Source of the DNA: Bradyrhizobium arachidis
GTDB lineage: Bacteria > Pseudomonadota > Alphaproteobacteria > Rhizobiales > Xanthobacteraceae
Assembly: GCF_015291705.1 (NCBI RefSeq)
Contig: NZ_CP030050.1
Coordinates: forward strand, 6,138,001 to 6,202,000
DNA length: 64,000 bases
Reading direction: 5' to 3'
Shown: one piece after another, positions 1-64,000 of the stretch
Layout: each line of letters opens with the position of its first letter
Numbering within the stretch: position 1 is the first letter of the stretch
Program-made: the position numbers and the translations under genes
Notes under the pieces: generated by a model
Database searches by the model: none
What the model was told of the DNA's origin: nothing
The model's input: the letters and a program-made list of their open reading frames with translations, nothing else

Positions 1-2058
1 GAAGGACACGAACGCGCCGGTCGAGAGTTCGTCGCGCGACAGCTGCGACAGGATCAACAGGATGAGCGCCAGCGCCAGCAGCTCGAAGACCACCAGCGCC
101 GTTTCGAACAGGGTGCCGAAGGTCCGCGCCCGGTACATGCGGGAGCGCAGCTCGGCGAAATCCATGGCCCAGCGCGCAAAGCCGCGCTGCTCGGATCCGG
201 TGGCGCGCAGAGTCGTGATGCCATGCACGAGCTGGAACACGATGCCGTAGATATCGGAGAGGATTTCCTCCCCGCGGCGCAGCGCATCGAGCTGATGATA
301 GCCGCAGAACGCCGCAATCGCGGCGATCAGGGCGAACAGCCCGATCGCCGCCCCCGCCGCCGCGGGCGAGTAGTAGAACATCAGGCCAATGTTGCTGACG
401 AAAAAGAACAGCGCCGAAATCGAGCCGAGCATCAGCGAATAGGCGCCGCGGCGCAATTGATCCGCCGCGACGAGGCGGCTCGTGATATTGCCGGGGCTCA
501 TGCGCAACGCACTGTCAGGCAGCCGCAAAAGCCGATCCATGAAGGCGGCCTGCAAGGCGCCCGCCCCGCGCCCGTCGAGCCGCAGGCTTGCGATGTCGAA
601 CACGAAACGAAAGCCGGCGGCGATGAACGCGGCCAGCACGAGGCCCATGCCGAGGGTGAACAGCGACAGCGTCTGGTGGCCCGGAATGAAGCGATCGAAC
701 GCCAGTTGCATCGCCATCGGCGTCGCGAGGCCGAGCAGCGCGGAGGCCAGCGCCATGGAGACGGCAAGCGCCGTATCCCACCGGTTGCGCAGCCAGCCGA
801 AACCGATGAACTGCCGAAACCCGATCGGCCCATCCGGGAATGGCGGATAGAGCATGTGCGCCTGCGGCGCGAGCCGGGCCGCTAGCGTGGCGTCGACCGG
901 CTTCGGCCTGGCGTGCTCCGCCTCGATCATCACCCAGCGCTTCGCGTCGGTCGGGATCAGCGCCACCGGGCGCCGCGCATCGTCGAGGAAACCGATCAGC
1001 GGACCGAGATCCTGCTGCAGCCAGTCGCCGCTCAGCACCACCTGCCGGTTGCGCAACCGCACCGCGCGCGCTGCGTCGTCGACATTGCGCGCCCGCGACA
1101 GCTGTTCGCGCTGCCGGTTGGTGAAGTCGAGCCCGAGCTTGCCCGCAATGGTGACGAACGGCGCGACGAACGGCTCGTCGCCGACAGGCTCGGCGGCCGC
1201 TTGCGGCGCGACCTTGCCCAGCACCGCGTCGAATCGCGTGAAGGCGCGATTAACCGTGCGGGTGGTGCGCGCCATCCGGCCCTGGACCGCCTGGCGCAAC
1301 GCGTCCTGGCGGGTGTCGTGTGCGCGCCGGACCAGCGAGAACAAGGTGGCGTGGGTGAACTCCAGCAGGCGCTGCCATTCCGACAGGCGAAGGATATCGG
1401 CGGTGCCGACCGCATGAACCTCGCAGGGCCGTGCCGGCGAGATCCAGATGCCGCCGGCCACCGCCGCCACCTGCCGACGATTCATGCCGGCGACCGGCAC
1501 GCCGCCACAGCACGACAGGTCGGCGCCTAGCGCCGTCAACCAGACCACGCCGCCACGGGTCATGAGCGCGGCTTCGCCTGCGGCCTTCTCCTGTTCGCCG
1601 GGCGCGAACGTGACGATATCGAGCGGCGTCGGGCCGACCATGCGGCTCACGGCGGCGCTCAGATGACTAAGCCACCCGTCGATGGATGCGGCCACCGCGT
1701 TGTGCTGCTGCTCGGAGCCTTTGGCCTGGATGGCCAGCGTGTCGGTACGGATGGCGGCGATCGCGCTGGTCTCGACCGCCACCGCGGTCACCAGCAGATC
1801 GTCCTCCACCACGATCGGCGCGATGTACTCGCCGCCGCCGAGTTCGCACAGGAACATGCGTCCCGACAGCTCGTCGCCGCTCTTCACGGTGAGATAGATC
1901 TCGACCCGTCCGGCGGCGATGATGTGGCCTTGCCGGGTTGCGCTGAGCGCCAGGGCCTCGCCGGCCTCGAGATTGATGCTGGGCGCGGCCGCGAACGGCG
2001 CGGCCAGCATGCCGTCACTCGACGCCAGGGTCAGCACGGGTGGGCGGGGCGCCATCAT
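1..2058 (-). CDS. NHLM-type export ABC transporter, second permease/ATPase subunit (partial)
   Basis: An open reading frame on the minus strand starts with ATG at 2058 and stays open to the left edge, giving about 686 codons with the C-terminus missing. Residues 1-330 form a soluble region. Its early part (A-A-G-R-V-E-I-Y-L then G-R-M-F-L-C-E-L-G-G-G-E-Y) resembles the cyclic-nucleotide-binding-like domain found at the N-terminus of NHLM ABC proteins that lack a peptidase. After it come hydrophobic helices of an ABC exporter membrane domain. The ATPase domain should lie beyond the window. The start codon overlaps the stop of the upstream peptidase-ABC gene (ATGATG over TGA), so the two are translationally coupled and probably form a heterodimeric exporter. 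Family assignment rests on this pairing and the domain order. I see no C39 cysteine motif. Confidence 0.8.
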   Translation of the reverse strand, partial: MMAPRPPVLTLASSDGMLAAPFAAAPSINLEAGEALALSATRQGHIIAAGRVEIYLTVKSGDELSGRMFLCELGGGEYIAPIVVEDDLLVTAVAVETSAIAAIRTDTLAIQAKGSEQQHNAVAASIDGWLSHLSAAVSRMVGPTPLDIVTFAPGEQEKAAGEAALMTRGGVVWLTALGADLSCCGGVPVAGMNRRQVAAVAGGIWISPARPCEVHAVGTADILRLSEWQRLLEFTHATLFSLVRRAHDTRQDALRQAVQGRMARTTRTVNRAFTRFDAVLGKVAPQAAAEPVGDEPFVAPFVTIAGKLGLDFTNRQREQLSRARNVDDAARAVRLRNRQVVLSGDWLQQDLGPLIGFLDDARRPVALIPTDAKRWVMIEAEHARPKPVDATLAARLAPQAHMLYPPFPDGPIGFRQFIGFGWLRNRWDTALAVSMALASALLGLATPMAMQLAFDRFIPGHQTLSLFTLGMGLVLAAFIAAGFRFVFDIASLRLDGRGAGALQAAFMDRLLRLPDSALRMSPGNITSRLVAADQLRRGAYSLMLGSISALFFFVSNIGLMFYYSPAAAGAAIGLFALIAAIAAFCGYHQLDALRRGEEILSDIYGIVFQLVHGITTLRATGSEQRGFARWAMDFAELRSRMYRARTFGTLFETALVVFELLALALILLILSQLSRDELSTGAFVSF

Positions 2059-4295
2059 GCCTCGACCTGCTTCTGGTATTGGCGATGCGCCGCCATCAGG
2101 GCGGTGTGGCGGCCGCGCTCGACAATGCGCCCCTCGTCCAGGACGATGATTTCGTCGCAATCGCGCAGGGTCGAAATGCGGTGCGAGATCAGGATGCAAG
2201 TGCAGCCACGGCGGCGGATATTGTCGATGATTCCCTGTTCGGCGATGGAATCCAGCGAACTCATGGCTTCGTCGAACACGATCAGCACCGGATCGACAGC
2301 AAGCGCCCGGGCGATGGCAAGGCGCTGACGTTCGCCCGCGCTGAAATTGCGGCCATTGTCGTCGACGCGCGTCTCGTAGGCCATCGGGCGCGACGCGATC
2401 ATTTCGTGCACCATCGCGTCCCGGGCCGCCGCCACCACGCGATCCTCGCTGATGGTCAGATCCCACATGGTCAGGTTTTCGCGCACCGTACCGCCGAACA
2501 GCGTGGTGGTCTGGTCCACATAGGCCACCGCCGAGCGCAACACCGGCGCCGACAGCCGGGCGAGATCGATGCCATCGATCCGGATCACGCCGTCGCGCGG
2601 CGTCATCAGGCCAACCATCAGCCGGGCGAGCGTGGACTTTCCGCTGCCGGTGGCGCCCGTGATGGCGACGCGACCGCCGGCCGGCACTTTCAGCGAAATG
2701 TCGCGCAGGAACGGCGCCGTCACCGTCGTGTAGCCGAAGGTCAGGCCCTGGATATCCAGGGCGCCATGCAGCGCCGGAATGACGCCCGACTCATCAGGGG
2801 CCTCGAGAATTGGATCGACGCGCTGCCGGCCGACATCGCCGAGCCGGTCGATATGGCCCCGCGCCTGCTGCAATTGCGCGGTCAGCCCCATCACGCTGGT
2901 GACGGGCGCGTTGAAATTGGCCATCAGCGCCTGGAACGCCACCAGCATGCCGATGCTGATGGTGCCTTGCATCACGCCGACGCCGCCGATGAACACGATA
3001 CAGGCACCGGCGATCGTGCCGAGCAGGATTGGCAGGCCGGCCAGAAGCCGCTGCCAGAACGCCATGGCCTGCTCGGCGCTGACGACTTTGGCGTGCTCGC
3101 CGGCCCAGCGCCGGAAGAACAGGTTGTCGGCGCCGCTGGCGCGGTAGGTATCAAGATTGGCGAAGCCGTGGATCATGGTGGATTGCATGCGGGCTTCGTC
3201 CTGCAGCATGCGCCGGTTGGCGTCCGACAGCCGGCGCGACAACCAGACCAGCAGCGCGAGGTTGAGTGCCGCGAATGCGATCACCACCAACGCCAGCGGC
3301 ACGTTGTAGGCCAGCATGACGAGCGCGTAGATCACGATCGACAGCAGGCCGATGAACGTGACCGCGAGACTGCCCGAAAGCAGGCCGGTCAGGCGGTCGC
3401 TGACCATGAGACGATTGGTGATTTCGCCGCTGTTGCGCTGGGCGAAGAACGCCATCGGCAAGCGAAGGATGTGCCACAACACACGGCCACTGGTGTCGAC
3501 TCCGAGCTTGACCTGGAACCGCGCCAGCGTGCGCTGTTGCAGAAAGGTCAGCAGTCCCTTCGCCAGCGCGATCGCCGCGATGCCACCGACCAGCCACCAC
3601 AGCCAGCGCGACAATCCGGCAATCATGTAGTAGTCGACGAACGCGCGTTGCAGACCGGGGATCATCAGGCCCGGCACCACCAGCAGGAAGCCGCCGAGTA
3701 CGGCGGCCAGGATCGGCGCCTTGAAGCCCGGCAGGGTCTGGCGGATGCTGCGCACCAGGTCAGGCGCTTCACCTCCCGCAGCAAAATCGGGGCCCGGCTT
3801 CAGGGCGAGTATCACCCCGGTGAACGCCCGATCGAAATCCTGCGTCGTGAGAACACAGGGACCGGTCGCCGGATCGTTGATCCAGACTTTCTCGCTGGTG
3901 CGGCGCTCCACCACGACGAAATGATTGAATTCCCAAAATACGATGCATGGCAGAACGTCGTCGGTCAGATCGTCTGGACCGACGGTATAGCCGCCGCCCT
4001 CAAGTCCGTAGCGCTCTGCGGTGAGCAGCAGATTCTTCGCATTGGTCCCGTCGCGGTTCACACCGGCGACCTCACGCAGCTCCTCGATCGGGACCCACCG
4101 GCCGAAATAAGCGAGCAGGATGGCGAGACACGCGACGCCGCATTCAGCTGCCTCGTACTGAAGGATCGTAGGTGTCCTGTGCACCGAAGCGTCGCCGATG
4201 CGTGCCCGCAGCGTTGGCCACGCGAAATACAACAGCAGCGCCGCGCGCGACGTCGCCTCGGCGATTTTGGTTTTCAGCGCAAGCAACGCCTTCAC
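2055..4295 (-). CDS. NHLM/PCAT-type peptidase-containing ABC transporter (C39 peptidase, membrane domain, ATPase)
   Basis: 746 residues with a GTG start at 4295 that overlaps the preceding HlyD-type gene (GTGA). Residues about 43-160 are a C39 bacteriocin-processing peptidase: catalytic Cys52 in A-E-C-G-V-A-C, His125 in F-N-H-F-V-V and Asp141 in I-N-D-P-A-T-G. Transmembrane helices follow from about 205 to 500. The nucleotide-binding domain has Walker A G-A-T-G-S-G-K-S-T at 547-555, signature F-S-A-G-E-R-Q near 651 and Walker B I-V-F-D-E near 672-676, so all catalytic residues are present. C39 peptidases cut after a Gly-Gly leader while the same protein exports the cargo. The obvious cargo here is the giant protein encoded at the head of the locus, whose leader matches the C39 consensus. 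Confidence 0.93.
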   Translation of the reverse strand: MKALLALKTKIAEATSRAALLLYFAWPTLRARIGDASVHRTPTILQYEAAECGVACLAILLAYFGRWVPIEELREVAGVNRDGTNAKNLLLTAERYGLEGGGYTVGPDDLTDDVLPCIVFWEFNHFVVVERRTSEKVWINDPATGPCVLTTQDFDRAFTGVILALKPGPDFAAGGEAPDLVRSIRQTLPGFKAPILAAVLGGFLLVVPGLMIPGLQRAFVDYYMIAGLSRWLWWLVGGIAAIALAKGLLTFLQQRTLARFQVKLGVDTSGRVLWHILRLPMAFFAQRNSGEITNRLMVSDRLTGLLSGSLAVTFIGLLSIVIYALVMLAYNVPLALVVIAFAALNLALLVWLSRRLSDANRRMLQDEARMQSTMIHGFANLDTYRASGADNLFFRRWAGEHAKVVSAEQAMAFWQRLLAGLPILLGTIAGACIVFIGGVGVMQGTISIGMLVAFQALMANFNAPVTSVMGLTAQLQQARGHIDRLGDVGRQRVDPILEAPDESGVIPALHGALDIQGLTFGYTTVTAPFLRDISLKVPAGGRVAITGATGSGKSTLARLMVGLMTPRDGVIRIDGIDLARLSAPVLRSAVAYVDQTTTLFGGTVRENLTMWDLTISEDRVVAAARDAMVHEMIASRPMAYETRVDDNGRNFSAGERQRLAIARALAVDPVLIVFDEAMSSLDSIAEQGIIDNIRRRGCTCILISHRISTLRDCDEIIVLDEGRIVERGRHTALMAAHRQYQKQVEA

Positions 4296-5590
4296 GAACC
4301 GCTTCCCAGAACCTGCCGCAGCGGCGGGATCAACAGGCTCAGGGCCGGCAACGACATGGTCTCGATGTCGCTGCCGACCGTCGTGCCGGCGTTGATGCTG
4401 AGATCGGGGCCGCGCGAGGAAGACCAGCGATAGCCGCTCGGCGTGTCCCTGGCGGCGAACAGGTCCACCACGACTTCGTAAGGGGCGCCGTCCTTGGCGA
4501 GCGACTGTCCCAGCTGCCGGTTCTTCAGCGTGCGGTACATGCCTTCCGCGGTCGCCGGCACCTCCGCCACGGTGCGGACGCGGCCTTCGATGAAGCCGAA
4601 CTCTTCCCGCCGCACCGTCGAGGGCGACAGGCGCACGTTCATGCCGGGGCGGACCTTCTTGCCGTCGTTCGACGGCACATAGACAACCGCATAGAGCGGC
4701 CCGATCGGGTCCTTGTCAGCCTTCGGCAGCGCCTCGGCGACCTTGTCGGGAATCAGCGAGAACAACGCGGCGTTGCGATCGACGATTTCGCCCGGATTCA
4801 CCTTGAGTTCGATGACAGTGCCGTCGTACGGGCTCAGCACCACGCTCTGGCGGTCGAGCTTCTCGCGCAGCGTGCGGATCTTGCGCTCGGCGGCCGCGAC
4901 CTTCAGTTCGACATTGAGGCGTTCGCGCTCATCGTCGGTCTGCGCCTTGGTGGCCTCGAAATCGAGGTTGCGAATGCCGTCCTGGGCCTGCGCGCGCTGC
5001 GCCTCCGCCTTGCCGATCTCGACGCGGGTCTCGAGCGCGCTCTTGCGCGTGAGGATCTGCTTGTCCATCAGCACGGCGTCGCCCTTGGCGATCTCGTCGA
5101 GCCAACCGAGTTGCTTTTCAAGAAACGCGATATCGTCCTTGTAGCCCTGCCGGCGCTGCGCGATCGAGGCGGCGAGTGCCGGCCCGCGGCGCTCCTGGAA
5201 TTTCACGATCTGGTCGCGTTCACCGACGGCGTCGCGGTATTCGGCTTCCGCGTTGATCAGGTCTTCGCGAATTTCCGGCTGATCGAGCCGGGCTACCGCC
5301 GTACCGGCCTTGATCTTGTCGCCGACCGCCACGCTGAAGCTCAACAGACGCCCGGGATTGTCGGCGGTCACGTCGAGCAGGCCGCCTGGCGATAGCAAAA
5401 TCCCCTGCCCCGGCACCGTGACGGGCACCGTCAGGACGATGCTCCAGATCAGGCCGCCGACCACGAGACCCGCCAGCGCCAGCAGCGCGACCCAAGTCGG
5501 ACGTCCGACAATGCGGAGCCCCTGGTCGAGCCGCTCCGGCGCCGACAACCTCTCGAGTGCTGCTTCGCGAAAAATGCCCTCGTTCGCCAT
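4292..5590 (-). CDS. HlyD-family adaptor subunit of the NHLM-type exporter
   Basis: 432 residues, ATG at 5590. A single membrane segment (about residues 33-55) follows a short cytoplasmic tail. Next come a biotinyl-lipoyl-like half-motif, a long charged coiled coil (about 110-240, with K-T-D-E and A-E-A-Q-R-A-Q-type heptads) and the second lipoyl half with V-L-S-P-Y-D-G-T-V. This is the order expected for a membrane-fusion protein bridging inner-membrane ABC exporter and outer-membrane channel. It overlaps the downstream peptidase-ABC gene by four bases. No TolC-like outer-membrane partner is visible in the window; it could lie beyond the left edge or elsewhere in the genome. Confidence 0.88.
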   Translation of the reverse strand: MANEGIFREAALERLSAPERLDQGLRIVGRPTWVALLALAGLVVGGLIWSIVLTVPVTVPGQGILLSPGGLLDVTADNPGRLLSFSVAVGDKIKAGTAVARLDQPEIREDLINAEAEYRDAVGERDQIVKFQERRGPALAASIAQRRQGYKDDIAFLEKQLGWLDEIAKGDAVLMDKQILTRKSALETRVEIGKAEAQRAQAQDGIRNLDFEATKAQTDDERERLNVELKVAAAERKIRTLREKLDRQSVVLSPYDGTVIELKVNPGEIVDRNAALFSLIPDKVAEALPKADKDPIGPLYAVVYVPSNDGKKVRPGMNVRLSPSTVRREEFGFIEGRVRTVAEVPATAEGMYRTLKNRQLGQSLAKDGAPYEVVVDLFAARDTPSGYRWSSSRGPDLSINAGTTVGSDIETMSLPALSLLIPPLRQVLGSGS

Positions 5591-5720
5591 GCCCGTTCGC
5601 TACGCCTGGCCGCGCCCGTCCTGATCGGGTGGCCCGCCATATTTACACCAATGGCCTTGCGGCGCTTCAGCTTTTTGCCGCGGATGGTGAATTCCGCGGC
5701 GGCTGACCTGACCAACGCCG

Positions 5721-6110
5721 TCAGTTGTCCTTTCGCGCGCTCTCGGCGGCGACCGCAGGCGCCTGAGCAGCCGCTTTTTTCGCCTCCTCCACCGCCGCAG
5801 GCAGCTTGCGGGCGATATTTACCATCAGGCTGACATACTGGGCGATCCGCGCCCGGTAGGCGTCGCCGTTGGGCTGGCCTTTGGTCAAAATCGCCAGCAC
5901 GGCCCCGAGCTTGTCGGTCTCGATGGCCGCGGTCCCCGGCGACAGCGCCAGGACCGCAGTCATCGCCAGGATGGCAATCTGCTGCGCGTCGTTGGCGGCG
6001 GCCAATTGCTGGAGGGAGAGGCCCAGCGCCGTGCCCAAGGCCTCTGCCGCCTTTGGGTCTGCGGGATCGGCGGCCTTGCCGGACGCCGGCACTTCGGTCT
6101 GATCGGACAC
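5721..6110 (-). CDS. Small uncharacterised protein of the export locus (129 aa)
   Basis: I do not recognise a family. The reading frame is open further upstream, but a GTG at 6110 preceded by AGGAG at 6116-6120 (five-base spacing) is the best start; it lies just after the stop of the giant gene at 6143. The product is Ala-rich, probably helical, with no signal peptide or membrane segment. It has an acidic N-terminus, a central helical part (A-I-L-A-M-T-A-V-L-A-L) and a Lys/Ala-rich tail. Its position between the giant cargo gene and the adaptor gene suggests a role in export or handling of that protein, for example as a chaperone or immunity-like factor, but that is inference from position alone. 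A 130-bp gap separates it from the adaptor gene. Confidence 0.6.
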   Translation of the reverse strand: MSDQTEVPASGKAADPADPKAAEALGTALGLSLQQLAAANDAQQIAILAMTAVLALSPGTAAIETDKLGAVLAILTKGQPNGDAYRARIAQYVSLMVNIARKLPAAVEEAKKAAAQAPAVAAESARKDN

Positions 6111-6142
6111 GTGAACTCCTAATCCCAAACCTGACGTCTGCC

Positions 6143-7400
6143 TCACAGCCAGCTGAAGGTCGACTGAAGGGTTTGATAGAACGTCGCCGAGTTGAGGCCC
6201 AGCGGCTGCACGGTGGTGTTCGGAGGCAGCGCACTGGCCTCGGCCAGCCAATCCCCCAGGCTCTCGAACGCATTGGCAACCCTGTTCAGGCCAAGATCGT
6301 CCTCCACCTGCGTGGCGTAGGTGTTGAGCACAGCGGCGGCAGCCTGCAGGTAGGGATTGCTCAGGATCAGCCGGATCGCGTCGCCACCAAGCGACAGCAC
6401 GTCGCTGGCGAGGCTGAGCGGATGCCCGGTGAACAGATCCTGGAACGCGGCGCCGACATCCTGCGCGAGATTCTGCACGGCCGGGAACTGGAAGCCCACC
6501 GAATATTGGAACAACGCCTCACCCAGCGCCGCACCATCTGCAGCGATCTTCTGGGTGTTGCCGATGTCGGCGAAAATATTCACGATGTCCGTACCCATCG
6601 TATAGATCTGCCCCATGTAGGTGAGCGCCGTGGTGTTCAGGAGGTTGGTGACGAGGTTGCAAGTATTGGCGATGAGCCTAAACGCGCCCAGCAGAGGCCC
6701 CGAAATATTGACCCCGTCCGGATGGAGGTCGAAGTACTTCGCCGTGGCGTCCGCGGTCATCAACGAGACCATGCCGTTCGACGCCAGCTGAACCATCGTG
6801 AATGTCATGGCCGGGCTGAACTCGATAAGCCCGCCGCCACTGAGCTCCACCTCGAATTCGCCCGCCTCGCCGGCGCCGCTTCCGGTCAGACCCTTGCCAT
6901 AGCCGAAGCTGATCTTTTCCCAGGCGTCCCTGAGCACATCGCCGAAGCCGTTGGCCATGTCCTCCGGATCGACGAACTCGCTGGTGGTGCCGAAGATCTG
7001 GTTGATCAGCGCCGACTGCATGGATTGGACGTTCTTGCCGAGCCCGAGAGCATTCAACAGCGGCCCCTGCCCGATCGGCAGGCCGCTCACCAGCAGATTT
7101 GACAGCAGATCCATGTAGCCTTGCGCGGCGGTCGCATTGCCGACGATCTCGCCGCCGATGATGTGCGACAGCGGGAAGTTGGTCCACGCCGTGGTCCAGG
7201 CCTGCTGGTACCAGGCCGCCGCTGTGTGAGCGGCCTGGGCCACGTCCGTAACGCTCGCATTGGCCGGCAATATCAAGGAGATCCACATCTGGCTGAGGTG
7301 ACCAGCGAGATCGGTCTCAACGGAGTAATTGGCCGCATTGCTCTCGACGGCATTGACGGTCGCAATGCCGGTCAGCAACGACTGGATGGTCGTGAGGCCG
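6143..7400 (-). other. Non-repetitive C-terminal region of the giant protein
   Basis: About 420 residues after the last recognisable repeat. It contains a Gly-rich stretch with K-G-L-T-G-S-G-A-G-E, an acidic motif F-V-D-P-E-D-M-A-N-G-F-G-D and then long hydrophobic or amphipathic helices (for example L-L-G-A-F-R-L-I-A-N-T). I do not recognise a known domain. In giant exported proteins the C-terminus often carries an effector or anchoring function; nothing in the sequence shows which applies here. Confidence 0.5.
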
Positions 7401-10400
7401 CCGCTTTCGATCTGGCTCTGCACCGCCAGCGCGGCGTTGTGGATCGAGAGGGCGCCGGAGTTGGCAATGTTGTTGGCGACGATGTCGATCCAGGCATACG
7501 CCACGCTGTGCAGCGCGCTGTTTTCGGTCGTCGAGGCATGCACCAGCGCGGCCGTCAATTCGCTGTTCAGGAGCGCCATCGCCTGGGTGTACGACAGGTA
7601 TCCGCCGGTGATCGCGCCCACCAGGCCGATTTCGGTGGTGCCGGTACCGAGGCGATGGCCCAGCGCCACCAGAATTGCGGCGTTCGCCGCGGTGAGGGCG
7701 TTGTAGGCGTTCTGGACGGCCTGGAGATCTGCCGGGGTATAACCGCCCAGCTGCTGCAGAAGCGTCAGGTTCGGCGCCGGGCCGACGCCGGCGTTCACCA
7801 GCGTCGACAGATGCATCAGCGCCACGTCGACCACATAGGGGAAGGACCCGCTGTAGGCTTCGACGTTGGCGATCGCCGTCGCAGCGGTCATTGTTCCGGC
7901 GATGACGGCGGGGGCGTCCGTATAGGCGATGACATCCTGGTTCAGCAGATCGATCGCGGGAACGAGAGCCTGCTGCAAGGTCATCGGCGCGGTGATGCCG
8001 CCGGTGACGCTGGCCGAATAAGGTCCGGTCGCCGGCACGTTTGGCAGATTGAGGACCGGCGTCGGAATGTTCGACCACGCGGCGGTCAAGGCCTGCGTGA
8101 CGATCTGTTGGGCCATCGTCAGGGAGAGAATGCCCTGCGAGACCAGCTGGGCGAGGCCACTCTCCGCGGCATCGTTGTTGATGCGGTTGTAGATCTCGGT
8201 CGCAAGCGCGTTGGCGGCCGTCGTCAGGCCGGCGCCCTGGCTTTCGATCAGCGCCACGCTCAGCAGCACGTCCGCCGGAACGCTGGCGGTCGAATAGGTT
8301 TCAAGATCGGTGATCACCTGCGCGGCGGTCTTCTGGCCGCTGGCGAGCGCGACGAACTCACCCGCGGCGTACGTGATGGCGGCCTGGAATTGCGTGGTGC
8401 CGAGGACGGCGCCTTCGAGGCTTGCGACTTCGTTGGCGACACCGGTCAGCAGCGTGGCATTGCCATGCGCGTTCGCCGCAATGCCACCAAGGACCGCGAT
8501 CGCCTGGCTGGCGGACAACAGATTGCCCGTGACGGCGGCATCGAGATCGCTGATCGCCTGCGCGGCGGTGATGCGGCCGCTGGTCACCAGCGTGGCGATT
8601 TCGGCACCGATCAGCGGACTGGTCACGTGAGCGGCGAGGCCCGAGAGCAACCAGATCGCCCGGTCGGCCCCGAGCACGTTGTTGCTGACGTCGTTGTTCA
8701 CCTGCGTCACGATCTGCGCGACGGTGGCCAGGGGCTGACCCTGGCTGTTCAACCGCGTGAGAAGATCGGCGAACGCCCCGGCGAGCGCGCCACAGGCGGT
8801 CATCGACGCCGACGACGCACCGACAAAGGCGTCGATCTCGCCGATCGCCGCGACACCTGCCAGAGCGGCGATGTAGTTGGCGAGGTTGTTGATCGCGTTG
8901 ACGCCCGGCTGTCCGGCGATGCCGACGGACTCGATGGCCGATGACGGAAGGTTGGCGATGGTCGCCGCGAGCACATTGACGCCCTGGGCCTGGGTCAGGG
9001 CGCCGCTCGTAATCAGCGGCGTGATGTTGAACGTGTAGACCGTGAGCTGCTGCTGTACGACCATCGAGGCGAGCGCGGCGCCGGCCAGCATCGTGTTGGC
9101 GGCGCCGGTGGTGGCAACGCCGGCCAACAGCTGGGCCATGAATTGCGCCACCTTGGAGTTTACAAAGTAGATCGACCCTTCGAGGTCGGAGAAGATGGTC
9201 TGGACCTGGCTCGAGGTAAGCGTCGCCTGGATTTGCGCGATGATCTGGCCCCCACCGACGAGATTGGCCAGCGCGCCGATCTCGTTGAGGATGGCCGGAT
9301 AGGAAGTCGTCGGCGCCAACGACTGCAAAGCGCCGAGCAGGATGACGGCCTGAGAGCTGGGCAACGAATTCGACGTGACGGCCGTCGTGATGTCAGCCAT
9401 CAGCGCGGCCGGCGTCATCAAGGCACCCGACCCGTTGCCGGCCAGAAGCGCGGTCAGTTCCTTGACCACGGTCGCTTGCAGCAACGTACTGTTCTGCCCC
9501 CAGAGCGGCAGCAGCGCTCCAACCGCCTGCTCGGCGGTGATAAGGTTTGTGGCGACGAGATTGTTGGTGACCCACGCGGCGAAGAGCGCGGAGTTGCCCT
9601 GCCCCGTTTGGACCTCGTAGTTGAAGACAGTCATCTCCATGCTGGCGAGCACCGCGACGGCCTGGTTGGCGCTCAAGGTATGCGAGGTCACGGCCGCGAC
9701 GACCGCGGCGACGCCGTTGATGCTGAGATAATTGGGGCTGTAAGAGCCGCCAACCCACGGATCCATCGCGGCGCCGACGGCGAGCGCAAGCGCGGTATTG
9801 CCACCTGCGGCCACGCCAATCAGCATCGACAGCACCTGGCCGTTCGACATCGTTCCGGCTGCGAACGCAAAAAGGAGCGCGCCCGTCACCTGGCTGGGCG
9901 TGATCTGGTTGCCACTGACGAGGGCATCGAGTTTGGCCGTGACGGCGCTCTGGGCCGCGGTGTTTTGCGCCGCGACTAACACCAGCATGCTGGCCGCCTG
10001 GTCGCCGTTGAGGCCCGCGCCGACAGCATTGCCGATGCCGGAGACGACCTGCGTCACGGTGAGCTGATTGCCCGTAAGCAACGTGACGATCTCGCTGACC
10101 ACCGCCGCCTGCACGGTACCGTTGCCGTCACCCGCAATGGTGATGAGCGTCGGCAGCGCCTGCGTTGCCGTGAGCTGATGGCCCGTGATCAGCGTTGCGA
10201 TCTCGCTGACGGCCGCCGTCTGCACGGCGGTCGGGCCTTCGCCCGCGACGGTCGCCAACAGCGACAGCGCCTGCGAGAACGTGATCTTGCTTTCAACGAG
10301 CAATGCACCGACCTCGCCGATCACTGCGGTCTGCTCGCTGGCATTGCCTCCGGCCGCAACGGCATTGAGCACCGTGAGTGCAGCGCCGGCCGGCAGAGCC

Positions 10401-13400
10401 GACGCGGCGACCGCGTGGTCGATATCGGTCATCGCCTGCGTGGGCGTGATCTTGCCGGCGGTCACCAGCGCGAGGATTTCATTACCCACCGCCGTCGCGG
10501 TTGAACTGCCGGTGGCGGCGATGCCCGCCAGCATCGCCATCACCTGGTCGGCGGTCATGCCATTGCCGATCGCGCCGCCGATGGCGGTCGCCGCCTGCGT
10601 CGCGGTGATCTGATTTTGCCCGATCAGTGTGGAGATTTCGGTGCCGGCCGCGGACTGCACCGCCGTTGTGCCGATTTCCGCAAGGCCGACCAGCAGCGAC
10701 AACACGTGGCTGGCGTTAGCGGGCGCGGTCGTGGCGTTCACCCCGACGCTATCGATGCTGTAGGTGTAGATGTAGCTAGGCCCTTGATATTGGGTGGTCG
10801 TGACGCTGCCGAACTGCGTCCGATAAATCCAGTATTGTGTCGCCTGATCGGTAAAGCCGAGGGTGGGGACGCCCGCGATGGTTGCGACATCCGCCATAGC
10901 GGCGGCAGCGCTCAACGCATTGTTGGCAATCAGCGTGGTGATTCCGCCGAGGAAGACCGACTGGGTCGGCGCGACGTAGTTCGCGGGGATACCGTTGCTG
11001 AAGATCGTATAGTAGCCCGATTGCAGGATATTGGCGGCGAATTCGGCGCCCGCGGCCAGCATGACCACCGCAGGTCCTGCGCCAAGCGCTCCCGACGTGA
11101 CCGCGGCGGTGATGTCGCCGACCGCCTGCGCAGCCGAGATCCAGTTCAACTGTGTGAACACGAAGATCGTGTCGCCGGCCGCGACCTGGACGGCGGCGCC
11201 CGAATGCGACGAGATCGCGGTCAGCAGCGCAATCGCCTGATCCGGCGATATGGTCCGAATGTCGGCTCCCGTGCGCGCCCAGGGGTCGAGACCCGCGGTC
11301 CACTGCGAATCGACCGCGCCCAACATGTCCGACATCACCTGAGCGATGCTGGCCTGGTTGCTGGTGATCAGCGACGCGATCTCCGCGCCGCAGCTGGCTT
11401 GCAGCGCCGCGTTGCCCTGCGCGCCGACAACGATGAGCAGATTGATTGCCTGATCGGCACTGAAATTTTGTCCGATGGCTGCGGCGATATCCGACGCGAT
11501 CAGCGGAACAACGCTGGGCGTCTCTCCGGCGAGCTTGAGAAGTTCGGTCGTGACCGCCGACTGCTGCGACGGATCGCCGGCGAGCAGATTCAGAAGCGCC
11601 GGAATGGCGGCGGCGGCCGTGATGCCGTGACTGGTGACCTGCGCATCGATGCCCGCGACGCCCTGCAGGTTCGCAACCTCGATGGCCACCGCGGTCTGCA
11701 CGGTCGACGATCCGGCGCTCGAGAGCGCGCTGAACAGCGCTGTGACCTGGGTGTTGGTCAGCGTACCGGCAGCGAGCGTGTTGCCGATATCGGTCATCGC
11801 CTGCGCGGCGGTGATCTGGCCTCCGGAAATCAGTGCGAGAATTTCGGTGACAACGGCGCCTTGCAGCGTCGCATCGTTCTCGGTCCACAGCACCGCCAGC
11901 ATTGCGACGGCCTGGTCGATCGTGATGCCGTTGCCGACCGCATTGGCGATGTCGGCCATCGCCTGGCTGGCCGAAATGACCGGATCCATCAGGACCTCGA
12001 TCTCGTCAGCGACCGCGGTCTGCACTGCCGTGCTACCGTTCGCCGACATGCCGGACAGGACCGTGACGCCCTGGTCCGGCGTGAGCACGCCGTTGGCGAT
12101 GGCGGTGTTGATGTCGCTGATCGCCGCCGTGACGGTGATCTGGTTGCCGGCGATCAGCGCCGCAATGCCGGCGCCGATGGCGGTCTGAATCTGGGTCGTG
12201 CCGTCGCTGGCGACCACGGCCATCAGGGCGATAACCTGATCGGCCGTCAGCGCGCCCGCAGTAATCGCAGCGCCGAACTGCCCGGCCGTGACGTTGCCGT
12301 TGGTGATGAGTGTGACCAGCTCCTGAGCGACAGCGCCCCGGACCGTCGTGCCGCCCTGCAGCCACAGGCTCGCCAGCAGCGTCACGTCCTGATTGGCGGT
12401 GAGCACGCCGCCCACCATGCCGCCGATATCAGTCGCAGCCTGAACCGCGCTGAGCCTGGCCTCGGTGACCAGCGCGACGATTTCGCTGACCACGGTGGCG
12501 GGCACACCAGTGCCGCCAGCAAGCCAGACGCCGGCCAGCACGGTGATGCCGCGATCGGCAGTGATTGCACCCGCTGCGACCGCGCTATCGAGATCCGTCA
12601 TCGCCCGCGAGGCGGTGATGCGGTTCGCTGCGATCAGCGCCGCGATTTCGGCACCAACCGCCTGCTGCTGCGCCGCGCTGCCGGCATTGGCGAGAGCCGC
12701 CAGCACGCCGACGGCCTGATCGCCCGTGAGGGTGCCGGCCGCAACGGTGCCGCCGACGTCGATGAGCGCCTGCGCAATGGTGATCTGGCTGTTCTGGACC
12801 AGCGTGAGAATGCTGCTGATGGCGGCGGCTTGCAGCGCCACCCCGCTTTGGCCGCCAACGCCGGCCAGCAGAGCGACTGCCTGGTCGATCGTGAGAGACG
12901 CACCGATGGTGCCGACGATATCGGTCGCAACAGAGGCGGCCGAAATCCTGTTCGCGCCGACCAACGCGGCGATTTCGGTGACGACGGCACCCACCACCGT
13001 GGAGCTGCCGGCAGTCGCGAGATTGGCGAGCACGGCGACCGCATGGTCGGCGGTCAACGTACTGGAGGTGATCGCCGTGTTGATATCGGTCGTGACCTGC
13101 GTGGCGGTAATCGTGGCCGCGGCGATCAGCGTCGCCAGTTCGGCCCCGATGGTGGCCTGTTCGGCCGCGGTGCCGGAATTCGCCAGCAGGGCGAACACAC
13201 CGATGGCCTGGTCGCCGGTCAGCGTTCCGGCGGTGATGGCGTTTCCGATATCGGTCATCGCCTGCGCGGCGGTGACCTGATGGTCAGCGATCAAGGCGAG
13301 AATTTCCGTCGCGGCAGCGCCCTGCAGGGCCGCATTGCCCTGGGCCGCGATACTGGCCAGCAGCGCGACCGCCTGATCGGCCGTGAAGCCGGTGCCGATG

Positions 13401-16400
13401 GCGCTGCCGATATCAGCGCCGACCTGGGCGGCCGTGATCTGGTTGCCGCTGACCAGCGCCGAGAGCTCGCCAATGGCCGCAGTGCGCACCGCGGCGCTGC
13501 CCGCAAGGGCTTCGCTGCCGAGCACGACAACCGCCTGGTCGACCGTCAGCGCGTTGGCGGTGATCGCAGTGGCGAGATCGGTGTTGACCTGGCTCGCCGT
13601 CAGCTTGGCGGCGCCGATGAGGCTTGCGATTTCGCTACCGATCGCGGCCTGTACCGCCGCATTGCCGCTTCCGGCAAGGCTCGCCAGCAGCGCCATCGCC
13701 TGGTCGCCGGTCAGCGTGCCGGCCGCGATGGTGTTGCCGATATCTGTCATCGCCTGCGCGGCCGGGATCTGATTGCCGGTGACGAGCGAGAGAATCTCGG
13801 CATCCGCCGCGGATTGCAGCGTCGCATTCCCCTGGATCGACAGGACCGCCAGCAGCGTGACCGCCTGGTCGACGGTGGCGCCGCCGGAGCTGACGGTAGT
13901 GATGATGTCGGTCATCACCTGCGCGGCGGTCGTGGCGTTGTTGTGCACCAGGGTCGCGATTTCGCTGGCGACCAGGCTGTTCGAGCCAGTGCCGTTGCCA
14001 ACGAGGCTCAGCAACAGGGCGACGCCATGATCCGCGGTGATGATCTGATCGCTGATCAGCTCGACGATGCCGGCGGTGGCGTTGGGGCCGAGCCCCGAAA
14101 TCGCGCCCTGAAGGGCCGTCTGTAGCGAATCCGTATATCCGCCATAAGCGCTGCCGACGTTGGCGCCGAGCTGATAGAATACGACCGCTGCCTGTGCGGG
14201 CGTGAGTGCGCCGCTGGCGACCAACACATCGATGTCGCCGACGACCTGCCCTCCGGAGAGAGAGAGCGGCGTATAGGCTGCGATCCAGCTCGCCACCGTG
14301 GCTTGCAACGACGGGCTGGCGCTGGGCGCACCGATCACGCCGGCGTACAGCTGGACCTGCTGATCGAGGTTGTACTGCGAAGGAATGAAATACGTGTAGT
14401 CGCCTGCGTACAACTTGGTGAAGACGAGCGAAGATTGCGCGATCGCGGCCACCATGCCTGCGCCGGCGGCAGCCTGCGTCACGTAGCCCGAGCTCGCCAG
14501 ATACGTCATCATGTAGGCGGCCTGATCGGCCGAGATCAGCCCGGCATTCAGGCCGTTGACGATATCGGCGACCGCGCTTGCGCCGGTCACCTGGCCATGG
14601 CCGATGATCGCTTCGATTCCGTTGATCACGGCGGCGCCCAAGATCCGCCCGACGTCGCCCGCGTTCGCGCCGAATTGGGCGCCGAGGCCCGCCATGGCGA
14701 CCAGCGCCGTCACGGCCTGATCGCACGGCTGCGTGACGATGGCATTGGCGGCGATTTGCGGGTCCTGATTGGCTTGAGCCTGCGTCGTCGCAGGGGTCTG
14801 ATAGGCAGTCCAGAGGATCGCCTTTCCGATCTCTGCAGCGACCGCGGAATTCGCTGCCGGCAGCAGCGCTGCGAGAGACGGGAGATCGGGCACGGTGCCG
14901 GTGAAGAGCTGGGTCCTCAGCGCGGCGTCGAGCGCCGAATTCCCCCCCGCCGCATTGACCAGCAGGGCGTAGGCCTGATCGAGTGTGACACCCTGCGACG
15001 TCGCGCTCATCACATCCGCGACGGCCTGGGCGGCCGTGGCCAGACCGGAGTTGACGAAGTTCGCGATGCCGAGTCCGGCCTGATACACCTGCGCCTGCGA
15101 CGATGAGGCCACCAGGATCGCTGTCAGCGTGATCACTTCGTCCACGCCGAGCAGACCAGTGGCGACCGCAGTGCCAAGATTGGCGATGATCCGCGCTGCG
15201 GTGGTCTGGTTGGCGGCAATCAGGGTGTTGATTTCGGCGACGACGGCCGCCTGCAATGCCGCAGAGCCCGTCGCGGCAACGCCCACAAGGTCGATGACTG
15301 CCCGGTCGGCGGTGATCTGGCCGCCGGTGATCAGCGTGGAGATCTCCGCGCGGACGGCGGTCTGCACGGCGGCCGGCGCCGAAGTGGCAAGATTGATCAG
15401 CAGCGTGACGGCTTCGTCCGCCGTCAGCACCGACGGCACCGCGGCGCCGATATCGGCCGCCGCCTGCGCAGCGGTGAGGAGGTTGCCTGAAATCAGCGTG
15501 TTGATTTCGCTCGCCACCGCGCCCTGCACGGTCAGGCCGTTGGCGGCGATGGCGAGCAGTTCATTCATCGCCTGCGTGACGGTGAGCCCGCCGATCAGGG
15601 TGTTGATCTCGGTCACCGCCGCGGTCTGCATCGCGGTCGATCCGGTCGCCGCCAGCGTGGCAAGCACGCTCAAGGCCTGGGTCGCGGTGAGCTGGGACGC
15701 CGTCACCGCGTTGTTGATGTCGGCGATGAGCTGCGCGGGCGTGACGAGAATCTGCAGTTCGTGCGCTGCCGCCGAGGCCGCGGCCGCATTGGTGCCGACC
15801 GACATACCAAGCAGGATCGCGACCGCTTGATCGGACGTGAGGCTCGACGATGTGACCGCATTGCCGATGTCGGTCGCCGCACTGGTGGCCGCAAGCTGGC
15901 CGGCCGCGATCAGCCCGACGATCGATCCGCCGGCCGCGAATTGCACACTGAGCGTGCCTTGCGCGGCAATGCCCACCAGCAGCGCCACCGCCTGATCGCC
16001 AGTCAGCGACGCACCGTGCACCGCCGTGGCGATGTCGGTCATCGCCTGCGACGTGGTGATGATCGAATCCGCGATCATCAGATTGATGTCGCCGACAACC
16101 GCCGACTGGATGCTGCCGTTGCCGACGTGTGCGAGCTGCGCCAGCACCGCGAACGCCTGATCCGCTGTCGCCGCGGTGATGGTCGCGTTGCCGACCAGCA
16201 GATTGATCTCGCCGGCCACCGCCGACTGCATGGCGCTGCTGCCGCTCGCGAGCTGCGCCAGCAAGGCGAGCGCCTGAGTGATCGTGATCGACGACGCGCC
16301 CAGCGCGCCGTTGATGTTGGTCATGACCTGTGCGGGCGTCAGGGTTGTCTGCAGCGCCGGGTCGCCGCTCAACGCCATCCCGATCTGGATATTGAAGGAC

Positions 16401-19400
16401 TGGCTGGCCGTGATGATCGATGGAACCGCGGCCGCGATGTCGGCCGTCGCCGCATTGGCGCTCAGAGCGTTCGCCGTCACCAGCGCGGCGAATTCGCCGC
16501 CGACGGCGACTTGCGTCGTCACACTCCCTTGGCTCGCGAGGCCGAGCAGGATGTTGGCCGCCTGGGCGCCGCTCAGGACCGTCGACGTGACGGCAGCGCC
16601 GATGTCGGTGATCGCACCGGTCAACGTGATGGTGCTGTTGCCGATCAGCGCAGCAATCTCCGCACCGACCGAAATCTGGGTCGAGGCGTTGCCGGCCGCG
16701 GCGAACGCCGCCAGCACCGCAAGGCCCTGATCCGCCGTGATGGCGCCGGCGTAGATCGCGGTGTTGATGTCGTTGAAGGCCGACGCGGGGAATTGGATCT
16801 GAGTAAGGCTCAGCATCTCCTGCGCAACAGTGCTGATGTTTGCGCTGTTGCCGCTGACCAGCATGCCGATCAGCACGCCGAACGACGCGTCGGCAGCGCC
16901 GAGCGCGGCGACGAGCGCGACGGCATCGGACACACTGACACTGCCGACCTGGATCAGCGCGTCGATCTGGCCGCCGACCACGATCTGGGCGGCGATGCTG
17001 ATGGATCCGGCGCCGACCAGCACCTGAACCGCTTGGCCGCCGGTCAATTGATGGGCGTTGACCGCGGCAGTGATATCGGCTGTCACCTGGGTGAGCGGGA
17101 GCCCGTGGGCGGCCGTCAGAGAGGCGAAGACGCTGCCAATGGTGTTGAGGTAGACGGTGCTGTTCGCGCCGCTGGGCACGTCGGCCGCCAGCGCCAGCAA
17201 CAGCGCCGCTTGCTGCGTGACATTGAGCGCGGCGTTGCCGTTGACGGCAGGGTTCAGCACGACATTGAACGACGCGAACTGGCCGCCACTGACCATGGAC
17301 CAGATGGTGCTGGCGACAAGCGAATTGACCGTCGGGTTGTTGTACGCGGCGAGCGCTCCGAGCGCTGTCGCCATCTGGGGTTGGGTGATCGGCGTATTGG
17401 GCCACGCGGAGCCAAGCTGGGCGGCGAGCGCCTGTTGCACGGCAAGCGCCTGGGCGACAGTCAGTGCGCCGCTTGCAACAGCGTTGACGATGTCGGCATT
17501 CACCTCGGCTGCCGAAACGTTGTTTCCGGGGAAATCGCGCATCATGTGCACGATGCTCGGGACGTTGCCGACAGCATTGGCGCCATTCAGCGACGAGACG
17601 ACGAACTGATCGAGACTGCTGGCGCTGTAGAACGGCGCAACCAGCGACGACAATTGTGCGATGACGGCGCTCTGCAGGCTCGCATTGCCGCTTGCGGCGG
17701 TGAACATCATCACCGGGATGGCCGGCAGAATGCTGGTCGGGGTGATGGTGTCGGTGGTGCCGAAGATGTCTGCGACCGCCTGGCTGGCGGTCACGGTACC
17801 GGCCGTGACCATCGCGGCGATATCGGCGCCGACGGCGGCCAGCACCGCCCCGGACCCGGACTCGGCCAGATACGTCAGCAACGAGATCGTCTGGTCCGCG
17901 GTCAGCGCATTGGCGGCGCCAGCGGCGGCGACGTCGGCCACCACCTGCGTGGCGGCGACCTGGTTCGCGGCAATAAGCGCGTTGATGGCGGAGAGCGCGA
18001 AGACCTGCATCGCCGCCGTGCCGCCGGTGAGGAGACCAATCAGCGCCGTGGTCGCCTGATTGCCGGTAATGTAGCCGCTGCTCACCAGCGCGGTAATTTC
18101 CGCTGCGGCAGCGTTTTGCACCGCCAACGAGGCCGGCGCCGCGAGATCCGCCAGCACGTCCACGGCTTGCGTTGCCGTCAGAACCGACGCCGCCACCGCG
18201 TTGCCGATATCGGTCATCACCAGCGCCGTGGTGATCTGGTTGTTCGAGATGAATGTGCCGAGTTCGGCGCCGACAGCCGCCTGCATGCCGGTGACGGCCG
18301 CGAGCTCGAGCAGGATGCTGACCGCCTGCGGGACCGTCATCGCCGAGCTGTTGACGGCCGTGGTGATGTACTGGGTCGCCTGCCCGGGCACGCCGAGGCC
18401 AGCCATGACGACGGCGGCGGCGCTTGCGGTCGCGCTGCTGCCATTGAGCGCGATGCCGGTGAGGATATAGAATGCTTCGTTGCTGCTGATGGTGCCCGGG
18501 GCGAGGCCGCCGACCTGCGCAATGGCGGCGCTGGCGGTGATGGCCCCGGACTGGATCATCGCGGCGATGTCCTGGCCCGCGGCGAATTGCGCGGTGATGG
18601 AGCTCGCCACATAGGCGAATGCGTTGATCGCTTCCACCGCCGTCAGCTGGCCGTTGCCGACCGCCGTGACGATGTCCGCCACGGCCGCCGTCGCGGTGAT
18701 CTGCGAGGGAACCAGCGCCGCGAGCGCCTGATAGATTCCGGTCGGGCCGAGCGGCGAATTCGGATTGACGTTGCCGCTGATGCCGAGCATCGCCGCCAGC
18801 AAGGTGATGCCTTGGTCGGCGGTAATCGCGCCGTTGCTCACCGCGGTGGAGACGCCACGGGCGGCCTGAGTCATGCTGAATGTCTGGGCGTTCAGCAGGG
18901 ACACGATGGCGGCCGCCACCGCATTGTCGAGCGTCAGGCTGTTGTTCGACGCAAATCCGGCCAGCACGACCACCGCCGTCGCCGGCGTGAATCTCGACGA
19001 GATCAGCCCAACGATGTCGTTGATCGCGGCCGTGTTGGAGACCTGCCCGGCCGCAACCAGCGCGCCGATGGTATGCGACACGAAGTTCGTCGTGAACGAC
19101 GCCACGCTGCCGCCTTCGCTGCCACCAGACCCGGTGAAGACGCTGGTCAGCCCCGCGATCGCCTGCACGGCCGTGATCTTGCCCCCGGTGACCAGCGCGA
19201 CGATCTCTGCCGACATCGCGGTCTGCGTGCTCGTCGACCCCAACGAGCCGAGATTGGTCAGCAGGTTCACGGCCGCGGCTGCGGTGATAGCTGAGGCCCT
19301 AACGGCGCCGTCGACCGCAGCGGTGATCTGCGTCGCCGAGACCTGGCTAGCGCTCAGCAATGTCGAGATTTCCTGGGACATCATCGTTTGCCAGGAAAAC

Positions 19401-22400
19401 CCGTCGCCGGGTGACGACGGGATGACGGAGAGGTCTACCAGAATGGGCAGCGCCTGCGGCGCCGTGATGGCGGACGCGTTCAGCACCGCGATGATGTCGA
19501 GGCGCGCCTGCCCCGGCGACACCAGCGTGCTGATGTCCGCGACGGCCGCACTCGTGGTCGCGGCATTGCCGCTGACCGCCATGCCGATCAGGATGTTGAA
19601 GGTTTCGGCCGAGGCGAGGCCACCGATCGCCGTAATCGCAGCGCTGGCGGTGATCGCGCCGGTCTGGATCAGCGCGGCAATCTCGGTCCCGGCGGCGACC
19701 TGGACGCCGATGGACCCGCCGGCAATCAGGCTGATAAAGGCCGAGATGGCCTGCGCCGCCGTCAACTGACCACCACCCACGGCCGTGACGATGTCCGCCA
19801 TGACGGCCGACAGGGTGAGCGAACCGGAGACCAGTTGACCGAGCGCCGTGACGATCGCGGCCTGGTTGATGGCGTTGCTCCCGACGGCGCCAAGCATCGA
19901 GGCGAACAGCGCCACGGCCTGGTCGGCGCTGATGGCCTGGGTGCTGACCGCCTGCGTCACGTCCGCGATCGCGGAGGTGATCGACAACGCGCCGCCTCCG
20001 ACCAGAGACAGAATCGTGCCGGCGACCGCATTGTCGAGCGCGGCGTTGTTGCTCGCGGCGAGGCTAGCGAGGAAGGTCACCGCGGTATCGGCCGGGAAGG
20101 TCGCCGAAATCAACGCCGCGATGTCCGCGTTGATCTCCGCGCGCACCGACGCATTGCCGCTCGCCGCGACGTTCATCAGCTGCACGATCGCGAGTTCGAT
20201 CGAGGCGACACTGCTCGTGTTGGTCGAGTGGGTGATGGCGGCGACGGCATTGGTGGTGGAAATCGAGGCCGAGCCGATCAGCGCCGCGATCTCGGCGCCG
20301 GCCGCGGCCTGCATGGCGGTCGATCCGGTGGCGGACAGCATGTTCAGCAAGGAGACGGCCTGGTCGGCGGTCAGGACATGCGCGGTCACGGCGGCCGCAA
20401 TGTCGCTGACGGCCTGAATGGCCGTGATCTGGTTCGCGCCAACCAGCCCGTTGATCTCCGCGACCACGAATGCCTGCATCGCTGTGGTGCCGCCAGCAAA
20501 GACACTGGCCAGCGCACCGACCACCTGATCGGCCGTGATCGCGCGGCTCGTCAGCAGTGTCGTAATTTCGGCGGTGGCCGCATTTTGCACGGCCGTCGGA
20601 GCCGGGACCGCGACATAGGCCAGCAAAGTCACGGCTTGCGCCGCCGTGAGGACGGACGACGTCACCGCCGCGCCAATTGCGCTCATCGCCGCACTGGCGG
20701 TGATCTGATTACTCGCGATCAGTGAATCGATTTCGACGGCGACCGCCGGCGTCATGCTCGCACTGCTGGCGAGGTCCATCAGCAGACCCACTCCCTGCGC
20801 AGCGGTAATCGTGAATGTGGCAATAGCGGAATCGATGTCGCTGACCAACTGCGTTGGCGACAGCAGGCTCGCCATTCCCGCGGTGGCGGCCCTTGCGGTC
20901 GCTGTGTCGCCGCTGGTGGCCAGGCCGAGCAGGATATTGAATGCCTCCGACCCCGACAGGTTGAGGCCAGCGATGTCGGTAACCGCCGCACTTGCCGTGA
21001 TCGCACCCGACCCGATCATCGTGGCGATGTCGGCCCCCAAGGTGAATTGCAGAGGCGTTGAGTTGGAAGCCAAAGACGCCAGCAGGGCAATGGTCTGACC
21101 GGGGTTCAGAACATGTGAAGCACCTGCGGCCGCGATGTCGGCGAACGCTTGCACCGTCGTGATCTGGTTCGCCGCGACAAGCGCGCCGATCTCCGTCGCA
21201 ACGAATGACTGCATCGCAGCCCCGCCGCCCGCGACAAGACCAGCCAGCGCCGTGACCACCTGATCGGCGGTCAGATTGCCAGCGGTCACCAGAGACGCAA
21301 TTTCCGCTGTGACGGCGGTCTGCACGGCAGTGGACGCCGGCGCCGCGATGTCTGCCAGCAAGGTCACGGCTTCCGTCGCGGTCAGGGCCGATGAGGTCAC
21401 CGCGCTGCCGATGGCGGTCATGACCTGCGACGTGGTCAGCTGGTGGTTCGAGATCAGGGAATCGATCTCACCGGCGACAGCCGCTTGCGTACCGGTCGAA
21501 CTGGCGAGATCGACCAGGATACCAAGCGCCTGCGTCGGCGTGATCGCGGTCAGGCCAATGGCGGAATTGATGGCGGCGATCGCCTGCGACGGCGAGCTTA
21601 CGCTCGGCATTTCCGCAATCGCGGCGCCCGCGATCGCGGTGTTGCCGCTGCTCGCCATGCCGAGCAGGAAATTGAACGTCTCCGTAGTGGACCAGTTGGA
21701 GCTGACGATGTCAGCAATGGCCGCATTTGTGGTAATATAGCCCGACCGGATGAATCCGGCGATGTCGCCACCTGCCGTGATCTGCGCGACCGTGGAGCCG
21801 GCGGCAAGGCCGCCAAGCGCGGCGATGGCCTGCCCCACTGCCAACCGACCGGAATTCACTGCGGCGACGACGTCGGAAAGACTCCCCGTCTGCGCGCTCG
21901 CCGGCGCCAATTGATTGAGTACGGCATCGACCGAGAGCGGACTACCGACGTTGTTCGCAAGATTGGAGTAGTTCGGCGCGAGGTTCACCAGCGAATTCAG
22001 CAGCGCAAAGCCCTGATCGCCGCTGATGGCGTGGCTGTTGATCTGTTGCACCAGATCCGCAACGGCCGTCGTCAGCGTGAGGCCGCCGGCATTCACCAGC
22101 GACAGCACACTATTGGCCACTGCGTTGTCGAGAACGGACTCGTTGCCGTTGGCGACGGCGTTCTGCATCGTGGCCAACAACGGCTGGAAACCCGCCAGAG
22201 CGCCATAATCGCCAGCGATCACCGCATCCATGGTCAGGGTTTTCGCGACCATGATCATGTTCATGTCGGCGGTCGAATCGTGGCTGATTCCCGAATAGGA
22301 ATGCGCCGCTGCGGCACCAATATCGGCGGTGATGTGGTTGCCCGTGGTCAGACCGCTCGCCATCAGGCTATTGTACTCGCTCGCGACCGCGGCGTGCATC

Positions 22401-23077
22401 GCCGGCGTACCGGCTGCATCGTTCAGGACATTGATAACTTGATCGAGGGTCAGCGCACCCGCCGCACCATTTGCGTTGACGATGTCGGTTACGGCCTGTG
22501 TTGCGGTGAGGCTGCCCGCGGTCACCAGCGCCGCGATTTCCGTTCCAGCCGCGGCCTGAACGCTCGCGGAAACCGGTCCGCTCATACCCGCGAGCATGGT
22601 GACCGCCACATGGCCGGTCGACTGCCCTGCGGTAACCGCTCCCGCAATGTCCGATATCGCCTGCGTGGCACTCACCTGCCCCGCGGCGATCAGATGGCCG
22701 ATCTCGGCGCCGACCGCATACCCATCATTGCTGTGGCCCGAAGTCTGCGTGATCGCGCCGGCAAAGTCAGCAAGCGCCTGAGTGGCGTGAGTCTGATCGT
22801 AGGCAGCCACCGCCTCGATCAAATGCATGGCCTGAGTTTCGGTCGTCTGGTGATTGACGACGGCCTGCGCGATCTCCTGGGAAGAGACGCCGGCGAGCAT
22901 CGAGTTCGCATCGAGATTCAGATGGGACGTATCGAAGCCCGCAATCGAATTGAATTGACCGGGAGGCGGCGTGATATTTCCACCAACAATGCCGTTGAGG
23001 TCGTCCGCGCTCAGGGGCTGGAATTTGGCGGTCGTGTCGCTCGACGATTTGCCTGTGCGTTTACCCTTCGCCTTCAC
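6143..23077 (-). CDS. Giant double-glycine-leader repeat protein, probable substrate of the adjacent C39 ABC exporter
   Basis: One uninterrupted frame of about 5,640 codons. GTG at 23077 is six bases after GGGAGG and is the best-supported start. ATG at 23083 touches the GGGAGG, and GTG at 23110 has none. The N-terminus is Lys-rich, then L-S-A-D-D-L-N-G-I-V-G-G ends at residue 33, a full match to the bacteriocin-type leader (L-12, S-11, D-8, L-7, I-4, G-2, G-1). A long array of ~55-residue repeats follows, each like L-T-x-D-Q-A-V-x-L-L-A-x-L-A-x-x-G, then a helix with Q-x-A-x-x-x-E-I-x-x-L-I, then I-T-A-x-Q-A-x-x-D-I. The repeats predict three helices per unit, an alpha-solenoid. The last ~420 residues are non-repetitive, with F-V-D-P-E-D and an amphipathic, hydrophobic end. 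Cys is rare. I see no RTX nonapeptides and no Sec signal. A surface or secreted role is inferred; the biological function is unknown. Confidence 0.88.
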   Translation of the reverse strand: MKAKGKRTGKSSSDTTAKFQPLSADDLNGIVGGNITPPPGQFNSIAGFDTSHLNLDANSMLAGVSSQEIAQAVVNHQTTETQAMHLIEAVAAYDQTHATQALADFAGAITQTSGHSNDGYAVGAEIGHLIAAGQVSATQAISDIAGAVTAGQSTGHVAVTMLAGMSGPVSASVQAAAGTEIAALVTAGSLTATQAVTDIVNANGAAGALTLDQVINVLNDAAGTPAMHAAVASEYNSLMASGLTTGNHITADIGAAAAHSYSGISHDSTADMNMIMVAKTLTMDAVIAGDYGALAGFQPLLATMQNAVANGNESVLDNAVANSVLSLVNAGGLTLTTAVADLVQQINSHAISGDQGFALLNSLVNLAPNYSNLANNVGSPLSVDAVLNQLAPASAQTGSLSDVVAAVNSGRLAVGQAIAALGGLAAGSTVAQITAGGDIAGFIRSGYITTNAAIADIVSSNWSTTETFNFLLGMASSGNTAIAGAAIAEMPSVSSPSQAIAAINSAIGLTAITPTQALGILVDLASSTGTQAAVAGEIDSLISNHQLTTSQVMTAIGSAVTSSALTATEAVTLLADIAAPASTAVQTAVTAEIASLVTAGNLTADQVVTALAGLVAGGGAAMQSFVATEIGALVAANQITTVQAFADIAAAGASHVLNPGQTIALLASLASNSTPLQFTLGADIATMIGSGAITASAAVTDIAGLNLSGSEAFNILLGLATSGDTATARAATAGMASLLSPTQLVSDIDSAIATFTITAAQGVGLLMDLASSASMTPAVAVEIDSLIASNQITASAAMSAIGAAVTSSVLTAAQAVTLLAYVAVPAPTAVQNAATAEITTLLTSRAITADQVVGALASVFAGGTTAMQAFVVAEINGLVGANQITAIQAVSDIAAAVTAHVLTADQAVSLLNMLSATGSTAMQAAAGAEIAALIGSASISTTNAVAAITHSTNTSSVASIELAIVQLMNVAASGNASVRAEINADIAALISATFPADTAVTFLASLAASNNAALDNAVAGTILSLVGGGALSITSAIADVTQAVSTQAISADQAVALFASMLGAVGSNAINQAAIVTALGQLVSGSLTLSAVMADIVTAVGGGQLTAAQAISAFISLIAGGSIGVQVAAGTEIAALIQTGAITASAAITAIGGLASAETFNILIGMAVSGNAATTSAAVADISTLVSPGQARLDIIAVLNASAITAPQALPILVDLSVIPSSPGDGFSWQTMMSQEISTLLSASQVSATQITAAVDGAVRASAITAAAAVNLLTNLGSLGSTSTQTAMSAEIVALVTGGKITAVQAIAGLTSVFTGSGGSEGGSVASFTTNFVSHTIGALVAAGQVSNTAAINDIVGLISSRFTPATAVVVLAGFASNNSLTLDNAVAAAIVSLLNAQTFSMTQAARGVSTAVSNGAITADQGITLLAAMLGISGNVNPNSPLGPTGIYQALAALVPSQITATAAVADIVTAVGNGQLTAVEAINAFAYVASSITAQFAAGQDIAAMIQSGAITASAAIAQVGGLAPGTISSNEAFYILTGIALNGSSATASAAAVVMAGLGVPGQATQYITTAVNSSAMTVPQAVSILLELAAVTGMQAAVGAELGTFISNNQITTALVMTDIGNAVAASVLTATQAVDVLADLAAPASLAVQNAAAAEITALVSSGYITGNQATTALIGLLTGGTAAMQVFALSAINALIAANQVAATQVVADVAAAGAANALTADQTISLLTYLAESGSGAVLAAVGADIAAMVTAGTVTASQAVADIFGTTDTITPTSILPAIPVMMFTAASGNASLQSAVIAQLSSLVAPFYSASSLDQFVVSSLNGANAVGNVPSIVHMMRDFPGNNVSAAEVNADIVNAVASGALTVAQALAVQQALAAQLGSAWPNTPITQPQMATALGALAAYNNPTVNSLVASTIWSMVSGGQFASFNVVLNPAVNGNAALNVTQQAALLLALAADVPSGANSTVYLNTIGSVFASLTAAHGLPLTQVTADITAAVNAHQLTGGQAVQVLVGAGSISIAAQIVVGGQIDALIQVGSVSVSDAVALVAALGAADASFGVLIGMLVSGNSANISTVAQEMLSLTQIQFPASAFNDINTAIYAGAITADQGLAVLAAFAAAGNASTQISVGAEIAALIGNSTITLTGAITDIGAAVTSTVLSGAQAANILLGLASQGSVTTQVAVGGEFAALVTANALSANAATADIAAAVPSIITASQSFNIQIGMALSGDPALQTTLTPAQVMTNINGALGASSITITQALALLAQLASGSSAMQSAVAGEINLLVGNATITAATADQAFAVLAQLAHVGNGSIQSAVVGDINLMIADSIITTSQAMTDIATAVHGASLTGDQAVALLVGIAAQGTLSVQFAAGGSIVGLIAAGQLAATSAATDIGNAVTSSSLTSDQAVAILLGMSVGTNAAAASAAAHELQILVTPAQLIADINNAVTASQLTATQALSVLATLAATGSTAMQTAAVTEINTLIGGLTVTQAMNELLAIAANGLTVQGAVASEINTLISGNLLTAAQAAADIGAAVPSVLTADEAVTLLINLATSAPAAVQTAVRAEISTLITGGQITADRAVIDLVGVAATGSAALQAAVVAEINTLIAANQTTAARIIANLGTAVATGLLGVDEVITLTAILVASSSQAQVYQAGLGIANFVNSGLATAAQAVADVMSATSQGVTLDQAYALLVNAAGGNSALDAALRTQLFTGTVPDLPSLAALLPAANSAVAAEIGKAILWTAYQTPATTQAQANQDPQIAANAIVTQPCDQAVTALVAMAGLGAQFGANAGDVGRILGAAVINGIEAIIGHGQVTGASAVADIVNGLNAGLISADQAAYMMTYLASSGYVTQAAAGAGMVAAIAQSSLVFTKLYAGDYTYFIPSQYNLDQQVQLYAGVIGAPSASPSLQATVASWIAAYTPLSLSGGQVVGDIDVLVASGALTPAQAAVVFYQLGANVGSAYGGYTDSLQTALQGAISGLGPNATAGIVELISDQIITADHGVALLLSLVGNGTGSNSLVASEIATLVHNNATTAAQVMTDIITTVSSGGATVDQAVTLLAVLSIQGNATLQSAADAEILSLVTGNQIPAAQAMTDIGNTIAAGTLTGDQAMALLASLAGSGNAAVQAAIGSEIASLIGAAKLTASQVNTDLATAITANALTVDQAVVVLGSEALAGSAAVRTAAIGELSALVSGNQITAAQVGADIGSAIGTGFTADQAVALLASIAAQGNAALQGAAATEILALIADHQVTAAQAMTDIGNAITAGTLTGDQAIGVFALLANSGTAAEQATIGAELATLIAAATITATQVTTDINTAITSSTLTADHAVAVLANLATAGSSTVVGAVVTEIAALVGANRISAASVATDIVGTIGASLTIDQAVALLAGVGGQSGVALQAAAISSILTLVQNSQITIAQALIDVGGTVAAGTLTGDQAVGVLAALANAGSAAQQQAVGAEIAALIAANRITASRAMTDLDSAVAAGAITADRGITVLAGVWLAGGTGVPATVVSEIVALVTEARLSAVQAATDIGGMVGGVLTANQDVTLLASLWLQGGTTVRGAVAQELVTLITNGNVTAGQFGAAITAGALTADQVIALMAVVASDGTTQIQTAIGAGIAALIAGNQITVTAAISDINTAIANGVLTPDQGVTVLSGMSANGSTAVQTAVADEIEVLMDPVISASQAMADIANAVGNGITIDQAVAMLAVLWTENDATLQGAVVTEILALISGGQITAAQAMTDIGNTLAAGTLTNTQVTALFSALSSAGSSTVQTAVAIEVANLQGVAGIDAQVTSHGITAAAAIPALLNLLAGDPSQQSAVTTELLKLAGETPSVVPLIASDIAAAIGQNFSADQAINLLIVVGAQGNAALQASCGAEIASLITSNQASIAQVMSDMLGAVDSQWTAGLDPWARTGADIRTISPDQAIALLTAISSHSGAAVQVAAGDTIFVFTQLNWISAAQAVGDITAAVTSGALGAGPAVVMLAAGAEFAANILQSGYYTIFSNGIPANYVAPTQSVFLGGITTLIANNALSAAAAMADVATIAGVPTLGFTDQATQYWIYRTQFGSVTTTQYQGPSYIYTYSIDSVGVNATTAPANASHVLSLLVGLAEIGTTAVQSAAGTEISTLIGQNQITATQAATAIGGAIGNGMTADQVMAMLAGIAATGSSTATAVGNEILALVTAGKITPTQAMTDIDHAVAASALPAGAALTVLNAVAAGGNASEQTAVIGEVGALLVESKITFSQALSLLATVAGEGPTAVQTAAVSEIATLITGHQLTATQALPTLITIAGDGNGTVQAAVVSEIVTLLTGNQLTVTQVVSGIGNAVGAGLNGDQAASMLVLVAAQNTAAQSAVTAKLDALVSGNQITPSQVTGALLFAFAAGTMSNGQVLSMLIGVAAGGNTALALAVGAAMDPWVGGSYSPNYLSINGVAAVVAAVTSHTLSANQAVAVLASMEMTVFNYEVQTGQGNSALFAAWVTNNLVATNLITAEQAVGALLPLWGQNSTLLQATVVKELTALLAGNGSGALMTPAALMADITTAVTSNSLPSSQAVILLGALQSLAPTTSYPAILNEIGALANLVGGGQIIAQIQATLTSSQVQTIFSDLEGSIYFVNSKVAQFMAQLLAGVATTGAANTMLAGAALASMVVQQQLTVYTFNITPLITSGALTQAQGVNVLAATIANLPSSAIESVGIAGQPGVNAINNLANYIAALAGVAAIGEIDAFVGASSASMTACGALAGAFADLLTRLNSQGQPLATVAQIVTQVNNDVSNNVLGADRAIWLLSGLAAHVTSPLIGAEIATLVTSGRITAAQAISDLDAAVTGNLLSASQAIAVLGGIAANAHGNATLLTGVANEVASLEGAVLGTTQFQAAITYAAGEFVALASGQKTAAQVITDLETYSTASVPADVLLSVALIESQGAGLTTAANALATEIYNRINNDAAESGLAQLVSQGILSLTMAQQIVTQALTAAWSNIPTPVLNLPNVPATGPYSASVTGGITAPMTLQQALVPAIDLLNQDVIAYTDAPAVIAGTMTAATAIANVEAYSGSFPYVVDVALMHLSTLVNAGVGPAPNLTLLQQLGGYTPADLQAVQNAYNALTAANAAILVALGHRLGTGTTEIGLVGAITGGYLSYTQAMALLNSELTAALVHASTTENSALHSVAYAWIDIVANNIANSGALSIHNAALAVQSQIESGGLTTIQSLLTGIATVNAVESNAANYSVETDLAGHLSQMWISLILPANASVTDVAQAAHTAAAWYQQAWTTAWTNFPLSHIIGGEIVGNATAAQGYMDLLSNLLVSGLPIGQGPLLNALGLGKNVQSMQSALINQIFGTTSEFVDPEDMANGFGDVLRDAWEKISFGYGKGLTGSGAGEAGEFEVELSGGGLIEFSPAMTFTMVQLASNGMVSLMTADATAKYFDLHPDGVNISGPLLGAFRLIANTCNLVTNLLNTTALTYMGQIYTMGTDIVNIFADIGNTQKIAADGAALGEALFQYSVGFQFPAVQNLAQDVGAAFQDLFTGHPLSLASDVLSLGGDAIRLILSNPYLQAAAAVLNTYATQVEDDLGLNRVANAFESLGDWLAEASALPPNTTVQPLGLNSATFYQTLQSTFSWL
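8480..22810 (-). repeat. Degenerate ~165-bp tandem array encoding ~55-residue helical repeats
   Basis: Successive units can be read by eye, for example near 13,200-13,900, where units of 54-55 residues begin with L-T-G-D-Q-A, L-T-V-D-Q-A, F-T-A-D-Q-A and L-T-A-D-H-A. Dividing the span by 165 bp gives about 87 units, an estimate and not a count. Copies diverge at both DNA and protein level, and several have insertions. Block-level duplications also exist: an L-D-N-A-V-A anchor and an F-N-(I/F)-L-x-G-M-A anchor recur together. Array edges are approximate because the terminal units are more degenerate. Confidence 0.8.
22979..23077 (-). other. Double-glycine leader coding segment of the giant protein
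   Basis: These 33 codons run from the preferred GTG start to the Gly-Gly at protein positions 32-33. The last twelve residues fit the C39 leader consensus at every anchor position. The preceding stretch is basic (K-A-K-G-K-R-T-G-K) and lacks a Sec hydrophobic core. The residue after the predicted cut is Asn. The matching peptidase is encoded about 19 kb downstream in the same locus. Confidence 0.8.
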
Positions 23078-23083
23078 CGCCAT

Positions 23084-23435
23084 CCTCCCGGTTACCGTCG
23101 GCTGAATCACCTATCGTTTACGTCAGTCTCGAGCGCAAGGCAGTTCAGTCGTCATGCGTGGGGCAAAGCACATTTCAGCAGGCCGAAGCCCAAAAATGAG
23201 CAGATGCAGGACCTTGTTTGTGAATGCACGTTCGCAATGACGCTCCGCAATAATCGGCGTCCTGCAATATCCGCGCGGCGTGGCCGAATCGTCTGAATCG
23301 ACTCCCTGAAATGCGCATGCCGCGAACGCCACTAACTTTCACATAGTGGTGGTGTGCGCTATTTTCGGATGCTAGGGTCAACCACGAATTGCTACCATTC
23401 GTCCGTTGCCGACGAAGCGTTTTCTGGAGGGGGCA
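23084..23435. promoter_or_regulatory. Divergent intergenic region between the giant-protein locus and an outer-membrane barrel gene
   Basis: About 350 bp separate the divergently transcribed giant gene and barrel gene, so promoters for both should lie here. The region is less GC-rich than its flanks. It carries GGGAGG just upstream of the giant gene and GGAGGGG at about 23426-23432 for the barrel gene. I could not identify convincing -35/-10 pairs or a clear operator palindrome by eye. Confidence 0.4.
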
Positions 23436-24242
23436 TTGAACAAAGTCGCGCTCAGTATTCTTGGCCTTGCGGCTCTCGTCACGACGCCGGCGATTGCGGC
23501 GGACATGGCCGTCAAGGCGCCCGTGGTCGCCGCACCGCCGGCGCTCGGCTGGACCGGCTTTTATATCGGCGGCAACATTGGTGGCGTCAGCAATTCGAAT
23601 TCGGGAACATCGAATTTTACGGATACGCTCGCCAACCTCTCATTTCCGGCCGGCAATCGGATCAACGCGACCGGATTTATCGGTGGCGCTCAAGCAGGCT
23701 ACAATTGGCAATTCGCTCCGCGCTGGCTTGTCGGCATCGAAGCCGATGGTGATTTCACCAATGCCAAATACAGCTTCTGCCGTGGGACCATTGCGCCGGG
23801 TGTCTGCGGCGATACCGGCTTCGGCACCGACTCGCTGAGCAGCAAGACCGCTTGGCTCTCGACGGTGCGCGGCCGGTTCGGCACCATCGCCATGGACAAA
23901 TTCCTGATCTACGTCACCGGCGGCGCTGCTTGGGGACGCGTTGATACAACGGCAACACAAAGCTGTCTTGTCGGCGGCTGTGGCGTGTCGCCCTTAGCGA
24001 CCGCGGGAACGTCGAGCAGTTCGGTGACGCGGTCTGGTTGGGCGGCGGGCCTCGGCGGCGAATGGAATATCGACGGCAATTGGTTTGCGCGCGCCGAATG
24101 GCTTCATGTCGATCTCGGCAACGTCACCAGTTCGGTATCAACTGCCGGATTTGCGGGCAGCACCCAGACCTTCAGCTGGTCGCGCGGCGAGCGGTTCGAC
24201 CAGTTTCGTATCGGTCTTGACTATCGGTTCTGGCACGGCTGA
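23436..24242 (+). CDS. Outer-membrane beta-barrel protein (Omp25/RopB-like)
   Basis: The start is TTG at 23436, chosen because GGAGGGG lies about five bases upstream; a TTG at 23406 is also in frame. The 268-aa product begins with a Sec signal peptide ending A-I-A-A, followed by A-D-M-A-V-K-A-P and then W-T-G-F-Y-I-G-G-N-I-G-G, the hallmark of small rhizobial barrels. Alternating aromatic strands include Y-N-W-Q-F and W-L-V-G-I-E-A-D-G-D-F, and the protein ends with a terminal aromatic strand (Y-R-F-W-H-G). The family is usually described as porin-like or structural outer-membrane protein. It is divergent from the giant gene, but nothing shows that it serves as that system's channel, and it is not TolC-like. 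Confidence 0.88.
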   Translation: MNKVALSILGLAALVTTPAIAADMAVKAPVVAAPPALGWTGFYIGGNIGGVSNSNSGTSNFTDTLANLSFPAGNRINATGFIGGAQAGYNWQFAPRWLVGIEADGDFTNAKYSFCRGTIAPGVCGDTGFGTDSLSSKTAWLSTVRGRFGTIAMDKFLIYVTGGAAWGRVDTTATQSCLVGGCGVSPLATAGTSSSSVTRSGWAAGLGGEWNIDGNWFARAEWLHVDLGNVTSSVSTAGFAGSTQTFSWSRGERFDQFRIGLDYRFWHG

Positions 24243-24269
24243 TCCTCGCGACTTTCGCGATGAGCGGCA

Positions 24270-25163
24270 TCATCGGGATGCCGCTACGCTGCGCGCCTGA
24301 TCGCCAGCGCCATACGCGCGACAGGCTTCGAAAGCCGACTCGATGATGGCGAGCTTCACCGCTTGGGCGGCGTGATATTCGCGCCAGAATTCGGCCGAGA
24401 CCCACAACGCGGATTTGCCGCGGGCGCCCGACCAGCCAAGACTGCCCATCGTCTCGGCGACGACGAATTTGCGGGCGAGCTGGCTCCGCGACAAATTGAG
24501 GCCCTGCGCCAACCGCGAAACCGACGTCACGTCGGTCGGAATGCGTGACAGAGCGATCGAATCCTGCTGACACCCGACGATCAGGCGATCCATCACGACG
24601 CCGCCATCGTCGATCCAGGTAAACAGCGAGAAGGTTCCGTTCGGCTCCCGAACCGCGCGCGATGCCAGCAGGCCATCGGCGATCAGCGGCTGAATCGCGC
24701 CGAGCAGAGCCGGCCGCTCACGCAGTTCAGCCGACCTGTTGCCGCCATCGAGCCCGTCCAGCGCCGTCAGATGCGCCGCCAGCCAATGCGACAACACTGC
24801 AAGCGCCAGCGGCGACGGCTCGATCGGCCGATAGCGCCGGCCTTCGCTCCCCGCAACATGGCGCACGGTGCCGTATTTCAGCATCTCGTTGACGAAGGCT
24901 GACGCAGTGTTGCGGCTTGCGAGTCCGTGGGCGACGATCGGATCGACCAGTCGTGCGGGCAGAATTCCGGAATCGGTCTGCTGTGCCTCGTTGCGAAAAT
25001 AAGCCGCCAGCATCGCCTGACTCATCAGCCAGCGCTGCTGGGTCGCGAACGGCGACGAAGTTCGCGGGCTGGCCTCCTGTATCGCCAGCATTGCCTGAGC
25101 CTGGCCGCGAACGCAGCTCTCCAACGCCGGATGCGACAGGATATCGTCTGCAGTCATCACCAT
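24270..25163 (-). CDS. Probable DNA-binding protein with two helix-turn-helix-like regions
   Basis: 297 residues, ATG at 25163 (another ATG at 25157 is in frame). I do not recognise a named family. A first helix-turn-helix-like segment lies near residues 68-105 (I-V-A-H-G-L-A-S-R-N-T-A, then L-K-Y-G-T-V-R-H-V). A clearer one is near 215-240 (S-V-S-R-L-A-Q-G-L-N-L-S-R-S-Q-L-A-R). This looks like a tandem winged-helix transcription factor. It converges with the outer-membrane barrel gene, 27 bp apart. Its location on the integrase side of tRNA-Leu would be consistent with island cargo, but that is inference. Confidence 0.6.
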   Translation of the reverse strand: MVMTADDILSHPALESCVRGQAQAMLAIQEASPRTSSPFATQQRWLMSQAMLAAYFRNEAQQTDSGILPARLVDPIVAHGLASRNTASAFVNEMLKYGTVRHVAGSEGRRYRPIEPSPLALAVLSHWLAAHLTALDGLDGGNRSAELRERPALLGAIQPLIADGLLASRAVREPNGTFSLFTWIDDGGVVMDRLIVGCQQDSIALSRIPTDVTSVSRLAQGLNLSRSQLARKFVVAETMGSLGWSGARGKSALWVSAEFWREYHAAQAVKLAIIESAFEACRAYGAGDQARSVAASR

Positions 25164-25740
25164 CGGTGTCGCGACAATCCGGCGGAAGGTCCGAAACCGT
25201 CAATCGCAAGAGGTCCCAAGCCCCCTCCCTCGGCTCACGGACCGCCAACGGCGCGTGACAGCCTTCTCAAACGCATTCTTAAAAACGAGCAGCGCGGCGG
25301 CTCCGATCCGAAACCTGAACCTATCGACTACCACCCCGCGCGCGCGGCACTGCGCCCGCTCATGCATCTCATGGAGTCGGGCCGACGTCTGCAAAATTTT
25401 TCTGAAGTCCCGCTGAGAGAGACAATCCCAGGAGCAATGGGGAGCTACCGGCCCCCGCTAAGGGTCTGGATTAACGGGAGAAAGAAGCAGGCAGCGCATG
25501 CTCCTCCTTGAAGGCTAATGACACGATCTGAAACCTGATGAAACGTGCGGCCCGGATGCCAAGGCGATCGGGCTCCGGCGTCGACCACCTCCGAAAAGGT
25601 TGTCCAGCTAATGCCCTTCGCCTCCTTCAGGCCTTCGCACATGAAGCGGTACTCAATGGTCTCGCCCGAACTCAGGATGACCGCGGCGCCATCACGCATA
25701 AGACAGGCGTAGCGGTCTCACACGCCTTTCTGAGTGCTTC
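25164..25740. other. Gene-poor stretch beside an integrase remnant
   Basis: About 580 bp with no confident gene. Short frames exist on both strands, but none has clear family features plus a ribosome-binding site. The minus-strand frame at 25445-25699 is the most protein-like. The stretch leads into the truncated integrase and probably represents decayed mobile DNA. Confidence 0.4.
25445..25699 (-). CDS. Possible small hypothetical protein (84 aa)
   Basis: An 84-codon frame whose first half reads like a folded protein (G-E-T-I-E-Y-R-F-M-C-E-G-L-K-E-A-K-G). The second half becomes Pro/Gly-rich and ends with a short hydrophobic segment (A-C-F-F-L-P-L). I recognise no family and no strong ribosome-binding site. 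It may be a remnant of the integrated element. Confidence is low. Confidence 0.3.
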   Translation of the reverse strand: MRDGAAVILSSGETIEYRFMCEGLKEAKGISWTTFSEVVDAGARSPWHPGRTFHQVSDRVISLQGGACAACFFLPLIQTLSGGR

Positions 25741-26077
25741 GCATGGGCGGCCAAACTGAAGAAATACGCGGTCCTGGCCGCCGTGAACGAACCGAAAAAG
25801 AGCGGCCATGGCGTCCGCAAGGCTAGAGCCAAAGTGGCTGCCTATGCAGACTGCACCGAAAGCCAGATGATGGCGATGGTCGGCCGGACCGCCCGCCCAC
25901 TACACCGCGCAAGCCAATCGAGAGAGGCTTGGAATCAGTGGGATTGAGAAGATCGTCACGTTCGATCAGAGCCAGTCACTCGAAGACTTGCTGGCAGCGC
26001 CTCGGGCGAACGGCACGCGAACGCCTAGCGAGAACGGAGTCGTAACATTTCCGGGCAGGACCCAGAAAAAAGCCTAA
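25741..26077 (+). pseudogene. Frameshifted, N-terminally truncated tyrosine recombinase (phage-type integrase)
   Basis: From 25801 one frame reads S-G-H-G-V-R-K-A-R-A-K and then T-E-S-Q-M-M-A-M-V-G-R, the box II H-x-x-R region of tyrosine integrases. About 25890 the reading must shift to another frame to continue P-A-H-Y-T-A-Q-A-N-R-E-R-L, which carries the catalytic Tyr, and then runs to TAA at 26075. A small deletion around the usual G-W-x-x-P-x-M segment would explain the shift. Nothing recognisable of the N-terminal two-thirds is present, so the gene is dead. Its 3' end lies 26 bp from the 3' end of tRNA-Leu, a standard integration-site arrangement. Confidence 0.75.
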
Positions 26078-26103
26078 TAATTTCAATGTGAAATGTGCAT
26101 CTA

Positions 26104-26188
26104 TGGTGCGCTCGGAGGGACTCGAACCCCCACGGTGTTACCCACTGCCACCTCAAGGCAGCGCGTCTACCAGTTCCGCCACGAGCGC
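26104..26188 (-). tRNA. tRNA-Leu (GAG)
   Basis: Read on the minus strand from 26188, the sequence folds as an 85-nt tRNA with CCA encoded. It has acceptor GCGCTCG pairing with the 3' CGAGCGC, a D-arm with GGTAGA, and anticodon stem CTGCC/GGCAG around loop TTGAGGT (anticodon GAG). A long variable arm typical of class II tRNAs is present, with the T-loop GGTTCGAGTCC. The 3' end faces the integrase remnant, making this tRNA a likely attachment site for an element lying to its left. Confidence 0.95.
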
Positions 26189-26385
26189 TAGGAGATGCCG
26201 GCCTGAGGTCGTTCGGGTGGCCGGATCAGCGGCCGCCGATCTAACAAATCCATCAGGGGGATACAAGCCTGCAAGGGCCCCGAATTCCACAGCTTAGCGG
26301 GAAAAATCCCTAATCCCTGCCCGGATCGGCCCTATCGGGTGCCAAAGCCTTATCAAGGACTTGGCCGCTGCCCTGTGCCCGAACC

Positions 26386-26712
26386 CTACCGGGTCCCGGG
26401 CGAGCGGGGCAGCATCTGCTTGACCTCGACCGCGATCCGGTTGCGGTCGACCAGCACGACGCCGGAGGCCACCGGCAGATTGTTGGCGAGGACCTTGACC
26501 TCGTCGGCCTCGGTTGCATCGAGCTCGATGATGGCGCCGCGGGAAAGACGTAATACTTGATGGATTGGCATGGTGGTCGTCCCGAGGACGACCATGAGAT
26601 CCACGGTGACTTTATCGAGAGTGGGCACTGTCAGGACCGCCGCAACCTGGGACTCAACGCCAAAGGACTTGGCATTTGCGCCTGCAATCATCACCACGTT
26701 ATGGTTAGCCAA
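26386..26712 (-). CDS. fliN: Flagellar motor switch protein FliN (SpoA domain)
   Basis: 108 residues, close to one SpoA domain plus a short N-terminal tail. The signature is visible: [21 protein letters not shown], then [14 protein letters not shown]. FliN sits in the C-ring of the flagellar switch and, with FliM and FliG, sets rotation direction. The start is TTG at 26712, preceded by GAGG about eleven bases upstream; an internal ATG at 26691 is an alternative. The start codon meets the start of lipB on the other strand, so each gene's promoter probably lies inside its neighbour. No other flagellar genes are in the window. Confidence 0.85.
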
Positions 26713-27461
26713 TGGTTAATTCGCCTCAAGACCCCCGCCAAAGCCAACGTCAAGAGCTCGATTTGACGTCGTTTTCCGCCTCCGGCGGCACGCCCGTCGA
26801 ATGGCGAATCTCGGATGCGCCGGTGCCCTACCCGGACGCCGTCGCCGAAATGGAAGCGCGCGTCGCCGCCATCGCGGCGGGCGAGGCGCCGGAGCTGGTC
26901 TGGCTGCTCGAGCACCCCCCGCTATACACCTCCGGCACCTCGGGCAAGGAAAGCGACCTGCTTGATGCCCGATTCCCGACCTTCGCCACGGGGCGCGGCG
27001 GGCAGCTGACCTATCACGGGCCCGGCCAGCGAGTTGCCTACATCATGCTCGACCTCAAGCGCCGCCGGCCGGACGTGCGGGCCTATGTCGCGAGCCTGGA
27101 GGAGCTGATCCTGAAGACGCTCGCCGCCTTCAACGTCCGCGGCGAGCGGCGCGAGGACCGGGTCGGCGTCTGGGTGAAGCGGCCCGACAAGGGGCCTGAG
27201 CACGAAGACAAGATCGCGGCGATCGGTGTGCGGCTGAAGCGCTGGGTCTCGTTCCACGGCATCGCCATCAATGTCGAGCCGGAGCTGTCGCATTTCGCCG
27301 GCATCGTTCCTTGCGGTGTCGCCGATCCCCGCTATGGCGTCACCTCGCTGGTTGATCTCGGCCAGCTCGTGACCATGGCCGATGTCGACATCGCGCTACG
27401 GCAGGCGTTCGAGGAGCTGTTCGGGCCGACCAAAGCGTTGGTGCCGGAAGCGGCCGTCTAG
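26712..27461 (+). CDS. lipB: Octanoyl-[acyl-carrier-protein]:protein N-octanoyltransferase
   Basis: 249 residues. LipB moves octanoate from acyl-carrier protein to lipoyl domains of 2-oxoacid dehydrogenases and the glycine cleavage H protein, the first step of lipoate synthesis. Family motifs are intact: [12 protein letters not shown] at about 95-106, catalytic Lys167 in K-I-A-A-I-G-V-R, and catalytic Cys201 in P-C-G-V-A-D-P followed by G-V-T-S-L. The length is normal for alphaproteobacterial LipB. ATG at 26712 is the only ATG before the conserved region. No strong Shine-Dalgarno sequence is visible. Confidence 0.95.
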
Positions 27462-27660
27462 CGTTTTCCTGTTCGAGCCCGACCGCGCGTGTTCTCCGCA
27501 CGCCACGGAATCGGCTATGCTCGATTCCGGCGCCGCCCACGCCTCCCCCCTCCGCCGGGAAAGCAGACATCATGCCGGGCGACTCAACATCGGACCGACT
27601 GTTCGAGCGCCAGGCATAAGGAGGGATTGCGCTTTCTGCTCGCAATGGGAGGTTTTGACG

Positions 27661-28374
27661 ATGAAGCTTTCTACGCCGATCTACCATCTCAAGCGACGAG
27701 CCAAGCGCCTGTCGCGCGAGCAAGGCATTCCGCTGCACGCCGCGCTCGATCGCATTGCTGCGACGGAAGGGTTTTCCGCCTGGAGCATGCTCGCGGCGAA
27801 GGCGACGGCGATGACTCCGGCCAACAAGTTGTTCCCGCAATTCCAGCCTGGCGACCTCGTGCTGGTCGGCGCGCGCCCCGGCCAGGGCAAGACGCTGATG
27901 AGCCTCGAACTCGCCGTCGAGGCGATGAAGTCGGGCCATCGCGCAGCGTTCTTCTCGCTCGAATATACCGAGAAGGATGTGCTGGATCGCCTGCGCGCGA
28001 TCGGGGTGGAGCCGGCGCAATTCGACGAACTCTTCGAGGTCGACTGCTCCGACGTCATCAGCGCCGATTACGTCGTGAAGCAGATGGCGACGGCCCCTCG
28101 CGGCACAATCGTGGTGATCGATTATCTGCAACTGCTCGACCAGCGGCGGGAAAACCCGGACCTGACCGTTCAGGTGCGCGTGCTGAAATCTTTCGCGCGC
28201 GACAAGGGGCTGATCGTCGTCTTCATCTCGCAGATCGACCGGTCCTACGATTCCTCCATCAAGCCCTGCCCCGATCTCAGCGATGTCAGGTTGCCAAACC
28301 CACTGGACCTGAAGCTGTTCGACAAGACGTGCTTTCTGAACAATTCGGAAGTTCAGTTCCGCGCGGCGAGCTGA
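27661..28374 (+). CDS. Small DnaB-like RecA-fold ATPase
   Basis: 237 residues from ATG at 27661, preceded by GGGAGG; the frame is open further upstream but that part is out of character. Residues 1-50 form a helical domain (K-R-R-A-K-R-L-S-R-E, then A-T-E-G-F-S-A-W-S-M-L-A-A). A RecA-fold core follows with Walker A G-A-R-P-G-Q-G-K-T at 70-78 and Walker B I-V-V-I-D-Y-L-Q-L-L-D at 150-160, the D-Y-L-Q form being typical of replicative helicase DnaB C-domains. It lacks the DnaB N-terminal domain and is half the usual length, so it is not the replicative helicase. A role in DNA or RNA handling is inference. A hairpin at 28393-28420 follows. Confidence 0.7.
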   Translation: MKLSTPIYHLKRRAKRLSREQGIPLHAALDRIAATEGFSAWSMLAAKATAMTPANKLFPQFQPGDLVLVGARPGQGKTLMSLELAVEAMKSGHRAAFFSLEYTEKDVLDRLRAIGVEPAQFDELFEVDCSDVISADYVVKQMATAPRGTIVVIDYLQLLDQRRENPDLTVQVRVLKSFARDKGLIVVFISQIDRSYDSSIKPCPDLSDVRLPNPLDLKLFDKTCFLNNSEVQFRAAS

Positions 28375-28392
28375 CAATTCCAAGCGACGCAG

Positions 28393-28420
28393 GCCGCGGG
28401 TGAGACGGCTCACCCGCGGC
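28393..28420. terminator. Hairpin between convergent ATPase and tautomerase genes
   Basis: Perfect 12-bp arms (GCCGCGGGTGAG and its complement) around a four-base loop ACGG. It lies in the 54-bp gap between two convergent stops. No clear U-tract is present on either side, so its efficiency as an intrinsic terminator is uncertain. Confidence 0.6.
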
Positions 28421-28428
28421 TTGCGGCG

Positions 28429-28851
28429 TCACGCCGCCTTCAGCGAAACCTCGAGCTTGCCGGCGATGTAGCGCCGCTCCTGGGTCAGGCCGCCAAAGCC
28501 GTAGGCGTCGCTCTTGACCTCGTCGACGTGCAGATAGGTCTCGGGATGCATCGGTCCCAAAATCTCGGCCATGCGCTTGAACATCGCGGCGAGATAGGCC
28601 GCCTTCTCGTCCTTGGTGTTGGTGCCTTCGCTGACATGGATGTCGATCCAGTAGCTGGCGAGCTTCTGCTCGGCGAGCGACTTGCCGCCGGCGAACCAGT
28701 CACTGGCATCGACGGCCTTCACGATGATGGCGGTGACCGCGGGATCCTTGTGCAGTATCTCAGCGGTGAGCTCGGAGACAGCGTTCGCGATGTCGGCCTT
28801 CAGCGAGGGCGACTGGCGGGAGGTGGCGTAGGACACGGTGATCAGCGGCAT
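28429..28851 (-). CDS. Tautomerase (4-oxalocrotonate tautomerase superfamily)
   Basis: 140 residues from ATG at 28851, preceded by GAGGAG seven bases upstream. The frame continues further upstream but lacks family sequence there. It begins M-P-L-I-T-V-S-Y, so after Met removal the catalytic N-terminal Pro of the tautomerase superfamily is in place. At about twice the length of classical 4-OT it matches the longer, fused-type members. Motifs include S-Y-W-I-D-I-H-V and G-G-L-T-Q-E-R-R-Y. The substrate is unknown. It is divergent from a LysR-type gene, which probably controls it through a palindrome in the 111-bp gap. Confidence 0.8.
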   Translation of the reverse strand: MPLITVSYATSRQSPSLKADIANAVSELTAEILHKDPAVTAIIVKAVDASDWFAGGKSLAEQKLASYWIDIHVSEGTNTKDEKAAYLAAMFKRMAEILGPMHPETYLHVDEVKSDAYGFGGLTQERRYIAGKLEVSLKAA

Positions 28852-28921
28852 TGTCGTTCTCCTCAAGATGCTGCGCTGGTTGCGCGGCGTTGATGAGAAG
28901 CTAGATCTCCTCCGGTCATTT

Positions 28922-28946
28922 TGGTATCTTATCTCTGTTGATACCA
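28922..28946. promoter_or_regulatory. Candidate LysR-type operator (TGGTATC-N11-GATACCA)
   Basis: A perfect inverted repeat of seven-base arms with an 11-bp spacer lies between the divergent tautomerase and LysR genes, close to the LysR start. LysR-type proteins bind partly palindromic sites of this sort in such divergent promoters. The spacing is close to the classical T-N11-A form. This is inference from position and symmetry. Confidence 0.55.
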
Positions 28947-28962
28947 GTGATAACAATTCAAA

Positions 28963-29820
28963 ATGACCGCCACACTCGACATCGCCACCGTCCAGGCCTT
29001 CCTGCTGGTCGCCGACCTCCAGAGCTTTACCCGTGCCGCCGAGGCACTCGGCACGACCCAGGCCGCCGTCAGCCTCAAGCTGCAACGGCTGGAGACCTTG
29101 CTGGGGAAACGCCTCGTCGAACGCTCGCCGCGTGCAGTCCGTCTCACCGCCGACGGCGCCGGCTTCCTCGATCGCGCTCGGGTCCTGATCGCGGCGCACG
29201 ACCGCGCCCTCTCGGGCGAAGCACCGGCCGCGCAGTCGCTCTCGCTCGGCATCTCCGATCACGCCGCAGGCCCCGAGCTCGTTCCGCTGCTCGAACGCCT
29301 GCACGCGATGTCGTCAAATCTCACCCTCGCCGTCACCATCGGCTTCTCGCGCGAGATGCAGGATGCCTATGATGCTGGCGAACTCGACGCCGTGATTGTC
29401 CGCCAGGAAGGCAGCCGCCGTGGTGGCGAGAAGCTGACCGAGGACGAGTTCGGCTGGTTCGCGTCGCGACGCTTCACCTTGCCGAAGGGTGAAGCCCTGC
29501 CGCTCGCAACCCTCGCCCCGCCCTGCGGCGTCCGCGCCGTCGCCGTGCGCGCGCTCGACAAGGCCGGCCTCGCCTGGCGCGAGCGCTTTGTCGGCGGCGG
29601 TGTGACAGCGGTAGTGGCGGCTGCGCTCGCCGGGCTTGCGATCGCACCGCTGGCGCGGCGGATTGCGCCGCCCGGATTGGTCGATATCGGCCCTGCGCAC
29701 AAGCTGCCAAAGCTCGGCAGCTCGAAGGTCATGCTGCATTCGAAGGTCAGCGATCCCGCGAAGCTTGCGGCGCTGCGCGCAGTAGCGGCGACGTTTCGGA
29801 GCGCCGCGGGAGCTAACTAG
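28963..29820 (+). CDS. LysR-family transcriptional regulator
   Basis: 285 residues. The N-terminal winged helix-turn-helix is clear (S-F-T-R-A-A-E-A-L-G-T-T-Q-A-A-V-S, then L-E-T-L-L-G-K-R-L), followed by the effector-binding domain (L-G-I-S-D-H-A-A-G at about 96). It is divergent from the tautomerase gene and probably regulates it. The effector cannot be deduced from sequence. Confidence 0.9.
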   Translation: MTATLDIATVQAFLLVADLQSFTRAAEALGTTQAAVSLKLQRLETLLGKRLVERSPRAVRLTADGAGFLDRARVLIAAHDRALSGEAPAAQSLSLGISDHAAGPELVPLLERLHAMSSNLTLAVTIGFSREMQDAYDAGELDAVIVRQEGSRRGGEKLTEDEFGWFASRRFTLPKGEALPLATLAPPCGVRAVAVRALDKAGLAWRERFVGGGVTAVVAAALAGLAIAPLARRIAPPGLVDIGPAHKLPKLGSSKVMLHSKVSDPAKLAALRAVAATFRSAAGAN

Positions 29821-30225
29821 CGCCCGCGTCCTTTCCTGCAGCGGACCAATAAGCGACCCCGGCCAGACATCCAGCCAACGCAAACAGCCCATCCATCTCA
29901 AAGAGCGTCCCGAAGATGCCGTTCGCAATCAGGGCTCCGATCGCAGCGCCAGCGGCCGCGTAAAACAGCACTGAGCGAATTCGAAGTGACTCACCGAGCC
30001 ATATCACAAGCGCGGATGGCATCCCGCTAAGCAGGCAGGTGAGAATCAATGTGATTGGCAGGACAATCAAGATCAGGGGGACGATGGGAGCCAGGCCCTC
30101 GGGAAAGCCTCGATCTGGAAGAGATAGAATTGCGGCGAGGACTGGCAACGCCCCCAATGTCGCGGTCGCCGCCAGGCATCCACGAAACCAGCCGTCCAGA
30201 GCACGAGGGCATGCAGTGCAGCCAT
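29813..30225 (-). CDS. Small membrane protein, probably frameshifted
   Basis: Two overlapping frames look like pieces of one gene. ATG at 30225 has a strong GAGGTGA just upstream, next to the stop of the preceding epimerase gene, and encodes M-A-A-L-H-A-L-V-L-W-T-A-G-F-V. Near 30175 the convincing protein continues in a different frame (C-L-A-A-T-A-T-L-G-A-L-P-V-L-A-A-I-L) to the stop at 29813, with three or four hydrophobic segments. The continuation alone would have only a TTG start at 30157 with no ribosome-binding site. One base gained or lost would explain this. I recognise no function. The 3' end overlaps the stop of the LysR gene on the other strand. Confidence 0.5.
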
Positions 30226-30234
30226 AACATCACC

Positions 30235-31671
30235 TCACAAGATCGCCTCGAACGCACTCCGCAGCGTCTCATGCCGGAAGACAAAGCCGCGGCTCAGCGC
30301 TTTGTTCGGCAGCACGCGCTGGCCGCCGAGCAGAAGCTCGTCGGCAAAGCCGCCGCCGATCCGGCGCAACAGGCCACCGGGGATGCGGAATATGGCGGGC
30401 CGGTGCAACCGGCGCCCGAGTTCCTCGGTGAACTTCGCGTTGGTGACGGGGATCGGCGCGGTGGCGTTGACGGGCCCTGCAAGATCGGGGGTCGCCATCA
30501 CATAGGCGATCAGGCGAATGAGATCGTCGCGCTCGATCCAGGACATCCACTGCCGCCCGGTGCCGAGCGGGCCGCCGAGGCCGAACTCGAATGGCGTCAA
30601 CATGCGGGTGATGAAGCCGCCCTCGGTGCCAAGCACGAGGCCGATGCGCAAGTACACCACGCGGACGCCAAGCTCCTCCGCCGGCCGCGCCGCCTTCTCC
30701 CAGGCCGCGCACAGCTCGTGGCTGAAGCAGGCGTGCGACTTGGCCGACTCCGTCAGCACCTGGTCGGCCCACAAGCCGTACCAGCCGATCGCGGAGCCGC
30801 TGACGAGCACCTCGGGCTTGCGCTCGAGCCGCGCGATCAATTTTATGACTTCACCGGTCATGTCGACGCGGGAGCCGATGATCTTCGCGCGCTTCACTTC
30901 GGTCCACAGACCGTTGCCGATCGGCTCTCCCGCGAGATTGACGATGGCGTCGATTGGCGTGTTCGCGGCAAGCTGATCGAGGCTGGTGATCAGCGTGACC
31001 GGCGGCGGCAACATCTCGGCCTTGGCGGGATTACGGATCAGCGCGATGACGTGATGCCCTGCCCCGCTGAGGCTCGCCGCAAGGCGGCTGCCGATGAAGC
31101 CCGTCGCGCCAGTGATCAGCACTGTCTTGCGGCCCGGGAGCTTCTCGACAAGGCCTTCCGCAGGAACGCTTCGCATGCGGCCGAGCCGGCGCATCGCCGC
31201 AAAATCCCTGACGCCGCAGAGCGAGGCGCCGACCGCGCAGGCGGTCGCGGCGATGCTGAGCAGGCCCTGATAGACGACCGTCACGCCAAACGGCTGCATC
31301 GCCCAGTCGATTAGCACCGGTAGCAGCAGCACCAGGATGGCGCCGTAATTGATCGCGAGCAGCGTGTGATTGATGCGCTCGCTCGGCGGCAGCTTCCGGC
31401 TCAGATCCTCCTCGACGAAATCCATCAGCGTGATGACGATCTCGGCCACCAGCACCACGATGATCAGCAGCGCCAGTACGCCATAGACTTCCAGCCAGCC
31501 GAGCAGCAGGAACAGCAGCGCATAGAGCATGTTGCGGATGCCGTGCAGTTTCAGCTCGAAGCGCTGCGACGGACGCCACGCCAGGCGCTCGGTGAATTCG
31601 TGGTGATAGAAGGTGTCGAACACGCCCATCACGATCTGGATGGCGATGAGCGTCCACAAGAGCGGGGTCAT
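30235..31671 (-). CDS. TIGR01777-type NAD(P)-dependent epimerase with N-terminal membrane domain
   Basis: 478 residues. The first ~155 contain four hydrophobic segments (for example L-L-W-T-L-I-A-I-Q-I-V and L-L-I-I-V-V-L-V-A-E-I-V-I). Residues from about 180 form a Rossmann extended-SDR domain, with nucleotide-binding G-A-T-G-F-I-G-S at 188-195, N-L-A-G-E-P-I (the family's hallmark) and S-G-S-A-I-G-W-Y-G. Stand-alone members of this family (YfcH-like) lack the membrane part, so this is a fusion. The substrate is unknown. It overlaps the upstream DUF4166 gene by four bases and follows a GbsR-type regulator. Confidence 0.85.
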   Translation of the reverse strand: MTPLLWTLIAIQIVMGVFDTFYHHEFTERLAWRPSQRFELKLHGIRNMLYALLFLLLGWLEVYGVLALLIIVVLVAEIVITLMDFVEEDLSRKLPPSERINHTLLAINYGAILVLLLPVLIDWAMQPFGVTVVYQGLLSIAATACAVGASLCGVRDFAAMRRLGRMRSVPAEGLVEKLPGRKTVLITGATGFIGSRLAASLSGAGHHVIALIRNPAKAEMLPPPVTLITSLDQLAANTPIDAIVNLAGEPIGNGLWTEVKRAKIIGSRVDMTGEVIKLIARLERKPEVLVSGSAIGWYGLWADQVLTESAKSHACFSHELCAAWEKAARPAEELGVRVVYLRIGLVLGTEGGFITRMLTPFEFGLGGPLGTGRQWMSWIERDDLIRLIAYVMATPDLAGPVNATAPIPVTNAKFTEELGRRLHRPAIFRIPGGLLRRIGGGFADELLLGGQRVLPNKALSRGFVFRHETLRSAFEAIL

Positions 31672-32333
31672 GACACGGCCTCCCTGAACACGGCGGACTG
31701 GTGGATCAGCGCGCCATAACGCGGATGAATGACATCGAGGGTGAAGCGGAACGCCCCCTCGCCGAGATCGCTGTGCGTCACGGTCAGGTCACCCGGCGTG
31801 AGCCATCGTGGCAGCGGGATCCAGAGCCGCCCAAGCTGCAACCCGTAAGCAGCGCTGCGGAACGTCAGCGCCTGTCCCTCGACCGCGATACGGAGCGCCA
31901 TCGAGACGCCGAAGCCGACATACTCCTCGAGCCCGGTCGGGCCGGCGAAGCGTTTCGCCGAATGGATCACCTGCGGAAAGCCGCGCTTGCGCGCGCAGAT
32001 GCGGGTCCAGGTCTGGCCGCCGGTCGCGCCGTCCTCGGTAACCGTCACGATCATGGGCACGCCGGTGTCGCGCCCCGTGGGAAGCGGCCCGCCGATCAGG
32101 CGCGCGGCCTGTGCGAACCACCAGCCGATATCGCTGAAGGCGACCTCGTCGACGACACCGACATAGACCACGCTGTCGCCGTCAGCGACGCGCTTGGAGA
32201 AGCGCCGCCAGGTCGCGAGCGGCAGGCGGCCCCAATCCTCGTCCGACAGCAGGGTGCGAAAGCGGCGGTCGTCGAGCAGTTTGGTGTGAGCGGAGGTTGG
32301 TACGTTGGAGCCCGATAATCTCGCCGACGTCAT
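31668..32333 (-). CDS. DUF4166-like protein
   Basis: 221 residues from ATG at 32333, preceded by GAGGAGG. The frame is open upstream, but that part is out of character. Recognisable parts are G-G-P-L-P-T-G at about 84-90, then G-G-Q-T-W-T-R, R-K-R-G-F-P-Q-V-I-H-S-A-K-R-F and G-E-G-A-F-R-F-T-L-D-V-I-H-P. This order fits DUF4166 proteins, which are often encoded beside or fused to membrane-containing epimerases such as the next gene here. The biochemical role is unknown. Confidence 0.7.
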   Translation of the reverse strand: MTSARLSGSNVPTSAHTKLLDDRRFRTLLSDEDWGRLPLATWRRFSKRVADGDSVVYVGVVDEVAFSDIGWWFAQAARLIGGPLPTGRDTGVPMIVTVTEDGATGGQTWTRICARKRGFPQVIHSAKRFAGPTGLEEYVGFGVSMALRIAVEGQALTFRSAAYGLQLGRLWIPLPRWLTPGDLTVTHSDLGEGAFRFTLDVIHPRYGALIHQSAVFREAVS

Positions 32334-32349
32334 CGCAACCTCCTCGATA

Positions 32350-32907
32350 CTATTTGGCCTTGCCCAGCGGCAGCAGGTTGGCGATCTTCTCGCCAAGCCG
32401 CATCAGGGCGACCAGCCGCGGCCGCGGCACCTTCAGCATCTGCATGAACCAGTGATCGGCGAGCTCGGTGAAGGCGAGCATCTCCTTCAGCCGTTTGCTC
32501 GCGACCGGACTGATGGTCGGATCATCCGTCGCATCGGACACGCAGGCCCTGAGCGCGACGATGGCCGGATCGATCTCCCGCTCCTTGCGCCGCGCCGCGA
32601 TGCGGGCCGCGACCTCCCAGATGTCGGTCTCGGCTTCGTAATGGTCGCGGCGGTCGCCGAGGATCGGCACCCGCCGGATCAGGTTCCAGGCGAGCAGTTC
32701 CTTGAGCGAGTTGGAGACATTGGACCGCGCCATGCCGAGCGTGTCGGCGATGTCCTCGGCCGTCATCGGCGCCTCGGCCAGATAGAGCAGCCCGTGGATC
32801 TGGCTGACCGAGCGATTGACGCCCCAGCCGTCCCCCATGTCGCCCCAATGCAGGATGAAGCGCTCGACGGCGGCAGGGAGTTTCTTCTTTCCTGTTATTT
32901 CTGTCAT
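32350..32907 (-). CDS. GbsR/MarR-family transcriptional regulator
   Basis: 185 residues. The opening A-V-E-R-F-I-L-H-W-G-D-M-G and the winged helix (M-T-A-E-D-I-A-D-T-L-G-M-A-R-S-N-V-S-N) are typical of GbsR-type MarR proteins. I chose ATG at 32907 because the family normally starts close to this point; there is no Shine-Dalgarno sequence in front of it. A perfect inverted repeat overlaps the start codon, which suggests autoregulation. It heads an operon with the DUF4166 and epimerase genes. Confidence 0.85.
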   Translation of the reverse strand: MTEITGKKKLPAAVERFILHWGDMGDGWGVNRSVSQIHGLLYLAEAPMTAEDIADTLGMARSNVSNSLKELLAWNLIRRVPILGDRRDHYEAETDIWEVAARIAARRKEREIDPAIVALRACVSDATDDPTISPVASKRLKEMLAFTELADHWFMQMLKVPRPRLVALMRLGEKIANLLPLGKAK

Positions 32908-32917
32908 AACAGAAATA
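32896..32917. promoter_or_regulatory. Palindromic operator overlapping the GbsR-type start codon
   Basis: Perfect nine-base arms TATTTCTGT and ACAGAAATA with a four-base spacer CATA. The spacer contains the complement of the ATG start. MarR-type dimers bind such symmetric sites, and occupancy here would block transcription start or early elongation. With no ribosome-binding site in front of the ATG, the transcript may be leaderless. Confidence 0.7.
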
Positions 32918-33059
32918 TCTGATGGACGCGATTGATTGTCAAGTGCGTCAGGCCGCTGATATCGCTGCATACCGTCCGCGAGATTTGCCTAAAAATATCC
33001 CAGGCACGGGAACAATTCGCTGCCTGTGACGTTTGCCCGGGTTCAGGCAGGGTCCCCGA

Positions 33060-34580
33060 ATGGTCGAAAAGTTCAGTCAGCAGAGAGACTTGTTCGAGAG
33101 CGAGCGCAGTTTCCGGCTGTTGGTTGAAGGAGTCGCGGACTACGCCCTGTACATGCTGGATCCCAATGGGATCATCACCAGCTGGAATATCGGCGGCGAG
33201 CGCATCAAGGGCTATTCGCCCTGGGAGATCCTCGGCCAGCATTTTTCCCGCTTCTATACCGAGCCCGACCGCGCCAACGGCAAGCCCGCCCGTGCGCTCG
33301 GCATCGCCAGGGAAAAGGGCCGCTACGAGGAAGAAGGCTGGCGCGTCCGCAAGGACGGCACGTTCTTCTGGGCCAGCGTCGTGATCGATCCGATCTACGA
33401 GGATGGCGAGCTGGTCGGCTTCGCCAAGATCACGCGCGACATCACCGAGCGCCGCAACACGCAGCTCAAGCTCGAGGCGATGCAGAAGCAGCTCGCCGAG
33501 TCCCAGAAGTTCGATGCGCTGGGCCAGCTCACCGGCGGGGTCGCCCACGACTTCAACAACCTCCTGATGATCATCAGCGGCAGCCTCCACGTGCTGAAGC
33601 GGGGCGCCGACGACGAGGCCAAGCTCAAGCGCGCGATCTCGGCCATCGAGACCGCCACCAAGCGTGGCGCGGCGCTGACCAACCAGCTCCTCACCTTCGC
33701 GCGGCGGCAGAGCGTCAATCCGCAGGCGATCGATTTCGCCGACCGCATCTCGGCGATCCGCGAGGTGCTCGATGCCGGCGTGGGCAGCTCCGTGCGCCTG
33801 GCCTTCGAAGTCAGCCGCGACGTCTGGCCGATCAAGGCCGACGTCTCGGAACTCGAGACCGCGTTGCTCAACCTCGTCATCAATGCCCGCGACGCGATGC
33901 CCGACGGCGGCACGGTGACGATCCGTGCGCGCAACGTCGTGCTGGATGAGGCGACCCTCGCCGGCGAATTCGTCGCGATCGACATCGCCGACACCGGGCT
34001 CGGCATTCCCTCGGACGTTCTCGACAAGATTTTCGAGCCGTTCTTCACGACCAAGCCGATCGGCAAGGGCACCGGCCTCGGCCTGTCCCAGGTGCACGGC
34101 TTTGCCCATCAGGCCGGCGGCACGGTGAAGGTCGCAAGCGAACTCGGCAAGGGTACGACCTTCACCATCCTCCTGCCGCGCGGGGAAGGGGCGCCAGCGC
34201 GCGAGACCACGGGAAGTGCGTCGTTCCGCGGCAGCGGCACCGTGTTGCTGGTCGAGGACAATCCGGACGTCGCCCTCGTCAGCATCGGCCTTTTGGAGCA
34301 GCTCGGCTACCAGGTACGGCGCGTCGCCGATGCCGAAGCCGCCTTGCGCGAGATCGAGAAGAACAGGGTTGACTTCGTGTTCTCTGATATCGTGATGCCC
34401 GGCAAGATGGACGGGCTCAGCCTTGCCCATCGTCTGCGCCAGATCCGCCCCGGCCTGCCGGTCCTGCTCGCCACCGGCTACAGCGACGTCGCCTCCGGCG
34501 TGCGCGGCGATTTCCCGATCCTGCGCAAGCCGTACGAGATCCACGAGCTGAGCGAGGCGATTTCGAAGCTGCCGCGGTGA
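33060..34580 (+). CDS. Hybrid sensor histidine kinase: PAS, HisKA, HATPase, receiver
   Basis: 506 residues from ATG at 33060 with AGGCAGGG upstream; an upstream TTG at 33033 is possible. There is one PAS domain (about 15-130, with [17 protein letters not shown] sequence and the C-terminal R-D-I-T-E-R). Next come a dimerisation helix with the phospho-accepting His in G-G-V-A-H-D-F-N-N at about 163, ATPase boxes [10 protein letters not shown] and D-T-G-L-G-I-P, and [10 protein letters not shown]-terminal receiver domain has the Asp in F-S-D-I-V-M-P near 443. It has no membrane segment, so it is cytosolic. The PAS style resembles light- or redox-sensing kinases, but no chromophore-binding Cys motif was recognised. 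Confidence 0.9.
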
Positions 34581-34602
34581 CTGTTCACTTTCCCACCTAC
34601 GC

Positions 34603-34689
34603 CGTCATGGCCGGGCTTGTCCCGGCCATCCACGCCTGGCCCCGCTGCACGAAGAACGTGGATGCCCCGGGACAAGCCCGGGCATGACG
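34603..34689. repeat. Intergenic inverted repeat (REP-like palindrome), type 1
   Basis: Arms of about 32 bases are near-perfect inverted copies: 34603-34634 begins CGTCATGGCCGGGCTTGTC, and 34657-34689 ends GGGACAAGCCCGGGCATGACG. A 22-bp spacer separates them. It lies between convergent genes, where it may also act as a bidirectional terminator. Elements of this kind are dispersed in rhizobial genomes. Confidence 0.75.
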
Positions 34690-34706
34690 ACCTCTTGTGA
34701 GATCGC

Positions 34707-35006
34707 CTACACCGTCGGCAACACCGAGAACTTCTCCCCTGCCCCGCGCAGGTTCAGCTCGTCCGCACTCGCGGTCTCACTCGTCACGCTGTCCACACGC
34801 GCCGACGGCGGTCCATGCCGGCACAGCGCGACCATGTCGGCGACGTGCTTCGGCGTGCCGGCGAACAGCGCTTCCACGCTGCCGTCGCGACGGTTGCGGA
34901 CCCAGCCATCGAGGCCGCTGGCGGTGGCCTGGTACTCGACCCAGGCGCGATAGCCGACGCCCTGCACACGCCCGCGGATCATGACCTGGAGGATCGCCCG
35001 GCTCAT
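34707..35006 (-). CDS. acyP: Acylphosphatase
   Basis: 99 residues. Acylphosphatases hydrolyse carboxyl-phosphate bonds. The substrate-binding loop G-R-V-Q-G-V-G-Y-R contains the catalytic Arg20, and Asn38 in [11 protein letters not shown] is the second catalytic residue. The length and beta-alpha-beta order are normal. Its start overlaps the stop of the PEP-mutase-family gene (ATGA), so the two are co-translated. Confidence 0.93.
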
Positions 35007-35869
35007 TTTTTCAGTCCGAGAAGATCGGCGCTGCGCGCTTTTACCTCGGCGTCGCGCATGACGCGATTGGTCAGTTCTGCTGACGGCAACCCCTTGAGTG
35101 CCTTCGGTGCCGTGCCCTCGCGCAGCGCCTTCTGCGTCTCGTAGACGGCCTGCGTCGCCGCCGCGATCGGCGCGTGCCCCTGGAGCGCGATGCGCACGCG
35201 CTGGCCGGCGAGATAATCGGTCGCGTTCAAGTCCTCGGGCGCGCCGCCGAGCACGATCGGCAGGCGCGTCGCAGCCGTAATCGCCTCCAGCTCCGCGCGC
35301 GACTTGATGCCGGTGAAGAACAGCGCATCGACGCCGGCAGCCTCATAGGCCTGCGCACGGCGGATCGCATCGTCGAGCGAGGTGATCGAGGCAGCTCCGG
35401 TGCGCCCCATGATGACCAGCGAGGCATCGCTGCGGCCATCCAGTGCGGCCTTCATCTTGCCGACGCCCTCCTCCAGCGAAATCAGCTGCGTCTTGGTCTC
35501 GCCAAAGGCGGCCGGCAGCAGCGTGTCCTCGATGGTGAGGCCGGCGGCGCCCGCGGTCTCCAGTTCCTGCACCGTACGGCGCACATTGAGCGCATTGCCG
35601 TAGCCGTGATCGGCATCGACCAGCACCGGCAGCGCGGAGGCGCGCGACATCCGCCGCATCTGCTCGGCGAGCTCGGTGAGCGTGATCAGCGTGACATCGG
35701 GGTCGCCGAGCACCGCGAGCGAGGCGACCGAACCGCCGAACATGCCGAGTGGAAAGCCGAGATCCTCGGCGATGCGGATCGAGATCGCGTCATAGACCGA
35801 GCCGGGATGGACGCAGGCCGAGCCTGAGAGGATCGAGCGCAGCTTCTCGCGGCGGGAACGAAAGGCCAT
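35003..35869 (-). CDS. Isocitrate lyase/PEP mutase-family enzyme (oxaloacetate decarboxylase-like)
   Basis: 288 residues forming the TIM-barrel of the PEP mutase/isocitrate lyase family. The Mg-binding D-A-D-H-G-Y-G-N lies at 85-92, E-D-T-L-L-P at about 114, and G-R-T-G-A-A downstream. Absence of the isocitrate lyase K-K-C-G-H motif argues against a true lyase. The sequence order and length resemble the oxaloacetate decarboxylase subgroup, an assignment held with moderate confidence. It is co-transcribed with acylphosphatase. Confidence 0.8.
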
Positions 35870-35887
35870 GGGTGCCTCACTCCAAAA

Positions 35888-35938
35888 TCGTCATCCTGAG
35901 GAGCGCGCCCTTGAGCGCGTTTCCTCAAGGTGAGGGTC
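35888..35938. repeat. Short intergenic palindromic repeat (CATCCTGAGGAGCGCG type)
   Basis: The sequence reads CATCCTGAGGAGCGCG, then a short loop, then GCGCGTTTCCTCAAGGTGAGG, an imperfect hairpin. Close variants are known as dispersed intergenic repeats in Bradyrhizobium. It sits between the pccA stop and the PEP-mutase-family start. Confidence 0.5.
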
Positions 35939-35959
35939 GACTATCGTGCGCCGGAGCGC

Positions 35960-37975
<2,016 letters not shown>

Positions 37976-38152
37976 GCTTTTCTTGAGTCTCGACCTTGGG
38001 CGGGACCCCTTCCCTGGCCGTTGCAGCCTATGGAAACGGGCCGTGTGGCTCCCGTGGTACATTAAAATGAGCCGGAGGCAACGGTCTAAATCCGGCCCCT
38101 CTGGCGTACCAGCGCAAGACCGAAACGGTCGGGACGCGCCCCCTGGGGCCGC

Positions 38153-39223
38153 CTACGGCCTGCCGGCCTTGGCCACGCCCCGGACGAGGCTCTGAATGAA
38201 GCCCAGTTTGGCGACCACGGCGGACGACAGGATGAAGGGATAGAGGTCGCGCAGGCCCATGGCGCGATTGACGCTGTTCATGGCGAAGGTGAAGGGCAGC
38301 CATGCGTCGATGAGCGCCTGGACGTCCCTGACCTCGTAGGGGTTGAAGCGGATGCGCGCCGTCAACTCCCCGTCGCGGTCGACCTTGGGGCGCACCTCCA
38401 TGCCGAACTCGGCGGCCATCTCCAGGGTGTCGACGATATGGAGGTAATGCGCCCAGGTCTCCGCGAAGTCTTCCCACGGATGCGTGGTGGCATAGGCCGA
38501 GACGTAGTTCTGCTGCCAGTCCGCCGGCGCGCCTTCGGCATAATGGCGCTGCAGCGCCTCATCGTAATCGGCGGAATCATCGCCGAACACCGCGCGGCAT
38601 TCCTCGAGCTTGCCGCCGTCGCGCACCAGCACGTCCCAGAAATAATGGCCGACCTCGTGGCGGAAATGCCCGAGCAGCGTGCGGTACGGCTCGCCCATCT
38701 CCAGCCGCCGCCGCTCGCGCTCGATGTCATCGGCCTCGGTGAGCGCGATCGTGATCAGGCCATTGTCGTGGCCGGTCATAACCTTCTGCCCGCTGTTCGG
38801 ATCGTCGGCGAGGAAGTTGAAGATCAACCCGTGCTCGGGGTTTTCCTGCCGGGTCTGAAGCGGCAGCTTCCAGCGGATTAGCGAATAGAACAGCCGGTGT
38901 TTTGCGATTTCCAGTTCGCGCCAGCGAGCAAGCTGCGCCGGATCGGAGAGGTCAGGCACGATGCCGTTGTGGCGGCAGGCGCGGCAGAAGCCGGTGGTAT
39001 CGTCCGCATCCGTCAGCCAGTTGCAGGCGTCGTAGTCGGCATTGCTGCAGAGCATGCGGCTTTCGCCCTTGTCGGCCAGTACCTTCCAGCCGTCCCCGTC
39101 CGGCTCGATCGCCGACATCGTCTCCCTCTCCGGCTGAAAGGCGACCCGATGGCCGCAGCGTTCGCAGGCGCGGTTCTCGAAATAGAGGACGTTGCCGCAG
39201 TCCTGACAGACAAAGAGCTTCAA
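38153..39223 (-). CDS. Zinc-ribbon putative metallopeptidase (DUF2248-like)
   Basis: 356 residues. An N-terminal zinc ribbon uses C6-x-x-C9 and C20-x-x-C23. More Cys follow at 59, 67, 80 and 83. A metal-binding H189-E190-V-G-H193-Y-F-W-D (HExxH) lies in the middle, with the downstream D-F-A-E-T-W-A-H as a likely third ligand. This arrangement fits the putative zinc-binding metallopeptidase family. There is no signal peptide, so it is probably cytosolic. Substrate unknown. Confidence 0.8.
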   Translation of the reverse strand: MKLFVCQDCGNVLYFENRACERCGHRVAFQPERETMSAIEPDGDGWKVLADKGESRMLCSNADYDACNWLTDADDTTGFCRACRHNGIVPDLSDPAQLARWRELEIAKHRLFYSLIRWKLPLQTRQENPEHGLIFNFLADDPNSGQKVMTGHDNGLITIALTEADDIERERRRLEMGEPYRTLLGHFRHEVGHYFWDVLVRDGGKLEECRAVFGDDSADYDEALQRHYAEGAPADWQQNYVSAYATTHPWEDFAETWAHYLHIVDTLEMAAEFGMEVRPKVDRDGELTARIRFNPYEVRDVQALIDAWLPFTFAMNSVNRAMGLRDLYPFILSSAVVAKLGFIQSLVRGVAKAGRP

Positions 39224-39467
39224 GATTTAGCCTCTTGGGAAAGGGAGTTTTATGAATGAGAGTTGTGGCGCTCCGCAAAGACGCCTCGGCGGGCCGATCG
39301 TTCCAGTCCTCGGAACAAATTGCCAGCGCCGGCGTTTGGTGCATACCCACCGCTATCCATTTGATGACGACTTTCCGACTTATTCCTCTTTGAGCAATGG
39401 CTATCACGCTTTGTCTGTGTGAATATCGGCCCGGCACGCGCGCTCTTGCATCACAACGGCCGACGCC

Positions 39468-41915
39468 TTGAACGACAATACGCCCGAGACCCTTGCTGCC
39501 GAAAGGCTGCGCCAGCACCTCGAAGACATCGCGCGCGAGCGCGATGAAGCCTATCGTGCGCTTCAGGAGCGCGAGGCTGAGCTGGCGCGCATCCAGCGCA
39601 TCGGCAAGGTCGGCGGCCTCGAGGTCGACTTCCGCGAAGGTTTTCGGAACCGCCGCTCGCCCGAATACCTGATGATCCATGGCCTGCCCCCTGAGGCCGC
39701 CGACGAGACGCACGAGGATTGGGTCAATCGCATCCATCCCGACGACCGCGATGCGACCGTCAAGCATTTCTTCGATGCGCTGGCAGGGACCAGCGAGGAC
39801 TACACGGCCGAGTACCGCATCATCCGCCCCCGCGACGGCGAGACCCGCTGGATCCGCGTCGTCGCCAAGATCGAACGCGACCGCGACGGTCGCGCGATCC
39901 GCCTTGTCGGCGCCCATATCGACATCACCGACCAGGCGCTGGCGCGCGAGACGCTGCGCGAGAGCGAGGAGCGCTTCCGGCTGATTGCCGACAGCGCGCC
40001 GGTGCCGATCTGGGTCACCAAGCTCGACCGTACACGCTCCTTCGCCAATCAGGCCTATGTCGACTTCGTCGGCCTGCCCTACGATCAGGCCATCGCCTTC
40101 GACTGGCGCAAGGTGCTGCATCCGGACGACCTGCCGCATGTGCTGCAGCAATCGGTGCAAGGCGAAGCCTCGTTGAAGCCGTTCGTGCTGGAGGCGCGCT
40201 ACAAGAATGCCAGCGGCGAATGGCGCTGGCTGCGTTCGGAATCGCAGCCGCGCTGGGATCCGACCGGCAAGCATATCGGCTTCATCGGCGTCGCCCACGA
40301 CATTACCGTCGCCAAGCAGGCCGAGATCGAGCTGCGCCGGCTCAACGAGACGCTGGAAGAGCGCATCGTCGAGCGCACCGCCGAGCTCGAATCCAACGAA
40401 GCGCGGCTGCGCGCGATCCTGGAGACCAGCAACCAGTATCAGGGCCTGGTCAATCTCAGGGGGGAACTGCTCTACGCGAACAACACCGCACTCGACGGCA
40501 TCAAGGCGGGCTCCGCGGACGTGATCGGCAAGCTGCTGTGGGAAACGCCGTGGTTCACCGGGACCCACGGCATGAGCGCCGTGGTCCGTGAGGCCTTCGA
40601 CACCGTGCTTCGCGGCGAAGCCGTGCGGATGGAGATGCGATTGCGCCTGCCCATCGGCGATCGCGATTTCGAATTCAGCATGCGTCCCGTGCTCGACCGC
40701 CACGGCAACATCACCGGCGCGGTGCCCGAAGCCGTCGACATCACCGACCGCCGCCGCGGCGAGGAAGCGCTGCGGCAGTCGCAGAAGATGGAGGCGATCG
40801 GCCAGCTCACCGGCGGCGTCGCGCACGACTTCAACAACCTCCTCACCATCATCCGTTCGGCCACCGACTTCCTGCGCCGGCGCGAGCTGCCGGAGGAACG
40901 CCGCCGCCGCTACGTCGATGCCATCTCCGACACCGTCGAGCGCGCCTCCAAGCTGACCGCACAGCTCCTGGCCTTTGCACGAAGGCAGCCGCTCAAGCCG
41001 CAGATCTTCAACGTCGGCAGCCAGGTGGAGGGCGTGGCGCAGCTGGTGCGGCCGCTGGTCGGCGGCCGGATCGAGATCGCCGTCGAGATCGACGATGCCG
41101 ACTGCTTCACAGTCGCCGACATCGCGCAGTTCGAGACCGCGCTGATCAATCTCGCCATCAACGCCCGCGACGCCATGGAGGGCGAAGGCCGTCTCACCAT
41201 CGCGGTGCGCAAGGTCTCCGGGATTCCGAGCCTGCGCGCGCAATCGGCGCGCAGCGGCGACTATGTCGCGATCTCGGTAGCCGACACCGGAAGCGGCATT
41301 GCGCCCGAAAACATCGACGCCATCTTCGAGCCGTTCTTCACCACCAAGGAGGTCGGCAAGGGCACCGGGCTCGGCCTCAGCCAGGCGTTCGGCTTCGCCA
41401 AGCAGTCGGAAGGCGACATCGCGGTGATGAGCACGCAAGGCAAGGGCGCGACCTTCACCATCTACCTGCCGCAGGCGCAGTCGCCGACCGCCGAGAAGGA
41501 AGCTGCAGCGCTGACCAGCGAGGCCGCAACCACGGGGCGTGGCTACCGCGTGCTCGTGGTCGAGGACAATGACGATGTCGGCCAGTTCTCGACCGAGCTT
41601 TTGGAAGACCTCGGCTATGTCGTCCGCCGCGTCGCCAACGCCAATGCCGCGCTGTCGATCCTCGGCGAGAACGAATTCGCCGTCGACCTCGTGTTCTCCG
41701 ACGTCATCATGCCCGGCATGAACGGTGTCGAGCTCGCCGGCGTGATCCGTGAGCGCTATCCGGGCCTGCTGGTGGTGCTCACCAGCGGCTACAGCAATGT
41801 GCTCGCTGAGAACGCCCATCGCGGTTTCGAGCTGATCCAGAAGCCGTATTCGGTGGAATCGCTCTCGCGCATCCTGCGCAAGGCGATCACCGAGAAGCTG
41901 TCGGTGGCAAGGTGA
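39468..41915 (+). CDS. Hybrid sensor histidine kinase: three PAS regions, HisKA, HATPase, receiver
   Basis: 815 residues. The start is TTG at 39468 with no clear ribosome-binding site, so the N-terminus is uncertain. Two PAS/PAC units (about 40-155 and 165-285, each ending with I-D-I-T-D or H-D-I-T-V), a coiled coil near 290-320 and a third PAS (about 330-430) precede the kinase core. His in G-G-V-A-H-D-F-N-N is near 453, followed by N-L-A-I-N-A-R-D-A-M and D-T-G-S-G-I-A. The C-terminal receiver has its Asp near 745 in F-S-D-V-I-M-P-G-M-N-G. The kinase and receiver parts are close paralogues of the hybrid kinase at 33060, suggesting duplication. No transmembrane segment is evident. Confidence 0.88.
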   Translation: MNDNTPETLAAERLRQHLEDIARERDEAYRALQEREAELARIQRIGKVGGLEVDFREGFRNRRSPEYLMIHGLPPEAADETHEDWVNRIHPDDRDATVKHFFDALAGTSEDYTAEYRIIRPRDGETRWIRVVAKIERDRDGRAIRLVGAHIDITDQALARETLRESEERFRLIADSAPVPIWVTKLDRTRSFANQAYVDFVGLPYDQAIAFDWRKVLHPDDLPHVLQQSVQGEASLKPFVLEARYKNASGEWRWLRSESQPRWDPTGKHIGFIGVAHDITVAKQAEIELRRLNETLEERIVERTAELESNEARLRAILETSNQYQGLVNLRGELLYANNTALDGIKAGSADVIGKLLWETPWFTGTHGMSAVVREAFDTVLRGEAVRMEMRLRLPIGDRDFEFSMRPVLDRHGNITGAVPEAVDITDRRRGEEALRQSQKMEAIGQLTGGVAHDFNNLLTIIRSATDFLRRRELPEERRRRYVDAISDTVERASKLTAQLLAFARRQPLKPQIFNVGSQVEGVAQLVRPLVGGRIEIAVEIDDADCFTVADIAQFETALINLAINARDAMEGEGRLTIAVRKVSGIPSLRAQSARSGDYVAISVADTGSGIAPENIDAIFEPFFTTKEVGKGTGLGLSQAFGFAKQSEGDIAVMSTQGKGATFTIYLPQAQSPTAEKEAAALTSEAATTGRGYRVLVVEDNDDVGQFSTELLEDLGYVVRRVANANAALSILGENEFAVDLVFSDVIMPGMNGVELAGVIRERYPGLLVVLTSGYSNVLAENAHRGFELIQKPYSVESLSRILRKAITEKLSVAR

Positions 41916-41935
41916 ATGTACGCCAGGCAAAACGC

Positions 41936-42086
41936 TGTCGCCCGGACAAGCGCGCCTCAAGCGCGCGCCGATCCGGGACCCATAGCCACAGGATTGTGTT
42001 TGGCGAAAAACGACGACGTATGTGCCCCAAGAAAGATTCCGCGGTATGGGTCCGGGTCTGCGCTTCGCTTGTCCGGGACGACAGCC
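41936..42086. repeat. Intergenic inverted repeat (REP-like palindrome), type 2
   Basis: The left part contains GTCGCCCGGACAAGCG and GATCCGGGACCCATA. The right part contains TATGGGTCCGGGTC and CGCTTGTCCGGGACGAC, their imperfect inverted copies, with about 45 bp between. This unit differs from the type 1 palindrome and lies between a kinase gene and an EamA gene. Confidence 0.65.
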
Positions 42087-42145
42087 GAGTGTTTGGCTAG
42101 CACCCTCAACCCCGTCACCTCGCAAAACTTGATCCGGCACCCCCA

Positions 42146-42586
42146 ATGAAACCCGCCCTCCTCTCCGCCTGGCAGACCTGGGCGCTCCTCTCCGCCTGCT
42201 TTGCCGCGCTGACCGCGATCTTCGCCAAGGTCGGCGTCGAGAACATCAATCCGGACCTCGCCACCTTCATCCGCACCGTCGTGGTGCTGCTCGCCTTCTC
42301 GGTGCTGCTGTTCTTCACCGGCCAATTCGCCATGCCCTCGGCGGTTTCGTCGAGGACATGGCTGTTCCTGGTGCTATCGGGGCTTGCGACCGGTGCCTCG
42401 TGGCTCTGTTACTTCCGGGCCCTGAAGCTCGGTCCCGCGACGCTGGTCGCACCAATCGACAAGCTCAGCGTCGTCCTGGTGGCCCTGTTCGCGTTCGCCT
42501 TTCTCGGCGAGCGGCCGACCGCGCAGGGCTGGATCGGGATCACCATGATCGGCGCCGGCGCAGTGCTGCTGGCCGTGAAGCTTTAA
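42146..42586 (+). CDS. Half-size EamA-family (DMT) transporter
   Basis: 146 residues with about five hydrophobic segments, equal to a single EamA repeat; most DMT carriers have two. It is typified by A-L-T-A-I-F-A-K-V-G-V-E, L-C-Y-F-R-A-L-K-L-G-P-A and A-P-I-D-K-L-S-V-V-L-V. Such half-size members probably act as homodimers. The substrate cannot be read from the sequence. Confidence 0.85.
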   Translation: MKPALLSAWQTWALLSACFAALTAIFAKVGVENINPDLATFIRTVVVLLAFSVLLFFTGQFAMPSAVSSRTWLFLVLSGLATGASWLCYFRALKLGPATLVAPIDKLSVVLVALFAFAFLGERPTAQGWIGITMIGAGAVLLAVKL

Positions 42587-42654
42587 GTCCGGGAACAAAG
42601 CTGCCGTGAGATCGGTTTCTGCCGGAGCGATTCCGAGCCTCGATCGAGAGACTG

Positions 42655-43938
42655 ATGTCGAGCGAAAAACCCGATCAGGCAAGGCAGGCTGGCCGCGCGT
42701 TGGATGCGGCGAACTTCTTCCTTGCCGACGTCCGCGACGGGCTCGGCCCCTATCTCGCGGTCTATCTCCTCACCGAGCAGCACTGGGACGAGGCGCGCAT
42801 TGGCCTCGTGATGTCGATTGCGACCATTGCTGGCATCGTGGCGCAGACGCCCGCCGGCGCGCTGGTCGACGCGACGCGGGCGAAGCGGCTGGTGATGGTC
42901 ATCGCCGCCATCATGGTCACGCTCGCGTCCCTGTCGCTGCCGCTGTTTCCCGCCTTCCTGCCGGTCGCGATCTCGCAAGGCATCGCGCAGGCCGCCGCCG
43001 TGGTGTTTCCGCCGGCAATCGCGGCCGTCTCGCTCGGCATTTTTGGTCATGCCGTCTTCACCCGGCGCATTGGCCGCAATGAAACTTTCAACCATGCCGG
43101 CAACGCGGTCGCGGCCGGACTGGCGGGCCTCTCCGCCTACTGGTTCGGCCCGACGGTCGTCTTCTACCTTCTCGGCGCAATGGCAATCGCGAGCCTCGTC
43201 AGCATCCTCGCGATCCCCGCCGGCGCCATCGACCATGATCTGGCCCGCGGGCTACACGATGCCGACACGGAGACCCAGCGCGAACAGCCTTCGGGTCTCG
43301 CGGTACTGCTCACCTGTCGCCCTCTGCTCGTCTTCGCGATCTGCGTCCTGCTCTTCCATCTCTCCAACGCGGCGATGCTGCCGCTGGTCGGACAGAAATT
43401 GGCGCTCCAGGATAAGAACATCGGCACCAGCCTGATGTCGGCTTGTATCGTTGCCGCACAAGTCGTGATGGTGCCGTTTGCGATGCTGGTCGGCGCTCGG
43501 GCCGACCGCTGGGGCCACAAGCGCTTCTTCCTCGCCGCGCTTCTGATCCTCCCCATTCGGGGGGCGCTCTATACGCTCTCGGACAACCCGTTCTGGCTGG
43601 TCGGCGTCCAACTGCTCGACGGCGTCGGCGCCGGCATCTTTGGCGCGATCTTCCCGGTCATCGTTGCCGACCTCATGCGCAACACCGGCCGCTTCAACGT
43701 CGCGCAGGGCGCGGTCATCACCGCCCAGAGCATTGGCGCGGCTCTGTCGACGACGCTAGCTGGCCTCGTTGTGGTTGGCGCGGGCTACAGTGCGGCCTTC
43801 ATCACGCTCGGCGCGGTCGCCGCAATCGGCGCCGTGGTCTGCTTCCTTGCTTTGCCCGAGACGCGGCAAATCGCAGATGGCGGTCCGCGCCCGCAGGGGA
43901 AGACAGCAAGGCCGGCTTCCGCTATCGCTGCCAAATGA
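42655..43938 (+). CDS. Major facilitator superfamily transporter
   Basis: 427 residues with about 12 hydrophobic segments in two halves joined by a charged loop near residue 205. The loop between helices 2 and 3 reads G-A-L-V-D-A-T-R-A-K-R, the usual MFS motif A region, and a counterpart G-A-R-A-D-R-W-G-H-K-R occurs in the second half. Substrate unknown. It is followed 25 bp later by an ArsB-like transporter. Confidence 0.88.
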   Translation: MSSEKPDQARQAGRALDAANFFLADVRDGLGPYLAVYLLTEQHWDEARIGLVMSIATIAGIVAQTPAGALVDATRAKRLVMVIAAIMVTLASLSLPLFPAFLPVAISQGIAQAAAVVFPPAIAAVSLGIFGHAVFTRRIGRNETFNHAGNAVAAGLAGLSAYWFGPTVVFYLLGAMAIASLVSILAIPAGAIDHDLARGLHDADTETQREQPSGLAVLLTCRPLLVFAICVLLFHLSNAAMLPLVGQKLALQDKNIGTSLMSACIVAAQVVMVPFAMLVGARADRWGHKRFFLAALLILPIRGALYTLSDNPFWLVGVQLLDGVGAGIFGAIFPVIVADLMRNTGRFNVAQGAVITAQSIGAALSTTLAGLVVVGAGYSAAFITLGAVAAIGAVVCFLALPETRQIADGGPRPQGKTARPASAIAAK

Positions 43939-43963
43939 ATCCATTCCACCTCAAGGACTGAAC

Positions 43964-45214
43964 GTGCCGTCTGACGCCATCTGGGCCTGGAGCATCATCG
44001 TCGCCGCGACCGCGTGCGTCATTATCCGCCCGTTCCGCCTGCCCGAGGCGATCTGGGCCGTGATCGGCGCCGCGGCGCTGGTGCTGCTCGGCTTCCTGCC
44101 CTGGCAGGACGCGCTGACCGGCATCGAAAAGGGCATCGACGTCTATCTCTTCCTGATCGGCATGATGCTGATTGCCGAGCTCGCACGGCTCGAAGGCCTG
44201 TTCGATTACCTTGCCGCGCTCGCGGTGGAGTATGCAGACGGCTCGCCGCAGCGGCTGTTTTTACTGATCTACCTTGTCGGCACGCTGGTCACGGTGCTCT
44301 TGTCGAACGACGCGACCGCGATCGTGCTGACGCCGGCGGTCTATGCCGCAACGCGTGCGGCCGGCGCAAAGCCGCTGCCCTATCTTTTCGTCTGCGCCTT
44401 CATTGCAAACGCCGCAAGCTTCGTGCTGCCGATCTCGAACCCCGCCAATCTCGTGGTGTTCGGCTCGCGCATGCCGCATCTGACCGAATGGCTGCGTCAA
44501 TTCGCCCTGCCCTCGCTCGCCTCGATCGTGCTGACCTATATCGTACTGCGCCTCACCCAGCATCGCGCGCTGAAGGAGGAGAGCATCGAGCGCCGCGTGC
44601 CGCACAAGGTGCTCAGCCGCGGCGGCAAGCTGACCGCGATCGGCATTGCCGCAATCGGCGTCGTGCTGATCACGGCCTCCGCGCTCGACAAGCAGCTTGG
44701 CCTGCCGACCTTCATCTGCGGCGCCGTGACGACCGGCCTCGTCCTGCTGCTCAGCCGTCAATCGCCCGTGCCGGTGCTGAAGCACGTGTCCTGGAGCGTG
44801 CTGCCGCTGGTCGGCGGGCTGTTCGTGATGGTGGAGGCGCTGATCAAGACCGGCGTGATCGGACAGCTCAGCGCGCTGCTGCATCAGGCCGTCGCCCAAT
44901 CCGTGCCGAAAGCCGCCTGGAGCGTCGGCATCGCCACCGCGATCGCCGACAACATCGCCAACAATCTTCCCGTCGGCCTTGTCGCCGGGTCGATCGTGGC
45001 CGCCGATCATCTGCCCACATCGGTCGTCAGCGCCATCCTGATCGGCGTCGACCTGGGGCCGAATTTCTCGATCACCGGTTCGCTCGCCACCATCCTGTGG
45101 CTGGTGGCGCTGCGCCGCGAGAAGATCGAGGTCGGCGCCTGGCCCTTCCTCAAATTGGGACTGCTCGTGACACCGCCGGCCCTGATCGCGGCACTGGCGG
45201 CGGCGATCCATTAA
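43964..45214 (+). CDS. ArsB/NhaD-type ion transporter (arsenite pump-like membrane protein)
   Basis: 416 residues. The GTG start at 43964 has AAGGA six bases upstream, and the frame is open further into the MFS gene. There are about 11 transmembrane segments. Motifs include N-D-A-T-A-I-V-L-T-P at about 110-120, I-S-N-P-A-N-L-V-V-F at about 155 and D-N-I-A-N-N-L-P near 330, characteristic of the ArsB/ion-transporter superfamily. Arsenite, anion or dicarboxylate transport are possible. No ars genes lie next to it. Confidence 0.85.
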   Translation: MPSDAIWAWSIIVAATACVIIRPFRLPEAIWAVIGAAALVLLGFLPWQDALTGIEKGIDVYLFLIGMMLIAELARLEGLFDYLAALAVEYADGSPQRLFLLIYLVGTLVTVLLSNDATAIVLTPAVYAATRAAGAKPLPYLFVCAFIANAASFVLPISNPANLVVFGSRMPHLTEWLRQFALPSLASIVLTYIVLRLTQHRALKEESIERRVPHKVLSRGGKLTAIGIAAIGVVLITASALDKQLGLPTFICGAVTTGLVLLLSRQSPVPVLKHVSWSVLPLVGGLFVMVEALIKTGVIGQLSALLHQAVAQSVPKAAWSVGIATAIADNIANNLPVGLVAGSIVAADHLPTSVVSAILIGVDLGPNFSITGSLATILWLVALRREKIEVGAWPFLKLGLLVTPPALIAALAAAIH

Positions 45215-45311
45215 CCGCGCGAGACTTTGCGGCGCATCAATGTGGGCTGTAACGGCCGGCCTATACTTCACCTTGCCGCGCAGCTCATGAGCCGCGGCAA
45301 GGAGGTCGATC

Positions 45312-45536
45312 ATGCAAATTCAATCGAAGGCATTGCCGCAGAGCTTCTCCCTGCGCCGCCTGTTTCAGAGCTCTCCCGCGAAAGACGGGTCGTCGCACCC
45401 GTTGCTGATCTTCTCGGTGGTGGTGCTGCTGGCCCTGTTCGCGATCGTGGAGATCGACCTGCACAGTGCCCAGCTTCAGGAGGTCGGCCTGCTCGGGCAC
45501 GGCGCCGGGATCAATCCCGTTTTCCTGAGCCCGTAG
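45312..45536 (+). CDS. Small single-pass membrane protein (74 aa)
   Basis: 74 residues with a strong AAGGAGG seven to eight bases before ATG at 45312. One hydrophobic segment (L-L-I-F-S-V-V-V-L-L-A-L-F-A-I-V) lies at about 31-46, followed by a short acidic/His region. I recognise no family. It ends just before a convergent hairpin. The ribosome-binding site and clean start make it likely to be real. Confidence 0.6.
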   Translation: MQIQSKALPQSFSLRRLFQSSPAKDGSSHPLLIFSVVVLLALFAIVEIDLHSAQLQEVGLLGHGAGINPVFLSP

Positions 45537-45550
45537 CAAGGAAGGCCCGA

Positions 45551-45570
45551 TCGCGGCCATGAGGCCGCGA
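45551..45570. terminator. Hairpin between convergent small membrane protein and MFS genes
   Basis: Eight-base perfect arms TCGCGGCC and GGCCGCGA around ATGA, with further partial pairing outside (CCCGA with CCGGG). It lies in the 51-bp gap between two convergent stops. A poly-T tract is not obvious. Confidence 0.5.
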
Positions 45571-45587
45571 CCGGGTAACGAGCATCC

Positions 45588-46952
45588 TCAGTCGTTCTCG
45601 TAGCCGTAGACTTCCGGCAGGATGAAGATCGCGGCGAGCAATCCGATCAGCGGGAAGATCGCAACGAACAGCGTGGCATTGGCCTGCCCGATCGCTGCGA
45701 ACAGCGACGGGAACAGGAAGATCGCCAGGAACGACGGCAGCTTCACGAACATGTAGGCGAAGCCGCTCGCGGTGCCGCGATATTTCGGCTTGGCGACCAT
45801 GGTCGGGATGGTCATGCAGTTCGATGCGTCCCAGTAATGGCCCCACAGCATGGCAGCCGCCGCGAACGGCAGCAGCATCTTGTTGTCGGTATAGAGCGCG
45901 AACGCCGCCACCAGCAGCGAGGCCAGCACGATGCCGAACCCGGCGATCGCGATGCCACGATGGCCGATCTTCGGCGTCAGGAGCGGGCCGACCCAGCCGG
46001 ACAGTGCGGCGAAGCAGAACAGCGCCATCGTGACGAGGTTGTTGCCGAGCACGCTCGACACGCCGACCATCACGAACAGCACCGGCAGATAGAACGCGAA
46101 GGTCGAGAACTCGCTGCCTTGCGCGAAGCAGGCGATCCATCCGTACAGCGTGGCGCGCCAGCGGATCGGATCCTTCTTGAGGTCGGCGAGGAAGGCGCGG
46201 GTCGAGACCTTCGGCACTTCCACGTCGTGATCCGGCAGCATGTCGAGATTGTCGTTGAACATCTCGCGCGCGACCTGCTTGGCCTCGCGGTAGCGTCCCT
46301 TCTGCACCAGCCAGACCGCCGTCTCCGGCACATCATGGCGCATGATCAGGATGATCAGCGCCGGCACCGCGCCGAGGCCGAGCGTCACGCGCCACAGCAT
46401 CTCGTGCTGCATGTCGATCAAGAGGAAGATCACGATGACGCCGATGGTCAGCACCTCGCCGACGGCAAACATGAACTGCCAGCGGTTGCCCATGACCTCG
46501 CGCTCACCCTTGGCCATGGATTCCATGATGTAGGTGTAGCCGGTCGAGATGTCCGAACCGAGCGGGATGCCGAGCAGGAAGCGGATCACGACGAGCCACG
46601 TAACGTTCGGCACGAAGGCCTGCGCCAGCGCCAGCACGATGAACAGCACCATCGTGACCAGGAACATGACGCGGCGGCCGATCTTGTCGGACAGCCAGCC
46701 GCCGAGCAGCGCACCGATCAGCGCGCCGCCCTGCGTGCCCGCTGCGGCAAGACCGAGCATCAGCGGGTCGGGATTGTACTGCTCGCGGATGAAGATCAGC
46801 ACGAAGGCGATCGAATAGAGGTCCCAGGCCTCGACCAGGATCGAGGCCATCATCAGCCAGCCGACCTTGTTACCCTTGGGACTGTAGTTCGTGATGAGGT
46901 AGCGGACCGCGGCTTCGCTCGCGGTCGGTTGTGGCATGGCCATCGTTGACAT
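45588..46952 (-). CDS. MFS metabolite:H+ symporter of the sugar-acid locus
   Basis: 454 residues with 12 hydrophobic segments. The motif G-G-W-L-S-D-K-I-G-R-R at about 85 is the sugar/metabolite-type MFS loop. The start ATG at 46952 follows AAGGAAG. It lies 24 bp downstream of the GntR gene in the same operon and diverges from the enolase-superfamily dehydratase operon. It probably imports the sugar acid those enzymes consume. The exact substrate is not visible. Confidence 0.85.
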   Translation of the reverse strand: MSTMAMPQPTASEAAVRYLITNYSPKGNKVGWLMMASILVEAWDLYSIAFVLIFIREQYNPDPLMLGLAAAGTQGGALIGALLGGWLSDKIGRRVMFLVTMVLFIVLALAQAFVPNVTWLVVIRFLLGIPLGSDISTGYTYIMESMAKGEREVMGNRWQFMFAVGEVLTIGVIVIFLLIDMQHEMLWRVTLGLGAVPALIILIMRHDVPETAVWLVQKGRYREAKQVAREMFNDNLDMLPDHDVEVPKVSTRAFLADLKKDPIRWRATLYGWIACFAQGSEFSTFAFYLPVLFVMVGVSSVLGNNLVTMALFCFAALSGWVGPLLTPKIGHRGIAIAGFGIVLASLLVAAFALYTDNKMLLPFAAAAMLWGHYWDASNCMTIPTMVAKPKYRGTASGFAYMFVKLPSFLAIFLFPSLFAAIGQANATLFVAIFPLIGLLAAIFILPEVYGYEND

Positions 46953-46976
46953 TCTTCTTCCTTTCTTCTGAACTCT

Positions 46977-47744
46977 TTACGTGCCGAGCAGCGGCTCGAT
47001 GCTGCAATCGAGCAGGCGCGGGTCGATCCCCGCCTCCATGCCCGTGAACATGGAGCCCATGTAGTCGATCAGTGCATCGCTCGCCTTGACGGCATCCTCG
47101 GCGCGGCGGTTCGCGACTGCGTTTAGAATACCGAGGTGATGATCGATCGTTCCTGACAGATCGGCCTGCCCTGGCATGAAGCGGTGGTGGATGTAGCCGA
47201 TGCGGCGGTAGAGCGTGTGCAGCGGCCGCAGCGTGTGCACCAGGAACGGCTCGCCGGCGGCCTCCAGCACCAGCGCGTCGATACGGCGGTCGAGGCTGTT
47301 GAACTCGTCGAGGGTCAAAGTTGCGCGACGTTCACGCAGCAGCCGCTCAATGTGCAGCGCCTGATTGCGGTGGGAAAGGCTGGCGCGATCCGCCGCGAGG
47401 CGAATGACAAAACGCTCCATGTCGCGGCGCAAGGCCAGCAGCATCCGCTCGCGCGCAAGATCGATCGGCGCGATGTGCAGGCCGTGGCGCGGACGGATGA
47501 TAATGAGCGTGTCGGCGGACAGACGATTGACGGCGTGATGCACCGGCGTGCGCCCGAAGCCGGTGATGTGCTGCAATTCCAGCATCGTCATGAATTGTCC
47601 GGGCTTGAGCTCGCAATGAACAAGGAGCTCTTCGATCTTCTGATAGGCGAGCTCGAAGAAGTTGAGCCGATTGCGTCGCGAGGGCTTGCCCTCGCCGTCG
47701 TCGTCGTTTCTCACCACCTCGAGCGCGCGCTTGCGCCGTGCCAT
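46977..47744 (-). CDS. GntR-family (FCD type) transcriptional regulator
   Basis: 255 residues. An N-terminal winged helix (residues about 30-95: L-A-Y-Q-K-I-E-E-L-L, then I-T-G-F-G-R-T-P-V-H-H-A-V-N-R-L) is followed by an all-helical effector domain with H-H-L-G-I-L-N-A-V-A near 210. This matches FadR/GntR-type regulators of sugar-acid pathways. It heads an operon with the MFS carrier. Two ACATGTTG boxes in the divergent promoter are the likely binding sites, and the effector is probably a substrate or intermediate of the pathway. Confidence 0.87.
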   Translation of the reverse strand: MARRKRALEVVRNDDDGEGKPSRRNRLNFFELAYQKIEELLVHCELKPGQFMTMLELQHITGFGRTPVHHAVNRLSADTLIIIRPRHGLHIAPIDLARERMLLALRRDMERFVIRLAADRASLSHRNQALHIERLLRERRATLTLDEFNSLDRRIDALVLEAAGEPFLVHTLRPLHTLYRRIGYIHHRFMPGQADLSGTIDHHLGILNAVANRRAEDAVKASDALIDYMGSMFTGMEAGIDPRLLDCSIEPLLGT

Positions 47745-47810
47745 GTCGTCCTCTCCCGTCAGGTCCGCGCTCTCGTTGTCGGGCGGCGCCTTATTTGTGG
47801 CACCCTTAAA

Positions 47811-47870
47811 ACATGTTGTGATATATTACAAGCAGGCGTAAGACTTCCGCGCGATCTGCAACATGTTGCA
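47811..47870. promoter_or_regulatory. Two GntR-type operator boxes in a divergent promoter
   Basis: ACATGTTGT at 47811-47819 and a perfect 14-bp palindrome TGCAACATGTTGCA at 47857-47870 share the core ACATGTTG, 50 bp apart. They lie between the GntR/MFS operon and the dehydratase operon. Two similar symmetric boxes in such a gap fit repression by the GntR protein, with possible looping. Confidence 0.65.
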
Positions 47871-47917
47871 ATGCAAAATGAGAAGTCGGGCGCGAGGCGC
47901 CTTTCGATGGGAGGATA

Positions 47918-49123
47918 ATGGCCGTGAAGATCACGTCGATCGAGACGCTGCGCACCGAGGAATTCTCCAACGTCATCTGGGTACGCATCCACACGGATGC
48001 GGGCGTGATCGGTCTCGGCGAGACCTTCTATGGCGCAGGCGCCGTCGAAGCGCAGATCCACGACACGTTCGCGGGCCGCCTGCTCGGCCGCAATCCCCTG
48101 CACATCGAGGCGATCCATCGCGACATGCTGAACCTGCCGATGGCGCAGTCCTCGACCGGCGTCGAATATCGTGCGGCGTCAGCGATCGACATCGCGCTGT
48201 GGGACCTGTTCGGCAAGGTCTGCAATCAGCCGGTTCACCAGATGCTCGGCGGCCTCTGCCGCGACAAGCAGCGCATCTACAACACCTGCGCCGGCACCCA
48301 ATATGTCCGCTCCACCAATATCAGCCCGGTCGCCAACTGGAATCTCGGGGCGTCCAAGGGTCCCTATGAAGACCTCGACGGCTTCATGAACCACGCCGAT
48401 GCGCTCGCCGAGAGCCTGCTTGAAAGCGGCATCTCCGCGATGAAGATCTGGCCGTTCGATCCGGCGGCTCAGGAGAACAAGGGCCTCTACATCACCGCAG
48501 CCCAGATGAAGCAGGCGATCGAGCCGTTCGAGAAGATCCGCAAGGCCGTCGGCGACAAGATGGAGATCATGGTCGAGCTCCACTCGCTGTGGAATCTGCC
48601 GACCGCCAAACAGATCGCGCGCGCGCTCGAGCCCTACAAGCCGACCTGGTACGAAGACCCGATCCGCATGAACTCGCCGCAGGCGCTGGCCGAATATGCC
48701 CGCTCGACCGACGTCTGGGTCTGCGCCAGCGAGACGCTCGGCTCGCGCTTCCCCTACAAGGACATGCTCGACCGCGACGCCATGCATGTCGTGATGGCGG
48801 ACCTGTGCTGGACCGGCGGCCTCACCGAGGGCCGCAAGATCGCGGCCATGGCCGAGACCTATCACCGCCCCTTCGCGCCGCACGACTGCATCGGCCCGAT
48901 CGGCTTCATCGCCGCCATCCACATGTCGTTCAGCCAGCCCAACACCTTGATCCAGGAATCCGTGCGCGCCTTCTACAAGGGCTGGTACAATGAGCTCGTC
49001 ACCACCATGCCCACCATCAAGGACGGCTATGTCTTCCCGATGGAAGGACCCGGCCTTGGCGTCGATCTCCTGCCCGCCGTCTTTGACCGCACCGATCTCA
49101 CTGTGCGCCGCTCCAACGTCTGA
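47918..49123 (+). CDS. Enolase-superfamily sugar-acid dehydratase (mandelate racemase/muconate lactonizing type)
   Basis: 401 residues. The N-terminal capping domain ends near 125, and a TIM-barrel follows. Candidate catalytic and metal residues are Lys176 in M-K-I-W-P-F-D, Glu220 and His222 in V-E-L-H-S-L-W, Glu246 in W-Y-E-D-P, Glu272 in S-E-T-L-G, Asp295 in M-A-D-L-C, and His322 in A-P-H-D-C-I-G-P. K-I-W in place of the usual K-x-K triad and the H-D-C motif resemble sugar-acid dehydratases more than racemases. With the next two oxidoreductase genes it should convert an aldonate or aldarate to a keto acid. The precise substrate needs assay. Confidence 0.82.
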   Translation: MAVKITSIETLRTEEFSNVIWVRIHTDAGVIGLGETFYGAGAVEAQIHDTFAGRLLGRNPLHIEAIHRDMLNLPMAQSSTGVEYRAASAIDIALWDLFGKVCNQPVHQMLGGLCRDKQRIYNTCAGTQYVRSTNISPVANWNLGASKGPYEDLDGFMNHADALAESLLESGISAMKIWPFDPAAQENKGLYITAAQMKQAIEPFEKIRKAVGDKMEIMVELHSLWNLPTAKQIARALEPYKPTWYEDPIRMNSPQALAEYARSTDVWVCASETLGSRFPYKDMLDRDAMHVVMADLCWTGGLTEGRKIAAMAETYHRPFAPHDCIGPIGFIAAIHMSFSQPNTLIQESVRAFYKGWYNELVTTMPTIKDGYVFPMEGPGLGVDLLPAVFDRTDLTVRRSNV

Positions 49124-49134
49124 GGAATTTTGAG

Positions 49135-49902
49135 ATGAGCACCACCCTGTTCGACCTCTCCGGCCGCACCGCACTCGTGACCGGCTCCTCGCGCGGGCTC
49201 GGCCGCGCCATCGCCGAGGGCATGGCCAAGGCCGGCGCGAAGATCATCGTCAACGGCGTCGATGCCAAGCGCGTCGAGCAGGCCGTCGCCGAATTCCGCG
49301 CTGCCGGGCATCAGGCCGAAGGCGCGGCCTTCAACGTCACCGACGAGCCCGCCATCGTCGCCGCCTTCAACGACTTCGACAGACAAGGCCTCGCCGTCGA
49401 CATCGTCGTCAACAATGCCGGCATCCAGCACCGCAAGCCGCTGGTGGAATTCACCACCGACGAATGGCGCAAGGTGATCGAGACCAACCTGACCAGCGCC
49501 TTCGTGATCGGCCGTGAGGCGGCCAAGCGCATGATCCCGCGCAAGCACGGCAAGATCATCAACATCGGCTCGCTCGGCAGCGAGCTCGCGCGCCCGACCA
49601 TCGCGCCCTACACGGCCGCCAAGGGCGGCATCAAGAACCTGACCCGCTCGATGGCGGTGGAATGGGCCCAGCACGGCATCCAGGCCAACGCGATCGGCCC
49701 CGGCTACATGCTCACCGACATGAACGAGGCGCTGGTCAACAACGCCGACTTCAACAACTGGCTGATGGGCCGCATCCCGTCAAAACGCTGGGGCAAGCCG
49801 GATGAGCTGGTCGGCGCCGCGATCTTCCTCGCCTCAGACGCATCCACCTATGTCAACGGCCAGATCATCTATGTCGATGGCGGCATGATCGCCGCGATGT
49901 AA
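49135..49902 (+). CDS. SDR oxidoreductase, gluconate 5-dehydrogenase-like
   Basis: 255 residues. It is a classical SDR with T-G-S-S-R-G-L-G-R at about 16-24, N-N-A-G-I-Q near 92, catalytic Ser in N-I-G-S-L, and the Y-T-A-A-K active motif near 160 in full. The C-terminal G-Q-I-I-Y-V-D-G-G matches gluconate 5-dehydrogenase relatives. It follows the dehydratase by 11 bp and precedes an idonate-dehydrogenase-like gene, so reduction or oxidation of a 5-keto sugar acid is likely. Confidence 0.85.
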   Translation: MSTTLFDLSGRTALVTGSSRGLGRAIAEGMAKAGAKIIVNGVDAKRVEQAVAEFRAAGHQAEGAAFNVTDEPAIVAAFNDFDRQGLAVDIVVNNAGIQHRKPLVEFTTDEWRKVIETNLTSAFVIGREAAKRMIPRKHGKIINIGSLGSELARPTIAPYTAAKGGIKNLTRSMAVEWAQHGIQANAIGPGYMLTDMNEALVNNADFNNWLMGRIPSKRWGKPDELVGAAIFLASDASTYVNGQIIYVDGGMIAAM

Positions 49903-49923
49903 TCGCCAACAGGGAACGAGACC

Positions 49924-50955
49924 ATGCGCGCCGTCGTCATTCACGCCCCGAAAGACCTCCGGATCGACAGCTATCCCGACGCGGAGCCCGGCCCGGGCGA
50001 GGTCCGCGTCAAGATCGCCAATGGCGGCATCTGCGGCTCCGATCTGCACTACTACCATCACGGCGGTTTCGGCGTCGTGCGCATCCAGCAGCCGATGGCG
50101 CTGGGGCATGAGATCGCCGGCGTGGTTGCGGCGGTGGGCGACGGCGTCACCAGCGTGAAGGCAGGCACCCGCGTCGCGGTCAATCCGAGCAAGCCGTGCG
50201 GGGCGTGCCTGCATTGCCAGGAGGGCATGCGCAACCAGTGCCTCGACATGCGCTTCCTCGGCAGCGCGATGCGCTTTCCACATGTGCAGGGCGGCTTTCG
50301 CGAGTTCATCACCGTCGACGCGACCCAGGCCGTGCCGATCGCGGACAAGCTCTCGCTGGCGGAAGCCGCGGTCGCCGAGCCGCTCGCAGTGTGCCTGCAT
50401 GCCGGCAAGCAGGCCGGCCCTCTCCTCGGCAAGCGCGTGCTGATTACCGGCTGCGGCCCGATCGGCGCGCTGATGATTCTTGTCTCACGCTTCGGCGGCG
50501 CGTCCGAGATCGTGGTGACGGATGTGGCCGATGCGCCGCTCGCGGTCGCCAAAAAGCTCGGCGCCACGCACGCGATCAACGTCGCGAGCAATGCCGCCGC
50601 GCTCGATCCCTGGCGCACCGGCAAGGGCGTGTTCGACACGCTGTTCGAGGCCTCGGGCAATCAGGCCGCGCTGCGCACCGCGCTTGACGTGCTCAGGCCC
50701 GGCGCGACGCTGGTGCAGCTCGGCCTCGGCGGCGAGATGACGCTGCCGATCAACACCATCGTCGCCAAGGAATTGCAGCTCCGCGGCACCTTCCGCTTCG
50801 ATCCCGAGTTCGAGCTGGCAGTGCGGCTGATGGGCGACGGCCTGATCGACGTCAAGCCGCTGATCACGGCGACCATGCCGTTCGAGAACGCGGTCGTCGC
50901 CTTCGAGCTCGCCAGCGACCGCTCGCAATCGATGAAGGTGCAACTAACCTTCTAA
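49924..50955 (+). CDS. Zinc alcohol dehydrogenase, L-idonate 5-dehydrogenase-like
   Basis: 343 residues of the medium-chain dehydrogenase family. Catalytic zinc ligands are Cys37 in G-I-C-G-S-D-L-H and the G-H-E-I-A-G segment. A structural zinc lobe has C-G-A-C-L-H-C-x6-C. The NAD-binding loop is G-C-G-P-I-G-A. L-idonate 5-dehydrogenase interconverts L-idonate and 5-keto-D-gluconate. The context with a gluconate 5-dehydrogenase-like SDR supports this, but other sugar alcohols or acids are possible. It is the last gene of the operon. Confidence 0.83.
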   Translation: MRAVVIHAPKDLRIDSYPDAEPGPGEVRVKIANGGICGSDLHYYHHGGFGVVRIQQPMALGHEIAGVVAAVGDGVTSVKAGTRVAVNPSKPCGACLHCQEGMRNQCLDMRFLGSAMRFPHVQGGFREFITVDATQAVPIADKLSLAEAAVAEPLAVCLHAGKQAGPLLGKRVLITGCGPIGALMILVSRFGGASEIVVTDVADAPLAVAKKLGATHAINVASNAAALDPWRTGKGVFDTLFEASGNQAALRTALDVLRPGATLVQLGLGGEMTLPINTIVAKELQLRGTFRFDPEFELAVRLMGDGLIDVKPLITATMPFENAVVAFELASDRSQSMKVQLTF

Positions 50956-50956
50956 G

Positions 50957-51823
50957 CTACTGGCTCTCGACCAGGCTTTCGCTCACGAGCCGAACGGCCC
51001 CTCGTTTCCACGAATAGTCCGCGCCCATGCGCAGACCGCTATCCCCGCGCGCCAGCACCGCGCCGGTCCTGGCATCGCGGACCTGGAAGCCCAGGGTATA
51101 TTCGGTGCGGCTGACCCGCCGCACCACGCCGATCAGCGACTGATCCGCGCCGAGCTTCTGCGCGATCGATGCCTCGCAACCGTTGCAATCGCGCAAGGCG
51201 TGCGCCTTGGCCGCCTCGCCGCCAATCTCGACGATGCGATAGCGGCCGGATTGACTGAGCACCTCGCGCACGCCGGCCGTGACTTCGGTGAGGTACGACG
51301 CATCCGACGCGGCTGACGCGCCCGCTGATGCGGCGGTCGTGTCCTCCAGCTCGAAATCGAACACCGCAAGCGCGACCGGCGCGGGCGTGCCGAGCGCGGC
51401 CATCACCTCGCGCGAGACAAAAATCTCGGCGCGCTCCCATGATTCATCATTGTCGCCGCGAAAAGTGTAGAGCTTGTCCATCACCAGCTTTTTGGCGCCG
51501 ACGTCGATCACGGCGACCTTGGCCCATTGCACCAGCGTGCTGGTCTTCTGGATGCCGCCGATCACCTTGAACGCCGCGCCGTCCTGGGCCGACGGCGCCA
51601 GCCGATAACGGCCGTCCGCGCCGATGTCCCGCCTGAGCGCTGCCATGAATGCCGACAGCCGCCGCTCGTGGGCGGCGGTCTGGTTGGCCGGTTCGGCCGA
51701 CGTATCGGTATAGCTGAAATCGTCCATGGCGACGCCAATGGCGGCCTCGGCGCCGGCCGGCGAAGTGGCCACCGGGAGGACGAGGAAGAAAAGCGCAGAG
51801 AGGATCAATCGGGTGCGGTGCAT
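50957..51823 (-). CDS. Exported DUF3280-like protein
   Basis: 288 residues from ATG at 51823, with a Sec signal peptide ending A-G-A-E-A; the frame is open upstream but lacks a signal. The mature protein has two similar alpha/beta halves, G-V-A-M-D-D-F-S-Y and A-V-F-D-F-E-L-E-D-T-T, as in DUF3280/DUF2380 proteins. Two Cys occur at D-C-N-G-C. The enzymatic role is unknown. It is divergent from a histidine kinase/regulator pair, an arrangement suggesting co-regulation. Its stop is one base beyond the idonate-dehydrogenase-like stop. Confidence 0.65.
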   Translation of the reverse strand: MHRTRLILSALFFLVLPVATSPAGAEAAIGVAMDDFSYTDTSAEPANQTAAHERRLSAFMAALRRDIGADGRYRLAPSAQDGAAFKVIGGIQKTSTLVQWAKVAVIDVGAKKLVMDKLYTFRGDNDESWERAEIFVSREVMAALGTPAPVALAVFDFELEDTTAASAGASAASDASYLTEVTAGVREVLSQSGRYRIVEIGGEAAKAHALRDCNGCEASIAQKLGADQSLIGVVRRVSRTEYTLGFQVRDARTGAVLARGDSGLRMGADYSWKRGAVRLVSESLVESQ

Positions 51824-52010
51824 GCGGGCCTCATGTGATGGAGCGGCGGCGCAATCTGGCGGGCAGCCCCGCGCCATGCAGCCGCACCGGTCCCGATCAG
51901 CGCCGGGAAAATTTCACGACATTGCAGTGCGGTAAAGCGTAACGCTTTGCGCGGCTTGCGTTCTGCCGTTTAATGCGCGGGCGACAAACCCGTTCGCCAG
52001 GTGCCCGCCG

Positions 52011-53393
52011 ATGTGGAACCGTCCGAGGTTCGATCTCAAGGTCCGACTGACGTTGCGCGTGGCCGCCATATCGGCCGCCTGCTTCGCCGCGATCTCCGCC
52101 TATTTCCTCATCACGGCCGACCGCGCCGCCCATGCGCGGATCGACAGCATCGCCGCCATCGTGGCGAAGTCGCTGGAGCTGCAGCAGGGCAAGGTCCAGT
52201 GGGTGGCCGCCCCGCGCGCGGACTTTCCGAATCTCGATCCCGTGGCGGCCTATGTGATGACGCCCGGCCTGTGTCTGGCCGTCCGCGGCACCGACGGCGA
52301 CATGCTCCAGCGCTTCTGTAGCGGTGTGCCTCCGGCAACGCCGCCGCCGCAGGCCTTCACGGCGTTCTATCGCAGCCTGTTCGACCCCGGCCGCGAGGCG
52401 GCTCGGCCGGTGATCGTGCGCGGAGCAAAGCTCGGCGATGCCGTGGTCTGGCTCGATCCGACGGTGCAGACGGCCGAAGCCTGGCACGAGGCCGGCCGGC
52501 TGATGCTGGCGCTCGCAATCGCCCTGCCGCTATTGTGCGTCCTGGTTTACGCCGCGCTGGCGCGGGCGCTGCGCCCAACCCACATGATCCGCACCGGCCT
52601 CGAACGGGTCGCCGCCGGCGACCTCACCGCGCGGCTGCCGCCGTTCGACCTCGCCGAGCTGTCCGCCATCCGCGACGTCTTCAACCATCTCGCCGAAAGC
52701 CTCGACACTGCGCTCGCCGAGCGCAACGAGCTGACGCGTAAACTGATCGCGCTCCAGGACGAGGAGCGCCGTCATCTGGCGCGCGAGCTGCACGACGAGT
52801 TCGGCCAGTCGCTGGCCGCCATCCGCGCGCTCGCCTCCTCCGCCCGCCAGACCGCCGCGCAGGATTGTCCTGCCCTGCTCGGCGAATGCGATGGCATCGC
52901 GCGGACCGCGACCGGCATGATGGAGACGCTGCGCGGCGCGCTGTTCCGGCTGCGCCCGCCCGACGTCGAGGAGCTCGGGCTCGTCGCCAGTCTCGAAGGC
53001 CTGGTCGCAGGGTGGAATGGACGCAGCCGCGGCGAGACGCGCTTTGCGATCCGTTTCGACGGCACGTTCGAGACCCTGCCGGCCACGATCAGCGCCAATC
53101 TCTACCGCATCGTGCAGGAGGCGCTCACCAACGCCGCCAAGCATGCCGGCGCCACCAAGGTCAGCCTGGAACTGACGATGCGCCCTGAGGAGATCGCGCT
53201 CGCGATCGACGATGACGGACGCTCGGCCGATCCCGCCGGGAAATCCGGAATGGGCCTGCTCGGCATGCGCGAGCGTGTCGCGGCCTTGCGCGGCCGGCTG
53301 AGCTTCGAGCCGGGACCGAACGGCGGCTCGGCGCTGCGCGTCGTCATTCCGCTTGCGGCCGCCGATCGGCCGGTGCTGGAGCACGCGGCATGA
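52011..53393 (+). CDS. NarL-type membrane sensor histidine kinase
   Basis: 460 residues. There are two transmembrane segments (about 15-37 and 165-185) flanking a periplasmic sensor region. A HAMP linker follows at 187-240, then a HisKA_3 domain with R-E-L-H-D-E-F-G-Q-S near 258-267 (His260) and an ATPase with N-L-Y-R-I-V-Q-E-A-L-T-N-A and G-M-G-L-L-G-M-R-E-R. The stop overlaps the start of the response-regulator gene (ATGA), so they form a two-component pair. The signal is unknown. A DUF3280-like exported protein is divergent. Confidence 0.9.
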   Translation: MWNRPRFDLKVRLTLRVAAISAACFAAISAYFLITADRAAHARIDSIAAIVAKSLELQQGKVQWVAAPRADFPNLDPVAAYVMTPGLCLAVRGTDGDMLQRFCSGVPPATPPPQAFTAFYRSLFDPGREAARPVIVRGAKLGDAVVWLDPTVQTAEAWHEAGRLMLALAIALPLLCVLVYAALARALRPTHMIRTGLERVAAGDLTARLPPFDLAELSAIRDVFNHLAESLDTALAERNELTRKLIALQDEERRHLARELHDEFGQSLAAIRALASSARQTAAQDCPALLGECDGIARTATGMMETLRGALFRLRPPDVEELGLVASLEGLVAGWNGRSRGETRFAIRFDGTFETLPATISANLYRIVQEALTNAAKHAGATKVSLELTMRPEEIALAIDDDGRSADPAGKSGMGLLGMRERVAALRGRLSFEPGPNGGSALRVVIPLAAADRPVLEHAA

Positions 53394-54067
53394 CCGCGAC
53401 GATTCTGCTGGTCGACGATCATTCCGTCGTGCGCGAGGGCTACCGCTCCGTGCTCGAGAAGCAGCCGGGCCTGCGCGTCGTCGCCGAGGCGTCCGACGGC
53501 GCCGAGGCCTACCGGCTGTTCAAATCCGAGGCGCCCGACCTCGTCATCATGGATCTGAGCATGCCCGGCATCGGCGGCATCGAGGCCGTCAGGCGCATCA
53601 GGCAATGGGACAAGTCCGCACGGATCCTCGTCTTCACCATGCACCAGAACGCCGGTTTCGCCGTGCAGGCGATCCGCGCTGGCGCGCGCGGCTACGTCAC
53701 CAAGATGAGCCCGCCGGAGACGCTGGTGCGCGCGGTGATGGACGTGCTGGCCGGCAAGATCGCCATCAGCCCCGACATCGACCACGAGCTGGCGCTGAGC
53801 CGCATCAGCGGCGAGAGCTCGGCCGCCGACGTGCTCACGCCGCGCGAATTCGAGGTGCTGCGGCTGTTGCTCGCCGAGAACACGACGGAGGAGATCGCCG
53901 AGACGCTGCATGTCAGCCCAAAGACGGTCGCCAACCTGCATTCGCTGATCAAGGACAAGCTCGGCGTCGGCTCCGACATCGAGCTGGTCCGGCTGGCGTT
54001 GCGTCAGGGACTTCTGACAGAGGTCGATCTCGGTGAGACTCGATCGATCAGGCCAGATAACGCGTGA
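53390..54067 (+). CDS. NarL/LuxR-type response regulator
   Basis: 225 residues. The receiver has acidic pocket D-D-H near 9-11, the phosphorylation site Asp55 in I-M-D-L-S-M-P-G, and Lys in T-K-M-S-P-P. The LuxR-type helix-turn-helix lies at about 148-205 (L-T-P-R-E-F-E-V-L-R, then V-S-P-K-T-V-A-N-L-H). It is co-translated with the upstream kinase and overlaps by 20 bp the stop of a convergent membrane-protein gene. Confidence 0.92.
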   Translation: MTATILLVDDHSVVREGYRSVLEKQPGLRVVAEASDGAEAYRLFKSEAPDLVIMDLSMPGIGGIEAVRRIRQWDKSARILVFTMHQNAGFAVQAIRAGARGYVTKMSPPETLVRAVMDVLAGKIAISPDIDHELALSRISGESSAADVLTPREFEVLRLLLAENTTEEIAETLHVSPKTVANLHSLIKDKLGVGSDIELVRLALRQGLLTEVDLGETRSIRPDNA

Positions 54068-54890
54068 GATAGCCTTCCATGGCGTAGAGCGCGCAGAGCG
54101 CGAGGCTCGACCACACCGCGGCGCTGAAATACAGGAACATCCAGGTCAGCTCGCCCTTCCAGTGCGCGATGTCGTGGGTCACCACCCAGCGCGTCGAGAC
54201 GTCATGCAGGCCTTCGAGCAAGCCAAGGAATCTGTTGCCCTCGGCGTGCCCTGCCCGCCAGCGGCTGAGATACATCGGCACGTCGACGGTGACGAGGAAG
54301 GCGAGGAAGCAGGCGATGCCGACGATGCCGGCGATCAGCGCCCAGCGCACCGGCCCCTGGAATTCCGGCATCAGGCGGCACAGCGCGATGCCGGCGAGGA
54401 AGAAGGTCACCGCCCACAGCGAGTTCTCGATCGCGTTGTAGAGGAAGTTGGTGGTCACGACCGCGTACCAGGAGAAGCACTCCGCGACGATGATCACCGG
54501 CACGATCAACCACGCGATGGTCACCACGGTTTCCGCGCCGGTCATGGTGCCAAACTGGTGCAGGATGATGGCCCATTGTGCCGCGAAGCAGACTTCGGCC
54601 ACGGTCGCGACCGTGCGACCGACGAAGACGCTCGACAGCCAGGTGTCGAACAGGCAGATGCGCTGCACGTCGGCGCGCGGCAGCACCGAGCGGAAAGCGC
54701 AGCCGAACACATAGGCGGCGCAGAGCAGGAACATCAGGCCGATATCAGAGCCGCCGCCGACGCTCCCTGCGACCGTCGGATAGAACTCGCGATACAGCAT
54801 GAACCAGACGAGGATGTTGGCGGCACTGACCAGCGTCAGGGACCCCCACCACCACGCGAGGGGATTTGACCGCGCCTGCCACTGCAACAT
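54048..54890 (-). CDS. Multi-pass membrane protein of unknown function
   Basis: 280 residues from ATG at 54890, with GGAG nearby. The frame is open far upstream, but only this part has a membrane-protein composition. There are six to seven hydrophobic segments, including L-I-V-P-V-I-I-V-A-E-C-F-S-W-Y and V-T-F-F-L-A-G-I-A-L. I recognise no family motif. It diverges from an IclR-type gene across a 211-bp gap. Confidence 0.65.
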   Translation of the reverse strand: MLQWQARSNPLAWWWGSLTLVSAANILVWFMLYREFYPTVAGSVGGGSDIGLMFLLCAAYVFGCAFRSVLPRADVQRICLFDTWLSSVFVGRTVATVAEVCFAAQWAIILHQFGTMTGAETVVTIAWLIVPVIIVAECFSWYAVVTTNFLYNAIENSLWAVTFFLAGIALCRLMPEFQGPVRWALIAGIVGIACFLAFLVTVDVPMYLSRWRAGHAEGNRFLGLLEGLHDVSTRWVVTHDIAHWKGELTWMFLYFSAAVWSSLALCALYAMEGYLTRYLA

Positions 54891-55101
54891 GATTCGCTCC
54901 GCTGTAATCGACGTGACATGTCCTCGTAATAATAATGTCACAAGACGCCACGCAATCACGACAAAAATTTGTGCGCTTGAGCGTTCCGGGCGCGCTTGGG
55001 GCGACACCGAAGACGGCGAAACGCCGTCCGCATAGTGGACGGTTTTGGAGCCATCTTCGATTTTATTGGACAAAGTCGCACCCCACGTTCGATATTCGAG
55101 C

Positions 55102-55986
55102 ATGTCCCGCGCTTCCTCATCCAAACGGCGTCTTCCACACGCGACCGCCGCCGCGGTGCTCGCGGCGAGCACCGATGACGCCGCCTTCGCAACCACGCTG
55201 GCAAAAGGTCTCGTCGTGCTCGAGGCCTTCAAGGCCGGCACCACCCTGCTCGGCAACATGGAGCTGTCGAAGCTGACGGGCATCCCGCGGCCGACCGTGG
55301 CGCGGCTGACGCATACGCTGGCCGAGCTCGGATACCTCCGCTACGAAGCCGCGCGGACGAAATACCGTCTCGCTGCACGTGCGCTGCGGATAGCGCACCC
55401 GCTGCTTGCCGACATGCAATTTCGGCAGCTGGCGCGGCCGATGATGCAGGAGCTGGCGCAGAGCGTGCGCGGCACGGTCTCGATCGGCCTGCTCGATGCG
55501 ACCTCGATGATCTACGTCGAGACTGCGCGCTCCGGCGATGTCGGTCCGCACGTCCCCGACGTCGGCATGCCGATTCCCGTCGTGATGACCGCGATGGGCC
55601 GTGCCGCGGCAGCAACCTTGCCGCTGGCCGATGCGGAGCGGCTTGAACGGCAGATCGCAGCCGAAGACGCCGAGCTGTGGGCGGCCTTCCGCGACAAATA
55701 CCGCGCCGGGCTCGCCCAATGCGCCAGCCGCGGCTTCTGCACCTGTTTTGGCGAGTACATCGCCTCGATCCATGCCGTCGCTGCGCCGCTGTTTCACGCG
55801 CGCGAGCTCAATCAGTCCTTCTCGATCAATTGCGGCATCCCTGCGTTTCGGCTCCAGCCAGGTCAGCTGGAGGGCGAGATCGGCCCGCGGATCGCCGCCC
55901 TTGCCGACAGCATCCGCGGTGTGGTCCATGCGGCGGAGCCTGCCGTCGAGATGCGAAAATCAAACAAGAAGAGCGCCAATCGATGA
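55102..55986 (+). CDS. IclR-family transcriptional regulator
   Basis: 294 residues from ATG at 55102. A winged helix (about 45-105: M-E-L-S-K-L-T-G-I-P-R-P-T-V-A-R-L) is followed by a GAF-like effector domain with S-I-G-L-L-D, Y-V-E-T-A-R-S-G-D-V and F-S-I-N-C-G-I-P. IclR proteins often control uptake and breakdown of aromatic or organic acids. The next gene, 36 bp downstream, is a TctC-type binding protein and is the likely target. Confidence 0.88.
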   Translation: MSRASSSKRRLPHATAAAVLAASTDDAAFATTLAKGLVVLEAFKAGTTLLGNMELSKLTGIPRPTVARLTHTLAELGYLRYEAARTKYRLAARALRIAHPLLADMQFRQLARPMMQELAQSVRGTVSIGLLDATSMIYVETARSGDVGPHVPDVGMPIPVVMTAMGRAAAATLPLADAERLERQIAAEDAELWAAFRDKYRAGLAQCASRGFCTCFGEYIASIHAVAAPLFHARELNQSFSINCGIPAFRLQPGQLEGEIGPRIAALADSIRGVVHAAEPAVEMRKSNKKSANR

Positions 55987-56022
55987 ACAACAAAACTGGC
56001 GCTCCACGCCCGGGAGGCCAAC

Positions 56023-56994
56023 ATGACCATCACGCGCCGAACATTGCTGGGGACTGCGCTTGCGCTGCCCTGCGTCCCATTCGCGGCACGCGCTGAGGAC
56101 GCCTGGCCCTCGCGCCTGGTGCGGCTGATCTCGCCCTACGGGCCGGGCGGCTCGAACGACATCTCGCTGCGCCTGCTCGCCGAAGAGCTCGGCCGCAGCC
56201 TGCATCAGCAGTTCATCGTCGAGAACAAGCCGGGTGCCGGCACGCGCATCGCCAACGACACGGTCGCGCACGCGCCGGGCGACGGCTACACGCTGCTCTA
56301 TGTCGCCGCCCCCTATGCCACGGCCGAAGCGCTGTTCGGCAAGCTGACCTACGAGCGCCGGGATCTTCAGCCTGTCGCCATGGCGGTGATCGCGCCGCTG
56401 TTCCTGATCATCAGCGCGGAGGCGCCGTACAAGACCCTGCCGGAGCTGATCGCCTACGGCAAATCAAAGCCGGATGGGCTGACCTTCGCCTCGCCCGGCG
56501 CCGGCTCGCAGCCGCATCTTGCCGGCGAGCTCCTGTTCCGCGATGCCGGTGTGAAGGGCCTCAACATCCCCTTCCGCGGCGATGCAGCCTCTTACACCGA
56601 GCTCCTCGCCGGCCGTGTCGATGCCACGCTGACGGCGCTGCCGACCGCACTGCCTTACATCCAGAGTGGCAAGTTCCTGGTGCTCGGCGTCGCCTCGGCC
56701 GAGCGCAGCGCGCTCTACCCACAAGCACCGACCTTGCGCGAGCAGGGCTTTCCCAACGTTGTCGCCGCCGGATGGTACGGCTTCATGGCGCCCGCGACCA
56801 CGCCGCGTGCAACCGTTGACAAGCTTCAGGCCGAGGTGCTGCGCGCGCTCGCCGAACCCGTGATCAAGGACAAGCTGACGGCCCAAGGGCTGGAGGTGCG
56901 GCCAGCCAGTGCCGCCGCGTTCGGTCAATTCATCGACAACGAGACGCAGAAATGGAGCGCGCTGATCCGCGAGGCCGGGCTCAAGGGTGAGTAG
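56023..56994 (+). CDS. TctC/Bug-family periplasmic substrate-binding protein
   Basis: 323 residues. The N-terminus T-I-T-R-R-T-L-L-G-T-A-L-A with cleavage near A-R-A-E is Tat-like. The mature domain shows the Bug signatures: W-P-S-R-L-V-R-L-I, Y-G-P-G-G-S-N-D, V-E-N-K-P-G-A-G and P-F-R-G-D-A. Such proteins deliver carboxylates to tripartite TctAB carriers or act as sensors. No TctAB genes are here, so it may be one of many orphan Bug proteins. It follows an IclR regulator. Confidence 0.9.
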   Translation: MTITRRTLLGTALALPCVPFAARAEDAWPSRLVRLISPYGPGGSNDISLRLLAEELGRSLHQQFIVENKPGAGTRIANDTVAHAPGDGYTLLYVAAPYATAEALFGKLTYERRDLQPVAMAVIAPLFLIISAEAPYKTLPELIAYGKSKPDGLTFASPGAGSQPHLAGELLFRDAGVKGLNIPFRGDAASYTELLAGRVDATLTALPTALPYIQSGKFLVLGVASAERSALYPQAPTLREQGFPNVVAAGWYGFMAPATTPRATVDKLQAEVLRALAEPVIKDKLTAQGLEVRPASAAAFGQFIDNETQKWSALIREAGLKGE

Positions 56995-57042
56995 CGCGCC
57001 GCCGCGTCGGCATCCCAGGCATGTCGCATCGGAGGCCGGCGC

Positions 57043-57309
57043 TCAACGCCCCTCGCCGCCGCAGCCGCCGCAGCGCATGAGGTCGTCGCTTTCATCGGCG
57101 TGCTGCTGGTATTCGGAGATCGCGCGGTTGGCCATGCGGATACGGTTGGTTTGGCCTTGGTCGACCATCACGGCAATGCGCTGCGCCAGGAACACGCAGG
57201 CTTCGAACTCATTGCGAATGGCGCCGGCCCGCGTGAGAAAGTCCCAGGCGATCTCGTAGGCCTCCTCGGCAGCCGTATTGCGGTAGTCGCTGAAGATAAT
57301 ATGCGTCAT
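57043..57309 (-). CDS. Small hypothetical protein with Cys-Gly C-terminus (88 aa)
   Basis: 88 residues from ATG at 57309; upstream sequence in the frame is Arg/Pro-rich and out of character. It appears helical (Y-E-I-A-W-D-F-L-T-R-A-G-A-I, R-I-A-V-M-V-D-Q-G). It ends in M-R-C-G-G-C-G-G-E, a possible metal site. I recognise no named family. The composition looks like that of a genuine protein. Confidence 0.55.
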   Translation of the reverse strand: MTHIIFSDYRNTAAEEAYEIAWDFLTRAGAIRNEFEACVFLAQRIAVMVDQGQTNRIRMANRAISEYQQHADESDDLMRCGGCGGEGR

Positions 57310-57638
57310 CACCGCCAAAGCGAAACGGCCGCGATCGTTCCTACCGGTGCCGGTTCGCCGCAGCTGATCGGCCGGTGTTCCGATCCTCGGACCCGACGCT
57401 AACCTGCGATAGCCGAACACCAAACCAGTTGCGCTCGCAGGAACGCCGCCCGTGGACCGCCGTTTCGGCAACATGGGGTCGCGCGGCCGCTTTTGCGTTC
57501 TGCGGTCGCCCCCCTCGCTTATCATTCGGTGAGGTTGCCGTGTGTCCGCACCAACGACTCTGACCACGCCTCCCGTAGGAACGGGTTGGCGTCGCACACG
57601 ATTGGTCATCACGTGTCAAAACCTCGAGGAGCAGCAAT
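57310..57638. other. Intergenic stretch with no recognisable gene
   Basis: 329 bp between the divergent small Cys-Gly protein and the Gly-rich protein. Short frames exist but look like chance frames. A CGAGGAG just before 57639 serves the Gly-rich gene. I see no palindrome or RNA fold of note. Confidence 0.3.
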
Positions 57639-57965
57639 ATGCGTAAGACAGTGCTGACGATCTTTACAGCCGCGGTGCTCGCGGGCGCTTCGGTCGGCGC
57701 AGCGTTCGCACAAGGTGCGGGAGGCGGTGCTGGTGGTGGCGCTGGCGGCGGAGCCGGTGGCGGCGCTGGCGCCGGAGCTGGCGCGGGCGCGGGTTCAGGC
57801 GGATCCGGTTCGGGCGGGAGCGGAGACGGTGCAGGCGCAGGAGGTGCCGGCAGTGGCGGTGGCGGCATCTCGCATGTGGAGCGCGGCGGACAAGGCGCCT
57901 CCAGCTCTCCCGGCATGCGCAACGAAACGACCCCGCCTTCCAACGGAGTCACGCCGCGGCGCTAG
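57639..57965 (+). CDS. Glycine-rich exported protein
   Basis: 108 residues with ATG at 57639 after CGAGGAG. A Sec signal peptide ends A-A-F-A, followed by about 55 residues almost wholly Gly, Ala and Ser, including repeated G-A-G-G-G units. The tail is polar (R-N-E-T-T-P-P). Low complexity means function cannot be read; a periplasmic or surface structural role is a guess. Confidence 0.65.
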   Translation: MRKTVLTIFTAAVLAGASVGAAFAQGAGGGAGGGAGGGAGGGAGAGAGAGAGSGGSGSGGSGDGAGAGGAGSGGGGISHVERGGQGASSSPGMRNETTPPSNGVTPRR

Positions 57966-58019
57966 CTGATCACGGATCGCGCATCGAAGCCGGTCCCTTT
58001 TCAAGGCGCGCGCAAGTGC

Positions 58020-58052
58020 GGCCCCAGCGAGATTCCTCCCCTCGCTGGGGCC
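58020..58052. terminator. Hairpin terminator between convergent genes
   Basis: Perfect 12-bp arms GGCCCCAGCGAG and CTCGCTGGGGCC around a nine-base loop. It lies between the Gly-rich gene and the AHSA1 gene, which face each other. No strong T-tract is seen. Confidence 0.6.
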
Positions 58053-58068
58053 GATCCATGTCGAAGCC

Positions 58069-58560
58069 TTACCGCTTCATTCCGGACACATATGCCGCCA
58101 GCTTGTCCAGCGTCTGGTAGCCATATTCGACCGCGCCGAAGCCGATCATGCCGTCGCGCTGCTCGGTGCTCGATGCCAGTTGCCGCATCATCAGCACCGT
58201 CTTGCCGTTGCTCTGCTCGGCAAAGGTAAGGGTGAAGCGGAACATGCCGGGATCGTCGTCCTGGTCGACGCCATGGTCCATCTCCATCAGCGACGGCCGC
58301 TCGATGCGGCGGAAGCGCATGCGGTTGGGATAGACCGTGCCGTCGGGGCCGATCATGTTGAAGCGCCAGACGCCGCCGACGCGGACATCGATCTCGAAGG
58401 TCTCGACCTTGAATCCCTTCGGTCCGAACCATTGCGGCAGATGTTTCGGGTCGGACCACGCCTCGAACACCAGCTCGCGCGGCGCGTCGATCACGCGCGA
58501 CATCACGATCTCGCGGTCGAGCGACCATTGCGACAAGGCGGGATTGGCAGAACTCGTCAT
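58069..58560 (-). CDS. AHSA1-type SRPBCC-domain protein
   Basis: 163 residues from ATG at 58560. The fold markers are V-I-D-A-P-R-E-L-V-F-E-A-W near 20-32, W-F-G-P-K-G-F near 44, G-G-V-W-R-F near 63, and the C-terminal G-Y-Q-T-L-D-K-L. These cavity-forming proteins are typically paired with ArsR regulators, as here, in stress or small-molecule responses. It starts two bases after the ArsR stop. Confidence 0.88.
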   Translation of the reverse strand: MTSSANPALSQWSLDREIVMSRVIDAPRELVFEAWSDPKHLPQWFGPKGFKVETFEIDVRVGGVWRFNMIGPDGTVYPNRMRFRRIERPSLMEMDHGVDQDDDPGMFRFTLTFAEQSNGKTVLMMRQLASSTEQRDGMIGFGAVEYGYQTLDKLAAYVSGMKR

Positions 58561-58562
58561 CG

Positions 58563-58949
58563 TCAGGTACCTTTCCGTTTGGTTGTTCGGGACGGCCGTT
58601 TGGCGGCGGCCGCCTCCTTCTCCTTCTTGAGCTTCATCACATAGGCCTCGAACCGGTCGAGCCGCGCCTCCCAGATCGCGCGCTGCTGCTGGAACCAGTC
58701 CTCGGCGCCGACAAGTGCATCCGGACTGAGACGACAGGTGCGCACGCGGCCGGATTTCTCGGACTGAACGAGCCCGCTCGTTTCCAGCACGTGGATGTGT
58801 TTCATGAAGCTCGGCAGCGCCATGTCGAAGGGATCGGCGAGCTCGCCGACCGACGCCTCGCCTGCGCATAGTCGCATCACGATCGCCCGCCTGGTGGGAT
58901 CGGCAAGGGCTGCGAAAACCTGGTCGAGATGGGATAATTGGTTAGCCAT
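58563..58949 (-). CDS. ArsR-family transcriptional regulator
   Basis: 128 residues. The winged helix is typical: F-A-A-L-A-D-P-T-R-R-A-I-V near 12-24, V-G-E-L-A-D-P-F-D-M-A-L-P-S-F-M-K-H near 34-51. It lacks the classical metal-binding C-V-C, so it is probably not metal-responsive. The C-terminus is Lys/Ala-rich. It is translated just ahead of the AHSA1 gene. A palindrome overlapping its start codon suggests autoregulation. Confidence 0.88.
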   Translation of the reverse strand: MANQLSHLDQVFAALADPTRRAIVMRLCAGEASVGELADPFDMALPSFMKHIHVLETSGLVQSEKSGRVRTCRLSPDALVGAEDWFQQQRAIWEARLDRFEAYVMKLKKEKEAAAAKRPSRTTKRKGT

Positions 58950-58961
58950 GAAGCTAACTAA
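58938..58961. promoter_or_regulatory. Palindrome overlapping the ArsR-type start codon
   Basis: GTTAGC (58941-58946) and GCTAAC (58953-58958) flank CATGAA, which contains the complement of the ATG; the symmetry extends to eight of nine bases per arm. A half-like TTGGCTAAG occurs near 58995. No ribosome-binding site precedes the ATG, so the mRNA may be leaderless. Confidence 0.6.
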
Positions 58962-59025
58962 TCACGGCAGCGGCCGGACGTCAACAATTGTTATCCGATT
59001 GGCTAAGTAAAATCTCGTGGCACCG

Positions 59026-59060
59026 TAGCCCGGATGGAGCCGAGCGCAATCCGGGTTACA
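59026..59060. repeat. Intergenic palindromic repeat (GTAGCCCGGATGGAG type)
   Basis: The sequence reads GTAGCCCGGATGGAGC, then CGCAATCCGGGTTAC, an imperfect hairpin. Near-identical units are widespread dispersed repeats in several proteobacterial genomes, including Bradyrhizobium. It lies between the ArsR and serine-hydrolase genes. Confidence 0.65.
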
Positions 59061-59159
59061 CGCCCCACGGAACTCACAACGCGCAATCGTGAATTGGGAC
59101 CTCGCACCCTCACCGCTAGAAGATACTTGGGGGCGCACAAGCATGATTCGTCCGAGCGC

Positions 59160-60332
59160 GTGCCGCCTGTTGTCACATCATCCTCGATCACCCGACGAAG
59201 CTTCGCCCGGGCTGCGCTCGTTCCGCTGGCGATCGCGCTTCGCCCGCGGCGCGCATTTGCGGATTCCGACATGATCGCGCAGATGCGCGACATCGTCGCC
59301 GCCGAGCTCGCGCCAACCGCGACGCCGGACCATCCGGGCGGTCTTGCCGCCGCGCTCTATGCCGGGCGCCATGTCGAGTTCTTCACGTTCGGCTTTGCAG
59401 ATGACGCGACGCGCAGGCCGGTCACGCCGGGCACGCTGTTCAACCTCGGCTCCCTGCGCAAACCGTTCGAGGCGACGCTGGTCGCGCTCGGCACGCTCCG
59501 CGGTGAATTGCGGCTCGACAATGCCTTGCCGAAATATCTGCCTGAGCTCACGGGCGATTATGTCCGCCGCGTTACCGTCGGTCAGCTCGCCGCGCACTCA
59601 TCGGGACTGATGCTGCCGACCGATCATCCGCCCTGGCCGAACGAGTCGTTCACCCAGGCGCAGTTCATCTCCATGCTCAACGCATGGACGCCGCAGGCCG
59701 GCGAAGCGCCCGGCAGGCAGCGCGTCTACAGCCATGCCGGCTACGTGCTGCTTCAGCTCGTGCTCGAGCGCCGTTACGGCACCCCGATCGCGACGCTGCT
59801 CGAACAGCGCATCCTGAGGCCGCTCGGCATGGCCGCGACCTCCGTGCCCGAGCGCGGGCCGGACAACCGCGCCGTCATGGACGCGGCCTGGATACAGCGC
59901 GTCGTGCAAGGCTATTCGGATCAGGGCATGGCGATCGGCCCGCCCGGCAACCAGCAGAGCTACTTCGATTTTCCGGGCACCGGCCAGATGTTTTCGTCCG
60001 CGCGCGACCTTGGTGCATTCGTCGCGGCCTCGGTCGACGGCCGATCGGTCGACCCGCACCTGCGCGAGGCATTGCGGATGACGCAGCACGAGGTCTTCCG
60101 CGTCGACGAGAAATTCGGACAGGCCATGGCCTGGGAGAATGTGCGCCTGCCCGGCGTCAGCATCGTCGACAAGCCGGGCGGCCTCAACAACGCCTCCGGC
60201 TATCTCGGTCTCGTGCCGGCGCGGCGGATCGGTATCGTCCTGCTCGCCAATCGCAGCGAATATCCGCACGAGATCGCCCGCTACAAGATCTTGCCCGCGC
60301 TGGCGCATCTGGTGGCGTCACACACAGGCTGA
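59160..60332 (+). CDS. Tat-exported beta-lactamase-family serine hydrolase
   Basis: 390 residues from GTG at 59160, chosen because it sits just before a twin-arginine signal (T-R-R-S-F-A-R-A-A-L-V-P-L). The frame is open further upstream and the start is uncertain. Class C beta-lactamase/esterase fold markers are S98-L-R-K101 (S-x-x-K) in N-L-G-S-L-R-K-P-F, Y-S-H-A-G-Y (the Y-x-N position, with His in place of Asn) and D-K-P-G-G-L near the C-terminus. It is more likely an esterase or peptidase than an antibiotic-hydrolysing enzyme. A terminator follows at 60363. Confidence 0.8.
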   Translation: MPPVVTSSSITRRSFARAALVPLAIALRPRRAFADSDMIAQMRDIVAAELAPTATPDHPGGLAAALYAGRHVEFFTFGFADDATRRPVTPGTLFNLGSLRKPFEATLVALGTLRGELRLDNALPKYLPELTGDYVRRVTVGQLAAHSSGLMLPTDHPPWPNESFTQAQFISMLNAWTPQAGEAPGRQRVYSHAGYVLLQLVLERRYGTPIATLLEQRILRPLGMAATSVPERGPDNRAVMDAAWIQRVVQGYSDQGMAIGPPGNQQSYFDFPGTGQMFSSARDLGAFVAASVDGRSVDPHLREALRMTQHEVFRVDEKFGQAMAWENVRLPGVSIVDKPGGLNNASGYLGLVPARRIGIVLLANRSEYPHEIARYKILPALAHLVASHTG

Positions 60333-60362
60333 GCTTCGAAACAGAAAGCCTCTTCAAAATAG

Positions 60363-60387
60363 AAAGCCCCGGCTGAGCCGGGGCTTT
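60363..60387. terminator. Bidirectional intrinsic terminator
   Basis: Perfect 11-bp arms AAAGCCCCGGC and GCCGGGGCTTT around a TGA loop, with A- and T-runs at the ends. It lies between the convergent serine-hydrolase and outer-membrane barrel genes. Confidence 0.85.
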
Positions 60388-60413
60388 CCACGTCAGGACG
60401 GAACGGGATGATC

Positions 60414-61238
60414 TTAATACCTGGCGACGACCGGTCCGCCGAACTTGTAGTTCAAGCCAACACGCACGATGTTCGACTTGATATCGACCGAGTGGGTGTA
60501 CACGTTGCCTGGGAAGGTGAGCCCGAAGTTGGCCAGATTGGTGCTAGTCGTGGTGGCGCGGCCGAGATCGACATAGAGATATTCGGCCTTGAGCGACCAG
60601 CCATTGCCGACCGCGTACTCACCGCCGACACCAGCCGTCCAACCGACGCGGGTGTCGCGGATCGCGGCGGATTCGGTCGCGCCAAATGTGTCGGTGAAAT
60701 TGAAGTTGCCCTTCACCTCTGCGATCGCGGCACCGCCGGTGGCGTAGATCAGCCAGCTCGGCGCGGCGAGGAAGCCGAGGCGGCCCCGAATGGTGGCGAG
60801 CCAGTCGGCCGAGACCGAGGAGTTGACGGTGAAGGCAAAGGGTGCACAGCAGGGATACAGGGCCGAGCCGGTGGCACTGCCCTTGAAGCCGAAATAGTTG
60901 ATGTCGCCCTCGAGGCCGAACACGGCGTTGTTGACCTGCCAGTTGTAGCCGGCCGTGAAACCGCCGGTCACGCTGGAGCTGTTGACGTGCTGGGCGCCGA
61001 CCGCATTGACGGCGGGCACGCTGGTGGTGAAGAAATAGCCGGCAGGATCGTAGACGGTCGAGGTGCTCGGATTGGCGCTACCCCACTGCCCGCCGACATT
61101 GCCGCCGACGTAGAAACCAGTCCAGTTGTAGGCCGGCGCCATCACCGGCGCCTTGGTGTAGTGCGCCGCGAGGTCGGCCGCCTGCACGGATGCGGTGCCG
61201 AGCACAAGCGATGCGACCGCCAGCAAAAACTTCTTCAT
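60414..61238 (-). CDS. Outer-membrane beta-barrel protein (Omp25/RopB-like)
   Basis: 274 residues. A signal peptide (K-K-F-L-L-A-V-A-S-L-V) ends A-S-V-Q-A-A, followed by D-L-A-A-H-Y-T-K-A-P and W-T-G-F-Y-V-G-G-N-V-G-G. Repeated barrel strands include G-Y-N-W-Q-V, L-E-G-D-I-N-Y-F-G-F and L-K-A-E-Y-L-Y-V-D-L-G, with a C-terminal V-G-L-N-Y-K-F. It is a paralogue of the barrel at 23436. The start has GGAG upstream. Confidence 0.92.
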   Translation of the reverse strand: MKKFLLAVASLVLGTASVQAADLAAHYTKAPVMAPAYNWTGFYVGGNVGGQWGSANPSTSTVYDPAGYFFTTSVPAVNAVGAQHVNSSSVTGGFTAGYNWQVNNAVFGLEGDINYFGFKGSATGSALYPCCAPFAFTVNSSVSADWLATIRGRLGFLAAPSWLIYATGGAAIAEVKGNFNFTDTFGATESAAIRDTRVGWTAGVGGEYAVGNGWSLKAEYLYVDLGRATTTSTNLANFGLTFPGNVYTHSVDIKSNIVRVGLNYKFGGPVVARY

Positions 61239-61510
61239 TCCAGTCTCCTTGCCCCGCGCGACTGAACTCGCGCTTCGAAATGCGCGCGGGCGGAAGCCGT
61301 CCAGCGCAGGTTGGGCATAGGGCGTGGATCGCCCATCGTCTTGGGCTGCGGCGAAGTTCGTTGGGACTGTGACGTAGTGTGAGCCGCGCTACGCGCGAAC
61401 GCATCGCGAGTGTGACGCAAAGGCCACGCAGCATCCATCGCAAGCGACGCGCGATGCAGGGCCGCGTCGCATCACGACACGGCTGCAAGAATGCGATTCG
61501 ATCGGCAGCC

Positions 61511-62221
61511 TCAGACCGAGCGCGTCAGCCCGCCGTCGACGCGGATGTTCTGGCCGGTGATATAGGCCGCGCCGTCGGAGGCGAGGAACGCGACCGTCGC
61601 GGCGATCTCCTCGACCTTGCCGTAGCGCCGCATCGGCACGCTGTCGCGGCGCGCATCCGTCTGCGGCAGGCTGTCGATCCAGCCCGGCAGCACGTTGTTC
61701 ATGCGGATGTTGTCGGCGGCATGGGTGTCGGTGAAGATCTTGGTGAAGGCGGCGAGCCCGGCACGGAACACCGCGGAGGTCGGAAACATCGCGCTCGGCT
61801 CGAATGCCCAGGCGGTCGAGATATTGATGATGGCGCCGTTCTTCTGCGCCTGCATCACCGGCGTCACCAGCCTCGTCGGCCGGATCACATTGAGCAGATA
61901 GGTATCGAGGCCGGCATGCCATTGCTCGTCGGTGATCTCCGTGATCGGCGCGCGCGGCCCGTGGCCCGCGCTGTTGACGAGCACGTCGATGCGTCCCCAC
62001 TTGGCCAGCGCGCCGTCGACGAGGCGCTTCAGATCGTCGCTCGACTTGTTGGAGCCGGTGACGCCAAACCCGCCGAGCTCGGCCGCCAGCGCCTCGCCCT
62101 TGCCGGAGGACGACAGGATCGCGACGCGAAAGCCGTCGGCCGCAAGGCGCCGCGCAGCCCCTGCCCCCATGCCGCTGCCGCCGGCGGTGACGAGTGCGAC
62201 CTTCTCTGCTGCCATGTCCAT
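61511..62221 (-). CDS. SDR-fold protein lacking the canonical YxxxK pair
   Basis: 236 residues. The nucleotide-binding part is normal (V-T-A-G-G-S-G-M-G-A-G near 12-22; N-S-A-G-H near 83). At the active site the aligned motif reads S-A-V-F-R-A-G-L where classical SDRs have Y-x-x-x-K-A-G-L, so Tyr and Lys are Ser and Arg. The Ser of I-S-T-A-W is present. Such members may use another mechanism or act as binding proteins. It is divergent from the GNAT gene. Confidence 0.8.
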   Translation of the reverse strand: MDMAAEKVALVTAGGSGMGAGAARRLAADGFRVAILSSSGKGEALAAELGGFGVTGSNKSSDDLKRLVDGALAKWGRIDVLVNSAGHGPRAPITEITDEQWHAGLDTYLLNVIRPTRLVTPVMQAQKNGAIINISTAWAFEPSAMFPTSAVFRAGLAAFTKIFTDTHAADNIRMNNVLPGWIDSLPQTDARRDSVPMRRYGKVEEIAATVAFLASDGAAYITGQNIRVDGGLTRSV

Positions 62222-62314
62222 TATCCCTGTGTTGAGGCGAGCCGCACGCCCGGCCTATCATGAGGCCTTCTACTGCCGGACCTGCCGGCAGGTCCACCGC
62301 CGAGAGCATCCGTC

Positions 62315-63154
62315 ATGAACGACCTGCAGATCCGCAATCTGCGCCCAGACGAAATTTCCCTCGCCGCCGACTGGGCCGCGGCCGAGGGCTGGAATCCGGG
62401 CCTCTCCGACGCCGCCTGCTTCGCCATCCCCGACGCGAAGGGTTTCTTCGTCGGCGAGATCGATGGCGAACCGGTCGCGACGGTCTCCTGCGTCAATTAC
62501 GATGATCGTTTCGCCTTTCTCGGCTTCTACATCGTGCGCGCCGATTTTCGCGGCGGAGGCCACGGCCTCAGCATCTGGAACGCGGCGATCGCGCATGCAG
62601 GCACGCGCGTGATCGGCCTCGACGGCGTCGTCGCGCAGCAGGACAACTACAAAAAGTCCGGCTTCCAGCTCGCCTATGCCAACATCCGCTATGGCGGCGT
62701 CGTCGCGGCTGCATCGGCACGAGCCGATGTCGTCGCACTCGACACGGTCCCGTTCGCGCTGGTGGAAGCGGACGACGCCACCGTGTTCCCGGCCCGGCGC
62801 AGCGCGTTCCTGCGTGCCTGGATCGGGACATCGGGCCATATCGGCCGCGCGCTGATGCGCGACGGCAAGCTCGCCGCATGGGGCGTGATCCGGCCGTGCC
62901 GGAGCGGCTGCAAGATCGGCCCGCTCGTCGCCGATGATCGCGCCGCGGCGGAAGCGATCGTGCAGGCCTTGGTCACAAGCGTCGGCGGCGGCGATATCTT
63001 TCTCGATGTCCCCGCCGTCAACCGCGAGGCGATCGCGCTCGCAGAACAGCTCGGGCTCAAACCAGTGTTCGAGACGGCGCGGATGTACACAGGGCCGATC
63101 CCGAGCTTGCGGATCGACCGCGTCTTCGGCGTGACGAGTTTTGAACTCGGCTAA
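62315..63154 (+). CDS. GNAT acetyltransferase with a second C-terminal GNAT-like domain
   Basis: 279 residues. The N-terminal GNAT core (about 1-130) has R-N-L-R-P-D-E, F-V-G-E-I-D-G-E-P-V-A and the acetyl-CoA loop R-G-G-G-H-G. The second half (P-F-A-L-V-E to F-E-T-A-R-M-Y) matches the YitH/HolE-type second domain, with M-Y-T-G at the end. Two-domain members are mostly of unknown substrate. The start follows the SDR divergently by 93 bp. Confidence 0.85.
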   Translation: MNDLQIRNLRPDEISLAADWAAAEGWNPGLSDAACFAIPDAKGFFVGEIDGEPVATVSCVNYDDRFAFLGFYIVRADFRGGGHGLSIWNAAIAHAGTRVIGLDGVVAQQDNYKKSGFQLAYANIRYGGVVAAASARADVVALDTVPFALVEADDATVFPARRSAFLRAWIGTSGHIGRALMRDGKLAAWGVIRPCRSGCKIGPLVADDRAAAEAIVQALVTSVGGGDIFLDVPAVNREAIALAEQLGLKPVFETARMYTGPIPSLRIDRVFGVTSFELG

Positions 63155-63163
63155 CTAAGCCGA
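63147..63163. terminator. Short hairpin between convergent genes
   Basis: Six-base arms TCGGCT and AGCCGA around AACTA overlap the stop of the GNAT gene and precede the stop of the convergent exported protein by 10 bp. It is short, so its effect is uncertain. Confidence 0.4.
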
Positions 63164-63172
63164 ATGCGCTGC

Positions 63173-63625
63173 TCAGTAGCAGCGCATGATGTTGACGGTG
63201 TGCTCGCCGCCGCCGCGGCCGGGCACCGTCACCTGCTCGGTCGGGCAGCTCGGCACATAGGGCCGGTCCGACGGCACGACGTTCGGCGGGAAGCGATGCG
63301 TCCAGTCCCAGGGAACGTCATAAGTGTAGGTGTAGCGCACGTCCGTGGAGGCCGGCTGCCCGATATCGGCAAACGGCTGGCTGTAGCCCGCGCCGTCGTA
63401 GAAGAAGCCGCCGCCGCCCGGCCAATAGACCCAGGGCGTGTTGCGGCCCCGGAACCTGGCACCCGGCGCGATCGGCGGACGCGCCACCGCGGCCGGCGGC
63501 GCGGCAGCGCTCACCATGCCATGCGGCGCGGCGCCGCCGGGTCGTGCAAAACTGTCGCTGGGACTAAGGAGCAGCGCGGCTGCGCTGAGCGAGGCGAACA
63601 GCGCCCCATATGATCTGGACATCAT
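63173..63625 (-). CDS. Exported Pro/Gly-rich hypothetical protein
   Basis: 150 residues from ATG at 63625; ATG 63622 and GTG 63637 are alternatives. A signal peptide (L-F-A-S-L-S-A-A-A-L-L-L) ends near S-F-A-R. The mature part is rich in Gly/Pro with W-V-Y-W-P-G-G-G-G-F-F-Y. It ends in V-N-I-M-R-C-Y, with an earlier P-S-C-P that could form a disulfide with this Cys. I recognise no function. Confidence 0.6.
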   Translation of the reverse strand: MMSRSYGALFASLSAAALLLSPSDSFARPGGAAPHGMVSAAAPPAAVARPPIAPGARFRGRNTPWVYWPGGGGFFYDGAGYSQPFADIGQPASTDVRYTYTYDVPWDWTHRFPPNVVPSDRPYVPSCPTEQVTVPGRGGGEHTVNIMRCY

Positions 63626-63909
63626 GATACGCACCAACTCGTTTGGCTTCGCGAAAAGCGGCTCCCCACCGCACGCTAGGCCGGGCCGTCACCCACCCGC
63701 AAACGTATAATTAATGTTTGGTTAAGGCACGGGATGAACGCGGGACAGGGTGCGGCAGAACGCCCGGAATTCTTTACGCGCTTCAGGCGCTTCGTTCCAC
63801 GCACGGCCCTTCATAACCAGTTGATCGGAGTTGATCGGCACCGCCAAAATACGTCCGGAACGCTCCCCCATCGCGGTCGTTGGCCCCGACAAGAAAAGGA
63901 GCATCCTCA

Positions 63910-64000
63910 ATGCAGAACAAGTCAAAACTCTTCTGCCTGATCACGGCATCGCTCGTCGCGGGCACCACGGCCGCATCGGCGCAGGGCTATGGCTGGAACG
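63910..64000 (+). CDS. Exported protein, N-terminal fragment (cut by window edge)
   Basis: ATG at 63910 with AAGGAG about nine bases upstream. The visible 30 codons encode a Sec signal peptide (L-F-C-L-I-T-A-S-L-V-A-G-T) ending A-S-A-Q, followed by G-Y-G-W-N. The rest lies beyond the window. The family is not identifiable. Confidence 0.7.
   Translation, partial: MQNKSKLFCLITASLVAGTTAASAQGYGWN

Follow-up and report, generated by a model that had tools for sequence, protein, structure and literature searches.

Can an exporter that cuts a short N-terminal leader from its substrate carry a protein of more than five thousand residues? Type I secretion systems are described as falling into two groups, one exporting proteins above 50 kDa with a C-terminal signal and the other exporting substrates below 10 kDa with a cleaved N-terminal leader (PMC10231218). 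The question is raised by a locus on a 9.87 Mb Bradyrhizobium chromosome, contained in a 64,000-nucleotide stretch that we call the window, where a giant repeat gene with a double-glycine (GG) leader heads a set of exporter genes. The NHLM export system (TIGR03794/03796/03797), as described in PMC2887384, likewise comprises an HlyD adaptor, a C39 peptidase-ABC protein (ABC1) and a second ABC protein (ABC2) with the same Gly-Gly motif pattern, but it handles NHLP/Nif11 peptides, whereas here there is no such precursor or RiPP enzyme and the predicted cargo has 5,611 residues. In our view the adjoining NHLM-type exporter probably has the giant as its dedicated substrate. The locus fits neither of the described type I groups, and the literature searched, which left out most subscription journals, yielded no paper on a giant GG-leader cargo.

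All five genes of the locus lie on the minus strand, in the order giant, 129-codon gene, HlyD, C39-ABC and second ABC. The initial annotation had proposed a protein of about 5,640 residues heading a co-oriented locus in this order, and both the size and the order hold: the giant has 5,644 to 5,655 codons depending on its start, and the same order recurs in all three genomes that carry it. The longest reading of its frame spans 6143-23110 (5,655 codons from the first GTG). The start is likely either ATG 23083, giving a gene at 6143-23083 with 5,646 codons, or GTG 23077, giving 5,644 codons; the latter lies a few bases after a GGAGG-type site, and the codon is GTG in each of the three genomes compared. 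A spacer of 32 bp separates the giant from the 129-codon gene (5721-6110), and another of 130 bp separates the latter from the HlyD gene (4292-5590). The HlyD gene overlaps the C39-ABC gene (2055-4295) by 4 bp, as does the C39-ABC gene the second ABC gene, which occupies 1-2058 and continues past the window edge to L007 position 9128. A consensus scan listed no terminator-like site on the minus strand from the giant's stop to HlyD.

Profile scores and alignments support the assignment of the exporter to the NHLM type with an intact C39 site. The adaptor scores 305.2 bits against NHLM_micro_HlyD (TIGR03794, cut-off 156.2) and the second ABC protein 710.8 bits against NHLM_micro_ABC2 (TIGR03797, cut-off 709.4). 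The C39-ABC protein matches NHLM_micro_ABC1 (TIGR03796) over its full length at 850.6 bits, 2.7 bits under the cut-off of 853.3, and the next-best model scores 494 bits lower (HlyB 357 bits, LssB 326 bits). Its best solved relative is PCAT1, and Cys52, His125 and Asp141 align with PCAT1 residues that we take to be catalytic; the triad is intact, and the number 52 first given for the cysteine is correct. The intact triad and the relationship to PCAT1 both favour the pairing of exporter and giant.

The leader occupies giant residues 1-35 (22979-23083, minus strand) and ends LSADDLNGIVGG. A strict GG motif occurs once in the giant, at residues 24-35. Shuffling the first 80 residues 20,000 times never produced it, and produced a relaxed motif in 41 cases. 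A position matrix was built from 53 distinct leaders, all belonging to small ORFs of other Bradyrhizobium NHLM loci; among 346 ORF N-termini ranked with it, the giant came out at the top (score 21.4; next distinct 16.7). A chance origin of the motif is ruled out by these shuffles and this rank, which favours the pairing. The score of 21.4 lies under the range of the matrix's training set (5th percentile 29.3), below that of usual peptide leaders; this and the sub-cut-off ABC1 score weaken the pairing. Between the window's own genome (G000) and a second carrier (G161), 7 of the 22 pre-motif leader residues have changed, a higher rate than at the start of the cargo, where 7 of 200 residues have (p = 8e-5). 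Of the 12 motif residues 1 has changed, which does not differ significantly from the pre-motif part (p = 0.21) and is a point against the pairing. The overall pattern is compatible with a leader that is removed and whose recognition motif is kept, and the faster change of the pre-motif part relative to the cargo start would again favour the pairing. No hydrophobic segment occurs in the giant's first 60 residues, consistent with the absence of an N-terminal signal of that kind.

An alternative is that the exporter serves an unrecognised small product, which could be an unlinked precursor or the 129-residue protein; the giant would then leave the cell by another route or stay inside. The gene for the 129-residue protein immediately precedes HlyD and is conserved in the two further carriers at 89-91% identity, and at many NHLM loci no cargo was found beside the exporter; both points speak for such a product. 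However, the protein has no GG leader by the motif used, and the giant has one and no other recognised export signal. A GG-motif scan of the window gave five rows, four in the giant's frame and one inside ABC2, and no small GG-leader ORF by the motif used. The giant is thus the only GG-type gene found there, and the initial annotation was right that no NHLP-type precursor is visible in the window. Across the whole genome, TIGR03793 (NHLP) gave 0 matches over cut-off and TIGR03798 (Nif11) none, which also stands against an unlinked precursor of either kind; the lack of such a precursor nearby favours the pairing with the giant. We regard the small-product explanation as improbable. The 129-residue protein is absent from the other loci compared and matched no family, PHROGs and PADLOC included. 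Two below-cut-off TIGR03793 matches lie at G000:C1:5293977-5294372, within a 240-codon frame that perhaps encodes a nitrile hydratase-type protein.

After removal of the leader, the cargo would comprise 5,611 residues and 550 kDa, with a pI of 4.05, 51 K/R, 307 D/E and 4 Cys; GGxGxD (RTX) repeats number 0 in the giant. This composition, together with the lack of a hydrophobic N-terminal signal, favours the pairing. The repeat region covers residues 100-4927 (8303-22786, minus strand), within which a profile picks out a three-helix unit of 51-55 residues 85 times, accounting for 3,843 of the 5,646 residues. The C-terminal 697 residues (6146-8236, minus strand) are mostly non-repetitive and without a family match. 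For the unit's three segments the hydrophobic moment is highest at 100, 85 and 105 degrees, close to the angle of a helix; in segment B, where the peak is at 85 degrees, the value at 100 degrees is weak. AlphaFold2 predicts residues 3124-3506, which contain seven repeats, as an all-helical solenoid of 21 helices, three per repeat (mean pLDDT 92.3, pTM 0.88). In Foldseek against the PDB this model found no close solved fold (best TM-score 0.33); the one match at E <= 0.001 is a designed protein, and the others are generic helical solenoids. Profile searches of the PDB with the repeats and the C-terminus separately returned 0 matches each at E up to 1, and no explaining family was found for the scanned pieces in Pfam, NCBIfam, PHROGs or PADLOC. 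A Pfam match to PF02637 (GatB_Yqey) on one repeat (30.3 bits against a cut-off of 27; 21 elsewhere) was discounted and is taken as short helix similarity. We also rejected a phage or defence protein, since five proteins or pieces searched against PHROGs and PADLOC gave nothing at E up to 0.01. A search of the own genome with a 2,000-residue repeat piece gave 12 matches, all inside the giant.

Size and composition invite comparison with known adhesins. LapA, too, is a giant type I adhesin, very large, repetitive and acidic, with its exporter in the operon. The giant could accordingly be viewed as a classical RTX/LapA-type adhesin with a C-terminal signal, in which the GG motif would be irrelevant. 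SiiE, a giant type I adhesin of 5,559 aa, and the RTX adhesins resemble it in being very large, repetitive and acidic with a type I exporter in the operon, and its few cysteines also recall SiiE (PMC5156944). A degenerate C39-like domain in RTX-type exporters is a rule with exceptions, and CyaB, an RTX transporter with an active C39 domain, also speaks for this view (PMC8277102). The giant differs from SiiE, LapA and RTX proteins, however, in having an N-terminal leader rather than a C-terminal signal, no RTX repeats, a helical solenoid that is not Ig-like where it has been predicted, and an exporter whose C39 triad is intact and which scores far higher to NHLM_micro_ABC1 than to HlyB or LssB. 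A search of its last 697 residues for a type I C-terminal family (NCBIfam, E up to 0.1) gave only an unrelated match below cut-off. We therefore consider a classical adhesin very unlikely, and return to the giant as substrate of the NHLM-type exporter.

The distribution of the giant bears on this pairing. The giant-type HlyD (98% identity) occurs in 3 of 265 Bradyrhizobium genomes, always with the giant, and the next-best HlyD is 38% identical. Searches with the giant's C-terminus matched the same three among 195 Bradyrhizobium genomes, and searches with its first 950 residues matched 4 of 167, the three carriers and a fourth, G053, whose weak match (E 4e-4, 26% identity, internal stop) was taken as chance. 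These three samples overlap, and each includes the window's own genome; relatives with the giant and without the exporter, which had been named as a refutation of the pairing, were sought among them and none was seen. A scan of 385 genomes of the class with the first 1,333 residues found one weak match outside the own genome (E 1.7e-5, 28% identity, in a 263-codon frame), and a tblastn search of plasmids with the first 950 residues found none.

A full-length orthologue of 5,617 codons in G161 is 86.6% identical over aligned residues; in the third carrier (G110) the gene is broken by runs of N, and its pieces are 94-99% identical to those of G161. Between G000 and G161, dN/dS is 0.37 overall (5,487 aligned codons) and 0.19-0.53 per block of about 600 codons. 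The giant is under purifying selection, which favours the pairing. Other long frames exist at the locus, such as a plus-strand frame of 1,177 codons; for the giant, an artefactual frame on a GC-rich strand is ruled out by the dN/dS value and by the full-length gene in G161. Across residues 2,601-3,000 (14084-15283), identity of G000 with G161 falls to 51-60%, and the block that covers them has a dS of 0.56, compared with about 0.08-0.32 in the others; given this low identity and raised dS, the segment was likely exchanged by recombination. The carriers are closely related (dS of about 0.2), and since they are only three, their conservation of the locus is weakly independent evidence.

The three carriers have one common block, which runs from a point some 1 kb left of the window as far as 25,579; outside it, the compared flanks stop matching. 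It also holds an outer-membrane beta-barrel protein (PF13505; 23406-24242, plus strand) and a 297-codon gene without a family over cut-off (24270-25163, minus strand). Because the block is shared and its flanks differ, the giant and its exporter set appear to move as a unit, and this, with the tight gene order kept in all three genomes, favours the pairing. At the left edge (L007 ~8985-9035 and the matching edge of L014), G000 and G161 have, on inspection by eye, what resembles the 3' part of a tRNA gene whose anticodon loop reads CAT, perhaps an integration scar. ARAGORN called no tRNA in the relatives' pieces, the left edge of G110 has no tRNA-like piece, and in G000 the block edges showed no repeats of >=14 bases. 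In G000, a gene for tRNA-Leu (gag) is located at 26104-26188, about 0.5 kb past the right edge of the block.

How might such a cargo be moved? We propose that the C39 domain would bind the leader and cut it after Gly-Gly, as the motif and the catalytic residues suggest. The chain would then be moved unfolded, its N-terminus leading, through many ATP cycles of the ABC1/ABC2 pair, together with HlyD and a TolC-type channel whose gene lies elsewhere. PCAT1 and CvaB, the exporter of microcin V, also have an active C39 domain and a leader cut after Gly-Gly, features that are predicted from sequence here, but their known cargo has 66-88 residues, as against 5,611 (PMC6959990 and PMC10231218). Alternating access through a cavity of 15,000 cubic Angstrom has been proposed for PCAT1, and at the density used in that work (PMC6959990) the giant has a volume of about 677,000 cubic Angstrom, or about 45 PCAT1 cavities. 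It is too big for a single alternating-access step and so would have to be threaded. For large proteins, C-terminal signals and linear extrusion are described (PMC10231218, PMC6959990), and the microcin V exporter is poor at 116 residues, where export falls abruptly, if not strictly (PMC10231218), which weakens the pairing.

The shared block contains no TolC-type gene that we could see, which likewise weakens it and would suit a different outcome, in which C39 cuts the leader and the giant is freed or kept in the periplasm or inner membrane instead of being threaded via TolC. PhoA behind a microcin leader, as reported in PMC10231218, reached the periplasmic side only. Against this stand the conservation of the HlyD adaptor with the giant, 13 TolC-domain matches elsewhere in the own genome, and a Spirosoma NHLM locus with TolC directly before HlyD, and we give a periplasmic end point very little credence. 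Should the giant instead be exported, the chain would fold outside the cell into a very long acidic alpha-solenoid, predicted for seven repeats and extrapolated to the rest. It may then form an extracellular or surface fibre, perhaps held by the C-terminus, the last part to leave, a suggestion that we put forward tentatively and at slightly less than even confidence. A surface or matrix role in this soil and root bacterium is our guess from size and composition.

Were the giant indeed the substrate, it would break the split between leader-cleaving exporters for cargo below 10 kDa and C-terminal-signal exporters for cargo above 50 kDa, imply N-first threading, and reverse the export polarity of giant surface proteins. 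A natural cargo of 550 kDa with a GG leader would lie beyond what alternating access in a single step can account for, and would therefore also make C39 substrate movement directly testable. It would further caution that a system annotated as 'NHLP bacteriocin' may have another cargo.

NHLM loci elsewhere place this arrangement in context. Genomes with an NHLM HlyD over cut-off number 57 of 195 in the genus, 18 of 385 in the class and 10 of 398 in the phylum, with the own genome in each sample. We compared 41 of the non-giant Bradyrhizobium loci, 20 of the 21 non-own class loci, 4 loci outside the genus and 10 of 29 plasmid records, and saw no second giant among the Bradyrhizobium, class, phylum and plasmid loci compared. 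With sizes counted from the nearest start, GG-leader ORFs were found at 30 of 40 other Bradyrhizobium loci (39-85 codons; the longest has 139 when counted from the farthest ATG), at 5 of 20 class loci (<=194 codons) and at 7 of 10 plasmid loci (<=358 codons). None was found at 10 of 40, 15 of 20 and 3 of 10 of these, respectively, nor at 1 of 4 phylum loci, by a motif that misses at least one real case (L154, found with a looser motif). Since no adjacent GG-leader ORF was found at many NHLM loci, a cargo may be encoded away from its exporter, and being neighbours does not by itself prove a pairing. A second NHLM exporter in the own genome, at 4.21 Mb (L059, G000:C1:4203000-4222900), has a 65-codon GG-leader ORF adjoining.

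In trees of both ABC1 and HlyD, a long branch leads to the giant's exporter, within the same part of the tree as a four-locus clade (L132, L152, L153 and L154). The 41 other Bradyrhizobium exporters lie apart from it, together on one side of a branch; by these trees, the giant's exporter is a separate lineage within the genus sample. The trees are midpoint-rooted, with a warning that long branches meet, and the ABC1 tree was made by a quick method; L149, L150 and L155 were dropped from the ABC1 tree and L131 from the HlyD tree as short. Like the giant's locus, the four loci carry a GG-leader protein before the exporter genes and have no NHLP precursor in that place. Unlike it, they have this protein directly before HlyD, without a 129-residue gene, and a cargo at least 15 times smaller: 365 aa in Azospirillum oryzae (L132, 16734-17831, plus strand); for L152 (10637-11398, minus strand), L153 (1839-2501, plus strand) and L154 the choice of start puts it at about 190-253 aa. 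The initial annotation's premise that C39 exporters carry peptides only is thus slightly too strong, failing at these few related loci, whose proteins of about 190-365 residues favour the pairing. Because the same part of the tree includes L131 and L156, which carry ordinary peptide precursors, it is not purely a protein-cargo group.

We see an even chance that the locus represents a third kind of type I secretion, in which a C39/NHLM exporter would cut an N-terminal leader and thread a half-megadalton, RTX-free, all-helical solenoid N-first, having evolved from peptide exporters by cargo enlargement through GG-leader proteins of a few hundred residues. Those at the related loci may provide a graded series. 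The GG-leader proteins of L152 and L153 look helix-rich and have similar C-termini. In two further NHLM exporters, L145 and L148, the position of the catalytic C39 cysteine is occupied by serine (HESGAA and SDSGAA).
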